From positions 4,058,001-4,122,000 of the forward strand of contig OX637402.1 in the NCBI GenBank assembly GCA_951799425.1: a stretch of DNA of 64,000 bases, in the 5' to 3' direction. Shown here in pieces: positions 1 to 64,000 of the stretch; position 1 is the first letter of the stretch; each line of letters begins with the position of its first letter. This DNA comes from Ilex aquifolium. Lineage: Eukaryota; Streptophyta; Magnoliopsida; Aquifoliales; Aquifoliaceae. The notes under the pieces were generated by a model. It was not told the DNA's origin, ran no database searches, and was given only the letters and a program-made list of their open reading frames with translations. Both the position numbers and the translations under genes were made by a program.

Positions 1-153
1 TTCAAATTTCCAAGTTTCTCTTGATTAGGGTTCAATTTTAGGGTGTTTTAGCCGAAAATACCAAGTGTTCTTCAAGGAAACCCTAGATCCTCACTCTTGC
101 CCAAATTTCTCAGTTCCTCTTTGATCTTTTTCAAATTCCTCAACTCTTGTGTG

Positions 154-1479
154 ATGGCTCGTGTGAATGGAATGGCCATGGGAGTATGGGAACCATTGGA
201 GAGTCTATGGTGGGTGATTATGACGCTTCTTGGCATCGGGGCACTGTTGTCCCTCATGATCCGTACCAAGAGGACAGGCCCTGAGTCTCCACCACCCACA
301 AGCTCTAGCTTCAAGAAGAGAGCCGGGGAGGGCCCTAGTGGGCAAGAACGAGAAGAGAGACGGACCAAAGCAAGGCACAACGCCCGAAAATAAAGGATTA
401 AGGAGAAGGGGGTGACGTGTGAGAGATATGTCGACAAGGCCTATCTTGGACCTAGGGATAAGGTTGTACAAATAATTGAGGCTCGTGGGTTAAGATTGTG
501 GTTTGAGGAAGTTAAGGGGTACAACTTGGGCTTGTGTCAGGAATTCTACCAAAAGTTGTCGGTGTTTGGTAATGACGGGCAAGGGCTAAGGACCAATGTG
601 AGGGGTAAGACATTTGAGGTGACCCCCGCCACGATTGCCACGATGATGGGCTATGAGAGGCCTCCCCCGACCACCCCGGTTTACCCACACAATGTGGATG
701 GGGGTAGGACTCTTAGAGACTACGTGGCTCTCACCTATGAGGACCTGACTACGTTTAGCGGAACGACGTTGGTCGGGGGCCTCTAGCATTCATATGGAGT
801 AATGAACAAAGTGTTGCATTACAATCTTATGCCCCGAGGTTCGGAGAAGAACCCAAACATAGAGAAGTTGGCTTTACTTCATGCTTTTATGACGGGGGTA
901 GTCATCGATGTGGCTTATGTGATTTGGTTGGAGATGCGGGAGTTTGCCATGGCTGCAAAGCCGAAGGCAAATCTCCCCTTTGGTAGCCTTGTCACCAAGC
1001 TATGCACTCATGCCAAAGTGAAGAAGTACGCACATGATACACTGCTCCCCCCAGACACTGGAGCCATAGGGAAGTCCAGCAGTCAAAAGAGGGCTGCCAG
1101 GACTGGGGGTGAGAGACTTAGGGCTTCGAGGCCACAGCCGTCAGATGCTGGGACATCTTCTTGAGCACCTCCACCTCCTGCTCCCGCACCTGCAGCTACT
1201 CCTTCCCGTACCATTCCTCAGCGCTTGGATGCATTAGAGTCCACTATGCACGACCTGACGATCATGGTTTCGAGGCTTTTTCAGCATACTTTCCTGGGTG
1301 AGCCTATCCCCGGAGGACCACCACCACCCCCACAGCCTCCAGCTGGACCCTCAGCCTCTGTTCTTGTGTCTTCTACGACTGTGGAGGTGGGAGATGATGA
1401 TGATGATGAGGAGGAGTTAGAGTCTGAGTCTGAGTCCAAGACTGAGGACGAGGATGCCTTTGATGAGGAGGAAGACTGA
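154..1479 (+). pseudogene. ORF2 of Athila-A, extra post-pol protein (3 stops)
   Basis: One reading frame of 442 codons from ATG 154 to TGA 1477, broken only by stops at 391, 784 and 1162, with no frameshift. Visible parts: a hydrophobic stretch (about residues 19-37), a Lys/Arg-rich segment (38-80), a conserved middle with Phe/Trp-rich motifs (about 90-300), a Pro-rich stretch (about 338-400) and an Asp/Glu-rich tail (about 413-441). The middle resembles, from memory, the 'putative plant transposon protein' domain (PF20167), which often follows pol in Athila-like elements. Related copies lie at 8265-9295, 19432-20643, 35923-36900 and 47943-51841. Function is unknown. The hydrophobic stretch could be read as a membrane segment; the acidic tail equally suits a nuclear protein. 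An in-frame ATG at 154 matches the conserved MAR start of the copy in element C. Confidence 0.7.
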
Positions 1480-1801
1480 GGAGGACAGGGGATTTTTGGT
1501 TTTTGTTCTGAATTGTGGTTGTACATAGTTAGGGTTTCTTGTGTTGGCCAGTAGAAGAATCTTTAGGGTTTTGGCCGTTTTTTCATGGAACTTGAAACTG
1601 TTGTAAATAACTTTTAGGAAATGATTTATGAAATACCACAGTTGCGTTGCTTTATCATTGCCCAATTGCTATTTACTTAATTGTGATATGATTTTTGAAA
1701 TTTGAGCATTTTTTATTGGATGTTTTGTTTGTATAGATGGATTTTGTTTTGGTTATAGCCTGTAGTTTTAAGTGAATGTTTGCTAGAGACTAGCAAAGCT
1801 C
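1480..1801 (+). other. 3' untranslated spacer of Athila-A
   Basis: AT-rich non-coding stretch between the ORF2 stop and the polypurine tract. The phrase 'tgctagagactagcaaag' (1780-1797) recurs nearly unchanged before the PPT of element C (52090-52107), so it is conserved element sequence. I see no gene here. Confidence 0.6.
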
Positions 1802-1814
1802 AAGTTGGGGGGTG
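1802..1814 (+). other. Polypurine tract of Athila-A
   Basis: AAGTTGGGGGGTG directly before the LTR start TGATTAGC. It is the expected primer for plus-strand DNA synthesis. The same string occurs after pol in element C (45699-45712). Confidence 0.8.
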
Positions 1815-3496
1815 TGATTAGCACAAAATATTGCATCTAATCCATGCTAATATGCCCTTCTATACTTGCTTTTGCCATGAAATTGGGAAGAAAAGCTTTT
1901 AAATCATCTATTTGATGGAGTTTATATAAATGCAGGTAAAAGGATGTAAATGGTTGGAGTTATACCTCCAATGAAGTGTTTGAAATCAATGAAGATGAGG
2001 GGATCGCTCAATGGAAGGCTTGGAGGGTGAAGAAACCAAGAAAAGTGCAGTTTGGGTGAAAACCTCCCGGAAGGTTTTGCCTTGAACTGCCTATTCACTT
2101 TCAAAACCTTCCGGAAGGTTTTTCTTATTGGATTGCTTATTTAACTGTTCCTGCACAAACCTTCCAGGAGGTTTGTGTCGACCTTCCGAAAGGTTTTGCC
2201 CAGATTACCCAGACAGCCTGCAACTCAAGCTCTGCCATTTGGGGGTCCCACATACACCTCTCCATCTTGTCCCCTGACATCCCTTACACATCTACAGGCC
2301 TCCCTTCACCTCTACTTGGGCTTGGAAGACTTATGCATTTATGAGGAGGAGAGAGAAGAGGAAGGCAAAGGAAAAAGGCTAGGCTTGTCCTAGCCTGCAG
2401 GGATCCCATCCAATTAGCCCCCCCTCTTGATTGAAGGCCTGCCACACACCTAAGAGGCTCTCCATGGGCAGAAATGCAAAATTCATTACACATTCATTCA
2501 GTTCATATTACATTGTAGAGAGAGAAGCTCTAGGTAGAAGACATAGTTAGAGAGAGAAAACTTAGATTTTCACATTTCTTCAATCCATTTCTCTTGTAAT
2601 CTCTTGTAAGACTCTTGTAAGCTTACTTTATTGTCTTAAATGTCATTTATTTCCTGTCCATTTCAAGTTTAGTAGAGTATCTTAACTTCTACCATTAATA
2701 TATGTGAGTTTTCTACATTTCAAGCTTTAAATGGGTATTAAATGCATTCTCTTGTAGTTTGTGTTTTTCTTACATTAGTTTAAGCTTAAGCTTCATTTCT
2801 TACAATGTCTCTTCATGCCATTTATGTTTTTGCTTTCATTATGAGTAGCTAAATCTTAAGTTGGTTAATCCAAGGGAGAACTCCTTTTGGGTATGCCATT
2901 TCAACTCATTTTCATTCCCCCTCGTAGTGTACGTTGGTTCAGTTTGACTGGGTTAAGTGTGGACATGGTTGTGAGTCTTTGATACACCGTAGACATTGTC
3001 ATAGCGTATGCTTGGATCCTCACCTCCATTCTAGTCCATCACTTCCCATGAATCAATCGAACATCTAGACACCATTGGGGGAAGGTTTCGAGTTGAGTTG
3101 GCATTCCCATTGGAATGAACCCTTTGGATTAGCTAACACTCGTTTTCATTCCTTTTTCATCAAAAACACAATCACAAACCAAACTCAAACAACAAAAGAT
3201 TTTTACACTTTTCTTTTAGTTCACCAAAATCACCTTCAACACGATTCACCTCATTCCATGAGGAGACGACATTGGAATACCAATTTCAAGTAAAACACGA
3301 GAATCGAAAGTCTCCCTGCGCTTGGGGAGCACTTTTGTTCACACACACACACATTTCCATTCATTCCACCACATCATTCCGTTTTCCGTTTCTTGCATTG
3401 AACCCGAGTGAGAGTGACACTCACCCACACATATAAGCCATACACATTGAGGGTTTAGTGACGGAGAATTGGGAGCACAACGAAAACCATCAAGCA
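1815..3496 (+). repeat. 3' LTR of Athila-A
   Basis: A 1682-bp LTR running from TG (TGATTAGC; sisters have TGATGAGC) to CA (CAAGCA). Conserved landmarks shared with the LTRs at 33172, 38106, 52125 and 58374 are an early 'aatattgca' box, a palindrome array, a TATA-like GCATTTAT region (about 2334), the 'gcttggggagcactttt' block (3320-3336) and the CACTC-rich end. The palindrome class (TTCCGGAA) groups it with the solo LTR at 33172. Confidence 0.85.
2058..2201 (+). promoter_or_regulatory. TTCCGGAA palindrome array in LTR A
   Basis: Four copies of a CCTTCCGGAAGG-type palindrome, each inside an AAACC...GGTTT context, at about 2061, 2105, 2158 and 2181. Copies differ by one or two bases. The array lies upstream of the TATA-like GCATTTAT. 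The same slot in sister LTRs holds a different palindrome (see 38350, 58621). Regulatory role is inferred. Confidence 0.6.
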
Positions 3497-3497
3497 G

Positions 3498-4469
3498 CTT
3501 ACGAAAGTGCGAATGACCTTCACATTAGAGGAATACTACAGGTTGTACATACGAGAGATAGTCCGGTTACATGGAGTGCCCATATCTATAGTATCAGATC
3601 GGGATCCCTAGTTCATGGTCCATTTTTGGGAGAGTTTCCAGCGGACTATGGGAACACAGTTGATGATGAGTACAACTTTTCATCCCCAAACGGATGGTCA
3701 GTCAGAGAGGACCATCTAGACTTTATAGGACATGCCACAGGCATGTGTCCTTGATATCAAGGGTTATTGGGAAGAGCACTTACCCTTAGTGGAGTTCGCC
3801 TACAATAATAGTTATCAAGTGAGCATACAGATAACACCCTATGAGACACTTTATGGGAGGTCATGCCATCTTCCAATTTGTTGGACAAAGGTTGGAGAAA
3901 GACCCTCTACAGGTTTAGATTTGATTAGAGACACCTCGAAGAAAGTGGACTTAATACGGAAGCGTCTTTTCATGGCTTAGAACTGGTAGAAGAGCTACGT
4001 CGACAAACGACAACGACCTCTGGAGTTTGAGATTGGAGATCACGCCTTCTTGAAGGTGATGCCCAAGAGAGGAGTGGTTAGGTTCGAGAAGCGGAGAAAG
4101 CTGTCATCGAGGTATATCGGGCCCTTCGAGGTGCTCGAGAGGGTTGATACAGTTGCTTATCGGTTGGCGTTACCGCAAAGTTTATCAGGTGTTCATGTGG
4201 TGTTCCATGTCTCCATGCTCCGGAAGTACACTCCAGATCCTATCCATGTGGTAGATTGGGTTGAGCTGGTTGTTGATGCGGATGAGACCTTCGAGGAGGG
4301 ACCGGTGCGTATCATGGATGGCCGAGAGCAGGTTTTGCAAGACAAGACTGTGAGGCTGGTGAAGGTGCTGTGGCAGCACCGAGGTGTGGAGGAGGCGACA
4401 TGGGAGCGTGAGGACACTATACATGCCAATTATCTATTTTTGTTTGAGGATGGAGGTACATTCTTGTAA
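3498..4469 (+). pseudogene. Integrase (C-terminal half) with chromodomain
   Basis: One frame (codons starting at positions divisible by 3) from the junction to the TAA ending at 4469, with nonsense codons at 3609, near 3714 and 3723, at 3978 and near 3987. Order: integrase core with the catalytic Asp in SDRDP and Glu in a QSERTI context, a 'FAYNNSYQ' box, the GPY/F module (RYIGPFEVLERV, about 4100-4150), the 'LPQSLSGVHVVFHVSMLRKY' motif, and a chromodomain (about 4340-4440) with VKVLW, ATWE and aromatic residues. The chromodomain is unbroken. In chromoviruses it steers integration to particular histone marks. The element is dead because of the stops and the lost 5' part. Confidence 0.85.
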
Positions 4470-4546
4470 TCATTAAGTTTTATATGACTGCTGCATATGC
4501 ATGTGATGGAATGTGCATGTGTGTGTAAATTTCGGGGACAAATTTT

Positions 4547-4563
4547 CTTTTAAGGGGGGAAGA
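4547..4563 (+). other. Polypurine tract of Tekay element
   Basis: TTTTAAGGGGGGAAGA directly before TGTAAAAACCC. Typical plus-strand primer of Tekay/Del elements. Confidence 0.8.
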
Positions 4564-4954
4564 ATGTAAAAACCCAGGAAAATTTGAATTTTTATGGAAA
4601 TAGGGCAAAATAGTAATTAGCCGCTACAGTACGGGCTGAAAATCAAAATTTTCTGGAACTCGGATGACGAAACGGACCTCACCGTTGGATTCGTTTCATG
4701 AAATCTAGTTACCCAGTAAATTTTCGTTGAATTCCGAGACAGTCGATTTTTTCGTGCTTTACAAGGAGATCGGGTGTCATGTGACCAAAATAAACACGAA
4801 CATAAATTAATTACGAAACTTGGAAAATAATTTAAAGTTAGATTAAACAAAATATGTTGAACTTAAAACGGGAGGAGATTTAATTGATTCGAGATGAAAT
4901 TGGATTAGAAAAAGAAGGGACGTGTGGCTCAAAAAGGGCCAAGTATTTGAAAAG

Positions 4955-4961
4955 TATAAAA
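4955..4961 (+). promoter_or_regulatory. TATA box of Tekay LTR
   Basis: TATAAAA followed by GGGGAAG about 390 bp into the LTR. The same place in the solo LTR at 27042 reads TATAAAT (27429-27435). This is the likely U3/R boundary region. Confidence 0.6.
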
Positions 4962-6172
4962 GGGGAAGAAAAAACAGATTTCTTCCCCAATCTTCAGCTG
5001 GGTTTTCCAGAAAAGAAAGGAGGGAGAGAGGAAAGAGAAAAATCAAGGTTCTTCCATCTTCTCTCTACGATCTAGAACAAACCTTTGGTCGGAATCCTTC
5101 GGGCCAAGAACTAAAGTTCATCTACTAGGCGAGAGCTACGTCTATGTACCAAAAGCGCGGATTTTGACGAAGTCTCAAAGATGAGATTTTTGAAAATCAA
5201 GGCTTGAAGCTTGATTTGGGTTTTCTTGGAGTTCCTACTACGTGTATTACGCTTCAAGAGGTAGGGCTCTTCTCCTAACTAGGTTTATTTTCAACCTAGG
5301 GTTTCGTATGAAATGGGTAGCATGACTTGGGATGAATTCTCTTGTCTAAATGTATTTCTAGTGTAACTAGAGTATGAGAAATGGTATAGAAATGTGCTAA
5401 GACCAATTTTTGCATGAATTGTGTTTTGGGTGAAAATGATTCTTTTGGTAATTTCATGAGAACTGTATGGTTTGCGCATGCTATGTGTTTACATTTATGT
5501 CTTGAAGGTGTTTGATAAAATGCCTATGTTGATTTAGCATGTTGGTTTCATTGAAAATGTTATAACATATTTGGTGAAAATTGTGAATGTAATTATATAC
5601 TCATGATATAATTGACATTATGAAAATGGTGTATGTCATGCTACTTTCATGATATGATGAACATGACATTGAAAATTACAATTGTACATCACATTGTATA
5701 AGCACGAGAAACATCACATTTGTGGGCATATGACATGAGTGTGGGTGTATGCAAGGTTTGATCAAACACCATTCTTAGTGGATGATGCGTGGGCTCGGTA
5801 AAGTTGGACCAAGGTTCGACTGAGTCGCACAGGTTGCATTGAAATAGGGTTGGGGTTAGCAAGAAGGGATAGATTGTCCCTCGGGTGCAAGATCCGGTGG
5901 TTTGGATACGTACTCCGTTTGTATTGAGTCCATAAAATGTGTCGGCATATGCAGAGTTGTTGGTGGAAGTCCATAAATGTTATGTCGGTTGGGTGTCATT
6001 GGTGGAAGTCCATAAATACCCACCCCAATAAAGATCCGGGATTTATAATGGTCATTGGATGTGTATCATCAATGGCGGGGGCTTGGAATGTCTGAATTCA
6101 TGCGTATGACATTGCATGTGTTATGGGAACCGGTGAAGGCTCGGGTTGCGTTGCGTGTGTGAGTCTCACCTC

Positions 6173-6875
6173 TAGGCCTGTCAAAATTCGATATAACACG
6201 ATTAACCGATACGAATCGACATGAATTAAGCGGGTTTGAGTGAGATCTTAACGAGTTTTGATGGTAAACGGGTTGACCCGCCAGACACGTTTAATAAACG
6301 GGTCGTGTTCAGGTGAGACCTGTCAAACCATTTATCACACGTTTACCTGTTTAAATAAAATTATTATAATAATAAATTAATAATTATTTTAAAAAATTAG
6401 CCAGGAAAAAAAGTAAAAAATCAATAAAAAAAAAAAAAAAAAGTAAAGTAGTAGTTCAAAGAAAAAGGAGGGGAGATGGGAGCAGTTCATGACAAAGACA
6501 AACCAACCTCTTTTTGTTTTTGTCCCACATCGGCAAATGAGGGGAGATAGGGAGGGTTGCCTTGCCTATAAAAGACAATGGCCTCTTGCCTTTTTTTTTT
6601 TAGCCTTTAAATCTGATTTTTATGTGAAATTTGGCAAGAAATTTCTATTTTTTGAGGTAAATACAATTGACAGTAAAAAAAGTGGTGTATTAAAATTTGT
6701 TGATATAATTTTTTTTTAAAAATTAAACGGGTTAAACGAGTCGTGTCGTGTTACCCGTTTATTAAACGAGTCGTGTTCGTGTTGAGATTTTTCACCCGTT
6801 TATTAAACGGGTCATGTATGAGTTTACATGTTGTTCACCCGTCACCCGTTTAACCTGACACGTTTGACACCCTTA
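6173..6875. mobile_element. hAT-type non-autonomous element (MITE)
   Basis: A 703-bp insert with imperfect terminal inverted repeats (TAGGCCTGTCAAA / TTTGACACCCTTA, 10 of 13 matching) and an exact 8-bp target duplication CTCACCTC (6165-6172 and 6876-6883). Eight bases and the TGTCAAA end suit hAT. Subterminal regions repeat TTAAACGGGT-like words in both orientations. The centre is A-rich, with no transposase. The homologous LTR at 49614-49640 has an unoccupied site, which confirms both ends. Confidence 0.85.
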
Positions 6876-7308
6876 CTCACCTCATAACATGGCATGACAT
6901 TATGACATTCATTCTTGAAGTTGCATGTTCTTGAATGAATGCTTGTTTGATTGTTGAATTGCATGTGAGCATTTCATATGCATCTAGGTTGGAGAATATC
7001 GTCTTTAGGAGATACCCTATTGAGCGTGACTCATCCTTTATGGGGACAACATTTTAGGTGCGGGACAAGCGCCAGTGGATGGCTCTCACTTGGGCCCTCA
7101 TTGATGAAGAAAGTCAAGTTGTGACTTTAAATTACATGTTTGTAAAACAAGTGTTCAATTAGTTTTTGGATATGTAATATTGTATAAAGAATTGTAAAAC
7201 AAAATCATATGAACTGTATTTTGTGTAAAATTTAATGTTGTATGAGTTTGGGTAGACGTTGTATGAGATTGGAATTGAAAAATAATTCAATTGGGGGCAA
7301 ATTGGGCT

Positions 7309-7501
7309 CTTCTATCGGTAGAACATTGATTACCTACCGGTAGAAAAATTTCAGAGAGCTCTTCTACCGGTAGAACGTTAATTACCTACCGGTAGAAACA
7401 TTTCAGAGAGCTCTTCTACCAGTAGAACATTGATTATCTACCAGTAGAAGAATTCCAGAGATTTTTTCTACTGGCAGAACGCTGACTATCTGCTGGTAGG
7501 T
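7309..7501 (+). promoter_or_regulatory. TACCGGTA array in Tekay LTR
   Basis: About eight copies of CTACCGGTAGAA, in pairs separated by 'attacc' and 'ttcagagagct' spacers; later copies are decayed (ACCAGTAG, ACTGGCAG). The same arrangement is at 50041-50232. The palindrome is the one found in the unrelated Athila LTRs at 15194 and 58374. Role unknown. Confidence 0.6.
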
Positions 7502-7828
7502 CCTCTTAAATTTTCAGAAATTTAAAATAATTTCGTCAAGCCTCCGTGCCTTGAGTGCTTTTGATCAAAGGATGTAAATGAAGTAATATTAAGGTCAAAC
7601 CGATGTATATTGGACCTTGGAATGGTCAAGTGATTGAAATGTACACAGGTTATGCGTTTGGGAGTGCCCGGTACAAGGGACACTCTGCCCTAACTTCGTG
7701 TTGTTTATGATCCTAGTGAAGGGGATGTTATGCCGTGGTGTCGGGTTATGCAGCATTCACGGGTACTTTTGCAGGTTGATGGGTGATCAACGGGTTGACA
7801 AAGGACCCCCGATTTTAGGGGCGTCACA

Positions 7829-8264
7829 ATCATGACATAGAATCATAGTATAGCAAGAAGATAAGAATGAATAGCAACTAGCGAAATCATGCACATAGAC
7901 AAAGTAAGGGACAAACAAGGCATGTAACTCAATGATCAAATATGATAATCAATCACGCATAGGATCAATAGTATGTAACAATAACAAAAAATGGAGCCAA
8001 ATAAAGAAAAAGTCAACAAAGAAAATAAACAGAGTACTTATGTATAGGCCATGAATGAATAAAACACTCTCATTCTCACGTATGACCTACTACTAAGTCT
8101 CTAAAGCCATAGCTCAAATGGATTCATCAATACCATCTCCACAATCTCCTCTGTCGCATCGGGGCATATTTATGTTTGAATCCATGTCATCTGGCACTGG
8201 ATCTCCGGTAATCTTTTTCCCCTTCAGTAACCTCCTGAGTCACCCAACTCTACGTGCAACTGCT
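7829..8264 (-). other. 3' non-coding remnant of L1
   Basis: AT-rich, non-coding on the minus strand after the ORF2 stop, up to the Tekay border. The L1 polypurine tract and 3' LTR are not present on this side. I see no gene. Confidence 0.5.
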
Positions 8265-9295
8265 CTAATCACAGTCTGATGGGGTCTCCTCAAGGCTCGT
8301 TATCCTGCTATCAATCGCATCAAACCTCTGAGAAGTCAGGCGATGATGCTCTGTCATCGTGCGCTTAACCCTAGCCATCATATCAGCAAATGATGCCATT
8401 TGGGATGCAAGGATCTCAAAACCAAACTTAGGTGGTGGTGTCCTAGATGTACTAGTCTTAGGACGAACAGGAGAGAATTGTTCCTCAACCACTACAAAAT
8501 ACTCAGCCTAGACCTAACTTTGCTTATTCGAACTCTTATTCAAGGCTCTCATAGGGTTCTGCAATTGATCACTCCTCAAGATTATCGCTCCTTGCCCTTG
8601 GCAGATACGAGTAATGAAAGATCCAAATGAAAGATTTTCTAATACTCTCCCCTCTAAAAAGGCTCGTCGAATAAACTCAAATATCATCATCGACAAATCA
8701 AGATCAAATCCCTCAAGTATGCCTTTTGGGTAGGAAAGTTAGAGATATGGGTTTTCGGCTCTATGTTATACTTGGCCACTAGACTTAGTATCCTATAATC
8801 TGGGGTCAAGTATTTTTGCTTAAAATTCAATGTAACCCAATTATCAGAATGGTCAATACCGTACAACTCAGTGGCCAAAACATGAAAATGTGGCAGGTCA
8901 TCTATAGGTCGCAGGCCAAGTATTGTAGCTATAAGAGTGGCAGAAAATGTAAACTCAATACCTTGGATATATGTAATTAAGTGATCAGCCTGAGCATCTA
9001 GGTTACGTATATGTGCATAGAACTCTCTCACCATACTATCATCACACGTCACAGGGTTTGTAAACATCCAAGTCCATCTACAGTTGGTTAGATTTGCCAC
9101 AATCGAACGACTGACCTCCATGGTGTTTACTCCCCTTTCAATCAAAACTAGCCTGAGAGAGAATTCTTGTCTAAACCTCTCTACGAATTCCTAAGTCAAG
9201 AAACAAGCAGCTTCATTAAAGTGTTCCTCAATCTTCTTGTATACATCCTTAATCCTTGGTCGTTTCTCTCTTTTTGGGGCTATCTCAATACTCAT
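8265..9295 (-). pseudogene. ORF2 of L1
   Basis: Starts at ATG 9295 and stays open to 8687 except for one stop (9193-9191). A frameshift near 8690 moves the sequence to a frame covering 8696-8514, and the C-terminal part (about 8492-8265) ends in a likely helical segment with 'EHHRLTSQRFDAIDSRI', also seen in L2 ('EEHHHLTSHRLDAIDGRI', about 20450). Central motifs 'MVREFYAHIR', 'ATILGLR' and 'NWVTLNFKQKYLT' match the L2 copy and resemble the post-pol ORF of Athila elements. Role unknown. Its presence beside a copia gag is unexpected. Confidence 0.65.
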
Positions 9296-9490
9296 TTGAA
9301 GATTCTTGGCCTCACTCGTGTGGATTCGTGGTAGAATGATGAATAAACCTTAGATCTCTAAAGAAGGAGTTTGAGAGAGTTTAGAAACCTTTGGTTAGGA
9401 TTATAAGAGGCTTAAGACTTGATTGAGTGGGTTTGGAATACCAAGAGTCGTCCAAAACAAGATTTTAAAACCCTGGCTGCCGGCTAACAA

Positions 9491-9529
9491 GAGGTTGCTC
9501 GAGTGGTGCGAAGGTCACTCAAGCAGCTC
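9491..9529 (-). promoter_or_regulatory. GCTCGAG motif pair upstream of L1 ORF2
   Basis: 'ggttgctcgagtggt' and 'ggtcactcaagcagc' lie about 200 bp before the ORF2 start. The pair closely matches the array in the copia LTR at about 26953-26990 ('ggttgctcgagtggt', 'ggtcgctctagcagc'), in inverted orientation relative to element sense. A TTAAAA stretch follows toward ORF2 (about 9460). I infer an internal promoter. Confidence 0.55.
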
Positions 9530-10849
9530 CTGAAGCAGATCAAATCTGTTTTCTGTAGTCCAGCCCACTTCAACCCATCCCCATTCAGTCCTAACATGCA
9601 TGCATGATGTAAATTAAGTTTCAATATACTTCAATGCAATGTATGGATGAATTTGGATTAAAATCAAATGCAATTTTCAAATTTAGACAATAAATGCTCA
9701 AAATCCAAATAATCATGAAAATTACACCAATTTCTATTTAAACAGCCCCATTCAAAATTTATCATTCCAATACACTACTCTAAGACATAAACTCAATTGC
9801 ATGCATCCTAGAGCAATGTTTCCTCACTTAGGTTCAATTTCACTCACATGTATTCAAATTTTGTTCAACTTTGACAAATTAAAGTGCAACGTGTGTGAAA
9901 CCAACCTCCAACACAAAAAAGATTATGATTACTTTTATGCATTAATAAGCTCAACATGAAATACTAAATGCATTGTCTAAATAAATACATGACCAGTTAG
10001 TGAATGTCCTGAATTGTTCTTTTTTTGACAACTCCTCCTCTCTTTATCCCTTCTTCTCTATGACTTCAATTAACACGATTATAAATTTTGTACTTTAATG
10101 TATGCTTCTAAACATGATAAACATGAACTCTATGAGGTGTACAAATGAGAAATTGACAATTAAGCATAATTACTCTCACAATTCAAGTGCAATTATTTTT
10201 AGCAATTTATTTTGCCTCACCTTTTTAGATTTGGCCACATTAGGCTCTTTTCTCACAATTGGCCTTTGGTATCTTTTAAGGGATTGGAGTTTAACTAACC
10301 TTTAGCCATATGTTCACCTTTCACCAACACTTAGAATCCTTCAAGATTATTAATAATTCAAATTAATCAAACTCCTAAGTGTGAAGGTGAATGGCATGCA
10401 TGTACTTGGTTTTGAATCTTTCAAAGGTAAACACTATCCAAGCACGCTAGGATGAAAGAGAGTTTAGCTAATGAATCATGCAATCAGATTCATGCATTGA
10501 AATTATTTCAACTTTGGCTTAAGGATGAAATAATTTCAATGCAAATCAAAAGTGTGAATTGCCATGATCATGAACAAATGAAAAAAAGAAAAAAAAATAT
10601 TTTTGCCTTTTTCTTTTTCAATATTTTTGAATTTTTCAAGATAAAAATATACAAGAAAAATATGCATAAAGATGCAAGCAAAACAAAGAAAACAATTAAG
10701 GAAATTTACCATAAATCCTAAAAATGAATATCAAATTTGACATCAAAACTCTTTTTGAATTTTTCTATTTCTCTCGTTTTTTGTTTTTCAAAATTCAAAT
10801 GTTTTTGTATTTTCACATAGAAAAACAAATAACATAATAAAAAAAACAA

Positions 10850-10897
<48 letters not shown>

Positions 10898-10974
10898 CAC
10901 ACACACACATGTCTGACCCTAGGGTGTTTGATGAAATGTATGCAAGATCACCTAGGTCCATACTCTCGGCTCTC
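9530..10974 (-). other. L1 spacer between gag and ORF2
   Basis: AT-rich non-coding region. Parts are inverted copies of the L2 spacer (for example 9820-9900 against 18780-18860 and 10380-10400 against 18260-18280), which shows it belongs to the element. It ends in a (TA)n(CA)n microsatellite at about 10856-10908. I see no gene. Confidence 0.65.
10856..10908. repeat. (TA)n(CA)n microsatellite
   Basis: About 30 bases of alternating TA followed by about 20 of AC. Simple repeat within the L1 spacer; the short open frames across it are composition artefacts. Confidence 0.9.
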
Positions 10975-12824
10975 TTACTTCTTAGGAGCCATGACCTTGC
11001 TAGAAGCACTCGGGGTCTCTAACTTGGTTGAGATAGTGAGTTTCTCAAAGTTTTCCTTGGTCACCCATACTTGTTTTCCCTTCCTAAAACTCAGGTTAGG
11101 TTGGGGAATGGGTGGAGGACTAACTCTCTTCTCCCCGATTGTGTGTATATCAATCTTGACTTTGGGGGTAGAAGAAGCCTTGTTCACTCTAGCTTGTGGT
11201 CCTTGTGGAGATTATGCATGACTATACTTAGACTCACATGACCTCACTAAAAGCTTAGAAACATTAACAACTTGATTGTTCAATGCTTTAGATTGGTGTG
11301 CTAGATGAATGAGCTTTTTGTCTAAGACTTCCCTATTGTGAATACAATGTGCACTATGGTGACCATGCTCACCACAAGTAAAACACACAGATAACTTGGT
11401 TTGGGTTTTCTTTTTAACTGGATTCTTTTCTTGCTTACCCTTACCATTATTAGAATTTTTAGGACTTGTGCTTACTCATGGAATTGTAGGGTTAGGATCA
11501 CCCTTTACAAACACGGTCTTGGAAGAAGTGGAGGTGTTGTGTTCATTAGTGAAACCTAATCCTCTTTTGTCACTAACATTTTTCCCTATAGTCAACATTT
11601 TATCAAATTTTTGGTACTTTGGAAAGTCTTTTTGAGAGCTCTTGTGATTCATGTAGGTCTCTATCGACTTTTCTAAGTTTAAACTCAAGACCTTTCTTAG
11701 ACTCTAAAATCCCTTTTGTGCTCTCTCTCAAGGAAGCTCACCTTGTCATGGAGGGACTTCTTCTCCTCCTCAAGCCCAACAATATGAGCCTTGGACTTGA
11801 CTAAACATGAAGTTCTTTCTTTTCATCTTCACTCGTTTTGAGTGTAGTGCTCAATGAAAGAAACTTATCTCCTTGTTTTAGACACTCCTTGTATACTTCA
11901 TTATAAGCATCTTAGAGGTCCTAAACACTTTTGGTCTTATCCTCGCTAGTAGATACTTCTACAACTAAGTCATCTACATCCATAGTGAGACTAGACTCAA
12001 CTTCCACTTTTACTTTCACTCACTTTGGCCTTTAAGACTCTTTTCTTCTCCTTGGGCATGTCCTTCTTCTTAGCACTAGGACATTCTGCAACTATGTGTC
12101 CAAACCCATGACACTTGTAGGATTGGAGACCTTGCCCCTTATTCTCAACCTCATGTCAAGAATTTCTACCCCCCACTTTCTTTTCCTTTTCTAACAAATC
12201 TAGGCCCACTTGGATTTCCTTTCAACCTTGAGGACTTGACACCACTGGCCTTGAAATATTTGTTGAATTTATGAACAAGATAGGCTATGTCCTCTTCTCC
12301 TAACCGGGGTGACTCGGATTTACCTCTTTTTTTGATTTTAGAATCTAATGCAACACCCTTCACTTTCTTAGGTGGAAGTAGATCCATCTCGAAAGTCAAA
12401 ATCGACCCAATAAGGTCTTCAATTGACACTCATCTTGAACAAGGTCACCTTGGCATGAAATCTCTCAAGTAGAGATCTTAAGATTTTTCACTTAATTACG
12501 GCTTCGTCAATTTTTGGTTCCTAATGCAAAAGAAGAATTAACAATATCGCACAATTTTGCATAAAAATCACCAAAAGTTTCTTCATCTTCCATTCTCAAC
12601 ATCTCAAATTGTGAGGTATTCCTTCATTTTAATTCATCCCCCACTTCACCACCTTCAACTTGCTTGGTAGTAGTGGGAGGGCTCGAACCTTTTTCCACAC
12701 TTAACTATACTCTCTCATAAATTGATTTTAAAAACATTCTCATGCGAGCTTTCCAATAGGAAATATTAGAACCATCAAAGACAGGAGGTCGTGCAATTAA
12801 AACACATTCCTTTTGAGAATTCAT
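10975..12824 (-). pseudogene. Copia (SIRE-like) gag of L1
   Basis: Begins at ATG 12824 about 100 bp after the primer binding site. N-terminus shows 'RPPVFDGSNISYWKARMR' and 'MLRMEDEETFGDFYAKL', typical of plant copia gag (DUF4219/UBN2 type). Then come 'MSIEDLIGS', a basic linker, a first zinc knuckle with its first Cys replaced by Ser (about 12070-12115), a coiled-coil-like charged stretch, and a second knuckle 'CFTCGEHGHHSAHC' (about 11345-11386). The C-terminus ends at 10975. Several stops and frameshifts break it. No protease follows. Gag packages RNA and forms virus-like particles in copia elements. Confidence 0.8.
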
Positions 12825-12922
12825 CGAATACTAACTCGATGTAACAATAGATCTCTCAAAGGTATACTAGGAAAGTAAGCAAGATAAACTTACTTAGTGT
12901 CTTATGATTTCAGGGCAATCAT

Positions 12923-12935
12923 GTGCTGATACCAA
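12923..12935 (-). other. Primer binding site of L1 (initiator-Met type)
   Basis: Minus strand reads TTGGTATCAGCA, two or three bases from the LTR end. The TGGTATCA core is the usual copia site pairing with the 3' end of initiator tRNA-Met. Confidence 0.8.
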
Positions 12936-12936
12936 T

Positions 12937-14673
12937 TCTTGTTCCGAGAAAGAGAACCTGATATGAATCTTCCCTCATGATTATAAACGTGGAGACTAAG
13001 AGACTTACACTAGAGGGGGGCTGAAAAAGTTTTTTAATTTTAGCACAAATTGATTATAAACCAAAATCTATGTCTACCACAATTACCTCTTCTCACAAAT
13101 ATGAAGCAGTGAATGTGAGAACCCCTTTAGTCACCACAACCCTTCACACGATTAATATTCAATTAATTCAATCGTAATCAATCTCACCTTGATCCCAAAC
13201 CCAATGCACAACTATAATTGGATGTATATTCAATTAATCAATTACAAGAACACATAGTGTGCATTTGTCCTAACAAATCACAAGTGTATATGATAGAAAG
13301 TAAAGAACACTAGCAATTTGTTGACATGGAAAACCCTCCTCCGGAAAAACTGCAAGGAACCACTCAAGGTTCACCAAAGCCTAGTTCATTACTCTCCAAG
13401 TCAACATACAAGTACTTGAGACTTATACCTAAACTAATACTGTAGATGGATGCTCATTTCCTTGAATTGTCTCTCCATTGAAACTCCCTCTCTGACGTCT
13501 AGTGCAACTTCACTTGAGCCTCCCCACCACATGATTCATTTAGGTCTCGAGCGATTTTGGGCATGCCAACAATCCTCAGTATGCACACACCAATGGTTTT
13601 ATTCAACCAACAAGTTCTTCAACACTAATTTGTGAGGTCGGGGAGGATCACTAGTGGTAGCCTTTGGATCTTAGGGATCTAGGTTGTGGTGAAAGCACTC
13701 TAGGTTGAAATATAATTTTCTCTCTTAGAAATATCACAAGAGACTCTACTTAGGTCTAGGAAAGACACCCCCTATTTATAAGCTCGGAATAAGGGTAGAA
13801 GTGCGGTCATAAGGAGGTTGTCCTGGAGTGAAAAATAACATCTCAAACTAGCCAAGGACTAGGACTGCTCGAGAGACCATGGGACTGCTCGAGTCAGTTC
13901 ATAAAGTGAGCCCTGTACTGATCCCCCGTGAACTTTTTCTCTTTTTATCCTAAGTCATCAAGAGGTCACTCTAGCAAAGGGTAGTGACCATAGGGTGGTC
14001 CTTACATGTTTTTTAAGCCTAAAAATAAGAAAAATCAAATTCATGAAGGACCGCTCGATTGGTAGGAGTGCGGTCATAAGGAGGTTGCCTGGAGTGAAAA
14101 ATAGCATCTCAAACTAGCCAAGGACTAGGACTGCTCGAGAGACCAAGGGACTGCTCGAGTCCGTTCATAAAGTGAGCCCTGTACTGATCCCCCGTGACCT
14201 TTTCTCTTTTTATCCTAAGTCATCAAGAGGCCACTCTAGCAAAGGGTAGTGACCATAGGGCGGTCCCTACATGTTTTTTAAGCCTAAAAATATGAACAAA
14301 CTTTTCCTCTTGAGCACTAAAGGGTGTTTCTCAAAGAGGGATCCGATTGTGACTCAAACTATATTTTTAAAACTCATAAAAAATTTAGAAAAATCACCTA
14401 GGAGTAATATAATTGGATCGCTTCTAAATCCATTTTCATCCTAATCATCCTAAGTTAAAATAACTAAGGGTTCATCTTAGGTGTTTGAGTCATTACCTTT
14501 GTCCTAAACATGAAGGTGCATACAGAGGTTAAATGACGTAGCTTTGACATTTGATCTCCTCTCTTCAATGATATTTTTGGATCTTGAACTTGATAGTATT
14601 ATGACCATGGAAATGGTTGAGATTTTACAATGGACTCCATAAAATTAGCCAATTACAAAGATATGGTCTAATA
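12937..14673 (-). repeat. 5' LTR of L1
   Basis: Minus-strand LTR of 1737 bp. It begins TATTAGACC (sisters start TGTTAGAT) at 14673 and ends by the primer binding site. A TATA box reads TATAAAT at 13780-13774. GCTCGAG motifs lie upstream of it (about 13868-13900 and again in the duplicated copy). A 267-bp tandem duplication lies inside. The border at 14673/14674 is clean: copia gag codons of L2 ('LAFLAKKFKKYF') resume at once. Confidence 0.8.
13797..14292. repeat. 267-bp tandem duplication in L1 LTR
   Basis: The block starting 'gtgcggtcataaggaggtt' at 13801 recurs at 14068. Both copies contain the GCTCGAG motif pair and end in 'tttttaagcctaaaaat'. They differ at only a few positions, so the duplication is younger than most changes in the LTR. 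It doubles the motif array. Confidence 0.85.
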
Positions 14674-15193
14674 ACCTAGCTTTTCTTGCTAAGAAATTTA
14701 AAAAATATTTTTAAGGCTAGAGAGTCCTCTGGGTCAAAATGCAAATCTAGTAGAACTAGGGTGCCCAAGGAAGGTTGAGAGAACAAGGGAGTAGAAAAAT
14801 TAAGCAAGATGCTGAAAAGAAGAAGAGGAGGGCTCCAATGCTTTGAGTGTCAAGGCTTTGTACACATGGTTGTGGAATACCCAAATAGGAAGAAGAAGGA
14901 TTCGCCCAAGGATAGGAGGAGGGCAATAAAAGCTAAATGAAGAGATAGTGATAGTGAGTCCACTTCGAGTGAGGACTCCTCTTCTCAAGATGATGAAGAA
15001 AATTTTACGGCTTTTGTTGGTTTACAATTCTCCCCCTAGATAAAATTCTACTAGAGAAGTTGAGAGTGAGATAAGGAACAAGTCCTACCATGAGGGTAGA
15101 TGAATTGGAGGTTGAGGTATTCTCAAGTGAGGATGACACCAAAAGTATTGAGGACATACATGAGGCCTATGCCCAATTGTGTGAAGAGTTCCT

Positions 15194-16888
15194 TGCTTGA
15201 TCGTTTTTCCTAATCTCCAAACATGAGCCCGGATTGTGTGTATATGGCTTATACGAGTTGGTGAGTGTCACTCTCCCTTGGATTCAAATGCAAAAAATGG
15301 GAAAAATCGTACGTGTGAACAAAAAATTGTGTGTGTATTCAAAAGTGCTCCCCAAGTATAGAGAGACTTGCAATGTCGTGTTTTATTTGGAATGGGTATT
15401 CCAAGGTCGTCTACTCAGGGAAAGAAAGGTCAAATGCTTTTGAAGGGTGATTTGTAAAGAAATAAAAATTGGAAACTCTTGTGAATTTTGTTTTGGTGAG
15501 TTGTGTTTTAGAAGTATGCAAGAAAGCAAGGTTGGCTAATCCATAGAGGTCATTCCAATGTGAATGCCAAATCGACTCAATTCATTCAACCAATGGTGTC
15601 TCAGTGTTTGATTGATTCGTAGGAAGTGAGGGACTAATGTGGTTGTGTTAGGAAAAAGCATACATCGTGACAAGTCTACGGTGTATCAAGAGCCCACAAC
15701 CACGTCCGCACTCAACCTAGTCAAACCAAACACTTTACACTACGAGTAAGAATGAAAGAAAGTCAATTTCACATACCCAAGAGAAAATTCCTCTTGGATT
15801 AACCAACTAAAATTTTAGCTACTCATAATAAAGGCAATAACCAACATAAAGTAAAGAGACATGGTAGTGAAATGAAGCATGAGACTTGTATTGATGCAAG
15901 AACAAGTTTAAACTACAAGAGCAAAGTCATTCATACCCAAAATACAAAGTTTGAAGATAAAATACCCAATTGTAGAAATGGAAAGACAAGAACACTTAAC
16001 TAAGCTTGATTACAACTTAAATAAAAGATTTTAGAGTAAAAGAGGGAAAGATTACAAGTAAAATAAAGCTTACTACAATGAAAATGGTGAAGGAAATGTA
16101 AAAACCCAACTTTCTCTCTCTAAAACTTCATCTTCAACCTTTGAGCTTCTCCCTCTAAAAACATGTAAAATCTGAATAATGGTGTAAGATCCCCTATTTT
16201 TGTCCATCCTCTCTCCCTTAGCATTCGTGAACTGAATTGGAATGATTGGAGAGAGGTTGGACACTTGAACAAGCAAAATCAGTCCAAGCATGCTTTTCCC
16301 ATGCTTTCCCAACCACCCCTCCTCTCTCTCTTGCTTCACCCCTCTCACTTACTTCAAATATGACTTTAGAGGTTAGGAGAGCATCATGGGGTGTCAAACA
16401 TGCCAGGGTATAGTTTGGAGGTCAAGAGGTGGGCCCCCAGAGTAGGTGGAGTAGTGTGAACAGGTGTCTGGCAGATCTAGGCAAAACCTACCAGTAGAAC
16501 GTAGAAAACCTACAGGCAGGTTTTTGCATGGCAAAGGTAGAAGATTTCCAGTAGCATTTTCTACCGGTAGGTATTGAGTCTTCTACCGGTAGGTTTTGAA
16601 TGACTTCTACCGGTAGGTCTTGGTTGCCTTCTATCGGTAGGTTTTGTCCTGCTTTGGGATTTCCTTGGTTTCTTGAGGTCCCGAGCCATCCGTTAAGCGG
16701 TCCCTTCTTCCCCATTGAATTTGAGCACTTAATGGGATGCTTTATACACGACCTTACCTGCTCTTTACCTACAATCACACAAATCTCCAATAATTGTGAA
16801 TTTGAAACCATTTCCCCCAATTTTCACCACAAAACAAGTAATATGGGTGCAATAGAGATGCATGAGGTGCAATATTCTATACTCATCA
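15194..16888 (-). repeat. Solo Athila LTR F
   Basis: A 1695-bp LTR on the minus strand, from TGATGAGTATAG (16888) to GATCAAGCA (15194), flanked by an exact 5-bp duplication TTCCT (15189-15193 and 16889-16893). No internal element sequence remains, so it arose by LTR-LTR recombination. Array class TACCGGTA groups it with the LTR at 58374. The 'gctccccaagtatagagag' block (15348) is the complement of the conserved 'gcttggggagc' block. Confidence 0.9.
16486..16650 (-). promoter_or_regulatory. TACCGGTA array in solo LTR F
   Basis: Seven CTACCGGTAG-like palindromes, three exact (about 16560, 16584, 16608) and others decayed (ACCAGTAG, ATCGGTAG). Same class and slot as 58621-58770 in LTR E. Confidence 0.6.
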
Positions 16889-17735
16889 TTCCTCAAACTC
16901 AAGGATAGAGTGTTTACATTGAGCTTGAGGCTCAAAACCAATAAAGAGGAAAAAAAAGCACTTCATGTGGATTTAGTGAAGTCCAAGGCTCATATTTGTG
17001 GGCTAGAGGAAGAGAATAAGTCCTCGAATGACAAAGTGAGCTTTCTAGAGAGTGAATGTCATGGGCTTGTAGATTTGAAGAAGAGTTTTAAAGTTTAGGT
17101 TGATAAAAATTGATAGAGACCATCACGAATCACAACTCTCTAAGAGACTATCCCTAGGGACTAAAAAGCTTGACAAAATGTTGTCTATACCGAAGAGTGT
17201 TGGTGACAAGAGAGGTTTAGGGTATACTAATGAAGACACCACCTCCACTCTTTCAAAAACCATGTTTGTGAAGGCCAACCCATCACCCTCAAGTGTGAAC
17301 AAAAGTTCCCCAAAAGCTAATAGAAATGTCACTATAGTGCACATGATCACTATAGTGCACATTGCATACATAATAGGAATGTCATGAACAAAAACCTTAC
17401 TCACAACCAATCCAAGGCCTTGGATGATCAATTCATGCATCTTACTAAGCTTATGGATGGGTTACATGAGTCTAAGCCTAGATTCCTTCACCACCTAAAG
17501 GCTCACAAGCTAAGTTGAATAAAGCTCTTTTTACTACCAAGGTCAAAATTGATTTAACTACACATGGAGAGAAGAAAGTTAGCCCATCACCCATGACCCA
17601 AGCTAACCCTAGAGATAAGGGAAAACAATTGTGGGTGATTAGTAAGGACTTGACAAAGCTTAGCACCTTGACCAAATTGGAAGCCCCCGGTGCAACCAAG
17701 GAGGTTGAGTCACTTAAGAGGTATGTGAGTTGAGT

Positions 17736-19159
17736 GTGTGGAACTACGTGTTTTCTTATGCATTGCATCTTTTTCCCTAGGGTTCATACATTGTAAATAA
17801 TTTTTTTTTGTTTATATTCTTGGTTTTTGATATATGAAAAACATAAAAAAAATAAAAAATAAAAATCCAAAAAGATTTTTGATGCTAGTTGGACATTCCT
17901 TTTGGGATTTATGGTCGTTGCTTTATTTTTTTTCCTTGTTAGTGCATAGTTATGTGTGTTTTTATATTTTTATGTTATTTAAGAAACACAAAAAAAACAC
18001 TGGAAAAAGAAAATGTAAAAATATTTTTGCTTTGTTAGTTTTCATTGTTGATCATCATAATCACACTTTGATTTAATTTATAGTGTATCCATATTTAATT
18101 ATAAGTTAAGTGCATTGCTATGAGCTATATTAGGGGATATGGAACTTGATGGTTACAAGTCATAGTGCATGATCCTTGAACCAATTTTTTTTTTTTTTTT
18201 TACCCTGGCGTGCTTTGATAGTATAATCTCTGTGAAAATTCATAAAATCAAGTGAAAGAAAACCATTCACCTTCATACTTAGGAATCTAGATAGCTTGAA
18301 TGATTAATGACCTCACATGACTCTAAGTGTTGGTGATAGGTGAACACATAGATAAAGGTTGGTAAATCTCCAAATCCCTTAAAAAGATGCCAAAGAGCCA
18401 ATTAGGAGAAAAAGATCCCAATGTGGCCAAATCTAAAGTGAGGTATAAACAATTGAATGACTAGTATTAATTGTACCTGAATTGTTGAGAGTACTAAATG
18501 CTTATTGTCATTTCTAATATGTAAAGCTAAAAGATCTAACATTACTCATGTTTAGAAGCATACCTTGTAAATTACAGAATTTAAAATCATGTTAATTGAA
18601 GCCATTATGAGTAAAAGGGACGTAAAAAATAGGGGGAGTGTCTAAAAAGAAAAGAAAATGAAAAATTTTATTAGGACACTCACAAACCGGTTATGTATTC
18701 ACTTACAAAATGCATTAGGAATTCATGTAAAACTTTATTAATCATTTAACCTAGACAGATTTCTAATGGTGTCAGAGTTTATTTTCACATACGTTGCACT
18801 TGAATAGATCAAAGATGTAAAATTTGAACACGTGCAAGTGAAATTAAACTAAGTGAGAGGACATTGCTCTAAGATGCATGAAAATTGAGTTATATGTTCA
18901 TTAATATGTATTAGAGTAAAGTATGAGATGATTCAATAAGGATGAATATGATTTGATGAAAACATATGTGATTTACATAATTGATGACATTTTGCATTTA
19001 ATTGTTAAATTTGAAAATTGCAGTACATATTTTGATCCATATATTTCATTCATGCATGTGTATTTGATTGCATTTAGGTTGTTTATACATCCATGCATGT
19101 ATTTTTTGGATGATTGAAGTATGGATTGGAGGGGTACATGTGGAGTCGAATTGATTTTA
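17736..19159 (+). other. L2 spacer between gag and ORF2
   Basis: AT-rich non-coding DNA with A-runs (17838-17870, 18183-18202 T-run). Inverted similarity to the L1 spacer shows it is family sequence. I see no open frame of note and no pol remnant. Confidence 0.6.
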
Positions 19160-19251
19160 GAAGGGTCGAGTGCTGAACTGCCAGTTGCACAACACATCAT
19201 CAGGGACTGCTCAAGCGACCCTGCGACCAGTCAGCGCCTAGGGTTTTAAAT
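19160..19251 (+). promoter_or_regulatory. GCTCGAG-type array and TATA-like site before L2 ORF2
   Basis: 'gactgctcaagcgacc' (19205-19220) with 'ctgcgaccag' matches the copia LTR array, for example 'attgctcaagcgact' and 'gactgctcgagcgag' at 25370-25398. A TTTTAAATA stretch follows at 19243-19251, about 180 bp before the ORF2 ATG. Same order as in the LTR: array, then TATA. I infer a second promoter. Confidence 0.55.
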
Positions 19252-19431
19252 ACGAAGACAATCGTCCCCTTCATTGTTCAAACACCTCAATTCATTTTCC
19301 AAGCCTCCCAAAACCCTTATCCATCCTTCATAAACATTCACAAACACATTTTAACCAAATTCTAGGGTCAATTCACTTCTTGAATCACGAGATTCAAATT
19401 CTAGGGACCTAGATTCTTAGCATTTTTTGAG

Positions 19432-20643
19432 ATGCCTCACCATAGAGAGAAAATTTCTAGGGTTTAGGAAACTTGTGAGGAATTCGAGGTGAACTTTGAT
19501 GAAATAATCCGATTTCAGACCCTGGAGTACGAAGCAAGAGATCAAGAGGAGTATGCCCACAAACAGTTGATGATTGAACGTGGGGTAAACTTTGATGAGG
19601 TAATTTCTTCAATTCTTGATAATTTCGCAGTCAAGGATGGACCCCAATTTTCGTGGCCCCAAAGTTATTGAATGATGATATGGTGAGAGATTTTTGTGCT
19701 CATTTTCGAGAGCCTGATCCCGAGATGACCACTTTGTTACCTATATTCGAGGGATTAAGTTTATTTTTTTAGTAATTTTCATCACTACCATTCTTGGCCT
19801 GCCTAGAGTTGTGAGTGATGCCCTTGGAGCTAAATTAGTTTAGGAGTTGTCTCGTCTCTCTATTATGGCTATTGAGTTGTAAGGTATATCATATACTAAC
19901 AATTGGGTTGAGTAGAAGTTTTATCAGAAGAGATTGACCTAATATTATAGGATGTTAAACCTTATGGCAAACTATAACATAAAACCAAAGACCTATATTT
20001 TAAATTTCCTTGTCTAGAGAGAACACATGCTACATGTCAAAGGTAGAGGGTAGATCTCAATTTACCTTTGCTGATTCTAGGGTCTATTTGGCATGTCTTT
20101 GAGGGGAGAGTATCAGATGGTCTTCCATTTCAATCATTGATCACTTGTATCTACAAGGGAAAGGGAGCAGTGATCTTGCCCAAGGATAGGATGTAGAACC
20201 CTAAGAGGCCTCTTAATAAGAGTTCTTTGAAGATGAGTAGGGCCCAAGAAGAGTATGTTATGATAGAGGAGGAGAGAGTGGATGAGATGGAGGATACATT
20301 TGTTGGAATTTGACCTCGTGCACCACCCCTAGTTCACTCTCAATCTAGTACTTCAAGAGTACCACCACCACCACCACCTCATAGTTCGGATATCCTAGTT
20401 GCCCAGTTAGAATCAGTGGTTGACATGCTTACTAGGGCAGAGTAACGCATGGAGGAGCATCATCACCTTACTTCACATAGGTTAGATGCAATAGATGGTA
20501 GGATATTAAACCTTGAGTCTACCCAGAAGTCAACTTTTGGATCTATTACAAAGATTGTTGGGAGACATTGGAGGTTACTAAAGGGCAAGCAAGGTAAAGG
20601 CGATCCATTGATTGATGATAGTGATGATTTCGCTGTGCAATAG
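19432..20643 (+). pseudogene. ORF2 of L2
   Basis: Starts at ATG 19432 (GAGATGCCTCACC) and ends at TAG 20641 in the same frame, about 403 codons with internal stops and small frameshifts. Motifs shared with L1: 'QLMIERGVNFDEV', 'DDMVRDFCAHFR', 'TILGLPR', 'NNWV..KFYQKRLT', a Pro run near 20350-20385 and the helical 'HRLDAIDGRI' near the C-terminus. Distantly like the post-pol ORF of the Athila elements here. Function unknown. Confidence 0.6.
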
Positions 20644-21206
20644 CTCCGACGTGGTGGAGAGAGAGATGGACCGTGATGGTGGAGATGACGTGGTGACAAG
20701 TGCGGCTTGATTTTAGAGACTTAGTATAGGAAAATATGGGAGCTTTTGAGACATTTTATCTAAGTTATTCTTTAACATGAAAAAGGAGAAAAAGCCTTAT
20801 AGGTTTAGGAGGTATTAGATTACATCAAAAAAGAAAAGGTGTTAGAAAGTTGGGGACTCTGTTTTTTTTATCATATGCCAATAAAGATGGGATCAAGAGA
20901 TAGTTGTCTAATCTAAGTTTCTCAACAATGAGGTTGCATAAAATCTTGGAAGCTAAGGTCTTTTGGATTTTCATCTGGAAGCCGTCTTGGATGATAGATT
21001 TTTTGGAATTATAGTGGGGTACGGTGGCAGCCTATTCCACCAAAGTGAATCTTTGATATTTTAAATTCTTTTTTCTTTTTCTATGTAATTTTCTCTTAAG
21101 CAAGCTTTTTCTTAGAGGGTAAGGTCTATGTTCCCCTCCTTTTTATGAATAAAATTGGAAAAATTACGAGCAAAAAAAAAAAAATAAAAAAAGGGGGAGA
21201 ATTTTT
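20644..21206 (+). other. L2 3' region with A-rich tail and PPT
   Basis: Non-coding. Contains AATAAA (21149), then an A-run (21172-21191) and the purine tract AAAAAAAGGGGGAGAA (21185-21201), the copia-type PPT, just before the LTR. The stretch about 20850-21190, with AATAAA then poly(A), could be an inserted LINE or mRNA 3' end; I see no target duplication to prove that. Confidence 0.5.
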
Positions 21207-21837
21207 TGGTTGAAATTTGATGACTAGCTATAGTTTAAAGATCAAGATCTGTAAGCAACAAGGAAGTGAAGAAGATCAAGCTACAAACAAAAATCAAAGC
21301 CACTCTGATGCTTCTTCAAGCTTAGGAAAAAGGCATGTACCTTAGAAACCTAGATCCCTTGGTTTAATTTTAGACTTAGGATGATTAAAATGAAAAAAAA
21401 ATGGAATTTGCATTATCTAGAAATCACTCCTAGAGTTTCTCATTGAAATTATTTTTCTAAACCTTAAACGTATTTTGAAAAGATGATTTGAGTTATTTAT
21501 CGAACCCTACTTAAGCAACACCCTTTAATGCTCAAGTGGTTAATTTTTTGCTTATTTTTTGGCTTTAAAACCAATAGGCACCACCCATTGTTCCTGCCTT
21601 TGGATAGAGCGGTCTCTAATGACTTAGGGATAAAATCGTTAAGGCTATCGAGTTAGGAAGTAGAGACCGCCCTCTAGGTTGCTCTCAGGGCGCTCGAGTG
21701 GTCCCTGACCTTCCAGACTAGTTTGATTTTTTTTTTTATTCTAATGAAAATTATCCTCTCGCCACTCTCCCACTGCTCGAGTGGTCTTTCATAAATTTTT
21801 GTTTACTTGGCCTCTAAGTTTGACCTAATTCCGAGCC

Positions 21838-21844
21838 TATAAAT
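21838..21844 (+). promoter_or_regulatory. TATA box of L2 LTR
   Basis: TATAAAT followed by GGGGGAAG, about 55 bp after the last GCTCGAG motif. Counterparts: 13780-13774 (minus) in L1 and 29492-29498 in the LTR at 26444. Confidence 0.65.
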
Positions 21845-22326
21845 GGGGGAAGCCTTCTAGGGCTAGGGTATCTCTCTCGGGCTAGGGTATCTCTTTAGAA
21901 AGCCTAAATTAAGCCTCTAAAACCTTTAGAGATCATAAGAACCCTAGATCTCTAATAACCTAAGGTATCCATCTTGAATCTTCATTCAACATCACACATT
22001 GAAGAAGAGGCTCTTGTTTGGAATCACATAAACCTATTGAAGGAGCGTGAATCCCGAGGATCTTGGCACAAAACGTATCTCAAATAACCTAAATGATCCA
22101 TTGTGCATTCAATTGAAGTTGTCCATAACTCTAGTCGGGAATCCAAATGAGGGGTTTAAAGGAAATGAACATCTAACAATAGTATTGGTTGAGGTATATG
22201 TCTCGAGTAATTGTAAATAAATTTTGGGCTAGTGGATTATGTTTTGGTGAATAGCAGGTGGTTCTCAACAGTTTTTCTCGATTGGGTTTCTACGTCAACA
22301 AATTTTTTGTGTCGTTATTTTCTTTA

Positions 22327-22995
22327 GGGTTAATTACAAATTGTCCCTTAAAGTTTGGGTTATGTAGCAATCGACACCCTCTGTTTTTACTTTCAGCAAT
22401 TTGCTCCCTTTAAGTTAAGATGGATCAAATTAACAGATGAGTTGAACGAGAGTCTTTAAAATTACTTTTGTACCCTTAGAATTGAGATGGTGGTGGGTGC
22501 TGGGAATCACCTCGATGCAGATGGGGCTTTAGTAGTAGGTGGTTTGAGAAATGCGATTGTGGAGTGGGTGAGGAAATAGTTTCTATCAGGGAAGGACGCA
22601 ATTCTAACTAGAGGAAGGTGGATTGCGCCTAGAGAAAGAGGGAGCATTATACGACTATGGAAAGTGTGGGGAAGGGAAAAGGAAGAGGAAGGGGAAGAGG
22701 AATTAGGGCTTGAATGCATGGGTGGTGACTGTCAATTGGTTAGGGAAGGGATTGGGTTTTTTTTTTCAATTTTTAGATTTTTCGAAAATGAGAAAAAAAA
22801 ATTGAACCAAAGTAAAAAACTAAGATTAAAAGGGTAATTTTGTCATTTGTTATCGCTTTATAATAGCCAAAAACCAACGGCATGAGTTAATTATGAAAAA
22901 TTTGAAAGTGTAAGGTGCAAATTGCTGAAATTTAAAGCAGATGGAGTCAACTGCAACATCACCCAAACTTTAAGGGCACAATTTATAATTAACCC
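22327..22995. mobile_element. MULE-like MITE
   Basis: A 669-bp insert with long terminal inverted repeats of about 38 bp starting GGGTTAATTA and containing 'CTTAAAGTTTGGGT'. It is flanked by 9-bp repeats TTTTCTTTA / ATTTCTTTA (one mismatch). A 9-bp duplication and long inverted repeats suit Mutator-like elements. The centre is purine-rich, with no transposase. Confidence 0.75.
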
Positions 22996-23384
22996 ATTTC
23001 TTTAAATTGGCTTATACACTTGCAATTTGGCATACAAGCGCACTATGTGTTTGATAGTTTGATTGTTAATCATTCAATTCATTGAAAAGGGTTTTGTGAG
23101 CAATTTCCTTGGTTGAGATTCTCATGGTGAGATTAAGTGTGAAACGGTTTATTGCATATCACTACATCAATCTACATGACGATGTTTATTGGTTGTTAAA
23201 AGCTATATAAACACTTTATTGACACATCATTCATTGAATTGGTAATTGTGGTGTTCTTGGTTAAAATTGGTGGTTGTTTGGATTAAAGTTAGATTTCACC
23301 CCCCTTTAGGTTATGCCTTAATCCCACATGTTTAATTATGAGGGATGATCCACTGCACACCGTGTTTCCCCCAAAAAAATATAC

Positions 23385-23990
23385 ATACACTAGTATACCA
23401 AGACAAACATGCCCACAATAGTAAACTAAAACACACACACACACGAACACAAACACTAATAAATCAAAACAAACATACACACACATTAATACACCAAAAC
23501 ACACACACCCCCTTACACCGCAAACATAGATGCACACGCACATGCACTACCGAAATAGTTACACACACTAATACACCAGAACATACACACACACAATAAT
23601 ACACCAAAAAAAATAAAGATTAAGCCAACACACATACATACACTAAGACATCAAAATAAATTGGTGCATTTGGAGGGGGGGGGGAGTCTGTGTGCACTGT
23701 TGTATTAGTGCATGTGTGTGTGTTTTATGTATTAGAGAAAGTGTGTATGCTGGCATATAAGTGTATGCATGTGCCTTCTTTGAGCGTGTATGTGTGTTTT
23801 GGTGGATTACTGTGTATGTATGAGCGTGTGCACATTTTGGTGTATTGGGGGGTGTGTGTGCATTTTTGCATATTAGCGTGTGCATGTGTATATGTATGTG
23901 TATTTTTTACATATTACTATGTGTGTGAGTGAGTGTGTGTATGTGCTTGTGTGTGTTCTGGTCTATTTCTATTTGTGTCTGTGCGTTTTT
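23385..23990. repeat. CA-rich / TG-rich inverted microsatellite block
   Basis: 23385-23650 is built of loose repeats such as 'aatacaccaaaacacacac' on the plus strand. 23690-23990 is the complementary type, such as 'gtgtgttttggtggatta'. The two arms could pair as a long imperfect hairpin with a loop holding a G9 run (about 23676-23685). It lies between two copia LTRs. Open frames across it are artefacts. Confidence 0.7.
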
Positions 23991-24155
23991 TTTATCAAAC
24001 ATGCTTTGGTTTTTTGCTTTTAAGGCAAAACTATATCACATGTACATTTTTTACTTTAAAAAATTATTTCAAAAGCGTTACAAAATGGAGACCAAAAGAT
24101 TCATGTCCATGATTCAAAATTATAATAAAGTAATAAAATAAAGAGAACAACTACA
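23991..24155. other. Short unassigned spacer
   Basis: AT-rich, no recognisable element or gene. It ends at the TGTTAGAT start of the next LTR. Confidence 0.4.
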
Positions 24156-24328
24156 TGTTAGATCATGTTTTGTAATTGGCTAATTTCGTGAAGTTCTTGT
24201 AAATCTCAACCTATTCTATGGTCATGAAGCTACAACGATGAAGATCCAAAAGAATCAAATAGAAGGGATGAGATCATGCTTCAAACTACATAAAATAAAC
24301 TCTACATATACACTTCCATGCTTAGGAC

Positions 24329-25923
24329 TATGAGGAAAATACAACACTTCATGTGTAGGACTTTTTCACTAGATTATAAACGAGGAATCACATGCTAGAC
24401 ATAGAGGGGGGGGGGGGGGGGGGGGGAGGGTTGAATAGGCAAATTAAAATTTAAGCTAGGATGGCACTAATTTTAACCTAAATCTACCACAATTACCGCG
24501 TCACACAAAAATATGTAAGTTAAGTGTGAGAACCTCTTTTCAAACACCGCAACTCAAAACACCCTTATAGATTAGTGTATTGATTTTATTAATTTATTGA
24601 TTAACACTCAATCTCACACGGGGATCCCAATCAAGTAAATATATGTGATATGTAACTTCAATCAATCAATTCATCAAACACATAGTGCCCTTGTGTGCAT
24701 CAAATCACAAGTGTATATGTAAAAGTAATAAATAAGACAAGTGATAATAAATAAGACAAGTGATTTGTTGACGTGGAAACCCTTCTAGGGAAAAAATCGC
24801 AGGGTACCTTCTCGGTTCACCAACGCCTAATCCACTACTCTCAAAGTCAATCTGGAAGTACTCGAGTGTTATACCTCAACCAACACCATAGTTAGATGCT
24901 CATTTCCTTCGTACATCTCTCCACTGAATGTCCCTCTCCAACGTCTTGCATAGCTTCTCTTGAACTCGCCGCCGCATGGTTCGTTTAGGCCTCAAGCAAT
25001 CATAGGCACGCCAACGATTCCTGGTATGCACACACCAATGGATTTGTCAAACCATCAAGATCTTTAACTTCAATTTGTGAGGTTGCGTAGAATCTCTAGT
25101 GGTAGCCTTGGATCTTAGGCATCTAGGGTAGTTGTGGAAGCTCTCTAGGTTAGATATGAGTTTTTTTTTACTCAAAAGGCTTTCAAGAGGCTTGTAGAGA
25201 CCTACCCTAGCTGAAGAAAAGACACTCCCTATTTGTAGGTCTAGAATGATGGTAATCTTGGTTAATAAGAAAACTCATATTCGAGATAGACCGCTCGATC
25301 GGTGGGAGGGTGGTTGTCACTAGAATGAAACCGAGGTTCCAATCCTAGCTAGGAGAACAGATTGCTCAAGCGACTATGTGACTGCTCGAGCGAGGTTAAT
25401 GGACCGCTCGAGTGAGCCCTGTTCTCCCTCCATGGCCTTTTCACCTTTTCTTCCCTAAAGTCATAAAGAGACCACCTTAGGGAAGGCTAGTGAGAATAGG
25501 ATGGTCCTTACTAGTTTTTAAGCCTAAACCAAGCAAAAAACTTGTCCTCTTGAGCATTAAAGGGTGTTATTCAAGAGGGGTCTACCAATGGCTTAATTTA
25601 TGTTTTTAAAATGCCGAACGATTTAGAATATCTTTTGTTTTATAATCACCTAGGAGCAATACATGAATTAATCTGTAATCCCATTTTAACTCTAATCCTC
25701 CTAACTTAAATAAACCAATGGATCATCTTAGGTATCTTGGTTATTACCTTTGTCCTAAGCTTGAAGGTGCAACCAGAGTGTGAATGATGTAGCTTTTACA
25801 CTTGATCTCCTTCCTTCAATGATGTTGTCAGATCTTCAACCTTGATAACATCATAACCGTGTAATAGGTTGAGATTTACGATGGGCTCCATGAAATTAGC
25901 TATTTGCAAATGTATATCTAACA
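24329..25923 (-). repeat. Solo copia LTR H (minus) inside LTR HI
   Basis: A 1595-bp LTR from TGTTAGATATAC (25923, minus) to its end at 24329, flanked by exact 5-bp duplications AGGAC (24324-24328 and 25924-25928). Its motif array reads 'gctcaagcgact', 'ctgctcgagcgag', 'ccgctcgagtgag' (25371-25415). A G21 run (24406-24426) replaces the G5-G6 of sister LTRs. It is inserted in a member of its own family, head-to-tail inverted. Confidence 0.85.
24406..24426 (+). repeat. G21 homopolymer
   Basis: Uninterrupted run of 21 G in the solo LTR; the same place in sister LTRs has five or six G (13015, 30536). Could be an expansion or an assembly inaccuracy. Confidence 0.8.
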
Positions 25924-27041
25924 AGGACAAAGGCAATAACCTTAGAGACCTAAGAACCCTTGGTTTTATTTATTAGACTTAGGATGATTAGTGTTAAAAT
26001 GGAAGTGGTGATCTATCCGTGTATGGTCCCTGGGTGTTCTTCAAAGAAATTTTTTTCTAAATTTATTTTTTGGGTTTTGAAAACATAGAGTGAGCCATTA
26101 GCAGACCTTTCTTGGGCAACGCTTTTTAGTGGTCAAGACAACAAGTTTTTTTCTTTGTTTTGGGCTTAAAAAACTAGTAGGGACTACCCTATGTTCGCTA
26201 GAATTTATTAGAATAGTCTCTAAACGACTTAGGAAAAATTTAGGAAAAGGTTACGTGTGTGGCAGTGGAGACTGCCCTCTGAGTTTCTCTTAGGCCGCTC
26301 AAGCGGTCCCTGGTTTGTCTTTCTGGTTTGAATCCAAATTTTATTTCAGTGACCACTGCCCTCCCACTGCTTGAACAGTCGTTCGCGAATTTGTGTTTTC
26401 TTGGACCCCAAGACAAACCTTATTTTGAGCCTGTAAAAAGAGGTGTTAGATTATATGTTTGTAATAGGCTAATTTCATGGAGTCCATTGTAAATCTCAAC
26501 CTATTCCATGGTCGTGATGCTACAATGATTGAAGACTAAAAGCATCATTGAAGGAAGGATATCAAGCGTCAAAACTATATCATTTGCACCTTCAGGCTTA
26601 GGACAAAGGTAATGACCTAGATACCTAAGATGATCCCTTGGTATAATAGACTTAGGAGGATTAGAGTTAAAATGGAATCGGGACTAATTCATGTACGGGT
26701 CCTAGGTGTTTTTGAACAAAAATATTTTATAAAACATTTTGTGTTTTGAAAACATAGTTTGAGCCATTAGTGGACTTCTCTTGAAAAACACCCTTTAGTG
26801 CTCAAGATGACAGTTTTTTGCTTTGTTTTAGGCTTAAAAACATAGTAGGGTCCGCCCTATGCTTGTCAGCCTTCTCTATAGCATTCTCTTTATGAATTTG
26901 GAAAGAAATGGAAAAAATGCGAAATGGAGGAAGACCAGGGACCGTACTTGAGGTTGCTCGAGTGGTCCCAAGGTCGCTCTAGCAGCCGTTCCCGAATTTG
27001 AGTTTTCGTTTTTACCAAGATTGCCCTTACTCCAAGCCTAT

Positions 27042-29489
27042 TGTAAAACCCAGGTAAAATTGAACTTTTGTGAAAAAGGGTAGAACGGTAATTTGCCACT
27101 ACGGTATGGGTTGTAAACCTGAATTTTTCTAGATCTCGGATGATGAAACGGACCTCACCGTTGGATTCGTCTCGCAAAATCTAGTTATCATGTCAAATTT
27201 CGTCGAATTCCGAGACAGTCGGATTTTCACGTTTTACGAGGCGGTCGGGCCTCGGGAGACTCAAAAACGAACTTTTTAATAAAATTTTAAAGTTTGGAAA
27301 TAAATGATTTCAATTTAAAATAAAAATATTTTGAACTTGAATCGGAGCGAAATTTAATCGTTTCGGGGCTAAAACGGACCCGGGAAATAAGGGCCATGTG
27401 GTGCATTGTGGACCAAGGATTTAGAAAGTATAAATAGGGGAGAAAATCAAATTTTCTCCCCATTCTTTGCTCAGCCGTTCAACGTGAAAATAAGAGAGGG
27501 AAAGCTAGGGTTTTCTCCACTTTCTCTCTAAGATATTCGTCTCCACGAAGCTCAAATCCACTTGGGCCAAGAACAAAGGTCGTTCTACGCATCGAGGGCT
27601 ACAAAACCATACCAAGAAAGACGGATTTCACCGAAGTTCCAAAAACGAGCTTGGAGAAATCAAGGGTTTTGGGCAAGATTGAGATTCTTGAAGGTGTCTA
27701 CCAAGTGGGTTTACGCTTCAAGAGGTAGGGTTCCCTCCTACTGAGATTTATTCCAAACCTAGAATGTTTTTGTGGAATGGGTAGGATGATAGGATGTGTA
27801 TCTCTTGCCTATTGTTGTTAATTTGGGTGAAATGAGCATTGAAATGGGTATAGATAAATCCTAGCTTGGATTGGTGATTAGGAATTGCTAAATGTGGTTT
27901 CTAAAATGGGATATGTGAATTATACCCAATGTGATTCTTGTGTTCTATGGAATTGTGGGCATGTTATGTGTTTATATATATGCCTTGAGAATTGAAGTGT
28001 GTTATTACTTGATTTTGTAATGACATGCTTGGGTGTTGTTCAAGATAAAATGTTGATATATATACATGTTTGTGACATATTGACATTGTAAAGAAATATG
28101 AGAATTATATGCTTATGATATAATTTTGCCATGGGATATGTGGAATGCTTGAATTAGTTCATATGTCATTCATAGCATATTGAACTTAGCATCATGTTGC
28201 AATGAGGCATTACATTGCATTATGCATGGGAACATCGCATATGTGGGTGGAGGTGCATGGTTGTTGTTGTGTCAACACCATATTTGGTGGATGACGGGTG
28301 GGCTCGAGTAAGCTTGGTCGATGACTTAGTCGAGTCTCACGGTTAGCATGGTTGGTAGGGTTGGGGTTAGCAAGAAGGGCTAGAATATCCCTCGGGTGCA
28401 AGGCCCAGTGATTAGGATACGCACTCCTTTGGCTCGGCCCATGAAGTGTGTAGGTGTACGCAGAACCTTCGGTGGAAGTCCGTAAATTCCGTGGAGGTTG
28501 GGTGACCTTTGGTGTGAGTCCATGAACATCCACCCCTATAAAGACCCTGGAATGAAATGTCATTTGATGTGCAACATAGATGACGGGTAATACACATTGG
28601 CACTTGCATGTGTTGAGGAGTCGGGAAGGGCTCGGGATGATGTGCGTGAGTGAGTCTCATCTCATTTCATGGCATGGCATGGCATGGTGGATTCCAACAT
28701 GGAGTGCATATTCTAAATTGGAATGTTGTGAATTGTTGATTTGTGGCATGTGAACATTTCATATGCATATAGGTTGGGGAGTAGCCTCTTTAGCAGATAC
28801 CCTATTGAGCGTGGCTAACTTTTTATGGGAAAAACATTTCAGGTGCGGGGTTCACACCGGCGGACGGCTCCCATTTCGAGCCCCAAGGTTGAAGAAAGCC
28901 GACTTGTGGCTCTTATGGTTATTTCTGTAAAGTTTTTGTGAAAATTCCATTTTGATGTGTAAATATAGGGAATCAATTGTAATGAAACTTGTACAAATCA
29001 TGTTTTATATGAGAAATCTTATTACACCTGTAGTGGATGATTTGGGAAAGGTTTGGAATGAATTGAAAATGAAAAACAGATGAAAAAGGGGAAAACTGGG
29101 CAGAGGGTACCGGTACAGCGTACCGGTACGCATTTTCCAGTAGGCAAACCGTACCGGTACGCTTTTTTTCCAGTGGGAAAACCGTACCGGTACGCAGTAC
29201 CGGTACTGTCCCCAAAACTTTGAAAATTTTGAATTGTTTCCCATGCTATTGGACTTTGGTTTCTTGGGTTCCAACAATACAAATGGACCTTAAATGAGAT
29301 ATATTGGGGTATATTGAACCTCAATCGGATTAAATGATTAAAGGAACACGGGTTATACGTGTGAGTGATAATCCCGGGTAAAGGGATACTATTAGCGTGA
29401 TGTCGGATTGTACGGCACTCACGGGTATTTCCGCTGTTGATGGGTTTATCAACGGTGAATAAAGGACCCCCGGAAATTGGGGTGTCACA
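27042..29489 (+). repeat. Solo Tekay LTR K
   Basis: 2448 bp from TGTAAAACCC to GGTGTCACA, with exact 5-bp duplication CCTAT (27037-27041 and 29490-29494). It has a TATA box at 27429-27435. Unlike its two relatives in this window it carries a GTACCGGTAC array near its 3' end. Confidence 0.9.
29106..29212 (+). promoter_or_regulatory. GTACCGGTAC array in solo Tekay LTR K
   Basis: Six ACCGGTAC cores, in units such as GTACCGGTACGC, at about 29108, 29119, 29150, 29185, 29196 and 29204. The relatives at 4565 and 48021 have TACCGGTAGA-type repeats in the same place. Confidence 0.6.
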
Positions 29490-30365
29490 CCTATAAATAA
29501 AGAGTGCCTTCCCCAAGTTAGGGTAAGCCTTTAGCAAGTCTTTTGAAGAGAGAAATCTATCTTAAACCTAAAGAGCTTTCATCACAACCCTAGATCCCTA
29601 AACCCAAGGCTACCATCTAGAGATTCTACCCAACCTCACAACTTGGTGTTGAAGATCTTGATTGGTTGAAGACCAAACCCATTGGTGTGCGCATTCCAAG
29701 GATAATTGGTGCGCCCAAGATCATTTAAGGCCTAAATGATCCTCACGGAGGTGAATCCAAGTGAAGCTACACATAACGTCGAAGATGAAGTTTCGGTGGA
29801 GAGGCTTATTAAAGGAAGGGAGCATTTAACCATGGTATTGGTTGAGATATAAGACGCTAGTACTTGAAACCTTATTTTGGGGTAGTTGATTAGGTTTTGG
29901 GGAACTACGAAGCGTCTCCGGGGTTTTTCCTAATGATGATTTACGCGTCAACAAATCACTTGTGTCCTTTATTTCTTTTCATATACACTTGTGATTTGAT
30001 GCAAACACGCGCACTAAGTGTCTAATTGAATGAATGTTTGAATATCATAGTCATGCATAGTTGTGCATTTAAGAGTTTGGGTCATTGGGTTAGGTTTCCC
30101 GTGTGAGATTGAGTGTTTAATTGATAAAATTAACAACATCAATCTTCATGGGTTCACAGGGTCGTGGTGGTTGAAAAGGGGTTCACACCGTTAATTGTTA
30201 AATATTTGTGAGAAGAGGTAATTATGGTAGTAGCAGGTTTTAAATTGTGATTAAGCTTAATTTTTAAATACCTATTCAACCCCCCTCTCTAGGTGGTGTC
30301 ATGTGCTTCACGTGTATAATCATGAGGGAAGATCCATAACATTTCTCCCTCTTCCAAAACAACAA

Positions 30366-30462
30366 TTGGTATTAGAGCTAGTTGTCATGACTTGCATGTA
30401 GACACATATTGTAGGCATATTTTTAATTTGCTTATTTCTTATAGATCTATTGATATCTACTC
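30366..30462 (+). other. Primer binding site and internal stub of element J
   Basis: TTGGTATTAGAGCT (30366-30379) is a copia initiator-Met type site. About 80 bp of leader follow before LTR M interrupts at 30463. No coding sequence of this element remains in the window. Confidence 0.75.
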
Positions 30463-31257
30463 TGTTATTCTAGGAAGAGGAACATGATGTGGATCTTTCC
30501 TCACGATTATACACATGGAGCTTGCAACACTTTACCTAGAGGGGGTTGAATAAGTTTTTCAATTTTAGCTCAATTGATTACCAGTAAAAACCTAGTTCTA
30601 CCACAATTACCTTTTCTCAATAAAAAATATAACAATTAATGATGATAACCACTTTAATCACCCCAAACCCTCAAACCCATGACAATTGATGTTAATTAGT
30701 CTTGAATTAATTCGTTCACCAAATTAATCTCACGACGATTCTAATACCCAAACCCAAACTCTAATATGATTGATTTATATGTCCAACATTCAAATCATCA
30801 AGGACATGGTATGAGTGTATGCTCACAATCACAAGTGTATATGTAAATAAATAAGATTAACACAAGTGATTTGTTGACTCGGAAAACCCTTCTCGGAAAA
30901 AACCGCAGAGAACCTTCTCGATTCTCCAAAATCTAATCCACTACTCACAAAGTAAACATACAAGTACTCGAGTTTTATACCTCAATCAATACCATGGATA
31001 GATGCTCCTTTCTTTGTTGTCTCTCATCCATAGGTCCTCCTTTGACTTCTTCTGTAGCTTCACTTTGAGTACCCGTCGCACGGTTCGTCTAGGCCCCAAG
31101 CAATCATGGGTACACCAACAATTCCCAGTATGCACACACCAATAAGTTTGTCAAACCATCACAATCTTCAACTCCAATTTGTGAGGTTGGGCAGAATCTC
31201 TAGTAGTAACTTTGGATCATAGAGATCTAGGGTTATAGTGGAATCTCTGTAGGTAGA
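30463..31257 (-). repeat. Copia LTR M (minus), partial
   Basis: The 3' part of a minus-strand copia LTR, matching the left ends of the LTRs at 12937 and 24329 ('aagaggaacatgatgtgg', 'ctagagggggttgaataag'). It is cut at 31257 by element E2. Candidate duplication TACTC at 30458-30462. The rest should lie beyond the right end of E2, outside the window. Confidence 0.7.
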
Positions 31258-32809
31258 TGGTTGATCTCAAATAGGTACACTCAAGTGCAGGTAGTCAAGA
31301 AGTAATAATTTCTCGATAAATCCGAGGTCAATCCTCAGGGAAATGATTTTGGTATAAGAAAAGGTGAAAAGAAAGAATAGTTTATCTAAATTGTAAAGTG
31401 GGTAATTGTGGCTAATTCTAAAGAAATTCTTATGTATGAAAGGAACTCTCTAGTATCGGGATCAGGAACTAGTCATGAATATTGAATATAATATTAAAGC
31501 TATTATTTCTTATATCAGTTGACTTCCAATGTCAGTGTAATCAACTGGTGGATATAGCTTTTTAAATCAAGATTTGATTAATATGAAAATACAACTTTAA
31601 GAACTAGTAATATAAACTCGCAGGGAATTATAAGAATTGTCCATACCTAGGAATCAACCCCAATAATGAACAATCAAATAAGTATACAGAGTATATTATC
31701 TTGATTAGAATTATTTATTTAATCGGATAATAAAAATGATAAATCATTCAAGAATAATAAACCAATAATGGAATTAACATAAATATTCAGTATACAGTCC
31801 AAGGACCTTACCCTAACAAGAGAGTACAAAGGAGGATACTCATTGGCCCTGGAGGTTCTCTCAAAAGACTTGAAAAATTACCTAAGGAAAAGAAGATCAA
31901 GATCAAGATCCCTACAAAACTGACTTTTTTCCCTATTTATACTTAACAATAAAAATAATCAATAATAATAAAATCACTATCTAAAATCTTTAAACCTCTA
32001 CTCGGATAAACCTAAAAAGCGCCTATTTCAATAAACACGTTCAGATGGAAGACTTGCATCCGAACGGATGCCTCATTGTTTGGGGTCTTCTCCTTGGTCA
32101 ACCAACTAAGTCCGAACAGATAATTACATCCCAACAAGGATACACCATATTGTCAAATCTTAGTCTGTATGCATCCCCACATCCTAACACCTTGAATTCT
32201 CTGGAATCCAATATTCACGAACAAAAGAATTATGCCTGGAGGCATACTTAACCCAATTCCAAGCTGCACAGTATCAGACCTCGCGTTCAGATGGAAGACT
32301 AGCGTCTGAACGCATCTAGCTATCCAGGACCGATCCCACAATATCCAACATGACTTCGTTGACTTCTTCTTTAATTCCGCTTTAACCCCCTTAATTTCTT
32401 TGCAATCCCCAATTGTCCGGACGATTCACCAAGCACTCCAATTCTGCTCAATTTACCTGTTTTACCTGATGACATAACCAAATACTAAAAACCAATCAAA
32501 TCATAAACTCCAGGGATTATTCAATTAATACCTCGGAATCAACATAATTCTTCATAAATAATTGATACTTTTAATGACGATCTTAAAACAAACTACTAAA
32601 ATAATTTATCAAAACTAATCCACTTTCGCAAGACTCACGATGGCTAAATGCAATAAGCCTTAAAAACTTCTGTTAATCTACCCATTGTTTTGAACTTTTC
32701 ATATAACTTCACCAATAATCAAACAAAATATACAAATAAAAATACCAACAAGTGCATACCAATTCAAATCATAGAACCACAAACTATACAACAATATTTA
32801 CGGATTACA
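31258..32809 (-). repeat. 3' LTR of E2 (borders tentative)
   Basis: On plus it starts TGGTTGATCT, where LTR M stops. The upper border is placed at 32809, because TTTCAAAGGGGA on the minus strand (32821-32810) is a fair PPT before TGTAATCC. TATA box TATAAAT at 31941-31935 (minus), with the motif array upstream. Length of 1552 bp fits Athila LTRs. The upper border could be elsewhere. Confidence 0.5.
32038..32325 (-). promoter_or_regulatory. TCCGAACGG-type array in E2 LTR
   Basis: 'gttcagatggaagacttgc' with 'atccgaacggatgc' (32040-32072), and 'gttcagatggaagactagc' with 'gtctgaacgcatc' (32285-32318): inverted pairs around a 'ggaagact' core. The TATA box follows on the minus strand at 31941. The same words occur at 37180-37355 before ORF2. 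Confidence 0.6.
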
Positions 32810-33171
32810 TCCCCTTTGAAACTCGTGTGTAGTATGTAAACGACCTTACATGATCATAAAATTAATCAAAATACATTACCTCTCTACTATATATTACTAG
32901 CTTTGAATCAACCCTGACTCAAGTTATGCTCTCAACAATGAAATCACTCAGATTATACTGACTAATTTCCCTCATTCTTCCATATGTGAGCAGAATTATT
33001 GTGAAAGCAAAACAAATTATACCTCACATATGATTATAATCAATGAATACTATCAAAAAAAAAAAAAAGAAGAAGAAATTAGCATAGTCTCATGATCAAA
33101 AAGGGTAAATTTATCTCATACTAGGCTTGATTATTATATATGGGTTAAAAATGAATTTCTTTTTTAATCAA

Positions 33172-35075
33172 TGATGAGCACAAAATATTGCATATTTAAT
33201 GGCCTCATTTCATGCTTTTTAACTTAACTTTGCATTTAATTACTTAGAGTTAGTTAAAGTTATGAATAATGTGGAAATTTTGATGTTGCAGATAATTAGA
33301 GCGTAAATGATGGCTTTTGGAACACTACAACTAAGTATGAATGAGTGGTGAAGAGATGGACACATTAAATGAGGATTGGGAGGCTTGGAAGGTGAAGAAA
33401 CCAAGAAAAATGGATTTTTGGAAGAAAACCTTCCGGAAGGTTTGGCCAGAAACCTTCTGGAAGGTTTAGCCCACTAGTTTTTCCTCATTTTTGACACAGT
33501 ACCTCTATTTTTCCTATATTTGACAATGATCCACTTCGAATATGAAAACGTACGAAACATGAAAGTTGTAGATCTGGACGTCCTCTGTATTGTGTCAAAA
33601 GTTCAATTCAATCCAACGGTTGGATCAAAAGTTATGATAATTTTACCAAAATTGGTCCTGAGCTGTCACCTTCCGAAAGACCTTCCGGAAGGTTTAGCTT
33701 ACTGGAATGAATCTTCCGGAAGGTTTTCATCGACCTTCCGGAAGGTTTTTCCCAGAATGCCCAGAACGCCTGCAACTCATACTCCACTTGCCTAGGGGTC
33801 CCACCATTGATTCTCCCACTTGCCCCTGACATCCCTTACACACATACATGTCTCCCCACACCTAGGGGTGGACTTTGGAGGCCTTTGCATTTATAAGGAT
33901 GGGAGAGGAAGGGGGAGCCATAGGAGTTGTAGGCTAGCCTTCTCCTAGCCTGCCAAGCCAATCAACTCAGCCTCCTATGGATGGGAGACCTGTTCTCACA
34001 GGCTAGGAGAGCCTCATGGACGAAAATGCATCTTTCACACACCATATATTCAGCGTTCTACAAGCTTGGAGGGAGAGGCTACCTAAGCTTAGGAGTAGAT
34101 ATAGAAAGCTCCAAGGAGGAAGAAGATGAATAGTAGTTAGAAAGCTTAGATTTTTGCATTTTCCTCCATCTTTTCACTTGTAGTTTAATGTAAGACTTGT
34201 GTAAACTTCATTTATTATCTTCAATGTCATTTACTTCAAGTACAATTCAAGTTTAATGCTACATTTTAGATTTCACCATTGTTGCCGCAAGTTATCTTCA
34301 TTTTTAAGCTTTAAAATGGGTATAGAATATTTCACTTCATAGTTTCTGTTTTCTTGCATTAAACTAAGTTCTAATCTTCTTTCCTTTAGTATGCCTTTTT
34401 ACATTATGCAATTCTTTCTTGCTTTCATGAGTAGCTAGATTTTTAGTTGGCTAATCCAAGGGAGATTTCCTCTTGAGTGTGCTATCTCAACTCATTTTCT
34501 TTCCCCTCTCGGTGTACGATGGTTCAGTTTGACTGGGTTGGGGTGTGGACATGGTTGTGAGTCTTTGATATCCCGTAGACTTGTCACGGGTTATGTTTGG
34601 ATCCTCACTTCCATCTCGTCCCGAGCTTCCCACGAATCAATCGAGCATCTAGGCACCATTGGAGGAAGGTTTCGAGTTGATTGACATCCCCATTGGAATG
34701 ACCTATTCGGATTAGCCAACACTTGTTTTCTTGCATTTTCATTAAGAACAAAACTCATCAAAACCAACTACAAGATTTTACACTTTTCATTTTTACAAAA
34801 TCACATTCACATAATTCCCTTCCTTCCCTGAGGAGACGACCTTGTAATACTTTTCCAAGTAAAACACGACACTCAAAAGATTCTCTGCGCTTGGGGAGCA
34901 CTTTTGTACACACACACACGTATTTCATTTTACACTTCATTCATCCACCATTCTGTTGCCCTTTCTTTTGACAGCATTCCAAGGGAGAGTGACACTCCCC
35001 TTCACACATACACCACATACACAATTTGAGGGTGATGTTCGGAGATTAGGATACTACAACGGAAACCATCAAGCA
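33172..35075 (+). repeat. Solo Athila LTR B
   Basis: 1904 bp from TGATGAGCACAA to CATCAAGCA. The flanks share TCAA directly at both ends (33168-33171, 35076-35079); reading ATCAA at both sides requires the last A of the LTR, so the duplication is 4 bp exact or 5 bp with overlap. Same subfamily as LTR A: TTCCGGAA array and a TATA-like TATAAG (33892-33897). Confidence 0.8.
33427..33750 (+). promoter_or_regulatory. TTCCGGAA array in solo LTR B
   Basis: Six or seven CCTTCCGGAAGGTTT units, at about 33429, 33452, 33668, 33680, 33712 and 33734, several exact. The array has two clusters and lies about 145 bp upstream of TATAAG. Followed by 'cgcctgcaact', which also follows the arrays of LTRs A and E. 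Confidence 0.6.
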
Positions 35076-35922
35076 TCAACAAGGCTCAATCATGACTTCT
35101 AAGGAGAATAAAATTCCAAGAAATAAGGCTAAGGCTCAATTCATAACAAACATTGCCTAAAATCATATCCCAAGAGTTTTTAGTAACACACTTCCTATAC
35201 AAATAATTCAAAATTAAGCAATCATTTATGATATCAACTTTGATAAAAACAAGCATAATGAAACTATTAAAGAAATAAAGCTAAATGAAATTCTCTTATT
35301 GGGTAAAGGTAAATATCACTCCAAAAATGAATGGCTCTAAACTCACAAGGGACATCATACTATTCTCCACTATATGTATCAAATTTCAAGGTAACATAAT
35401 TTTTTCTAACTTCAAATATAAACAAGGTCATACGTGTACTAATGTGCTTAAGTTTCAATTGGGAATAAAATCTATAATACGAAAGAATAGTCTAAAGTTC
35501 TATAACAGACTAAAGCATAAACAAGTTCAGATTTTTATTAAATATTCTCTACCTAATCATTAGTCTCATCATATGCACATAATCCAAAGCAATTGGCAGA
35601 TCAATACCCCAAAATTTTGTAATGAATCCCTAGTATATATCGATCAAAGTGGGTTTTCATTACAGACTCTAACTAAAAAAAAAAACTAGAATAAGTGAAG
35701 CCTTGACTCTACTACTTACAACTGGGGGAATTTGACTTAACTAAATTCTAAACTAGACACTAAAAAAATAACATAAACAGTAAACACATCTAACAGAAAT
35801 CATCTAAGTAGAAGAATCAGTTCCATCTCGTGTCCAAGCTACAGACGACAAAAGATCTTGCCATGCTCTACTAGAGTACCCCTCATTTGTCTCTACTCCT
35901 TAAGAATCTAGAGCAAGAGATC

Positions 35923-36900
35923 TCAATCAGATCGTCCATCTACAGGGTCTCTCATAAGTGGATCCACTCTCTCCACACCATCATATATAGGCTCATCTGC
36001 CTCTTTTTCCTCACCAGGCTCATCAGCATCGGGCACTAGAGTTGTGCCTTTGCCCATAGCTCCACGGCTCTTAACCAAAGCCGTATTATCTAACACTCTG
36101 GGATGTTTCTCCTTCAACATGTCCTCAGTCACCCCCAATGCCCTATCCATGCAAATAGAAGTCACTAAATACCCAAAGGGAAGGGAGGATTCTTCGTGTT
36201 GTCCTTCAAAGCTCATTGCATCTCAGATATAATAATAGAAGACAGAAAAATAGTACGCCCAGTCCCAATGACATACAATAGCATAGCCCTATCGGGATAG
36301 ATGTGATTCTTCCGGGCTAGCGGAAGCATACTAGTCATCGAGATCCAATTAAGGATCTTGTACTTGTCTGTCAACTACCCTTTGTTCAACTTCCTATCTC
36401 TCTGAAGCCAAACAAAGTGGGGATCTCCAGTGAGCTCCCTAGCCACATCTTGCATATTGTATACTATAGTCAAAGTGTACTATGGCCCTGGTACAACATT
36501 CACCTTGGCACTTGAAAAATCACTAGGGAGTCCACTACAAAACTCACTCCCTTGACCATAGTCCGAAACCTCTTCGGATCTATTTGTTTTGCATTTGAGT
36601 AGAACTCATGGATTAGTGGAGTAGCCCCTCACCCAACCTCTTCAAGAAATCACCCCAACCTTTCTATGTACAATCTGACCAATCCCATACCCCAGAAACT
36701 CCTCCCAAATTAGATTATGATTCATCCCAATAGGACAAGATGAAAAATAGTGAATATACCTCTACTCAGGCTCCTATGTAGGAAAACGAGTATGACCAAC
36801 GATGTTGAACCCCTTTTTATAAACCCACACCCCGGGCTCATTTGGAACCGGTGGTACAACTCTTGTAACCTAGGCACTAGTTTGAGGCATGTCTGATCAC
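35923..36900 (-). pseudogene. ORF2 of E2
   Basis: ATG at 36900 (minus, ATGCCTCAAAC) and end at 35923, with several stops and frameshifts. Visible: 'EPGVWVYKKGFN' near the start, 'LIWEEFLGYGIGQIV', 'LNWISMTSMLPLARKNHIYPDR' (partly quoted), 'LPFGYLVTSIC' shared with the LPFGSLVTKLC of the Athila-A copy, and an Asp/Glu-rich C-terminal part. Fits the post-pol ORF family. Function unknown. Confidence 0.6.
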
Positions 36901-37164
36901 TTCCTCTTTGGTGGTATTGTCAAAGAAAAGATTGAAATTAGTGTTTTTTTTCACGAAAATAAAGATTTGGAAATCTTGGACAAAAGATGATTTCTAGACC
37001 GAATATGGTTGAAATCTAGGACCTAGGAGTGTTTTAGAGTGATTGAGGAGAGATTTGGTGTGAGTTTGGAGAAAAAAAATTAGCTTCTAAAGCTTGGTTG
37101 GCTGTCAATGGCATTTTGGAGGGTTGAGTTTCTTCGTAATGAAAAAGGAAGAAGAAGACCGGTT

Positions 37165-37355
37165 CTTTTATAAACCAAGACGTGCATCCGGACGGACACC
37201 TTATGTTCAAACACAATAGTTAGGTATGTTAAGTCCCAAGGCATCACGTCGGTTAACATTCTAGAGGTTTGACTATCTCAAAAGGCACGTCCAAACGGCT
37301 TGAAGTCTCTGGACTTGCACGTCTGAATGGAAGATTTGTGTCCGAACGCTTGCAT
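37165..37355 (-). promoter_or_regulatory. LTR-type array and TATA box before E2 ORF2
   Basis: 'cgtctgaatggaagatttg' with 'tgtccgaacgc' (37320-37350), 'cgtccaaacgg' (37287-37297) and 'catccggacgg' (37184-37194) repeat the words of the E2 LTR. On the minus strand a clear TATAAAA (37172-37166) follows the last motif directly, about 265 bp before the ORF2 ATG. I infer an internal promoter copied from, or shared with, the LTR. Confidence 0.65.
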
Positions 37356-37834
37356 TTCTATACAAAACACTTCAAATACCTTTAAAATTGACTCCGAATT
37401 CGGGAAATTTTTGAAAAATTCAAAAATTTGGGCAAAAATCCATTGCCTCCCATCCCAAACAATTGGTCAATCAAAAATTAATTTCCCCAAAATTTCTGGT
37501 CATATACGTGATTATCTGCTAATTTGTTGTCCTATATGCACTATCCTAATTAAATATACTAAAGCACAAACTAAAAAAACTAAAAAAATAATAATAACAA
37601 TTGGCACAAATTATGCATCACAAACTATCCCACCCCCAACTTAAATCACACATTGTCCTTAATGAATAATAAACGCAATGATCATCACAAAAGATAATTA
37701 TGATAGGAGAAAATATAGACTTGTAATCGCAAAATCAGTGCCAAATCTATTGCTAAAAAGAAATTGTTCACAAAAAAATTATTTAAAATAAAAGACAATT
37801 GTATTATACTATATATTACAAAAGAAGGTCACAA
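37356..37834 (-). other. E2 post-pol spacer with PPT-like tract
   Basis: Non-coding. On the minus strand a 'TTTAAGTTGGGGGTGGG' tract lies at about 37645-37629, about 190 bp after the integrase stop. It corresponds to the post-pol tract of element C (45699). Confidence 0.55.
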
Positions 37835-38105
37835 TCATTGATTAAGATCATACTGTGGATCCACCAACCCAATGGACTCCACCTCAGCCATAAATCCCTT
37901 CAAGAACGGTTTTAATCTTTGACCATTGACTTTAAAAATATTTCTATTCTTGGGATTTTCAATTTCAACTATCCCATGGGGAAAAATCTCTATAACTACA
38001 AATGGGCCTGACTACCTTGACCTCAACTTACCAGGAAAAAAGTGGAGGTGAGAATTATAAAGCAAAACTTTTTGGGAAGGTTCAAAGGTTAGCCGATAAG
38101 GAGAC
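37835..38105 (-). pseudogene. E2 integrase C-terminal end
   Basis: Minus strand from 38105: 'MSPYRL', then directly 'TFEPSQKVLLY', 'GKLRSR.SGPF', 'EIENPKNRNIFKVNGQRLKP' and a stop at 37837-37835. It aligns with the integrase end of element C (44980-45474), but about 75 codons present in C between MSPYRL and FEPSQK are missing. The upstream half of the same gene is at 53911 and beyond. Confidence 0.75.
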
Positions 38106-39888
38106 TGATGAGCGCAGAATATTGCGCAATTAACGACCTCATTACATCCATTTAAACATTTTTTGGAATGCATTGTTGGGAATTGGTTTAAATTGGCAAG
38201 TAATGGAGAAATGTATGATTTGCAGGAGATCGAATAGTAAAATATAGGATTCTATCACATTTCAATGAGTTGGGGACAATGGGCAAAGAAGGAACTCAAG
38301 GAAGAAGGGCTCAGGAATGCAGAACGCATAAATATCAAGAAAATGAGGAGGTACCGGTACTTGGTACCATTGGTACCGGTACCTGAGCCCACTTCCATAG
38401 AGGTACCGGTACCTTGTATCATTGGTACTGGTACTTGAGCCCACCGAAATTCAGGTACCGATACCTTCTTGTCTATGTACTGGTACCTGGCATTATACCG
38501 TAGCTATTCAAAATTTGAAGAAAAGGAGGAGGTACCGGTACTTGACATCATTGGTACCGTTACTTGAGCCTATTGCCATCGAGGCACCGGTACCCAAAGC
38601 CTAGAAGTCCCAAATAACTTTCCCCAGGACTCCACAAGCTGTAAGGGCCCACTCCTACTTATTTAATCGATGTTTTGACCATTTCAAAACTCCACCATAG
38701 CTTCCTAATCTTTGCATTCAACCTATATGAATGAAAGAATGATAGGGGTAATTAAAGGAAAGAGAAAAAGAGAATGATTGGAAAAAAGGAAAGAGGCCAT
38801 GCCTTTTGTCTGATTTTGGAAGCCTTTTTGGAGGACACTTCCCAATGCAAGCTATCTAAGCACACTCAAGGGTAGAGAGAGTGGTATGGACAAAATAAAC
38901 TTGAATTTGGAAGATAATTTTTAGCTTTTAGAGAGAGAAGCTTCGAGAAAGAAGAAGGCAGTTCTAGAAAGAGAAAGCTAGGATTTTTGCTTCTCTTTCA
39001 CCAATTTCATTCTTGTAGGCTTCAATCTACATGTAAACCTTTTTTCGAGTACATTAATCTCATTTATTTCAAGTTGTATTGAGTTTAGCTATGGTTTACT
39101 AGAACCATTGCTTGTTTTTTGGTATTTTCCCTTTAAGCTTTACATTTTGAGTATGAATACAACTTCTTTTGTAGTTTAAACTTCTTCTTACATTAATGCA
39201 AGTTCATGTTTGATTTCATTACCATGTTTTTCTCTTTCATGTTTTTTCTTGCATTTATTTTTTAGTTTAAACCTTTAGTTGGCTAATCCAAGAGGGATTT
39301 CCTCTTGGGTATGTGGAATCAATTCTCTTTCATTCTTCCTTATAGTGTAAAATGTTTGGTTTGACTAGGTTGAGTGCGAATGAATGTGGTTGTAGGCTTT
39401 TGATACACCGTCGACTTGTCACGGGGTATGCTCTTGTCCAAGCAACTACATACATCTCTCACTTCCTATGAATCAATCAAACACCTAGGCACCATTGGTA
39501 GAATGGAATGAATTGATTTGGCATACCCATTGGAATGAACTCCATGGATTAGTCAACCCTTTTTCTACTTGCAAATTTCTCAAAATAAAAATCACCAAAC
39601 TTCAAATCACAATATTTTCTAATTTTTCCTTTTACAATTCACTTTCAAAAACACTTGACCTTTCCTTCCTAGAGGAGACAACCTCGGAACTTTTTTATGA
39701 GTTAAAACATGACATTATAAGTCTCTCTACGCTTGGGGAGCATTTTTGACTATCACACACGTGTTTGTTCATCCACTCACAATTTCTCTACATCTTGCAC
39801 GAGCTTGAGTGAGAATGACACTCACTCTTTATTATAAGTCATACACATAATCGGGTTTATGTGGGAAGTAAGGGAAACAAAACAACCA
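38106..39888 (+). repeat. 5' LTR of Athila-C
   Basis: 1783 bp, TGATGAGCGCAG to ACAACCA. Differences from the 3' LTR include GCG to TAT/CAT-type changes near the start, consistent with decay of methylated cytosines. GTACCGGTAC array at 38350. Followed by TTT and the primer binding site. Confidence 0.9.
38350..38593 (+). promoter_or_regulatory. GTACCGGTAC array in LTR C
   Basis: About ten GGTACCGGTACC-like units, often paired as 'ggtacttggtaccattggt' spaced repeats with 'tgagcc' spacers. Array and spacer pattern are repeated in the 3' LTR (52369-52634). The slot corresponds to the TTCCGGAA and TACCGGTA arrays of other Athila LTRs. Confidence 0.65.
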
Positions 39889-39891
39889 TTT

Positions 39892-39909
39892 TGGTGCCGT
39901 TGCCGGGGA
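39892..39909 (+). other. Primer binding site of Athila-C (tRNA-Asp type)
   Basis: TGGTGCCGTTGCCGGGGA, three bases after the LTR. One base differs from the usual TGGCGCCGTTGCCGGGGA site of Athila/Tat elements, complementary to the 3' end of tRNA-Asp. Confidence 0.85.
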
Positions 39910-40065
39910 AGGCTAAGCGTCTAGTTTCGAAGGTGATTTGGGACAATGGAGGTAAGTCTCGTGATTTTCATCACGGGCCGAGGTACGTTGTTCCTTTGTA
40001 TATAATTATGCATAATTTTTGATTGTAGTTAGTCATTTTCAGTTAATTGTAGCTAGCACATTTGC

Positions 40066-41608
40066 ATGTGGGGACGTGATAACAAAAATAGATTAGTTAG
40101 ACGTGACCAATGACCAAACATGAACATAAACCAAGAGCCTCCCATAGATGTTAGAGAAAATTTTGGGGATGATGGTGCTAACAATCCAAGGGGTGGGGGA
40201 GTAAAAAACCCTCGAGTACAAAACCCCCAAATGCAATTCCCCCTCCAAGAAATGAAGGAAATAATCTCTCAATTGATCCCCCAGCGAGATCAACGAGAGA
40301 TTATCTCCAACCCATAAGAAGCACCACCCCATCATGCATACTTTTACCTTTGCAAACACATGATTTTCTTGTCAAACCAAGAATGTTACAACCTCTTCCT
40401 CAATTCCATGGCGTGGAACGAGAAAATCCTTATCTACATATTAAGGAGTTTGAGAAAATAGTTGGAACATTCATTTCAAATCATTCAATGGAAGACATGA
40501 CACATATGAAGTTATTTGCCTTTTCTCTCAAAACAAAACTTGGTTGAACTCCTTGAAACCACACTCGATAAGTTCTTGGGCCAAAATGTTATCTAAATTT
40601 TTAAACAAGTTTTTTTCGGTGCCCAAGACCACTACTTTGAAGAAACAAATTCCAACGTTTTGGAGAAACCAAATGAACAATTTTATTAGTGTTGGGAAAG
40701 ATATAAGGATTTATTGTACTCCATTCCACATCACGGATTTGAGCCGTGGCAACTGGTTTGTTTCTTCTACGAAGGAATTACGCTAGGACATCGATAGTTC
40801 ATTGACATGATGTGCAATAGAGAATTCTTGAACAAGGATCCCGATGAAGCCCTAGAGTACTTTGATACTTTGGCAGAAAATACCCAATCTTGGGATATCA
40901 CTGATCTTGCCGATGTACCAAGGTTCTCTACGTCAACCAAGTGGGGGTGGGCTATATAACTTGCACGACTAAGAAGATTTGCTTGCTAAAATTGAAAATT
41001 TGTCCCACAAGGTGGAAAACTTGGAGGTCAATAGGAGGCATGAAGTGCCAAATGTGACTAAGACCGAGGAATTTTGCTCTATTTGTGAGAGTGTTGAGCA
41101 CTCCATCTCAGAGTGTTCCAAAGATTCTGGCACTTAAGAAAGTGTATCATGAGAAAGTGCATGCATTCAATCAAAGTATGCATTTATATTCTCTAGACTC
41201 TAACATGTACAATCCAGGATGGAGCTCCCACTCGAAATTTAGTTGGAAGAATGACAACCCTACACCTTACGGATCCACTTCATTGCCACCTCCCTTCCCA
41301 CCAAAGCAAAAACAATCATTTTATGGTCATGGTCCGTCTTCTAGCTCTCTATATCAATGGTCCAATCCACAAGGGTTTTCTCAAAACTCGCCTCAATAAG
41401 GGTTTGGTCAACAAGGACAACCCAATCCACCAACATATCAACCTCCTCACAAGAGAAATTTGTAGGCATCATGCATCAATTCATTCAAAGTAAAACCACA
41501 ATTAATAACCAAAATTCCGCAGCTTTTAATGACATCCGGACACAGATTGTCAAGTTGATTAATGCTATGGGGTCATTTCAACAAGAAAAAGAAAAATTTC
41601 CCACATAA
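40066..41608 (+). pseudogene. Gag of Athila-C
   Basis: Starts at ATG 40066 (MWGRDNKNRLVRRD), homologous to the Athila-E gag start. Visible in changing frames: a Gly/Asn-rich N-terminus, the gag core ('LHIKEFEKIVGTF', 'LFAFSLKTK', 'NSLKPHSISSWAKM', 'FFSVPKTTTLKKQI', 'GFEPWQL'), a zinc knuckle CSICESVEHSISEC (41075-41116, CX2CX4HX4C) and a Gln/Pro-rich tail. At least four frameshifts and several stops, including TGA at 40111. Structural protein of the particle; not functional here. Confidence 0.8.
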
Positions 41609-41862
41609 CCCCAAGAGAACCCACCATTTTCAAAAATGAAAAAGAGACTAAGGGTAACTCCGAAGAGGTTGAACAACTTGAGAAGACCAAGGTTGTTGAT
41701 TTGACTGTGAATGCTTGTCCTATCCCGACCCCTTACCCTCAACGGTTGAGGTCACCTACTAAGATTGCTAATTATTCTGATAATCTTGAGATATTTAAGC
41801 AAGCGAAGATCAATATTCCACTCCTTGATGCCATCAAGTAAATTCTCTCTTGTTCAAAGATA

Positions 41863-42408
41863 TTGAAGGACTTATGCACTGTGAAGAGAAAGTTGAATGT
41901 GCACAAGAAAGCCTTCCTCCCCGAGCAAGAGAGCTCCATCTTGAGGAAAAACACCCCGCACAAGTTCAAGGATCCCAGTTGTCCTACCATTGCCATCACC
42001 ATTGGGAATTGCCGTGTGAAACAAGCATTGCTAGACTTGGGGGCGAGTGTCAACCTTCTACCATTCTTGGTGTACCAACAACTACAACTTGAGGAGTTGA
42101 AACCAACCACTATCACTCTTCAGCTAGTGGATCGTGGCGTGAGAACACCAAGGGGAGTAGTAGAGGATGTGTTGGTCCAAGTGGAAAATTTTTATTTTTT
42201 CGTTTATTTCATTATGCTTGACACTCACCCTGTTGCTAATCCCACTGTACAAATTACTGTCATTCTAGGTAGACAATTTCTTGGAACTTCTAATGACATG
42301 ATCAATTGTAGCAATGGTCTAATGAAGCTAGCATTCGGAAACATGACAATGGATCTCAATGTGTTCAACTTATGCAAGGAACCGGGGGATGAGAAGGAAA
42401 TTCAATAG
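41863..42408 (+). pseudogene. Protease domain of Athila-C
   Basis: Open for 181 codons. The DLGAS active-site motif is at 42034-42048, followed by VNLLPFLVYQQL, 'TLQLVDRGVRTPRGVVEDVL', 'FIMLDTH' and 'VILGRQFL', the usual order in Athila-type aspartic proteases. The N-terminal 50 residues are the gag-protease linker ('LCTVKRKLNVHKKAF'). This domain is intact, but it is separated by frameshifts from gag and reverse transcriptase. Confidence 0.85.
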
Positions 42409-42458
42409 GATTGACACCTTAGTGGAGCATTACATAGACTTACTGTGTAATACAAGTT

Positions 42459-43037
42459 TTGGGGAGGAAGTGTTTGTTGAGGATTGGGAACCAGAGACTG
42501 TGCAAGGGGTGGGAACTTGGACCCCGACATTTGAAAAATTTCCTCCACAACAAAATTTTTTTTAGATGCACTGTCCAAACACCTACTTTGGAGTTGAAGC
42601 CATTACCATCCACACTGAAATATGCATTTTTGAGGGAGAACCAAACATTTCTAGTGGTGATAAGCTCTTCATTAGAGCCGGAGCAAGAGGAAGAACTGTT
42701 GAGAGTCTTGAGGAAGCATAAAGGAGCGATCAGTTGGACTATTGCCGACATCAAGGGGATTAAACCTCTCATTTGCACCCACATAATATATATTAAAGAG
42801 GACGCCAAGCCATCCCGACAACCACAAAGGAGACTCAATCCAATTATGAAGGATGTGGTTAGAGATGAAGTGCTCAAGCTACTTGATGTGGGAATCATCT
42901 TTGCGATTGTCGACAGTAAGTGGGTTAGTCCCACACAAGTAGTACCAAAGAAATCGGGAGTAACGGTGGTGGCCAATGAGGAGAATGAATTGATCCCAAC
43001 TCGGGTGGTCACCGGTTGGAGAGTTTGCATACACTAA
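42459..43037 (+). pseudogene. Reverse transcriptase N-terminal part of Athila-C
   Basis: Frame 3, ending at a stop at 43035. Contains 'RRLNPIMKDVVRDEVLKLLD', 'SKWVSPTQVVPKKSG' and 'WRVCI' motifs of Ty3/gypsy reverse transcriptase fingers. By comparison with Athila-E (63256-63300), about 30 bp coding the conserved NYRKLN and FPLP steps are lost at about 43031-43050, which also shifts the frame. Confidence 0.85.
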
Positions 43038-43041
43038 CAGA

Positions 43042-45474
43042 ATGAATTTTTCGATACCATTCCTTGATCAAGTGTTGGAAAGGGTAGCAGGACATCTATT
43101 CTATTGCTTCTTAGATGGCTACTCCGGCTACAATCAAATAGAGACCGCCCTGGAAGATCAAGAAAAGACCACATTCACTTGCCCCTTTGGAACATATGCC
43201 TATTGTCGAATGCCATTTGGGCTATGCAATGCCTCGGGGTCTTTTCAAAGGTGTATGATGGGGATATTCAGTGATATGGTGGAAAATATTGTGAAAGTTT
43301 ACATGGACGACTTCTCAGTGTTTGGGGACTCTTTTGAAAGATGTTTGAAAAATTTGGAGAGAGTATTAGAGAGATGTGAAGAGAAAAACTTGATGCTTAA
43401 CTACGAGAAGTGTCATTTCATGGTGACCAAAGGGATTGTGCTGGGTCTCATTGCGTCTACAAAGGGAATAGAGGTGGATAAGTTTGAAGTGGAAGCAATT
43501 TCTAATCTACCTACTCCCAAGATAGTAAAAGACATCAGGTCGTTTCTTGGCCATGCAGCTTTTTACTGTCGTTTCATTAAAGATTTTAGTGCATTAGCAA
43601 GACCCTTGAAAAATTTGCTAACAAATAATGTCCTATTTGTGTGGTTGGATGATTGTGAGGCATCTTTTCAAAAACTTAAAAGTATGCTAATCTCACCTCC
43701 AATCATGCAACCACGTAATTGGGAACTCCCATTTGAGCTCATGTGCGACGCGAGTGATTACTCGGTCTGTGCAATGCTAGATCAAAAGGAAGATAAAAAG
43801 ACTCATGTCATATACTATACTAACAAAACCTTAAATGAAGCTCAAATGAACTACACCACCACTGAAAGGCTAGCCATAGTGTTTGCTTTGGATAAATTCA
43901 GGTCATACATCATTGGTTCGCCTATCGCAGTCTATACTGATCACTCTGCTTTGAAGAATCTGTTGTCTAAGTAGAATGCCAAACCGAGACTCATTAGATG
44001 GATCCTCCTCCTTCAAGAATTCCATTTGATCATTAAAGAAAAGAAAGGAATTGAGAATGTGATGGCAGACCATTTATCACAGCTTGTTGTTTAAGACACC
44101 AAAGAGCACATCCCTATCCCCGACTCTTTCCCGAATGAGCATTTATTTTCTATCCATTCATTTTATCCATGGTATGCTGACATTTGTAATTTTCTTGCCA
44201 CATGACAAATGCCCCCACATTGGAGCCCAGAAGACAAGACAAAATTCATGGCAAAGGTAAAGTACTTTTACTTCGACAATCCATACATGTTCAAGTATTG
44301 CCCTTACCAAGTCATGAGGAGATGTGTACCATACAATGAACAGCGTGATGTCCTCTCCTTTTGTCATTCTGAAGCATTTGGCAGGGACTTCTCTTCTAAG
44401 AAAACTTCAACTAAGATTTTACAAAGTGATTTTTACTGGCTGACATTGTTTAAATATTGTGTTTCATTTTGCAAACAATGTGATATGTGTCAAAGGTTAG
44501 GAAATGTAGACCGTAGGAACATGATGCCCCTTACTTCTATTTTTTTTATTAAAATTTTTTATTGTTGGGGCATCGATTTCATGGGTCCATTCCCTGTGTC
44601 ATATGGCTACCTTTACATACTACTGGCAATTGATTACATGTCTAAGTGGGTAGAGACAATCCTGACCAAAACCAATGACCACCGGGTTGTAGTCAAGTTC
44701 TTAAAAGAAAATATTTTGTCTAGGTTTGGGATGCCTCGAGCTATGATAAGTGATAGTGGTTTACATTTCTGCAATAGGTCATTTGGTTCATTGATGAATA
44801 AATATGGCATGACACACAAAGTGTCCACCACATATCACCCACAGACCAATGGCCAAGCCGAGTTGGCCAATAGGGAGATAAAGACCATACTTGAGAAGTC
44901 GATTAACTCTAACTGAAAGGATTGGTTACTTAGATTGAGTCACGCCTTATGGGTTTACCGCACCTCTTATAAGACCATTCTTGGTATGTCTCCCTATAGG
45001 TTAGTCTATGGCAAGGCATATCACTTGCTAGTGGAGATGGAGCACAAGGCATATTGGGCCATAAAAACTTTGAATTTCAATCTAGGACTAGCTAGGATTG
45101 ATAGGAAATTGGAGATAAATGAGTTGGAAGAAATCCACCGGAATGCATAGGAGAGCTCTAGAATTCACAAAGAAAGGGCTAAAATCTTTTATAACACATT
45201 CATTGTGAGGAAAACATTTGAGCCCAGCCAAAAAGTGCTCTTGTATAATTCTTACCTCTCCATTTTCCGAGGGAAACTTCGATCTCGATGGGATGGACCC
45301 TACATTGTCAAGGTGGCCCACCCACATGGAGCCGTGGACATAGAAAACCCTGATGATGGCAAGATATGCAAGGTCAATGGCCAAAGACTTAAACCATTCT
45401 TTGAGGGTTTTGAACTTCAGGAAGTCGAAGAAGAGTTGGTTGATCCGGTCTACCCGGATCTTGTTAAGGCATAA
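43042..45474 (+). pseudogene. Reverse transcriptase, RNase H and integrase of Athila-C
   Basis: One frame with stops only at 43972, 44092, 44203, 44914 and 45148. Reverse transcriptase palm with YMDD at 43300-43311. RNase H with 'LMCDASD', 'TTERLA' and 'YTDHSAL'. Integrase: zinc finger CHSEAFGRDF...CKQCDMC, where the second His of the HHCC is Asp; core Asp at 44575 (GIDFMG), Asp at 44752 (ISDSG) and Glu at 44860 (QAELANREI), a D,D(35)E spacing; then the C-terminal domain 'GKLRSRWDGPY', 'IENPDDGKICKVNGQRLKP'. Only point changes broke it. The degenerate zinc finger could predate the stops. Confidence 0.9.
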
Positions 45475-45698
45475 TTGTTCATTAAATGTTAGTGTACAAT
45501 TGTTTCTCTTACTACTTTATTTTAATAGTTAAATTGTTCACTTACTTTCTATTGTACATAGTGTTCTTCCTTTGTTTTTGCAGCTACCGGTGTTTATGTT
45601 AAAGTTCAATGCGAGGTGTTTTCTTAACCTTCTTGTATTTAAATTTATCTCATCTCATTGCATTTCTTTTTTGTTGCATTGAGGACAATGCTTAGTTC

Positions 45699-45712
45699 AA
45701 GTTGGGGGGTGA
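45699..45712 (+). other. Internal PPT-like tract after pol
   Basis: CAAGTTGGGGGGTG, identical to the 3' PPT context of Athila-A (1801-1814) and near-identical to that of element C (52111-52124, CAAGTTAGGGGGTG). It lies about 220 bp after the integrase stop, preceded by 'gaggacaatgctt'. A counterpart exists in E2 at about 37645-37629. It could prime a second plus-strand start. Confidence 0.6.
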
Positions 45713-46484
45713 GTTGCACCATTTGCATGACACACCAATTTTTTGTTGATAATACCATTTTGTGGTGAGATGCACCATTTTGTTGATGATAAGTTGAAAA
45801 AATTTGATGAAATTTTTTGAAAAAAAATATATAAAAACATCCAATATTGAACTATATTTTTCCTCCTAACTATTTTGGGACCAGTGTTTGCTTGACCTAG
45901 AACTTGAACATATGAGTGCACCATAGAAGTTTATCCTATGCTTAATTAGCACAAGAATGTCTTTAGTCAAACTCAACCAAAGTGCACCATGAAGGTGTAA
46001 TTTTTTGCAACTTACCAAAGGAGATTCACATCTTAAGATCTTAACATAAATAGTGGAGATGAATTACCCTTGTGAGCCATTGTGCCATTCCATTTTGGAG
46101 GGTTAACTTACATGTACTCAAAAGAAAAATCTTTCAAGTTCAATTTTGTTCAATAGTCTCAGTATTCTTACTTTGGTTAGTGTGAAAAATGATAGTTAAT
46201 TGATGTGATCTGAAATGCATAGTAGTACTTAGCCATTTATCTCTGAGAAATGATTTTAGGCCTTCTTTGATCAACCTTTAGCCTTGGCCTTTCCGTTCAA
46301 AATATTGCCCCTAGTCACCGTGATTGAGTTATGAATGAACTAATTTCATTTACTTAACCACATCTTTGACTGAGCCACGTGGAATATAATTATCCTACCT
46401 TGGTTATCCTGAGATGAGCAATGCTTTTATTGAAGAAGGGGATGTGATGGTGGGAAATGAAACAAAGGGAGGATGTAAGCATGA

Positions 46485-46645
46485 ATTGAAAAAGGGGGAG
46501 GGGGGGGGGGGGGGAAGGCAAAAGAAAAAAGAAAAGAAATAAAAAAAAAGGGCCGAAGAAGGCAAAAGCAATAAGAAAAGGGCGAAAAGAAAAAGAGAAA
46601 TAGAAAAAAAATGGAATTAAAATGAAGGGGGATTGGAAAAAATGA
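46485..46645 (+). repeat. Purine-rich (G/A) tract
   Basis: About 160 bases almost free of pyrimidines on the plus strand, including G14 (46501-46514) and A-rich runs. Possible triplex or slippage site. Confidence 0.8.
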
Positions 46646-47686
46646 ATGATGCACCAAAAAAAGGTGAATTGTGATTTTAATGCCATATTCTCGGGATAAT
46701 TCACTTTGAACTTATTTTTCCCTTCTTTTCTCTTATCCCTCACCCAAGGCCACGTTATAACCAAAAAAAGTACTTTTTGATATCAAGGATACATGACAAA
46801 AGCACATTCTAAAGGAAAAGAGAAGTCAATGACACTGTCTTAAATTGCCCTAACATTCCATTCATGAGATTATGCCAAGGTCATTTCAATTGTTTTAATG
46901 TGCTTTTCAAATTAGAGCATCCTAGTTTTTGAATACAAGATTCTTTCTTACATATTAACACTAAGGGAAAGTCACTATAACTATAGATTAATTCACTCTC
47001 AGAGAAAACCCTTGGTGAGAATTGCATCAAATCTGAATTTGGATAGCGAAATGGATGGGGAGATTTTTGGGTAAGTTTTTTAAAATTGCATTTTCATTAC
47101 ACACACAAGTCTTGAAGGGAGATGTGTAGATGAGTACTTTTGAATAGCATTTAAATCTATGGTACGACTCATGGGTAACTAGTTGGAGTGAATACGAAAA
47201 ATTTTGTTCAAGGCACCCTAGGGCTAGTTAGGATGATGAAATATGTTTCAAATTGCAGGATATGAAAAAAAAAAAGGAGAGAGAGAGAGAGAAGTTTGTA
47301 GGTAGCTTCACTGTAAACCTTCACGAGAAAAACTCATCCGCTAGGGATCACCTAGTGGTTTAAAAAAAAATGTAGTGAGTAGGATAGGAAAAAATTGGAA
47401 TACCATAGACTTTATTTTGTGTTGTACTTGATGGTGTTCATTTTGTTTAATTTAGAATTCCATTACATGTGTTTTGAAATCATTAAGAGTTAAATCGCGT
47501 TGCAATTTTGTAAATGAATTCGGACAAAAATCAGACAGTGTGATTCAGTAGCGTGGATCATGTTTTTTGGGTAGTTAAGTTAGGAAATAGGTTGTTAGAA
47601 TTCTTTGGATTCAAATAAAGTAGATAAAATGGAAGGGGAATGAGAAAGAGCAGAAAATAATTTTTTTTTGCAGAATTAAGGGCAGG

Positions 47687-47763
47687 TACCGATACCAAGT
47701 CAAAGAGGTACTGGTACCTAATTGACAAGGTGCCAGTACCTAATTGACGACGTACCGGTACCT
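47687..47763 (+). promoter_or_regulatory. GTACCGGTAC array before Athila-C ORF2
   Basis: Four units: 'ggtaccgatacc', 'ggtactggtacc', 'ggtgccagtacc' and 'gtaccggtacc', spaced 20-25 bp, ending 180 bp before the ORF2 ATG (47943). The array class is that of this element's own LTRs, not of other Athila LTRs. A TTTTAAAAGGGG stretch follows (47792-47803). Confidence 0.65.
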
Positions 47764-48020
47764 CATTCCCTAATTTGTGAAAATCGAGGGTTTTAAAAGG
47801 GGAAAATTTGGTTCTCATTTCATTATTCTCACTTCTCCTCCTCTCAAACACTTTTTCCTCTCCATAGAATCCCTCCAAGCCATCTAAAAACCTTTGGGCA
47901 TCCATCAAATTCCTCAATTACATCACTCAAAGTTCGAATCTGATGTTCATGGCACGAAATGGGAAGTCCTCTTCCCCACCTTTTAATTTATTTGCTTTGA
48001 TTTGGGAGGGGTTTCTCCCA

Positions 48021-50561
48021 TGTAAAACCCGAGAAAATTTGAATTTTAATAAAAAAATGGCAAAACGGTAATTAGCCATTGTGGTACGGGTTAAAAACCC
48101 AAATTTTTCTAGAACTCAGATGACTAAATGGACCTCATCGTTGGATTTTTCTCATGAAATCTAGTTATCAAGTTAATTTAGTTGAATTCCGAGACAATCG
48201 AATTTTTTGCGTTTTACGAGGTGATCGGGTGTTGCGTGACCGAGAAATAAATTACGAAACATGGAAAATAATTTAAAGTTAGTTCAAATTAAATATATTG
48301 AACTTGAAATGGGACAAGATTTAATTGATTTGGGACGAAATCGGATTACTAAAAGGCAGGAACGTGTGGCGCGTTGTGAGCCAAGTATTAAGGGGCATAA
48401 ATATGGGAGAAAAATCAGATTTTCTCCCCTATACCCAGCTGATTTTATGAAAAGAGAGAAGGGAGAGAGGAAAGAGAAAAACTAAGGTACTTCAACCCTC
48501 TCTCTATGATCTAGGGCCAACCATTCGTCGAAACAACTCTGGCCAAGAACTAAAGTTCATCTACTCGACGATAGCTACTTCTATGTACCAAAAATCGGGG
48601 GGGGGGGGGGGTTTGGCGAAGTCTTAAAGACGGAATTTTTGGAAATTAAGGGTTGAAGCTTGATTTAGGTTCTTGGGAGTTTCTACCACTTGTATCACGC
48701 TTCAAGAGGTAGGGTTTCTCTCCTAACTAGGTTTATTTTCAACCTAGGATTTCGTATGAAATTGGTAGCATGAATTGGAATGAAATCTATTGCCTAAATG
48801 TATTTCTAGTGCAATTAGAGTATGAGAAATGGTATAGAAATGTGCTAAAACCAATTTTTGCATGAATTGGGTTTTGGGTGAAATTGCTTGTTTTGGTAAT
48901 TTCATGAGAAATATGTTGATTGGGCATGCTATGTGTTAAAAATTATGCCTTGAAGTGAAGGTGTTTGATAAAATGCATATGTTGAGTTAGCATGTTGGTT
49001 TCATTGAAAATGTTATAACATGCTTGGTAGAAATTGTAGAATGTAATTATATGCTCATGATATAATTGACATTGTAAAAATGGTGTATGTCATGCTACAC
49101 TCATGATATGATGAACATGACATTAGAATTGCAATGGAACATTATATTGCATATGCACGGGAAGCATCACATTCGTCGGCATGTGACATGGGTGTGGGTG
49201 TGTGCATTGTTTTGATCAAACACTGTTCTTGGTGGAGGATGCGTGGGCTCGGGAAAGTTGGACCAAGGTTCGACTGAGTCGCACAGGTTTTCATTGAAAA
49301 TAGGGTCTGGGTTAGTAAGAAGGGCTAGATTGTCCCTTGGGTGCAAGACCTGGTAATTTGGATACGCACTCCGTTTGTATCGAGTCCATAAAGTGTGTCG
49401 GCGTAGGCGGAGCCGTTGGTGGAAGTCCATAAATGCCGTGTCGGTTGGGTGCCCGTTGGTGAAAGTCCATAAATGCCCACCCCAAGAAAGACCTGGGATT
49501 TATAATGGTCATTGGATGTGCAACATCAATGGTGGGGGATTGGAATGCCCGGATTCATACGCATGACATTGCATGTGTTATAGGAGCGGGAGAAGACTCG
49601 GGTTGCGTTGCATATGTGAGTCTCACTTCATAACATGGCATGGCATTATGACATTCATTCTTGAAGTTGCATGTTCTTGGATGAATGCTTGTTTGATTGT
49701 TGAATTGCATGTGAGCATTTCATATGCATCTAGGTTGGGGAGTAGCCTCTTTAGGAGATATCCTATTGAGCATGACTCACCCTTTATGGGGACAACATTT
49801 TAGGTGCGGGACAAGCGCCGGTGGATGGCTCTCAGCCGAGTTGTGGCTTTAAATTACATGTTTGTAAAACAAGTGTGTAATTAGTTTTTTTAGATATGTA
49901 ATGTTGTATAAAGGATTGTAAAACGAACTCATATGAACTGTATTTTGGGTAAAATTTAATGTTATATGAGTTGGGGTGGACGTTGTATGAGATTGGATGA
50001 GTTGGAATCGAAAAATGATCGAATTGGGGGCAAACTGGGCTCTTCTACCGGTAGAACATAGATTACCTACCTGTAGAAAAATTTCAGAGAGCTCTTCTAC
50101 CAGTAGAACATTGATTATCTACCGGTAGAAATATTCCAGAGAGCTCTTCTACAGGTAGAATGTTGATTATCTACCGGTAAAAGAATTCTAGAGAGCTCTT
50201 CTACTGGTAGAACGCTGATTACCTACCGATAGGCCCTCTTAAATATTCAGAAATTTAAAATAATTTTGTCAATCCTCTGGGCCTTGAGTCCTTTTGTTCA
50301 AAGGATGTAAATGGAGTAATATTAAGGACAAATTGATGTATATTGGACCTTGGAATGGTCAAGTGATTGAAATGTACACAAGTTACGTGTTTGGGAGTGC
50401 CCAGTACAAGGGAGACTCTACCCAAACTCTGTGTTGTTTATGATCCCATTGAAGGGGACGTTATGTCATGATGTCGGGTTATGCGACATTCACGGGTACT
50501 TCCGCGAGTTGATAGGTGATCAATAGGTTGACAAATGACCCCTGGTTTTAGGGGCATCACA
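48021..50561 (+). repeat. Solo Tekay LTR in Athila-C ORF2
   Basis: 2541 bp from TGTAAAACCC to GGCATCACA. Flanks TCCCA / AACCA match at three of five positions, so the target duplication is decayed. It aligns along its length with the LTR at 4565 but has no MITE (empty site at 49614-49640). A G15 run at 48597-48611 replaces a short G stretch of the relative. Confidence 0.85.
50041..50232 (+). promoter_or_regulatory. TACCGGTA array in solo Tekay LTR
   Basis: About eight CTACCGGTAGAA units with 'attacc' and 'agagagct' spacers, same order as 7309-7501. Confidence 0.6.
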
Positions 50562-52110
50562 AACCATTCTTGCCTTTTGGGTTATTATTGGCTTTGATGG
50601 CTCGCACAAAACAAATGGGCATGGGGCCCCGAAGAAAGGCGGATGAAACGGGCCCGATTGGTGGGGAACAAAGGAAGAAAAGAAAAATGACCCCCCACAC
50701 GGACACCATCACGGTGAGAAACGTGATGTGTGAGCGTCAAGTTGATAGACCCACTTTGGGGTCGGATGATGCCATTGTTAGGACCATCGAGAACCATGGT
50801 CTACATTTTTGGTTCCAAGAAGTAAAAGGGTATGTGCTCCCTTATTTTCGGGAGTTTTATCAGAGATTGGTGGTGGTGGATGTTAAGTTGGAGCTTTTCA
50901 GAACCAATATGCGGGGAAGAGGAATTGATGTCACCCCGACAGTCATAGTTGAGGCACTACATTACCAAAGCCCTCCTACTGATAGAATTGACTAGCCCCA
51001 TGGCACTGAAAGGAGGAAGCAACTCCATGAGTATGCACACTTGATGTACAAAGACCCCATTGAATTCAATGGCAAATTCCATGTCGAGAGTGATGCACAA
51101 GATTCTTCATTACAATGTCCTACCCCAGGGAGTGGAGAAGAAGTCTGGGGTAGAAAATATGGTTGTACTCTATGAGTTCATGGTCGGCTCGTGGATGGAT
51201 AATGCCTTGATGATCTGGGAGGTAATGAAGGATTACGCCCAGGCCACGAAACCCAGGGCGAACATGCCCTATGCCCACTTGGTCACCACGATTTTTCTTA
51301 AGAGTAAGATCAAAGCCTACCCCAGTGACGTGTTGTCCCCACTTGAGTATGGCCCAATAGGCAAACAGAGTAGCAAGAAAAGGAAGGCTATGACTCGAGG
51401 TCCGGGCACTGTGAGGAGAGGGTTAAGCCATCTACAGTTGGGCCATCCACATCCACCCCCCAATTACAATTCCTGAGCGGGTGGTTGGGATTGAGGGTAG
51501 ATTGGATGAGTTTGGGGGAACTCTGCAGTTGCTGGCTTTGATGATGAAAGGGGTTTATGAGCAGACGTTGCCGGAAGAGCCTATCCCTGAGGTACCCCCA
51601 CCATCAGTTGCTGCATGAGATATTCCACCACCGGCTCCTAGGACTAGCACTTTTGTCAAGCCTTCTGCTCCACCCCTCTCGAATTTTCTTGATGTTGCAA
51701 AGTCTGCAGATGATGAGGAGGATGAGCAAGATGATGATGATGATGATAATGATGATGATGATGAGGAGGAGGAGGAGGAGGAGAGGAAAGAGATACCAGT
51801 TGTCGTTCCTTGTCTTTTGTATAGTGGTTTTTGGGAGTCCTAGAATAGAACAAGTTAGAATAGGAGTGACAGGCCTAGTAGAAGACTCTCTAAGAAAATA
51901 GGTCAGTTTTTGTGTTCTTTGTACTAAATGAAAACGTTATGAATGAAAGAACAACATGTTGTGTTTAACTTTGCCCTGAATTTAGTAGCCTAATTGCAAT
52001 TTGATTTGAGTATTTTGAATTAGTCCATGAAATGATTAACATGAATGGAATTGTTATTGTTGCATTTTATTTATCTTTTTGAATAAGATTTGCTAGGGAC
52101 TAGCAAAACT

Positions 52111-52124
52111 CAAGTTAGGGGGTG
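52111..52124 (+). other. Polypurine tract of Athila-C
   Basis: CAAGTTAGGGGGTG directly before TGATGAGTATGG of the 3' LTR. Confidence 0.8.
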
Positions 52125-53910
52125 TGATGAGTATGGAATATTGCATAATTAACGACCTCATTACATCCATTTTAACTTGTTTTTGTAATACATAGTTGGC
52201 AATTGGTTAGTTGGTGAATAACAGAGAACTGTATGATTTGCAAGAGATCGAAAAAGTAAAGTACAGTATTCTATCACTTTTTAATGAGTTAGGGACAATG
52301 GCCAAAGAAGGAACTCAAGGAAGAAGGGCTCGAGAATACGGAACGCAGAAATATCAAGAAAATGAGGAGGTACCAGTACTTGGTATCATTGTTATCGGTA
52401 CCTGAGCCTATTGTCATAGAGGTACTAGTACCTAGTATCATTGGTACCGGTACCTGAGCCTATTGGAATTTAGGTATTGGTATCTTTTTTTCTAGGTACC
52501 AGTACCTGCCATTGTATCTTAGCTATTCAAAATTTGAAGAAAAGGAGGAGGTGCTGATACCAGGCATCATTGGTATCGATACTTGAGCCTACTGCCACCG
52601 AGGTACCAGTACATCATCAGTTGGTACCGGTACCCAAAGCCCAGAAGTCCCAGATTACTTTCCTCACCACAAGCTACAAGGGCCCACTCCTACTTATCTA
52701 ATCGATGTTTTAACCATTTCAACACTCCACAGTCTCCTAATCTCTGCCTTCAACCTATATGCATGAAAGAGTGATAGGGGTAATGAAAGGAGAGAGAAAA
52801 AAAGAATGATTGGAAAAGGAAAAGGGTCATGCCTTTTGTCAGATTTTGGACACCTTTTTGGAGAAACTCTTCCCAATGCAAGCGATCTCAGCACACTCAA
52901 GGGTAGAGAGAGGGCGATGGACGAAATACACTTGACTTTGGAAGATAATTTTCAGCTTTAGAGAAAGAAGGTCCAAGGAAGAAGAAGGTAGTTATAGAGA
53001 GAGAAAGCTAGGGTTTTTGTTTTTCCTTCACCATTTTCATTCTTGTAACTTCAATCTACATGTAAACCTTCTTTCTAGCACATTAGTCTCATTTATTTCA
53101 AGTTGTATTGAGTTTAGCTAGGGTTTACTAGTTCCATTGCTTATTTTGTGTATTTTCCCTTTAAGCTTTACATTTTGAGTATGAGTGCTATTTCTTTTGT
53201 AGTTTAAACTTCTTCTTACATTAATGCAAGTTCATGTTTGATTTCATTACCATATTTTTTTTCTTTCATGTTTGTTCTTTCCTTTATCATGAGTAGCTAA
53301 ACCTTTAGTTGGCTAGTCCAAGAGGGACTTCCTCTTGGGTATGTGGAATCAATTCTCTTTCATTCTTCCTTGTAGTGTAAAGTGTTTGGTTTGACTAGGT
53401 TGAGTGCAGATGAATGTGGTTGTACGATTTTGATACACTGTAGGCTTGTCACAGGGTATGCTCTTGTCCAAGCAACTATATACATCTCTCGTTTCCTACA
53501 AATCAATCAAACACCTAGGCACCATTGGTAGAATGCAATGAATTGATTGGGCATACCCATTGGAATGAACTCCATGGATTAGCTAATCCTTTTTCTACTT
53601 GCAAATTTCTCAAAATACAAACCACCAAACTTCAAATCACAATATTTTTCATTTCACAATTTACTTTCGAAAACATTTGACCTTTCCTTCCCAGAGGAGA
53701 CGACCTTGGAACTTTTTTCGAGTTAAAACACTACACTATAAGTCTCTCTATGCTTGGGGAGCATTTTTGCATATTCACACACATTTTTGTTCATCCACAT
53801 GCAATTTCCATGCATCTTGCACGAGATTAAGTGAGAGTGACACTCATTCTTCATTATAATCCATACACATAATCGGGTTTGTGTGGGAAGTAAGGGAAAC
53901 AAATCAAGTA
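52125..53910 (+). repeat. 3' LTR of Athila-C
   Basis: 1786 bp, TGATGAGTATGG to AATCAAGTA (the final CA has become TA). Followed by the GAGAC duplication and then E2 integrase on the minus strand. Array at 52369-52634 with many decayed GTACCGGTAC units. Confidence 0.9.
52369..52634 (+). promoter_or_regulatory. GTACCGGTAC array in 3' LTR of Athila-C
   Basis: Same unit order as 38350-38593. Several CCGG cores have become CCAG, CTAG or TCGG, changes expected at methylated C. Confidence 0.6.
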
Positions 53911-56900
53911 GAGACATTGCAAGAATTGATTTGAAAGAAGTACGGTAAGCCAACAAAGCATTGATCAGTCCTAAAGACCAATCTTTGCGATCCGAATTTA
54001 CCATTTTTTCAAGAAACTGTTTGATCTCTTTATTGGCTAATTCTCCCTTCCCACTTGTTTGTGGATGTTAGGATGTACCCACTTTATGTGTAATAGCATA
54101 CTTTCACTTCAAATTTTCAAAAAATTTATTACAAAAGTGAGTCCCACCATCGCTGGTAATCCAAACGATTAGGGGAAAGGTCCCATGAAGTCGATGCCCC
54201 AACAGTAAAAAATATCAATCACTAAAATTGTATTTAATGGCATCATGTTCCTTCGTGAGATACTCCCCAACCGTTGACAACAATCACATGATAGGCAACA
54301 AGCATGAGTATCTTTAAATAGTGTTGGCCAAGAAAATACACACTACAAAATCTTTGCAGTGGTTTTCTTTGACGAAAAGTGGCCTCTACATGCTTCAGTA
54401 TGACAGAATCTTATGACACTGTGGATTTCATGGTTAGGTACACACCTTCTAATGATTTGGTCTTTGTAGTATTTAAATAGATAAGGGTCATCCCAAAAGA
54501 AATTGCATACCTCTATTAAAAAAATTTTCTTATCTATTGAATTGAAAGAAGAAAAAAAGGTACATGTGGCTAAATAATTAGCTATGTCAGCATACCACGG
54601 TACCTCAAAAACAACGAACAATTGCCCATCTAGGAAGTTCTCATTGATAAGCACCCCATTCTCAGGAAAGTCATAAGTCAGCTATGAAAGATGATCAGCC
54701 ACTATGTTCTCCACTCCCTTTTTGTCTTTGTCTTTGATGATCAGATTAAATTCTTGTAGTAGGTGTATCCATTGTAGCAATCTCAACTTTGCATCCTTTT
54801 TGGTCAATAAGTACTTGAGTGCTACATGATCAGTAAAAATAGCATTTATCCAAAGCAAACACTACAGCAAGTAACTATTTTTCAGTGGTTGAATAATTCA
54901 TTTGAGCATCATTTAGAGTTTTACTTGCATAGTAAATGACATATGGCTTTTTCTTTTTCCTTTGCCCCAACACTGCTCCTACAACATAGTCACTAGCATC
55001 ACACATTAATTCAAAGGGCAAAGACCAGTCAGGTGACTACATCATAGTAGCAAAAATCAACATGCCTTTAAGCTTCTCGAAAGCTTTTTGGCACACATCA
55101 TCCCATACGAAAGGAACATCCTGACTTAGGAGATGGCACATGGGTCTAGATATGGCACTAAAGTTCACAATGAATCTCCTATGGAAACCTACATGCCTCA
55201 AGAATGACCTAACATCTTTTACTGTTTTAAGAGCAAGCAAATTGTCAATCCAGTCAATTTTTGCTTTGTCAACTTTGATTCATTTGGATGAGATGATTTG
55301 ACCTAACACTATACCCTGTGTCGCCATGAAGTGACACTTTTCCCAATTTAAAATCAGGTTAGTTTCTTCACACCCAATGAGAGCATTTTTCAAATTTTGT
55401 AAACATAAATCAAAAGAATTATCATAGATAGAAAAATCATCCATAAAAACTTCTAAACATCTTTCTACCATGCCGCTAAAAAGGCTAAGCATATATCACT
55501 GAAAAATAGCAAAAGCATTACATAAACCAAATGGCATCCTTCTATGGGCAAAAATGCCAAAAGGACAAGTGAAATGTTATTTTCTCCTAGTCGCCCAATT
55601 TTATTTCGATCTGGTTGTACTCCGACTACCCATCTAGAAAACAATAAAAAGTATTATCTTCTATCCTCTCTAAAACTTGATCAAGGAATGGGAGTGGGAA
55701 GTGGTCTTTCCTAGTAACAAGATTGAGTTTTTAATAGTCAATAGAAGTCAATACTAGAATCTTAATCATATACTTCAATCACTTCTGGTAAAAATTAACT
55801 CTAGATTTTTTCGGTAATACCTAGGTTAGGCTAACCCATTTACTATCTAAGATGGGGAAGATCATTCCCGCATCTAGCAATTTTAATACTTCAGCTCGTA
55901 CAACCTCCTTCATATAAGGGTTCAACCATCGCTGCATTTGACGAGAATATTTTGAATCCTCCTCAAGATATATAGCACAAATACACACAAGAGGGCTTAT
56001 TCCCTTCAAATCAGCAATGGTCCACTCTATAGCACTACGATGATGCCGAAGGAACTCTAACAGTTTGGACTCTTGGTCCAAGGTAAGTGTAGATGAGATG
56101 ACTACCAGATATGATTCAGCCTCCCCAAGGAATACATACTTCAAATTGGATGAGAGGAGTTTCAATTTAGGTCTCGATGGTTTTTCAAAAGAAGAAAGGG
56201 GCTTCTCACCACTGGGAACTAATTCCTCAAACTTGGGCACCCATGGCCTGATAACATGAACATAAGTTACTTCTAGCACCCTAGCCAGACTTAGACAATC
56301 CTCCTCAAATACAGACTCTACTTCAGAAGATATAAACTCAACATCAGAAGATATGGACTCAACCAAGCATGTCCGCAAAGAATCCCTTAAGAATTCCTTA
56401 TTAATGTGGTCATGTGCCAATGACTCAATGGAATTTATCTCTCTCACTTCCTCCTCCTCACCCGATTGCTTAGCTATATTGAAAATATTTAGCTCAAGAG
56501 TCATACTCCCTAATGATAATTTCATAACCCAATTCCTGCAATTGATTAAAGAATTTGAAGTAGCAAGGAAGGGTCTACCAAGAATAACGAGAATTTGACT
56601 CCTTACGTGTGCAACTAGGTAGGTGTCTAATCCAATGAAGTAAACAGAGAAATAAAACTTATCTAGTTGGACAAATACACCCTCAACTATTCTCCTAGGG
56701 ACCTTGACAGAATGGTCTGCCAACTGTAGAGTGATGCTCGTAGGCTTGAGTTCGCCTAACCCTAATTATTGGTAGACAGTGTAGGGAAATCAGTTAACAC
56801 TGGCTCCAAGATCAAGCAAAGACTACTCAATCTTGAAGTTCCCTATGACACAAGATATAGTTGGACACCCTGGATCTTTGAATTTGGGAGGAGATTTGTG
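53911..56900 (-). pseudogene. Protease, reverse transcriptase, RNase H and integrase of E2
   Basis: Minus strand. Protease with DLGAS (about 56820-56806) and 'VILGRPFLATSN'. A 300-codon open stretch at 56723-55821 covers protease C-terminus to reverse transcriptase N-terminus ('WLNPYMKEVVRAEVLKLLDAG', partly quoted). FMDD is at 55447-55436. RNase H shows 'LMCDASDYVVGAVLG' and 'SKTLNDAQMNYSTTEK'. The integrase zinc finger has an intact CHTEACRGHF (54410-54380), unlike element C. The core continues to 53911 ('RTSFKSILAMS'), where Athila-C interrupts. Many stops and frameshifts make this the oldest pol here. Confidence 0.85.
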
Positions 56901-58373
56901 CTGGATAATATCACTGGCCTGTTCAGGCAAAACGGCCCTTTTTTGAACATTCTAATTTCTCTTTATTGTGCAAAAGTCCTTTAGGAACTTGGCATTGGAA
57001 GAGATTGATAGCATCAAGAAGCGGTAAATAGATTTTTTCTTGCTTAAAATCTCGTAAATCTCAGCATAATTACTCAGCTTATGGGGTTTCTTGAGTCTTT
57101 GAGGGAAGGGAGTAGGAATAGGACTTGGAGGCTCCTCAACCTCTCTAGACTCAGCCTCATTAGGGGAGACTTGGGAAGGTTCAACCATAGGTATAAAGGT
57201 AAATTCAGTGTGTGCGTGTGGTGTGCCTTTATCAATTGAGTGGTGACAGCTTGGACTTGCTCTTGAGAAGAGTCCATAGGAGCATAATTACCTACATGAA
57301 GCTGACCCTATGGAGGCTTTGGTTAGGCAAGAAATTTTCCATTTTCTTGAGTGGCCATAGACTGGGTCATCTTCTGTAGGTGACTTTTCAGATCATCAAA
57401 AGACTATGTGTTCTAAGCTTTGAATTCTTTAAATTAATTATAGGCCAATGATTTTTGATTATTGTATTGCATCTAGTTATGTATGAATTGATTAAGGGTA
57501 TCCTCCAGACTACGCTTTTGAGGGGCTGGTATGGTGGGTATTGTTGTTGTTGTGGTGGTGGTGTTGTTTATGGTTGGGCTTGCAATTGTTGTGTAGCCCT
57601 CCAACCAAAATTCAAGCGTTGTCTCCACCCTGGATTGTATATCTCAAAGCAGGGGTTATTATATGGATTTCTAAAAAAGGAGACGGCATTGGAATTTTCC
57701 AACAACACCTCCTAAAAGGTAGGAATCGTATGACATTCCTCAATAGAATGTCCTACTAAAGTACATATCCCACAAGTACGTTCGGTGGGTTGTATAGCAA
57801 ACACTTCATTAACCTTTATCTCTAAATTTTCAAGTTTTCAAGATACAAAGACAATATTAGCCCTTAAATCATCATCTTCTCTCAACAAATACTTTCCCCA
57901 TGGGAAATGGTTGATTTATTTTCAAAATACACAAACGAGGCCGAGTCCCACATCTAGGAACTCTCAGATAAAGTGTCAAAAAAATGAAAAGCCTCAACAT
58001 AATTTTTTTTCCATGAACTCTCCCTATGACATCATCTTGACAAACTAATGCATAGGAGTAGGAAGAGAATCATAGAAAAAACCTACAAGGGTCCAACTTT
58101 AAAACCCAAGGTGCAGACATGCGTGCAGAAGATCTTTGAATCTCTCCTAACACTGATAAAATGTTTTCTCATCTTTCACCAAAAAATTCATTATGTGATG
58201 TTTTAAAGCATTTGTGCGGTGAATAGGGAAGAAATTTTTTAAAAACTCTCTCTGTAGTGTAAACCAATCCAGGATAGAATGTGGCTTAAGAATATTAAGC
58301 CACTTCTTGGCTTTATCCTTTAGGGAGAAGGGAAAAAGCTTCGACTTGGCTAACTCGGAACTATCCTAAAAGG
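56901..58373 (-). pseudogene. Gag of E2 (C-terminal two thirds)
   Basis: Minus strand. From 58373: 'SELAKSKLFPFSLKDKAKKW', 'NILKPHSILDW', 'FLKNFFPIHRTNALKHHI', 'ERFKDLLHACLHLGF', the typical Retrotrans_gag core. An intact zinc knuckle CGICTLVGHSIEEC lies at 57774-57733, then a Gln/Pro-rich tail ('MDSSQEQVQAVTTQ') and the linker to protease ('LMLSISSNAKFLKDFCTIKR'). Stops and frameshifts throughout. The N-terminal part lies beyond Athila-E, outside the window. Confidence 0.8.
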
Positions 58374-60009
58374 TGATGAGCATAGAATATTGCATATCAT
58401 GTATCTCTTTGCACCCATTTATACTTTCTTTTGTGGTGAAAATGGGGGAAAATGTATTTAAAATCACTTTTAATTGAGATTCATGTGATTGTAGGTAAAG
58501 AGCAGGTAAGGGCGTGTATTAAGCCTCCCATCAAGTTCTTAAAGTCAATGGAGAAGAAGGGAAGGCTTAACGGATGGCTTGGGACATCAAGAGACCAAGA
58601 AAATGCCAAAAAATGAGAAAACCTACCGGTAGAAGTTCATCAAAACCTACCAGTAGGTTTAGTGCACTGGAATTCTTCTACCGCAGCCTCTGCCAAAACC
58701 TATTGGTAGATTTTGATTACTGGAAAAAACCTACCGGTATGTTTTTTATCATTCTAGCGGTAGGTTTTGCCCAGAAACGCCAGAAGCCTGCAAACATGAC
58801 TCCACCTACTTCGGGGGCCCACCTCTTGTCATCCCACACATGCCCTGACATCTATGACACACCATGATGCTCTCTTACATCTAAAGTCTGATTTTGGAAG
58901 GGAAAACATGGGAGAGGTGTGAGAGAGAAGAAGGGTGGTTGGTGAAGGCATGGGAGGTGTATGCTTGGCTTGTCCTTGCTTGTTGAAGTGTCGAATCCCT
59001 TCCCACTCATTGGAAGTTAGCTCTCATAGACCATGGAAGGGGTATGGACGAATTTTGACCAAGTTTCGCACTGTTATTCAGTTTTACACAAGCCTTTAGA
59101 GAGAGAATGTCCAAGAAAGAAGATGAAGTTTTAGAGAGATATAGTTAGGTTTTTGCATTTCCTCCACCATTTCAATTGTAGTAAGCTTTAAATTACTTGT
59201 AATCTTTACATCTTGCACTTTAATGTCATTTATTGCAAGTGTAATCAAGTCTAGCTCCATGTTCTTGTAATTCCATGCCTACATTTGGGTTTTCTTTCCA
59301 AGCTTTGTATTTTGGGTATGAAATGAATTGGCTTTTGTAGTTTAACTTTTTCTTGCATCAATACAAATTTAATGTTTCATTTCATTACATTGTGTTTGTT
59401 CTGGCTTTGAATATGAGTAGCTAAAATTTTAGTTGGCTAATCCAAGGGGAATTTCCTCTTGGTTATGTGAAATCAACTCTCTTCCATTCTTCCTCGTAGC
59501 GTAAAGTGTTTGGTTTGACTAGGTTGAGTGCAGACGTGGTTGTGAGCTCTTGATACATCGTAGACTTGTCATGGGGTATGCTTGAGCCTACACCTCCACA
59601 TTAGTCCCTCACTTCCTACGAATCAATCAAACATCGAGACACCATTGGTTTAATGAATTGAGTTGATTTGGCATTCCCATTGGAATGACCTCTTTGGATT
59701 AGCCAACCTTGCTTTCTTGCATTTTTATCAAAACATGACTCACCAAAACACAATTCAAAAGATTTTCTCATTTTCATTTCTTTCCCTGAGGAGATGACCT
59801 TGGAATACCCATTCCAAGTAAAGCACAACATTGCAAGTCTCTCTTCGCTTGGGGAGCACTTTTGCACACACACGTTTTCATTCACACACACACGATTTTT
59901 CCCATTTCTAGCATCGAACCCAAGGGAGAGAGACACTCACCTATTCGTATAAGCCATATACACACAACCGGGATCATGTTCGGAGATTAGAGCGAATCCC
60001 AATCAAGCA
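58374..60009 (+). repeat. 5' LTR of Athila-E
   Basis: 1636 bp, TGATGAGCATAG to ATCAAGCA. TACCGGTA array at 58621. Conserved 'gcttggggagcactttt' block at 59849-59865. Confidence 0.9.
58621..58770 (+). promoter_or_regulatory. TACCGGTA array in LTR E
   Basis: Six units in AAACCTACCGGTAGGTTT-like context at about 58621, 58650, 58678, 58700, 58727 and 58755, followed by 'cgccagaagcctgcaa', which also follows the TTCCGGAA arrays of LTRs A and B. The surroundings are homologous but the palindrome differs. Confidence 0.65.
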
Positions 60010-60013
60010 TTTT

Positions 60014-60031
60014 TTGTGCCGTTGTTGGGGA
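60014..60031 (+). other. Primer binding site of Athila-E
   Basis: TTGTGCCGTTGTTGGGGA. A decayed tRNA-Asp type site; compare 39892-39909. Confidence 0.75.
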
Positions 60032-60167
60032 AGGCTAAGAGTCAAATTAGAAGGTGATTTCGGACAACGGAGGTAAGCCCCGTGATTCTCATCACGGGCC
60101 GAGGTACGTTGCTCCTTTGTACATATTTGTATATACCTTTTCTTTCAATTCTAGATAGTGTTTTTGT

Positions 60168-61962
60168 ATGTAGGGATGGGACAATCAAAATAGACTAGTG
60201 AGACGTGCCCTAGGACCAAACATGAATCTAGATCAAGACCCACCTGAGGATGCCGGAGACAATTTTGGGGATGATGGTGCTAATATTCCAAGGGGCGGGG
60301 GAATTCAAAACCCTAGAATGTCAAACCCCCGAATGCAATTCCCCCTCCAAGAAATAAAGGAAATAATATCCCAATTGATCTTTCGGCGAGGTCAATGAGG
60401 GATTATCTCCAACCAACCCGAAGCACCACTCCCTCTTGCATACTTCTACCGGTCCAAGCCCATGGTTTCTTGTTAAACCGGGAATGTTACATCTACTTCC
60501 TCAATTCCATGAAATTGAAAGAGAAAATTCTTATTTACACATTAAGGAATTTCAGGAAATTGTTGCAGCATTCATCACAAATCATGTCATTTAAGACATG
60601 GCACGCATGAAATTATTTTCTTTCTCCCTCAAAGACAAAGCCAAAACTTTGTTGAACTCGCTGAAACCCCGATCGATAAGTTCTTGGGCACAAATACTTC
60701 CCGAATTTTTAAACAATTTTTTTTCGGTGCCCAAGACCACTGCTCTTAAGAAACAAATTCAATATTTTTTGGAAAAACCCAATTAGCAGTTTTATCAATG
60801 TTGGGATCGATACAAAGATTTGCTACAATCCATTCCACATTATGGATTCGAGCCATGGCAATTGGTGAGTTTCTTCTATGAAGGAATTACACCGGGCCAT
60901 CGACAATTTATAGACATGATGTGTAACAAAGAGTTTCTAAACAAGGATCCCGATAAAGCCCTTGAGTACTTCAATACATTGACACAAAATACTCAATCAT
61001 GGGATATCACGAATTCCGCCGATGTGCCAAGGTCTTCTCCGGGTAGTAAACCAAGTTGGGGAGGGATATATAATTTGCATGACCAAGAAGACTTACTTGC
61101 CAAAATCACAAAATTGTCTCACAAGGTGGAGAGTCTATAAGTGAATAGGAGGCATGAGGTGTCTAACATTGCTAAGGTCGAGGAATGTTGCTCTATATGT
61201 GAAAGTGTTGAGCATTCTATCTCGGAGTGCCCAAACATTCCGACACTCAAAGAGGTTTATCATGAGCAAGTGAATGCTTTCAACCAAAGTAGGCAATCAT
61301 TCTCTCCACACTCCAATACATATAATCTGAGTTGGAGCAATCACCTGAACTTTAGTTGGAAGAATGAAAACCCTACTCCTCATGGGTCTAGCTCAATGTC
61401 GCCTCTCATTCCACCTAAACAAAATCAATCCTACTATGGTCATGATCCCTCATCTAGCTCCCAATACCCACGGTCCAATTAACAAGGGTTTTCCCAAAAC
61501 CCACCCCAACAAGGGTTTGATCAACAAGGACCATCCAACCTACCCATCTACCAACCTCCTCAAAAAATAAATTTGGAGGATGTCGTGCACCAATTCATTC
61601 AAAGCCAAACAACAATCAACAACCAAACTGCCACCGGTTTTAATGATATCCAGACTCAAATCACTAAATTGACCAATGCCATAGGGTCGTACCAACAAGA
61701 GAAAGGAAAATTTCCCGCTCAACCCCAAGAAAACTCAAGGGGTCAACACGTGATTGAGTCGTCCGAGCCCACCAAAGAGAGTTATGAGCAACTCAAGGCA
61801 AACAAATTGATAAAACTATTTTGCCAAAAGTCTCACCAAAAGCCACTTTGGCAAATGAAAAAGAGACTAAGAGCAACTCCGAGGAGGGTGAGGCACTTGA
61901 AAATAAAAAAAATTGTTGATTTGAATGCGCATGATTATCCTATTCCGGCGCTTTTTCCCTAA
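60168..61962 (+). pseudogene. Gag of Athila-E
   Basis: ATG 60168 (codon 2 is now a stop), Gly/Asn-rich N-terminus, a frameshift between 60398 and 60598, then a single frame. Core 'LFSFSLKDKAKTLLNSLKP', 'FFSVPKTTALKKQIQYF', 'GFEPWQLVSFFYEGITPGHR'. Zinc knuckle CSICESVEHSISEC (61189-61230). A Ser/Pro/Gln-rich tail, 'VHQFIQSQTTINNQ' and a Lys-rich end. In-frame stops at 60784, 61138, 61480 and 61960. Best-preserved gag in the window. Confidence 0.85.
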
Positions 61963-61965
61963 CGT

Positions 61966-62616
61966 TTGAAGCCACCGGCTAAACTTGCTAACTATTTGGA
62001 TATTATTGAAACGTTTAAGCATGTGAAGATAAATATTCCACTCCTTGATGCCATCAAGCAAATATCTTCATGTGCAAAGATTTTGAAAGACTTGTGCACC
62101 GTGAAGAGGAAGATGAATGTGCATAAGAAGACATATTTCACGGAGCAAGTGAGTTCCATTTTAAGGACCACACACCACCCAAGCTCAAAGATCCCGGTTG
62201 CCCTACCATTGCCATAACCATAGGGAATTCGTGTTGAGCAAGCACTACTAGACTTGGGAGCAAGTGTCAATCTCCTACTCTTTTCAGTGTACCAACAATT
62301 ACAACTTGAAGAGTTGAATCCAACCCCAATCACTCTTCAATTGGTAGATCGAACTGTTAGAACACCAAGGGGAGTAGTTGAGGATGTTTTACTTCAAGTA
62401 GACAATTTCTATTTTATCGTTGATTTTATCATACTTGATACTCATCCAGTTGCTAATCCTAGTTCACAGATTCCTGTCATACTAGGTAGGTCTTTTCTTA
62501 CTACATCTAATGTTGTGATAAATTGCGGGAACGGACTAATAAAGCTTGTCTTTGGGAACATGACGATGGATTTTAATGTATTCAAATTGTGCAAGCAACC
62601 GGGTGATGATGAGTAA
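61966..62616 (+). pseudogene. Protease domain of Athila-E
   Basis: Linker 'LCTVKRKMNVHKKTYF', then two small compensating deletions (about 62165-62235; one and two bases by comparison with 41940-42030) that garble a short stretch and leave the frame as before. DLGAS active site at 62251-62265, 'TLQLVDRTVRTPRGVVEDVL', 'VILGRSFLTTSN'. Ends at TAA 62614, which should read through into pol. Confidence 0.85.
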
Positions 62617-62778
62617 GTGCATGAGGTCAATCAGATTGACACCTTGGTGGAGGACCATATGAAGCTACTTTGCAATTCAAAGTTGGAGGAGGAAGACTTT
62701 GTTGAAGAAAAGGAGCCGAAAACTGTGCAAGGGGTAGGAAATTGGGCCCCAACATTTGAGAAACTTCCACCACATTAG

Positions 62779-64000
62779 AAGAGAATTTTTCCATCAACCT
62801 TACAAACATCAATCTTGGAGTTGAAGCCATTACCTTCTACACTCAAGTATGCATTTCTAGGGGAGTATAAGACATTCCTGATGGTGATAAACTCTTCTTT
62901 GGAACCAAGGCAAGAAGATAAGTTATTGCAAGTGTTGAGGAGGCATAAGGGAGCAATCGGTTCGACAATTGCCGATATCGAGGGGATTAGCCCCCTCATT
63001 TGTACTCACCAAATCTACTTAGAGGAAGACTCCAAACCGTCCCGACAACCACAAAGGAGGCTAAATCCTATCATGAAGGATGTGGTGAGAGATGAAGTGC
63101 TCAAACTACTTGATGTGGGCATTATCTTTGTAATTTCTGACAGTAAATGGGTTAGTCCCACTCAAGTAGTACCAAAGAAATCGGGAGTCACTGTGGTAGC
63201 AAATGAGGAGAATGAGTTGAATCCGACAAGGGTGGTCACCGATTGGAGAGTTTGTATCAACTATCGAAAACTCAACTCATTTACAAGAAAAGATCATTTC
63301 CCCTTGCCATTCCTTGACCAAGTGTTGGAGAAAGTAGCCAGACATCTTTTTTATTGCTTTTTGGATGGCTACTCCGGCTACAACCAAATAGAGATTGCTT
63401 TGGAGGACCAAGAGATGACCACTTTCACGTGCCCTTTCGGTACCTTTGCCTATCGCCGAATGTCATTCGGGTTATGCAATGCCCCGGGAAATTTTCAGAG
63501 ATGCATGATGAGAATTTTTAGCGATATGGTGGAGAAAATTGTGGAAGTTTTCATGGATGACTTTTCCGTGTTTGGGGACTCATTCGAGGGTTGTTTGGAA
63601 AATTTGGAGAGAGTTCTAGAAAGATGTGAAGAAAAGAACTTGGTGCTAAATTGGGAGAAGTGTCACTTTATGGTGACCCAAGGGATTGTGTTTGGGCACA
63701 TTGTGTCCTCAAGGGGTATTGAAGTAGAAAAATCCAAGGTGGAAACGATTTCCAACCTCCCCACTCCAAAGGTAGTCAAGGATATCAGGTCGTTTCTTGG
63801 CTATGCTGGTTTTCATTGTAAACTCATAAAAGATTTTAGTGCATTGACAAGACCCTTGACTAATTTGCTAGCAAAGCATGTTCCCTTTGTGTGTTCGGAT
63901 GGTTGTGAGACATCTTTTAAAAAACTCAAAAGCATGCTCACTTCACCTCCAATCATGCGACCACTCAAATGGGAACTACCATTTGAGCTCATGTGCGACG
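62779..64000 (+). CDS. Reverse transcriptase of Athila-E, open to window end
   Basis: The frame that starts after a stop at 62776 stays open for all 1222 bases to the window end; first ATG in frame is 62881. It holds every reverse transcriptase step: 'RRLNPIMKDVVRDEV', 'SKWVSPTQVVPKKSG', 'WRVCINYRKLNSFTRKDHFP', 'FLDGYSGYNQI', 'GLCNAPGNFQRCMM', FMDD (63550-63561), 'LGYAGFHCKLIKDFSAL', then the start of RNase H (LMCDA, 63989). The tyrosine of the common YMDD is Phe, as also in E2. Upstream stops and the gag frameshift mean it is unlikely to be expressed normally. Confidence 0.85.

Follow-up and report, generated by a model that had tools for sequence, protein, structure and literature searches.

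Palindromes of the LTR type recur upstream of ORF2 in two Athila-type retrotransposons of Ilex aquifolium and, more weakly, in a Sirevirus-like family

Introduction

The closest described counterpart of the arrangement reported here is that of the Ty1/copia Sireviruses, whose repeated motif (RM) boxes are element-specific palindromes found in U3 before the TATA box and again before the ENV-like ORF, for which an internal promoter has been suggested (Bousios et al. 2010, PMC2829016). The locus described below likewise combines a palindromic LTR motif with further copies upstream of an extra ORF. RM boxes were absent from the classic retrotransposons of that set, whereas the palindromes here also occur in Ty3/gypsy elements of the Athila type, and by eye the Sirevirus cores (Table 3 of PMC2829016) are mostly CGG...CCG, whereas those here are CCGG (elements A, C, E and B) or CCG..CGG (E2). 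In maize Sirevirus LTRs, palindromes cluster in the regulatory region, as they do here; the passages citing that work invoke them for small-RNA targeting of LTRs and leave ORF2 leaders unmentioned (Bousios et al. 2016, cited in PMC10760457, PMC5311732).

Athila elements with an env-like ORF2 resemble elements of this locus in their PBS, pol order and ORF after pol, as well as in having a further PPT-like tract after pol and before ORF2, and in the PF20167 domain of ORF2, as in sunflower Athila (PMC11728184). Our literature search found no report of Athila palindromes common to the LTR and the ORF2 leader. A more distant likeness is offered by the VANDAL/VANC anti-silencing system, in which short family-specific motifs form non-coding arrays that differ between families; VANDAL, however, is a DNA transposon, binding by the element's own protein has been demonstrated for VANC whereas here it is a possibility, and the main text of that study contains no word beginning palindrom- (PMC5735166).

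Results

The window, by which we mean the whole 64,000-nt stretch analysed (Ilex aquifolium, GCA_951799425.1, OX637402.1, positions 4,058,001-4,122,000, forward strand), is full of nested, decayed LTR retrotransposons (Table 1). The original observation was that four elements carry the same element-specific motif in the LTR and before ORF2. Palindromes of the LTR type do recur before ORF2, firmly in two Athila-type (Ty3/gypsy) elements, C and E2, and the same placement is seen weakly in L1 and L2. L1 and L2 being homologous members of a single family, the four cases reduce to three families with shared sites, two of them strongly supported.

Table 1. Positions of features in the window
Feature	Position	Strand	Remarks
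A ORF2, Athila type	154..1479	+	PF20167 in 394-786 (below cut-off) and 787-1164 (above)
A 3' LTR	1815..3496	+	CCTTCCGGAAGG array 2063-2193
L1 ORF2	8687..9295	-	ATG inferred at about 9295; early stop before 9190
L1 TATA-like GGTTTTAAAA	9472-9463	-	after pre-ORF2 sites
L1 pre-ORF2 sites	9493..9528	-	CACTCGAGCAACC; GCTTGAGTGACC
L1 LTR, Ty1/copia, Sirevirus-like	12940..14674	-	outer boundary approximate
L1 LTR array units	13794-14034 / 14061-14299	-	95% alike; TATAAATA after array
L2 pre-ORF2 sites	19165..19220	+	GTCGAGTGC; GACTGCTCAAGCGACC
L2 TATA-like GGGTTTTAAAT	19241-19251	+	after pre-ORF2 sites
L2 ORF2 remnant	19432..20300	+	with stops; homologous to L1 ORF2, 46% over 97 aligned positions
L2 3' LTR, copy of L1 family	21202..22325	+	sites 21691, 21774; TATAAATG soon after
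E2 LTR, Athila/Tat-like 3' end	31277..32520	-	both boundaries set by us
E2 LTR array	32038-32330	-	TATAAATA follows
E2 ORF2 remnant	35923..36890	-	ATG inferred at 36890; several stops
E2 TATA-like TTTATAAAAG	37174-37165	-	after pre-ORF2 array
E2 pre-ORF2 array	37187..37355	-	TCCGNNCGGA-type sites
C 5' LTR, Athila-type Ty3/gypsy	38106..39885	+	paired with 3' LTR at 86%
C 5' LTR GGTACCGGTACC array	38350-38594	+	9 copies
C PBS-like GGTGCCGTTGCCGGGG	from 39893	+	after 5' LTR
C pol pieces	42994..44916	+	RT and RNase H followed by integrase, as in Ty3/gypsy
C pre-ORF2 array	47685..47762	+	four sites, 22 b apart (starts 47685, 47707, 47729, 47751), each 1-2 mismatches from GGTACCGGTACC
C TATA-like box GGTTTTAAAA	47789..47798	+	before ORF2
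C ORF2	47949..51476	+	ATG inferred at about 47949
C 3' LTR	52125..53907	+	paired with 5' LTR
C 3' LTR GGTACCGGTACC array	52369-52634	+	10 copies
E 5' LTR	58374..60009	+	CCTACCGGTAGG array 58622-58764; E ORF2 would lie right of 64000

In element C the motif was found at all three places given, namely both LTRs and the region before ORF2. At up to 2 mismatches, GGTACCGGTACC has 4 matches in 36,599 non-LTR bases, and all 4 lie within 500 b upstream of ORF2, a placement with a chance of about 3e-8 under a uniform-placement model. Among 683 non-LTR windows the C leader ranks first for its own LTR array, and no window elsewhere is as good. The spacers between the inner sites are unrelated to the LTR spacers (in a spacer-only alignment 172 of 300 shuffles did at least as well), so what is shared is the site and not a copied segment.

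Judged by its pol pieces and primer-binding site, C belongs to Ty3/gypsy and not to the Ty1/copia Sireviruses; we take its PBS to be of the Athila type, and a close form of it was found in the plant-like loci L001/L002. ORF2 of C is split by the chromovirus-type LTR B3 (48023-50562). Its open pieces 50552-50995 and 51045-51476 resemble PF20167 (Transposase_32) at E 8e-4 and 2e-4, under the gathering cut-off, and are 40-46% identical to ORF2 of element A, whose piece 787-1164 passes it.

The E2 LTR array likewise finds its best match among the 683 windows in its own ORF2 leader (score 32, reached by 0 elsewhere), in agreement with the original observation. Three of its six commonest LTR words occur in that leader, with 2/3, 2/3 and 1/2 of their non-LTR matches, and the other three are absent from it (0/4, 0/3 and 0/3). 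The E2 LTR was assigned to this ORF2 solely by orientation, position and motif, with LTR A2 intervening. The ORF2 piece 35923-36222 matches A ORF2 at 29% (E 0.002-0.004), and a Pfam search with it gave no convincing match, PF20167 included.

L1 and L2, about 66% alike, are Ty1/copia elements (Sirevirus-like) and not Athila, with gag and PBS of the Ty1/copia kind. The gag pieces of L1 match Retrotran_gag_3 (E 0.006) and zf-CCHC (0.019 and 0.006), all below cut-off. Its LTR is adjoined at the inner end by TTGGTATCAGCA and ends at a PBS, TTGGTATCAG, that matches Ty1/copia and is presumably of the tRNA-iMet type. The decayed start of the L2 LTR was placed by the Sirevirus rule of a PPT octamer 10 b from the 3' LTR, the octamer AGGGGGAG being at 21192 (another copy is at 18631). 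The stretch from gag to ORF2 yielded no pol domain in either element. The open ORF2 piece 8687-9190 of L1 matches PF20167 above cut-off (E 3e-16). The proposal that GCTCGAG marks both the LTR and the ORF2 leader fared less well here: the core at 19205 in L2 reads GCTCAAG, and the match to an element's own leader is equalled by windows elsewhere, 13 of them for L1 and 4 for L2. The best window for the L1 array is nonetheless the L2 leader, a score that 0 windows elsewhere reach, and the last site and AGGGTTTTAAA align at nearly equal spacing in the two leaders.

Each of the four leaders has a TATA-like box no more than 30 b from its last site; within 50 b, such a box occurs in 4/4 leaders vs 907/14,380 control windows (~6%). 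The TATAAAA noted in E2 is present at 37172-37166, and C, L1 and L2 have TTTTAAA in place of TATAAA. From the last site to the inferred ATG the distance is 187 b in C, 293 b in E2, 196 b in L1 and 209 b in L2, good to a few bases and in line with the 180-300 bp first noted. The companion claim, that LTR arrays also precede TATA, is borne out in E2 (about 99 b), L1 (85 b) and L2 (53 b, all measured from the scan start) but not in C, where neither LTR has a TATA-like box within about 400 b after the array. Such boxes also follow the arrays of B1 and B3, and none was found within the stretch scanned in the A, A2, E and E' LTRs. A second promoter for ORF2 is thus consistent with the anatomy of array, TATA-like box and leader of about 190-300 b, but calling it LTR-like is apt only in part: in C, an LTR array lacking a TATA-like box, together with unrelated spacers, makes the inner region unlike a copied LTR promoter.

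When all 4096 twelve-base palindromes were searched, words centred on TACCGGTA or TTCCGGAA came first in 8/11 LTR sets (C, A, A2, E, E' and B1-B3), and no convincing word emerged for E2, L1 or L2. A stricter bar, a top count above the largest palindrome count in 10 shuffles, was cleared by 5/11 sets; there was no excess in A (4 vs 5), E (4 vs 4) or B1 (7 vs 7). Perfect CG-centred palindromes of at least 10 b number 29 in the 64 kb; LTR arrays account for 26 and the C leader for 1. The palindromes of A, E and C, whose Athila LTRs are related, differ (CCTTCCGGAAGG, CCTACCGGTAGG and GGTACCGGTACC, respectively), and they do so on both half-sites at once. Sites favour the element that carries them, strongly in C and E2 and weakly in the L family, but incompletely: 5/6 B2 words and 2/6 E' words have their sole non-LTR matches in the C leader, and a core is common to unrelated elements (B2 and C; B1/B3 and E).

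The leader of A, the expected place of an array, falls left of base 1. LTR-type sequence is also present at other internal positions: the best non-LTR windows, for E and E' at about 60301-60401 (a 12-b exact match within E, past its LTR) and for B1/B3 at about 3801-3951 (a 15-b exact match), are not ORF2 leaders. No PF20167-type ORF was seen in the window with the arrays of the chromovirus-type LTRs B1-B3.

Discussion

Sharing of sites between LTR and ORF2 leader is already published for Sireviruses (PMC2829016); what is new here is its occurrence in Athila elements, together with the PF20167 match common to the extra ORFs of L1, A and C. The explanation we moderately favour is that the element-specific palindromes are cis-regulatory sites of a dimeric, sequence-specific DNA-binding protein and serve two promoters. 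If such a dimer binds them, the U3 array would serve the promoter of the genomic RNA, and the shorter array would lie ahead, by up to about 30 b, of a TATA-like box from which ORF2 would be transcribed as an mRNA of its own, placing the LTR and inner promoters under joint control by the same kind of site. Directly visible in the window are the sites, their placement, their preference for their own element, the symmetry that most of them have, and the TATA-like boxes. ORF2 may alternatively be expressed through splicing or readthrough; published work on Athila predicts splice acceptors.

The protein is most likely host-encoded, because cores are common to unrelated elements and four Sireviruses without ENV retain LTR palindromes (PMC2829016). 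Both observations argue against a self-regulating module, which we consider unlikely, in which the PF20167 product of ORF2 itself would bind the palindromes in its LTR and its own promoter and activate or un-silence both, like the VANC proteins of VANDAL transposons. Such a module would account for PF20167 matches across superfamilies, in L1 (Ty1/copia) and in A and C (Ty3/gypsy), where the L1 piece and one of those from A exceed the cut-off, and for the retention of ORF2 in L1 and L2 while pol domains were not found. The basic starts of ORF2 (RKKRKM in C, PKREKRPR in L1) and the predicted nuclear location of the sunflower Athila ORF with PF20167 (PMC11728184) point the same way, as does VANC as a precedent for arrays of short family-specific motifs bound by an element's own protein (PMC5735166). 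No DNA-binding fold is evident, however, in structure models that are poor (pLDDT 35 and 44), the E2 piece on its own gives no PF20167 match, and arrays are present in B1-B3 although the window shows no ORF of this kind for them.

It is likewise improbable that the arrays act by folding or chromatin, as RNA hairpins, small-RNA hotspots or nucleosome placement and not as ordinary transcription-factor sites. Against 60 shuffles each, folding of the perfect-palindrome arrays is much stronger in the C LTRs (z -4.7), the C leader (-6.4), A (-6.0), A2 (-7.9), E (-5.1), B1 (-7.0) and B2 (-8.4), and maize Sirevirus small RNAs are described, in papers citing Bousios et al. 2016, as concentrating on palindromic LTR regions (PMC10760457, PMC5311732). 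For the L1 and L2 arrays and leaders, however, folding does not exceed that of shuffles (z -0.6 to 0.5), and for E2 the gain is slight (-1.9, -1.8); moreover, since any array of palindromes will fold irrespective of function, the folding score is no independent evidence.

Descent, with a piece of LTR U3 once copied before ORF2 and now decaying without function, appears quite implausible. Matches do extend past the palindrome (32 b in E2, 34 b in L1, 30 b in L2) and C, E2 and L2 have a PPT-like tract upstream of the inner array, but the spacers of C are unrelated, the tract-to-array distance varies (about 2.0 kb in C, 0.3 kb in E2, 0.5 kb in L2), and the recurrence in two superfamilies with different motifs would be left unexplained. 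For L1 and L2 only, chance likeness of a short GCTCGAG-like word is very improbable: the equalling windows favour it, as does a CpG-decay-tolerant site form that misses the L1 LTR itself, but that form, chosen after the fact, has 3/8 of its non-LTR matches in the two leaders, and the aligned last site and AGGGTTTTAAA in the two copies also speak against it.

These sites bear on how plant retrotransposons express the extra post-pol ORF and on what its role is. A site common to the LTR and the ORF2 leader in two superfamilies makes the idea of an internal promoter testable, and the shared site provides a concrete ligand for deciding between the ORF2 protein and a host factor as its binding partner.

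Nested elements and their extra ORF

Nested LTR retrotransposons fill the window (64 kb, 38.8% GC). They include Athila-type or Athila-like elements and LTRs (C, A, A2, E, E' and E2), the Ty1/copia elements L1 and L2, and three LTRs (B1 to B3) that look like those of chromoviruses, the first preceded by a Tf2-type SH3 piece that matches a chromodomain below the cut-off. Between the C LTRs lie pol pieces in gypsy order (RT, RNase H, integrase) and a broken ORF2, the extra ORF after pol, which is interrupted by B3. By self-comparison, the 3' part of the A, E, E' and A2 LTRs is related to the C LTR at about 68-77% identity, and 22156-31258 is a stack of inverted and direct L-type LTR fragments, a nest of rearranged copies. 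A second polypurine tract, resembling the one at the 3' LTR, lies between gag/pol and the leader of ORF2 at 45699 (+), 37639 (-) and 18631 (+); it reads AAGTTGGGGGGTG in C and AGGGGGAG in L2 and is shorter in E2. PMC2829016 mentions an extra tract in Athila4 and Calypso.

Coordinates of elements and LTRs (window positions)
Feature	Position	Strand	Description
C LTR pair	38106-39885 and 52125-53907		86% identity (window self-comparison)
L1	14674-8400	-	copia-type; gag and ORF2 pieces
L2	14650-22325	+	copia-type; gag and ORF2 pieces
B1 LTR	4566-7834		chromovirus-type in appearance; palindrome array
B2 LTR	27042-29520		chromovirus-type in appearance; palindrome array
B3 LTR	48023-50562		chromovirus-type in appearance; palindrome array

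The ORF2 protein matches PF20167 (Transposase_32) above cut-off in L1 (8687-9190, E 3e-16) and A (787-1164, E 8e-14), and below cut-off in A (394-786) and C (50552-50995 and 51045-51476), while the E2 ORF2 piece gave no convincing Pfam match. AlphaFold models of two open ORF2 pieces had mean pLDDT of 35.0 and 43.8. In sunflower Athila, PMC11728184 describes PF20167 together with a predicted nuclear signal.

No relatives were found in viral contigs by RT and ORF2, nor in genome contigs by RT. The primer-binding site (PBS) pattern, likewise without a hit in viral contigs, occurs at two plant-like loci in bacterial assemblies (L001 and L002), whose LTR ends are resembled by the CCCTGAGGATTGACC-type LTR end of E2, an element on the minus strand. 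These are short contigs of 36.5% GC in Streptomyces clavifer and Blastococcus endophyticus assemblies, bearing Athila/Tat LTR ends with PBS, and are probably contamination. By tblastx, L002 matches C gag-pol and L001 has no match to the window; a U3 array or ORF2 is recognizable in neither.

Palindrome arrays in the LTRs

Perfect palindromes of at least 10 bases number 131 in the window, and 29 are CG-centred. Of these, LTR arrays account for 26 and the C leader for 1 (47752); the other 2 are at 22779 and, within the C LTR outside the array, at 38121. When all 4096 twelve-base palindromes were ranked in each of 11 LTR sets, with 10 shuffles as control, the top words were CCTTCCGGAAGG (A, A2), GGTACCGGTACC (C, and B2 with ties), CCTACCGGTAGG (E, E') and TCTACCGGTAGA (B1, B3), covering 8 of the 11 sets. 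Counts exceeded the largest for any palindrome in the 10 shuffles in five (A2, C, E', B3 and B2) and did not in A, E and B1; E2, L1 and L2 yielded no convincing word in this search. C>T and G>A changes make up most of the mismatches among the C site copies, and many of them affect the central CG. Such a pattern fits methylated decay, so newly inserted arrays probably had fewer mismatches. The B1 to B3 arrays occupy similar positions with differing motifs (TCTACCGGTAGA in B1 and B3, GTACCGGTAC in B2), and their cores are in common with Athila E and C.

LTR sites recur in the ORF2 leader

The original prediction stated that the LTR palindromes recur before ORF2 in C, E2, L1 and L2, took this to suggest a second promoter, and named TTCCGGAA-type sites for the leader of A (left of base 1) and TACCGGTA-type sites for that of E (right of base 64,000). 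This placement proved real in the two Athila elements, C and E2; for the L family it is probable, though weak. Words picked from the LTRs only, and scanned with up to 2 mismatches over 36,599 non-LTR bases, fell mainly in the element's own 500-base leader for all six C words (5/6, 6/6, 8/9, 6/6, 6/6 and 4/4 matches, overlaps counted). Three of six E2 words were found in the E2 leader (2/3, 2/3 and 1/2 matches) and three had no match there; L1 and L2 words had 0 or 1 match per L leader. The C leader was also the only non-LTR location for 5/6 B2 words (1-3 matches each) and 2/6 E' words (1 each), because their core is common with C, and these matches count against full element specificity.

The arrays were also aligned to 683 non-LTR windows of 200 bases. 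C arrays scored 46 at the C leader against a best of 28 elsewhere, and every one of the six top windows listed for the E2 array overlaps its own leader. The best window for the L1 array was the L2 leader (28), its own leader (26) being equalled by 13 windows elsewhere; the L2 array scored 28 at its own leader, equalled by 4. Among the three families, the closest cross-pairings were those of the E2 array with the leaders of C (42 windows elsewhere equal) and L1 (59). For the A, A2, E, E', B1, B3 and B2 arrays no leader ranked first among the 683 windows, the nearest approaches being the A2 array at the leader of L2, equalled by 8 windows elsewhere, and the B2 array at that of C, equalled by 6. 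The best window for the E and E' arrays is at about 60301-60401, inside E past its LTR (region 60301-60600, 12-base exact stretch), and that for the B1/B3 arrays at about 3801-3951, ahead of the B1 LTR (region 3801-4150, 15-base exact stretch). These inner matches contain a TACCGG or TACCAG half, and none is close to a recognized ORF2 leader, which shows that LTR-type sequence also occurs outside such leaders. In C, the spacers between sites are not common to LTR and leader; that the leader derives from a copied LTR seems improbable.

Ten-mer sharing between whole LTR and leader was set aside as saturated, since its high cross-element scores are unsupported by the word scan and array alignment. 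It was high for the C leader with its own LTRs, and also for the E2 leader with the two C LTRs (scores reached by 7/500 and 0/500 shuffles), the L2 leader with one C LTR (1/500) and the C leader with E and L2 (9/500 and 5/500); with their own LTRs, E2 (45/500), L1 (83) and L2 (127) were unclear.

L1 and L2 are one copia-type family

L1 and L2 are not Athila, judging by their sequence. TTGGTATCAG adjoins the L1 LTR and is followed by a copia-type gag, whose pieces match Retrotran_gag_3 (E 0.006) and CCHC knuckles (E 0.019 and 0.006), none of these matches reaching its Pfam gathering cut-off. L2 carries at 21192 the octamer AGGGGGAG, which in PMC2829016 sits 10 bases ahead of the Sirevirus 3' LTR; as the L2 LTR start is decayed, its boundary was set by this rule. 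The L1 LTR contains a 241-base direct duplication (13794-14299, 95% alike by self-comparison) that doubles its palindrome sites. Sense-strand open pieces of at least 35 aa numbered 22 in L1 (9200-12945) and 10 in L2 (16890-19440), and the 21 and 9 scanned with Pfam held no pol domain match, which suggests a non-autonomous family retaining ORF2. L1 and L2 are about 66% alike; as they are two copies of one family, the four cases originally counted reduce to three families.

A possible shared site for two promoters

A TATA-like box (T[AT]T[AT]AA[AT]) starts 28 (C), 11 (E2), 20 (L1) and 22 (L2) bases after the last leader site, measured from set site ends 0-4 bases past the last core; in the control, 907 of 14,380 non-LTR 50-base strand windows held one. 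The inferred ATGs, in decayed frames, are at 47949 (C), 36890 (E2), 9295 (L1) and 19432 (L2), the leader box scan having used figures that differ by 1 base in C, L1 and L2. The longer GGTTTWWAAA, a form chosen post hoc, has five occurrences in the window, counting the two strands together, and three of these are in the C, E2 and L1 leaders. Among the LTRs, those of E2, L1, L2, B1 and B3 have a box after the array; in A, A2, C, E and E' none was seen in the stretch scanned.

We lean modestly toward the reading, drawn from these arrangements, that one kind of protein-binding site would serve two promoters, in the LTR and in the ORF2 leader. Two findings weaken it slightly: in the palindrome search, 5 rather than 8 of the 11 LTR sets pass the stricter comparison, and the E, E' and B1/B3 arrays have those inner matches. 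Arrays acting as an RNA hairpin are unlikely, because the L arrays fold no better than shuffles. The layout is already known in Sireviruses: PMC2829016 describes 13 with palindromic motifs and linker copies in the nine ENV-bearing ones, 77/79 upstream of ENV, and takes these as support for an internal promoter that it did not itself identify. For Athila, the matches listed in the open-licence literature include no report of palindromes shared by LTR and leader, and the Athila elements here carry a gypsy-superfamily variant of the Sirevirus layout. The common PF20167 ORF makes self-regulation by ORF2 worth testing.
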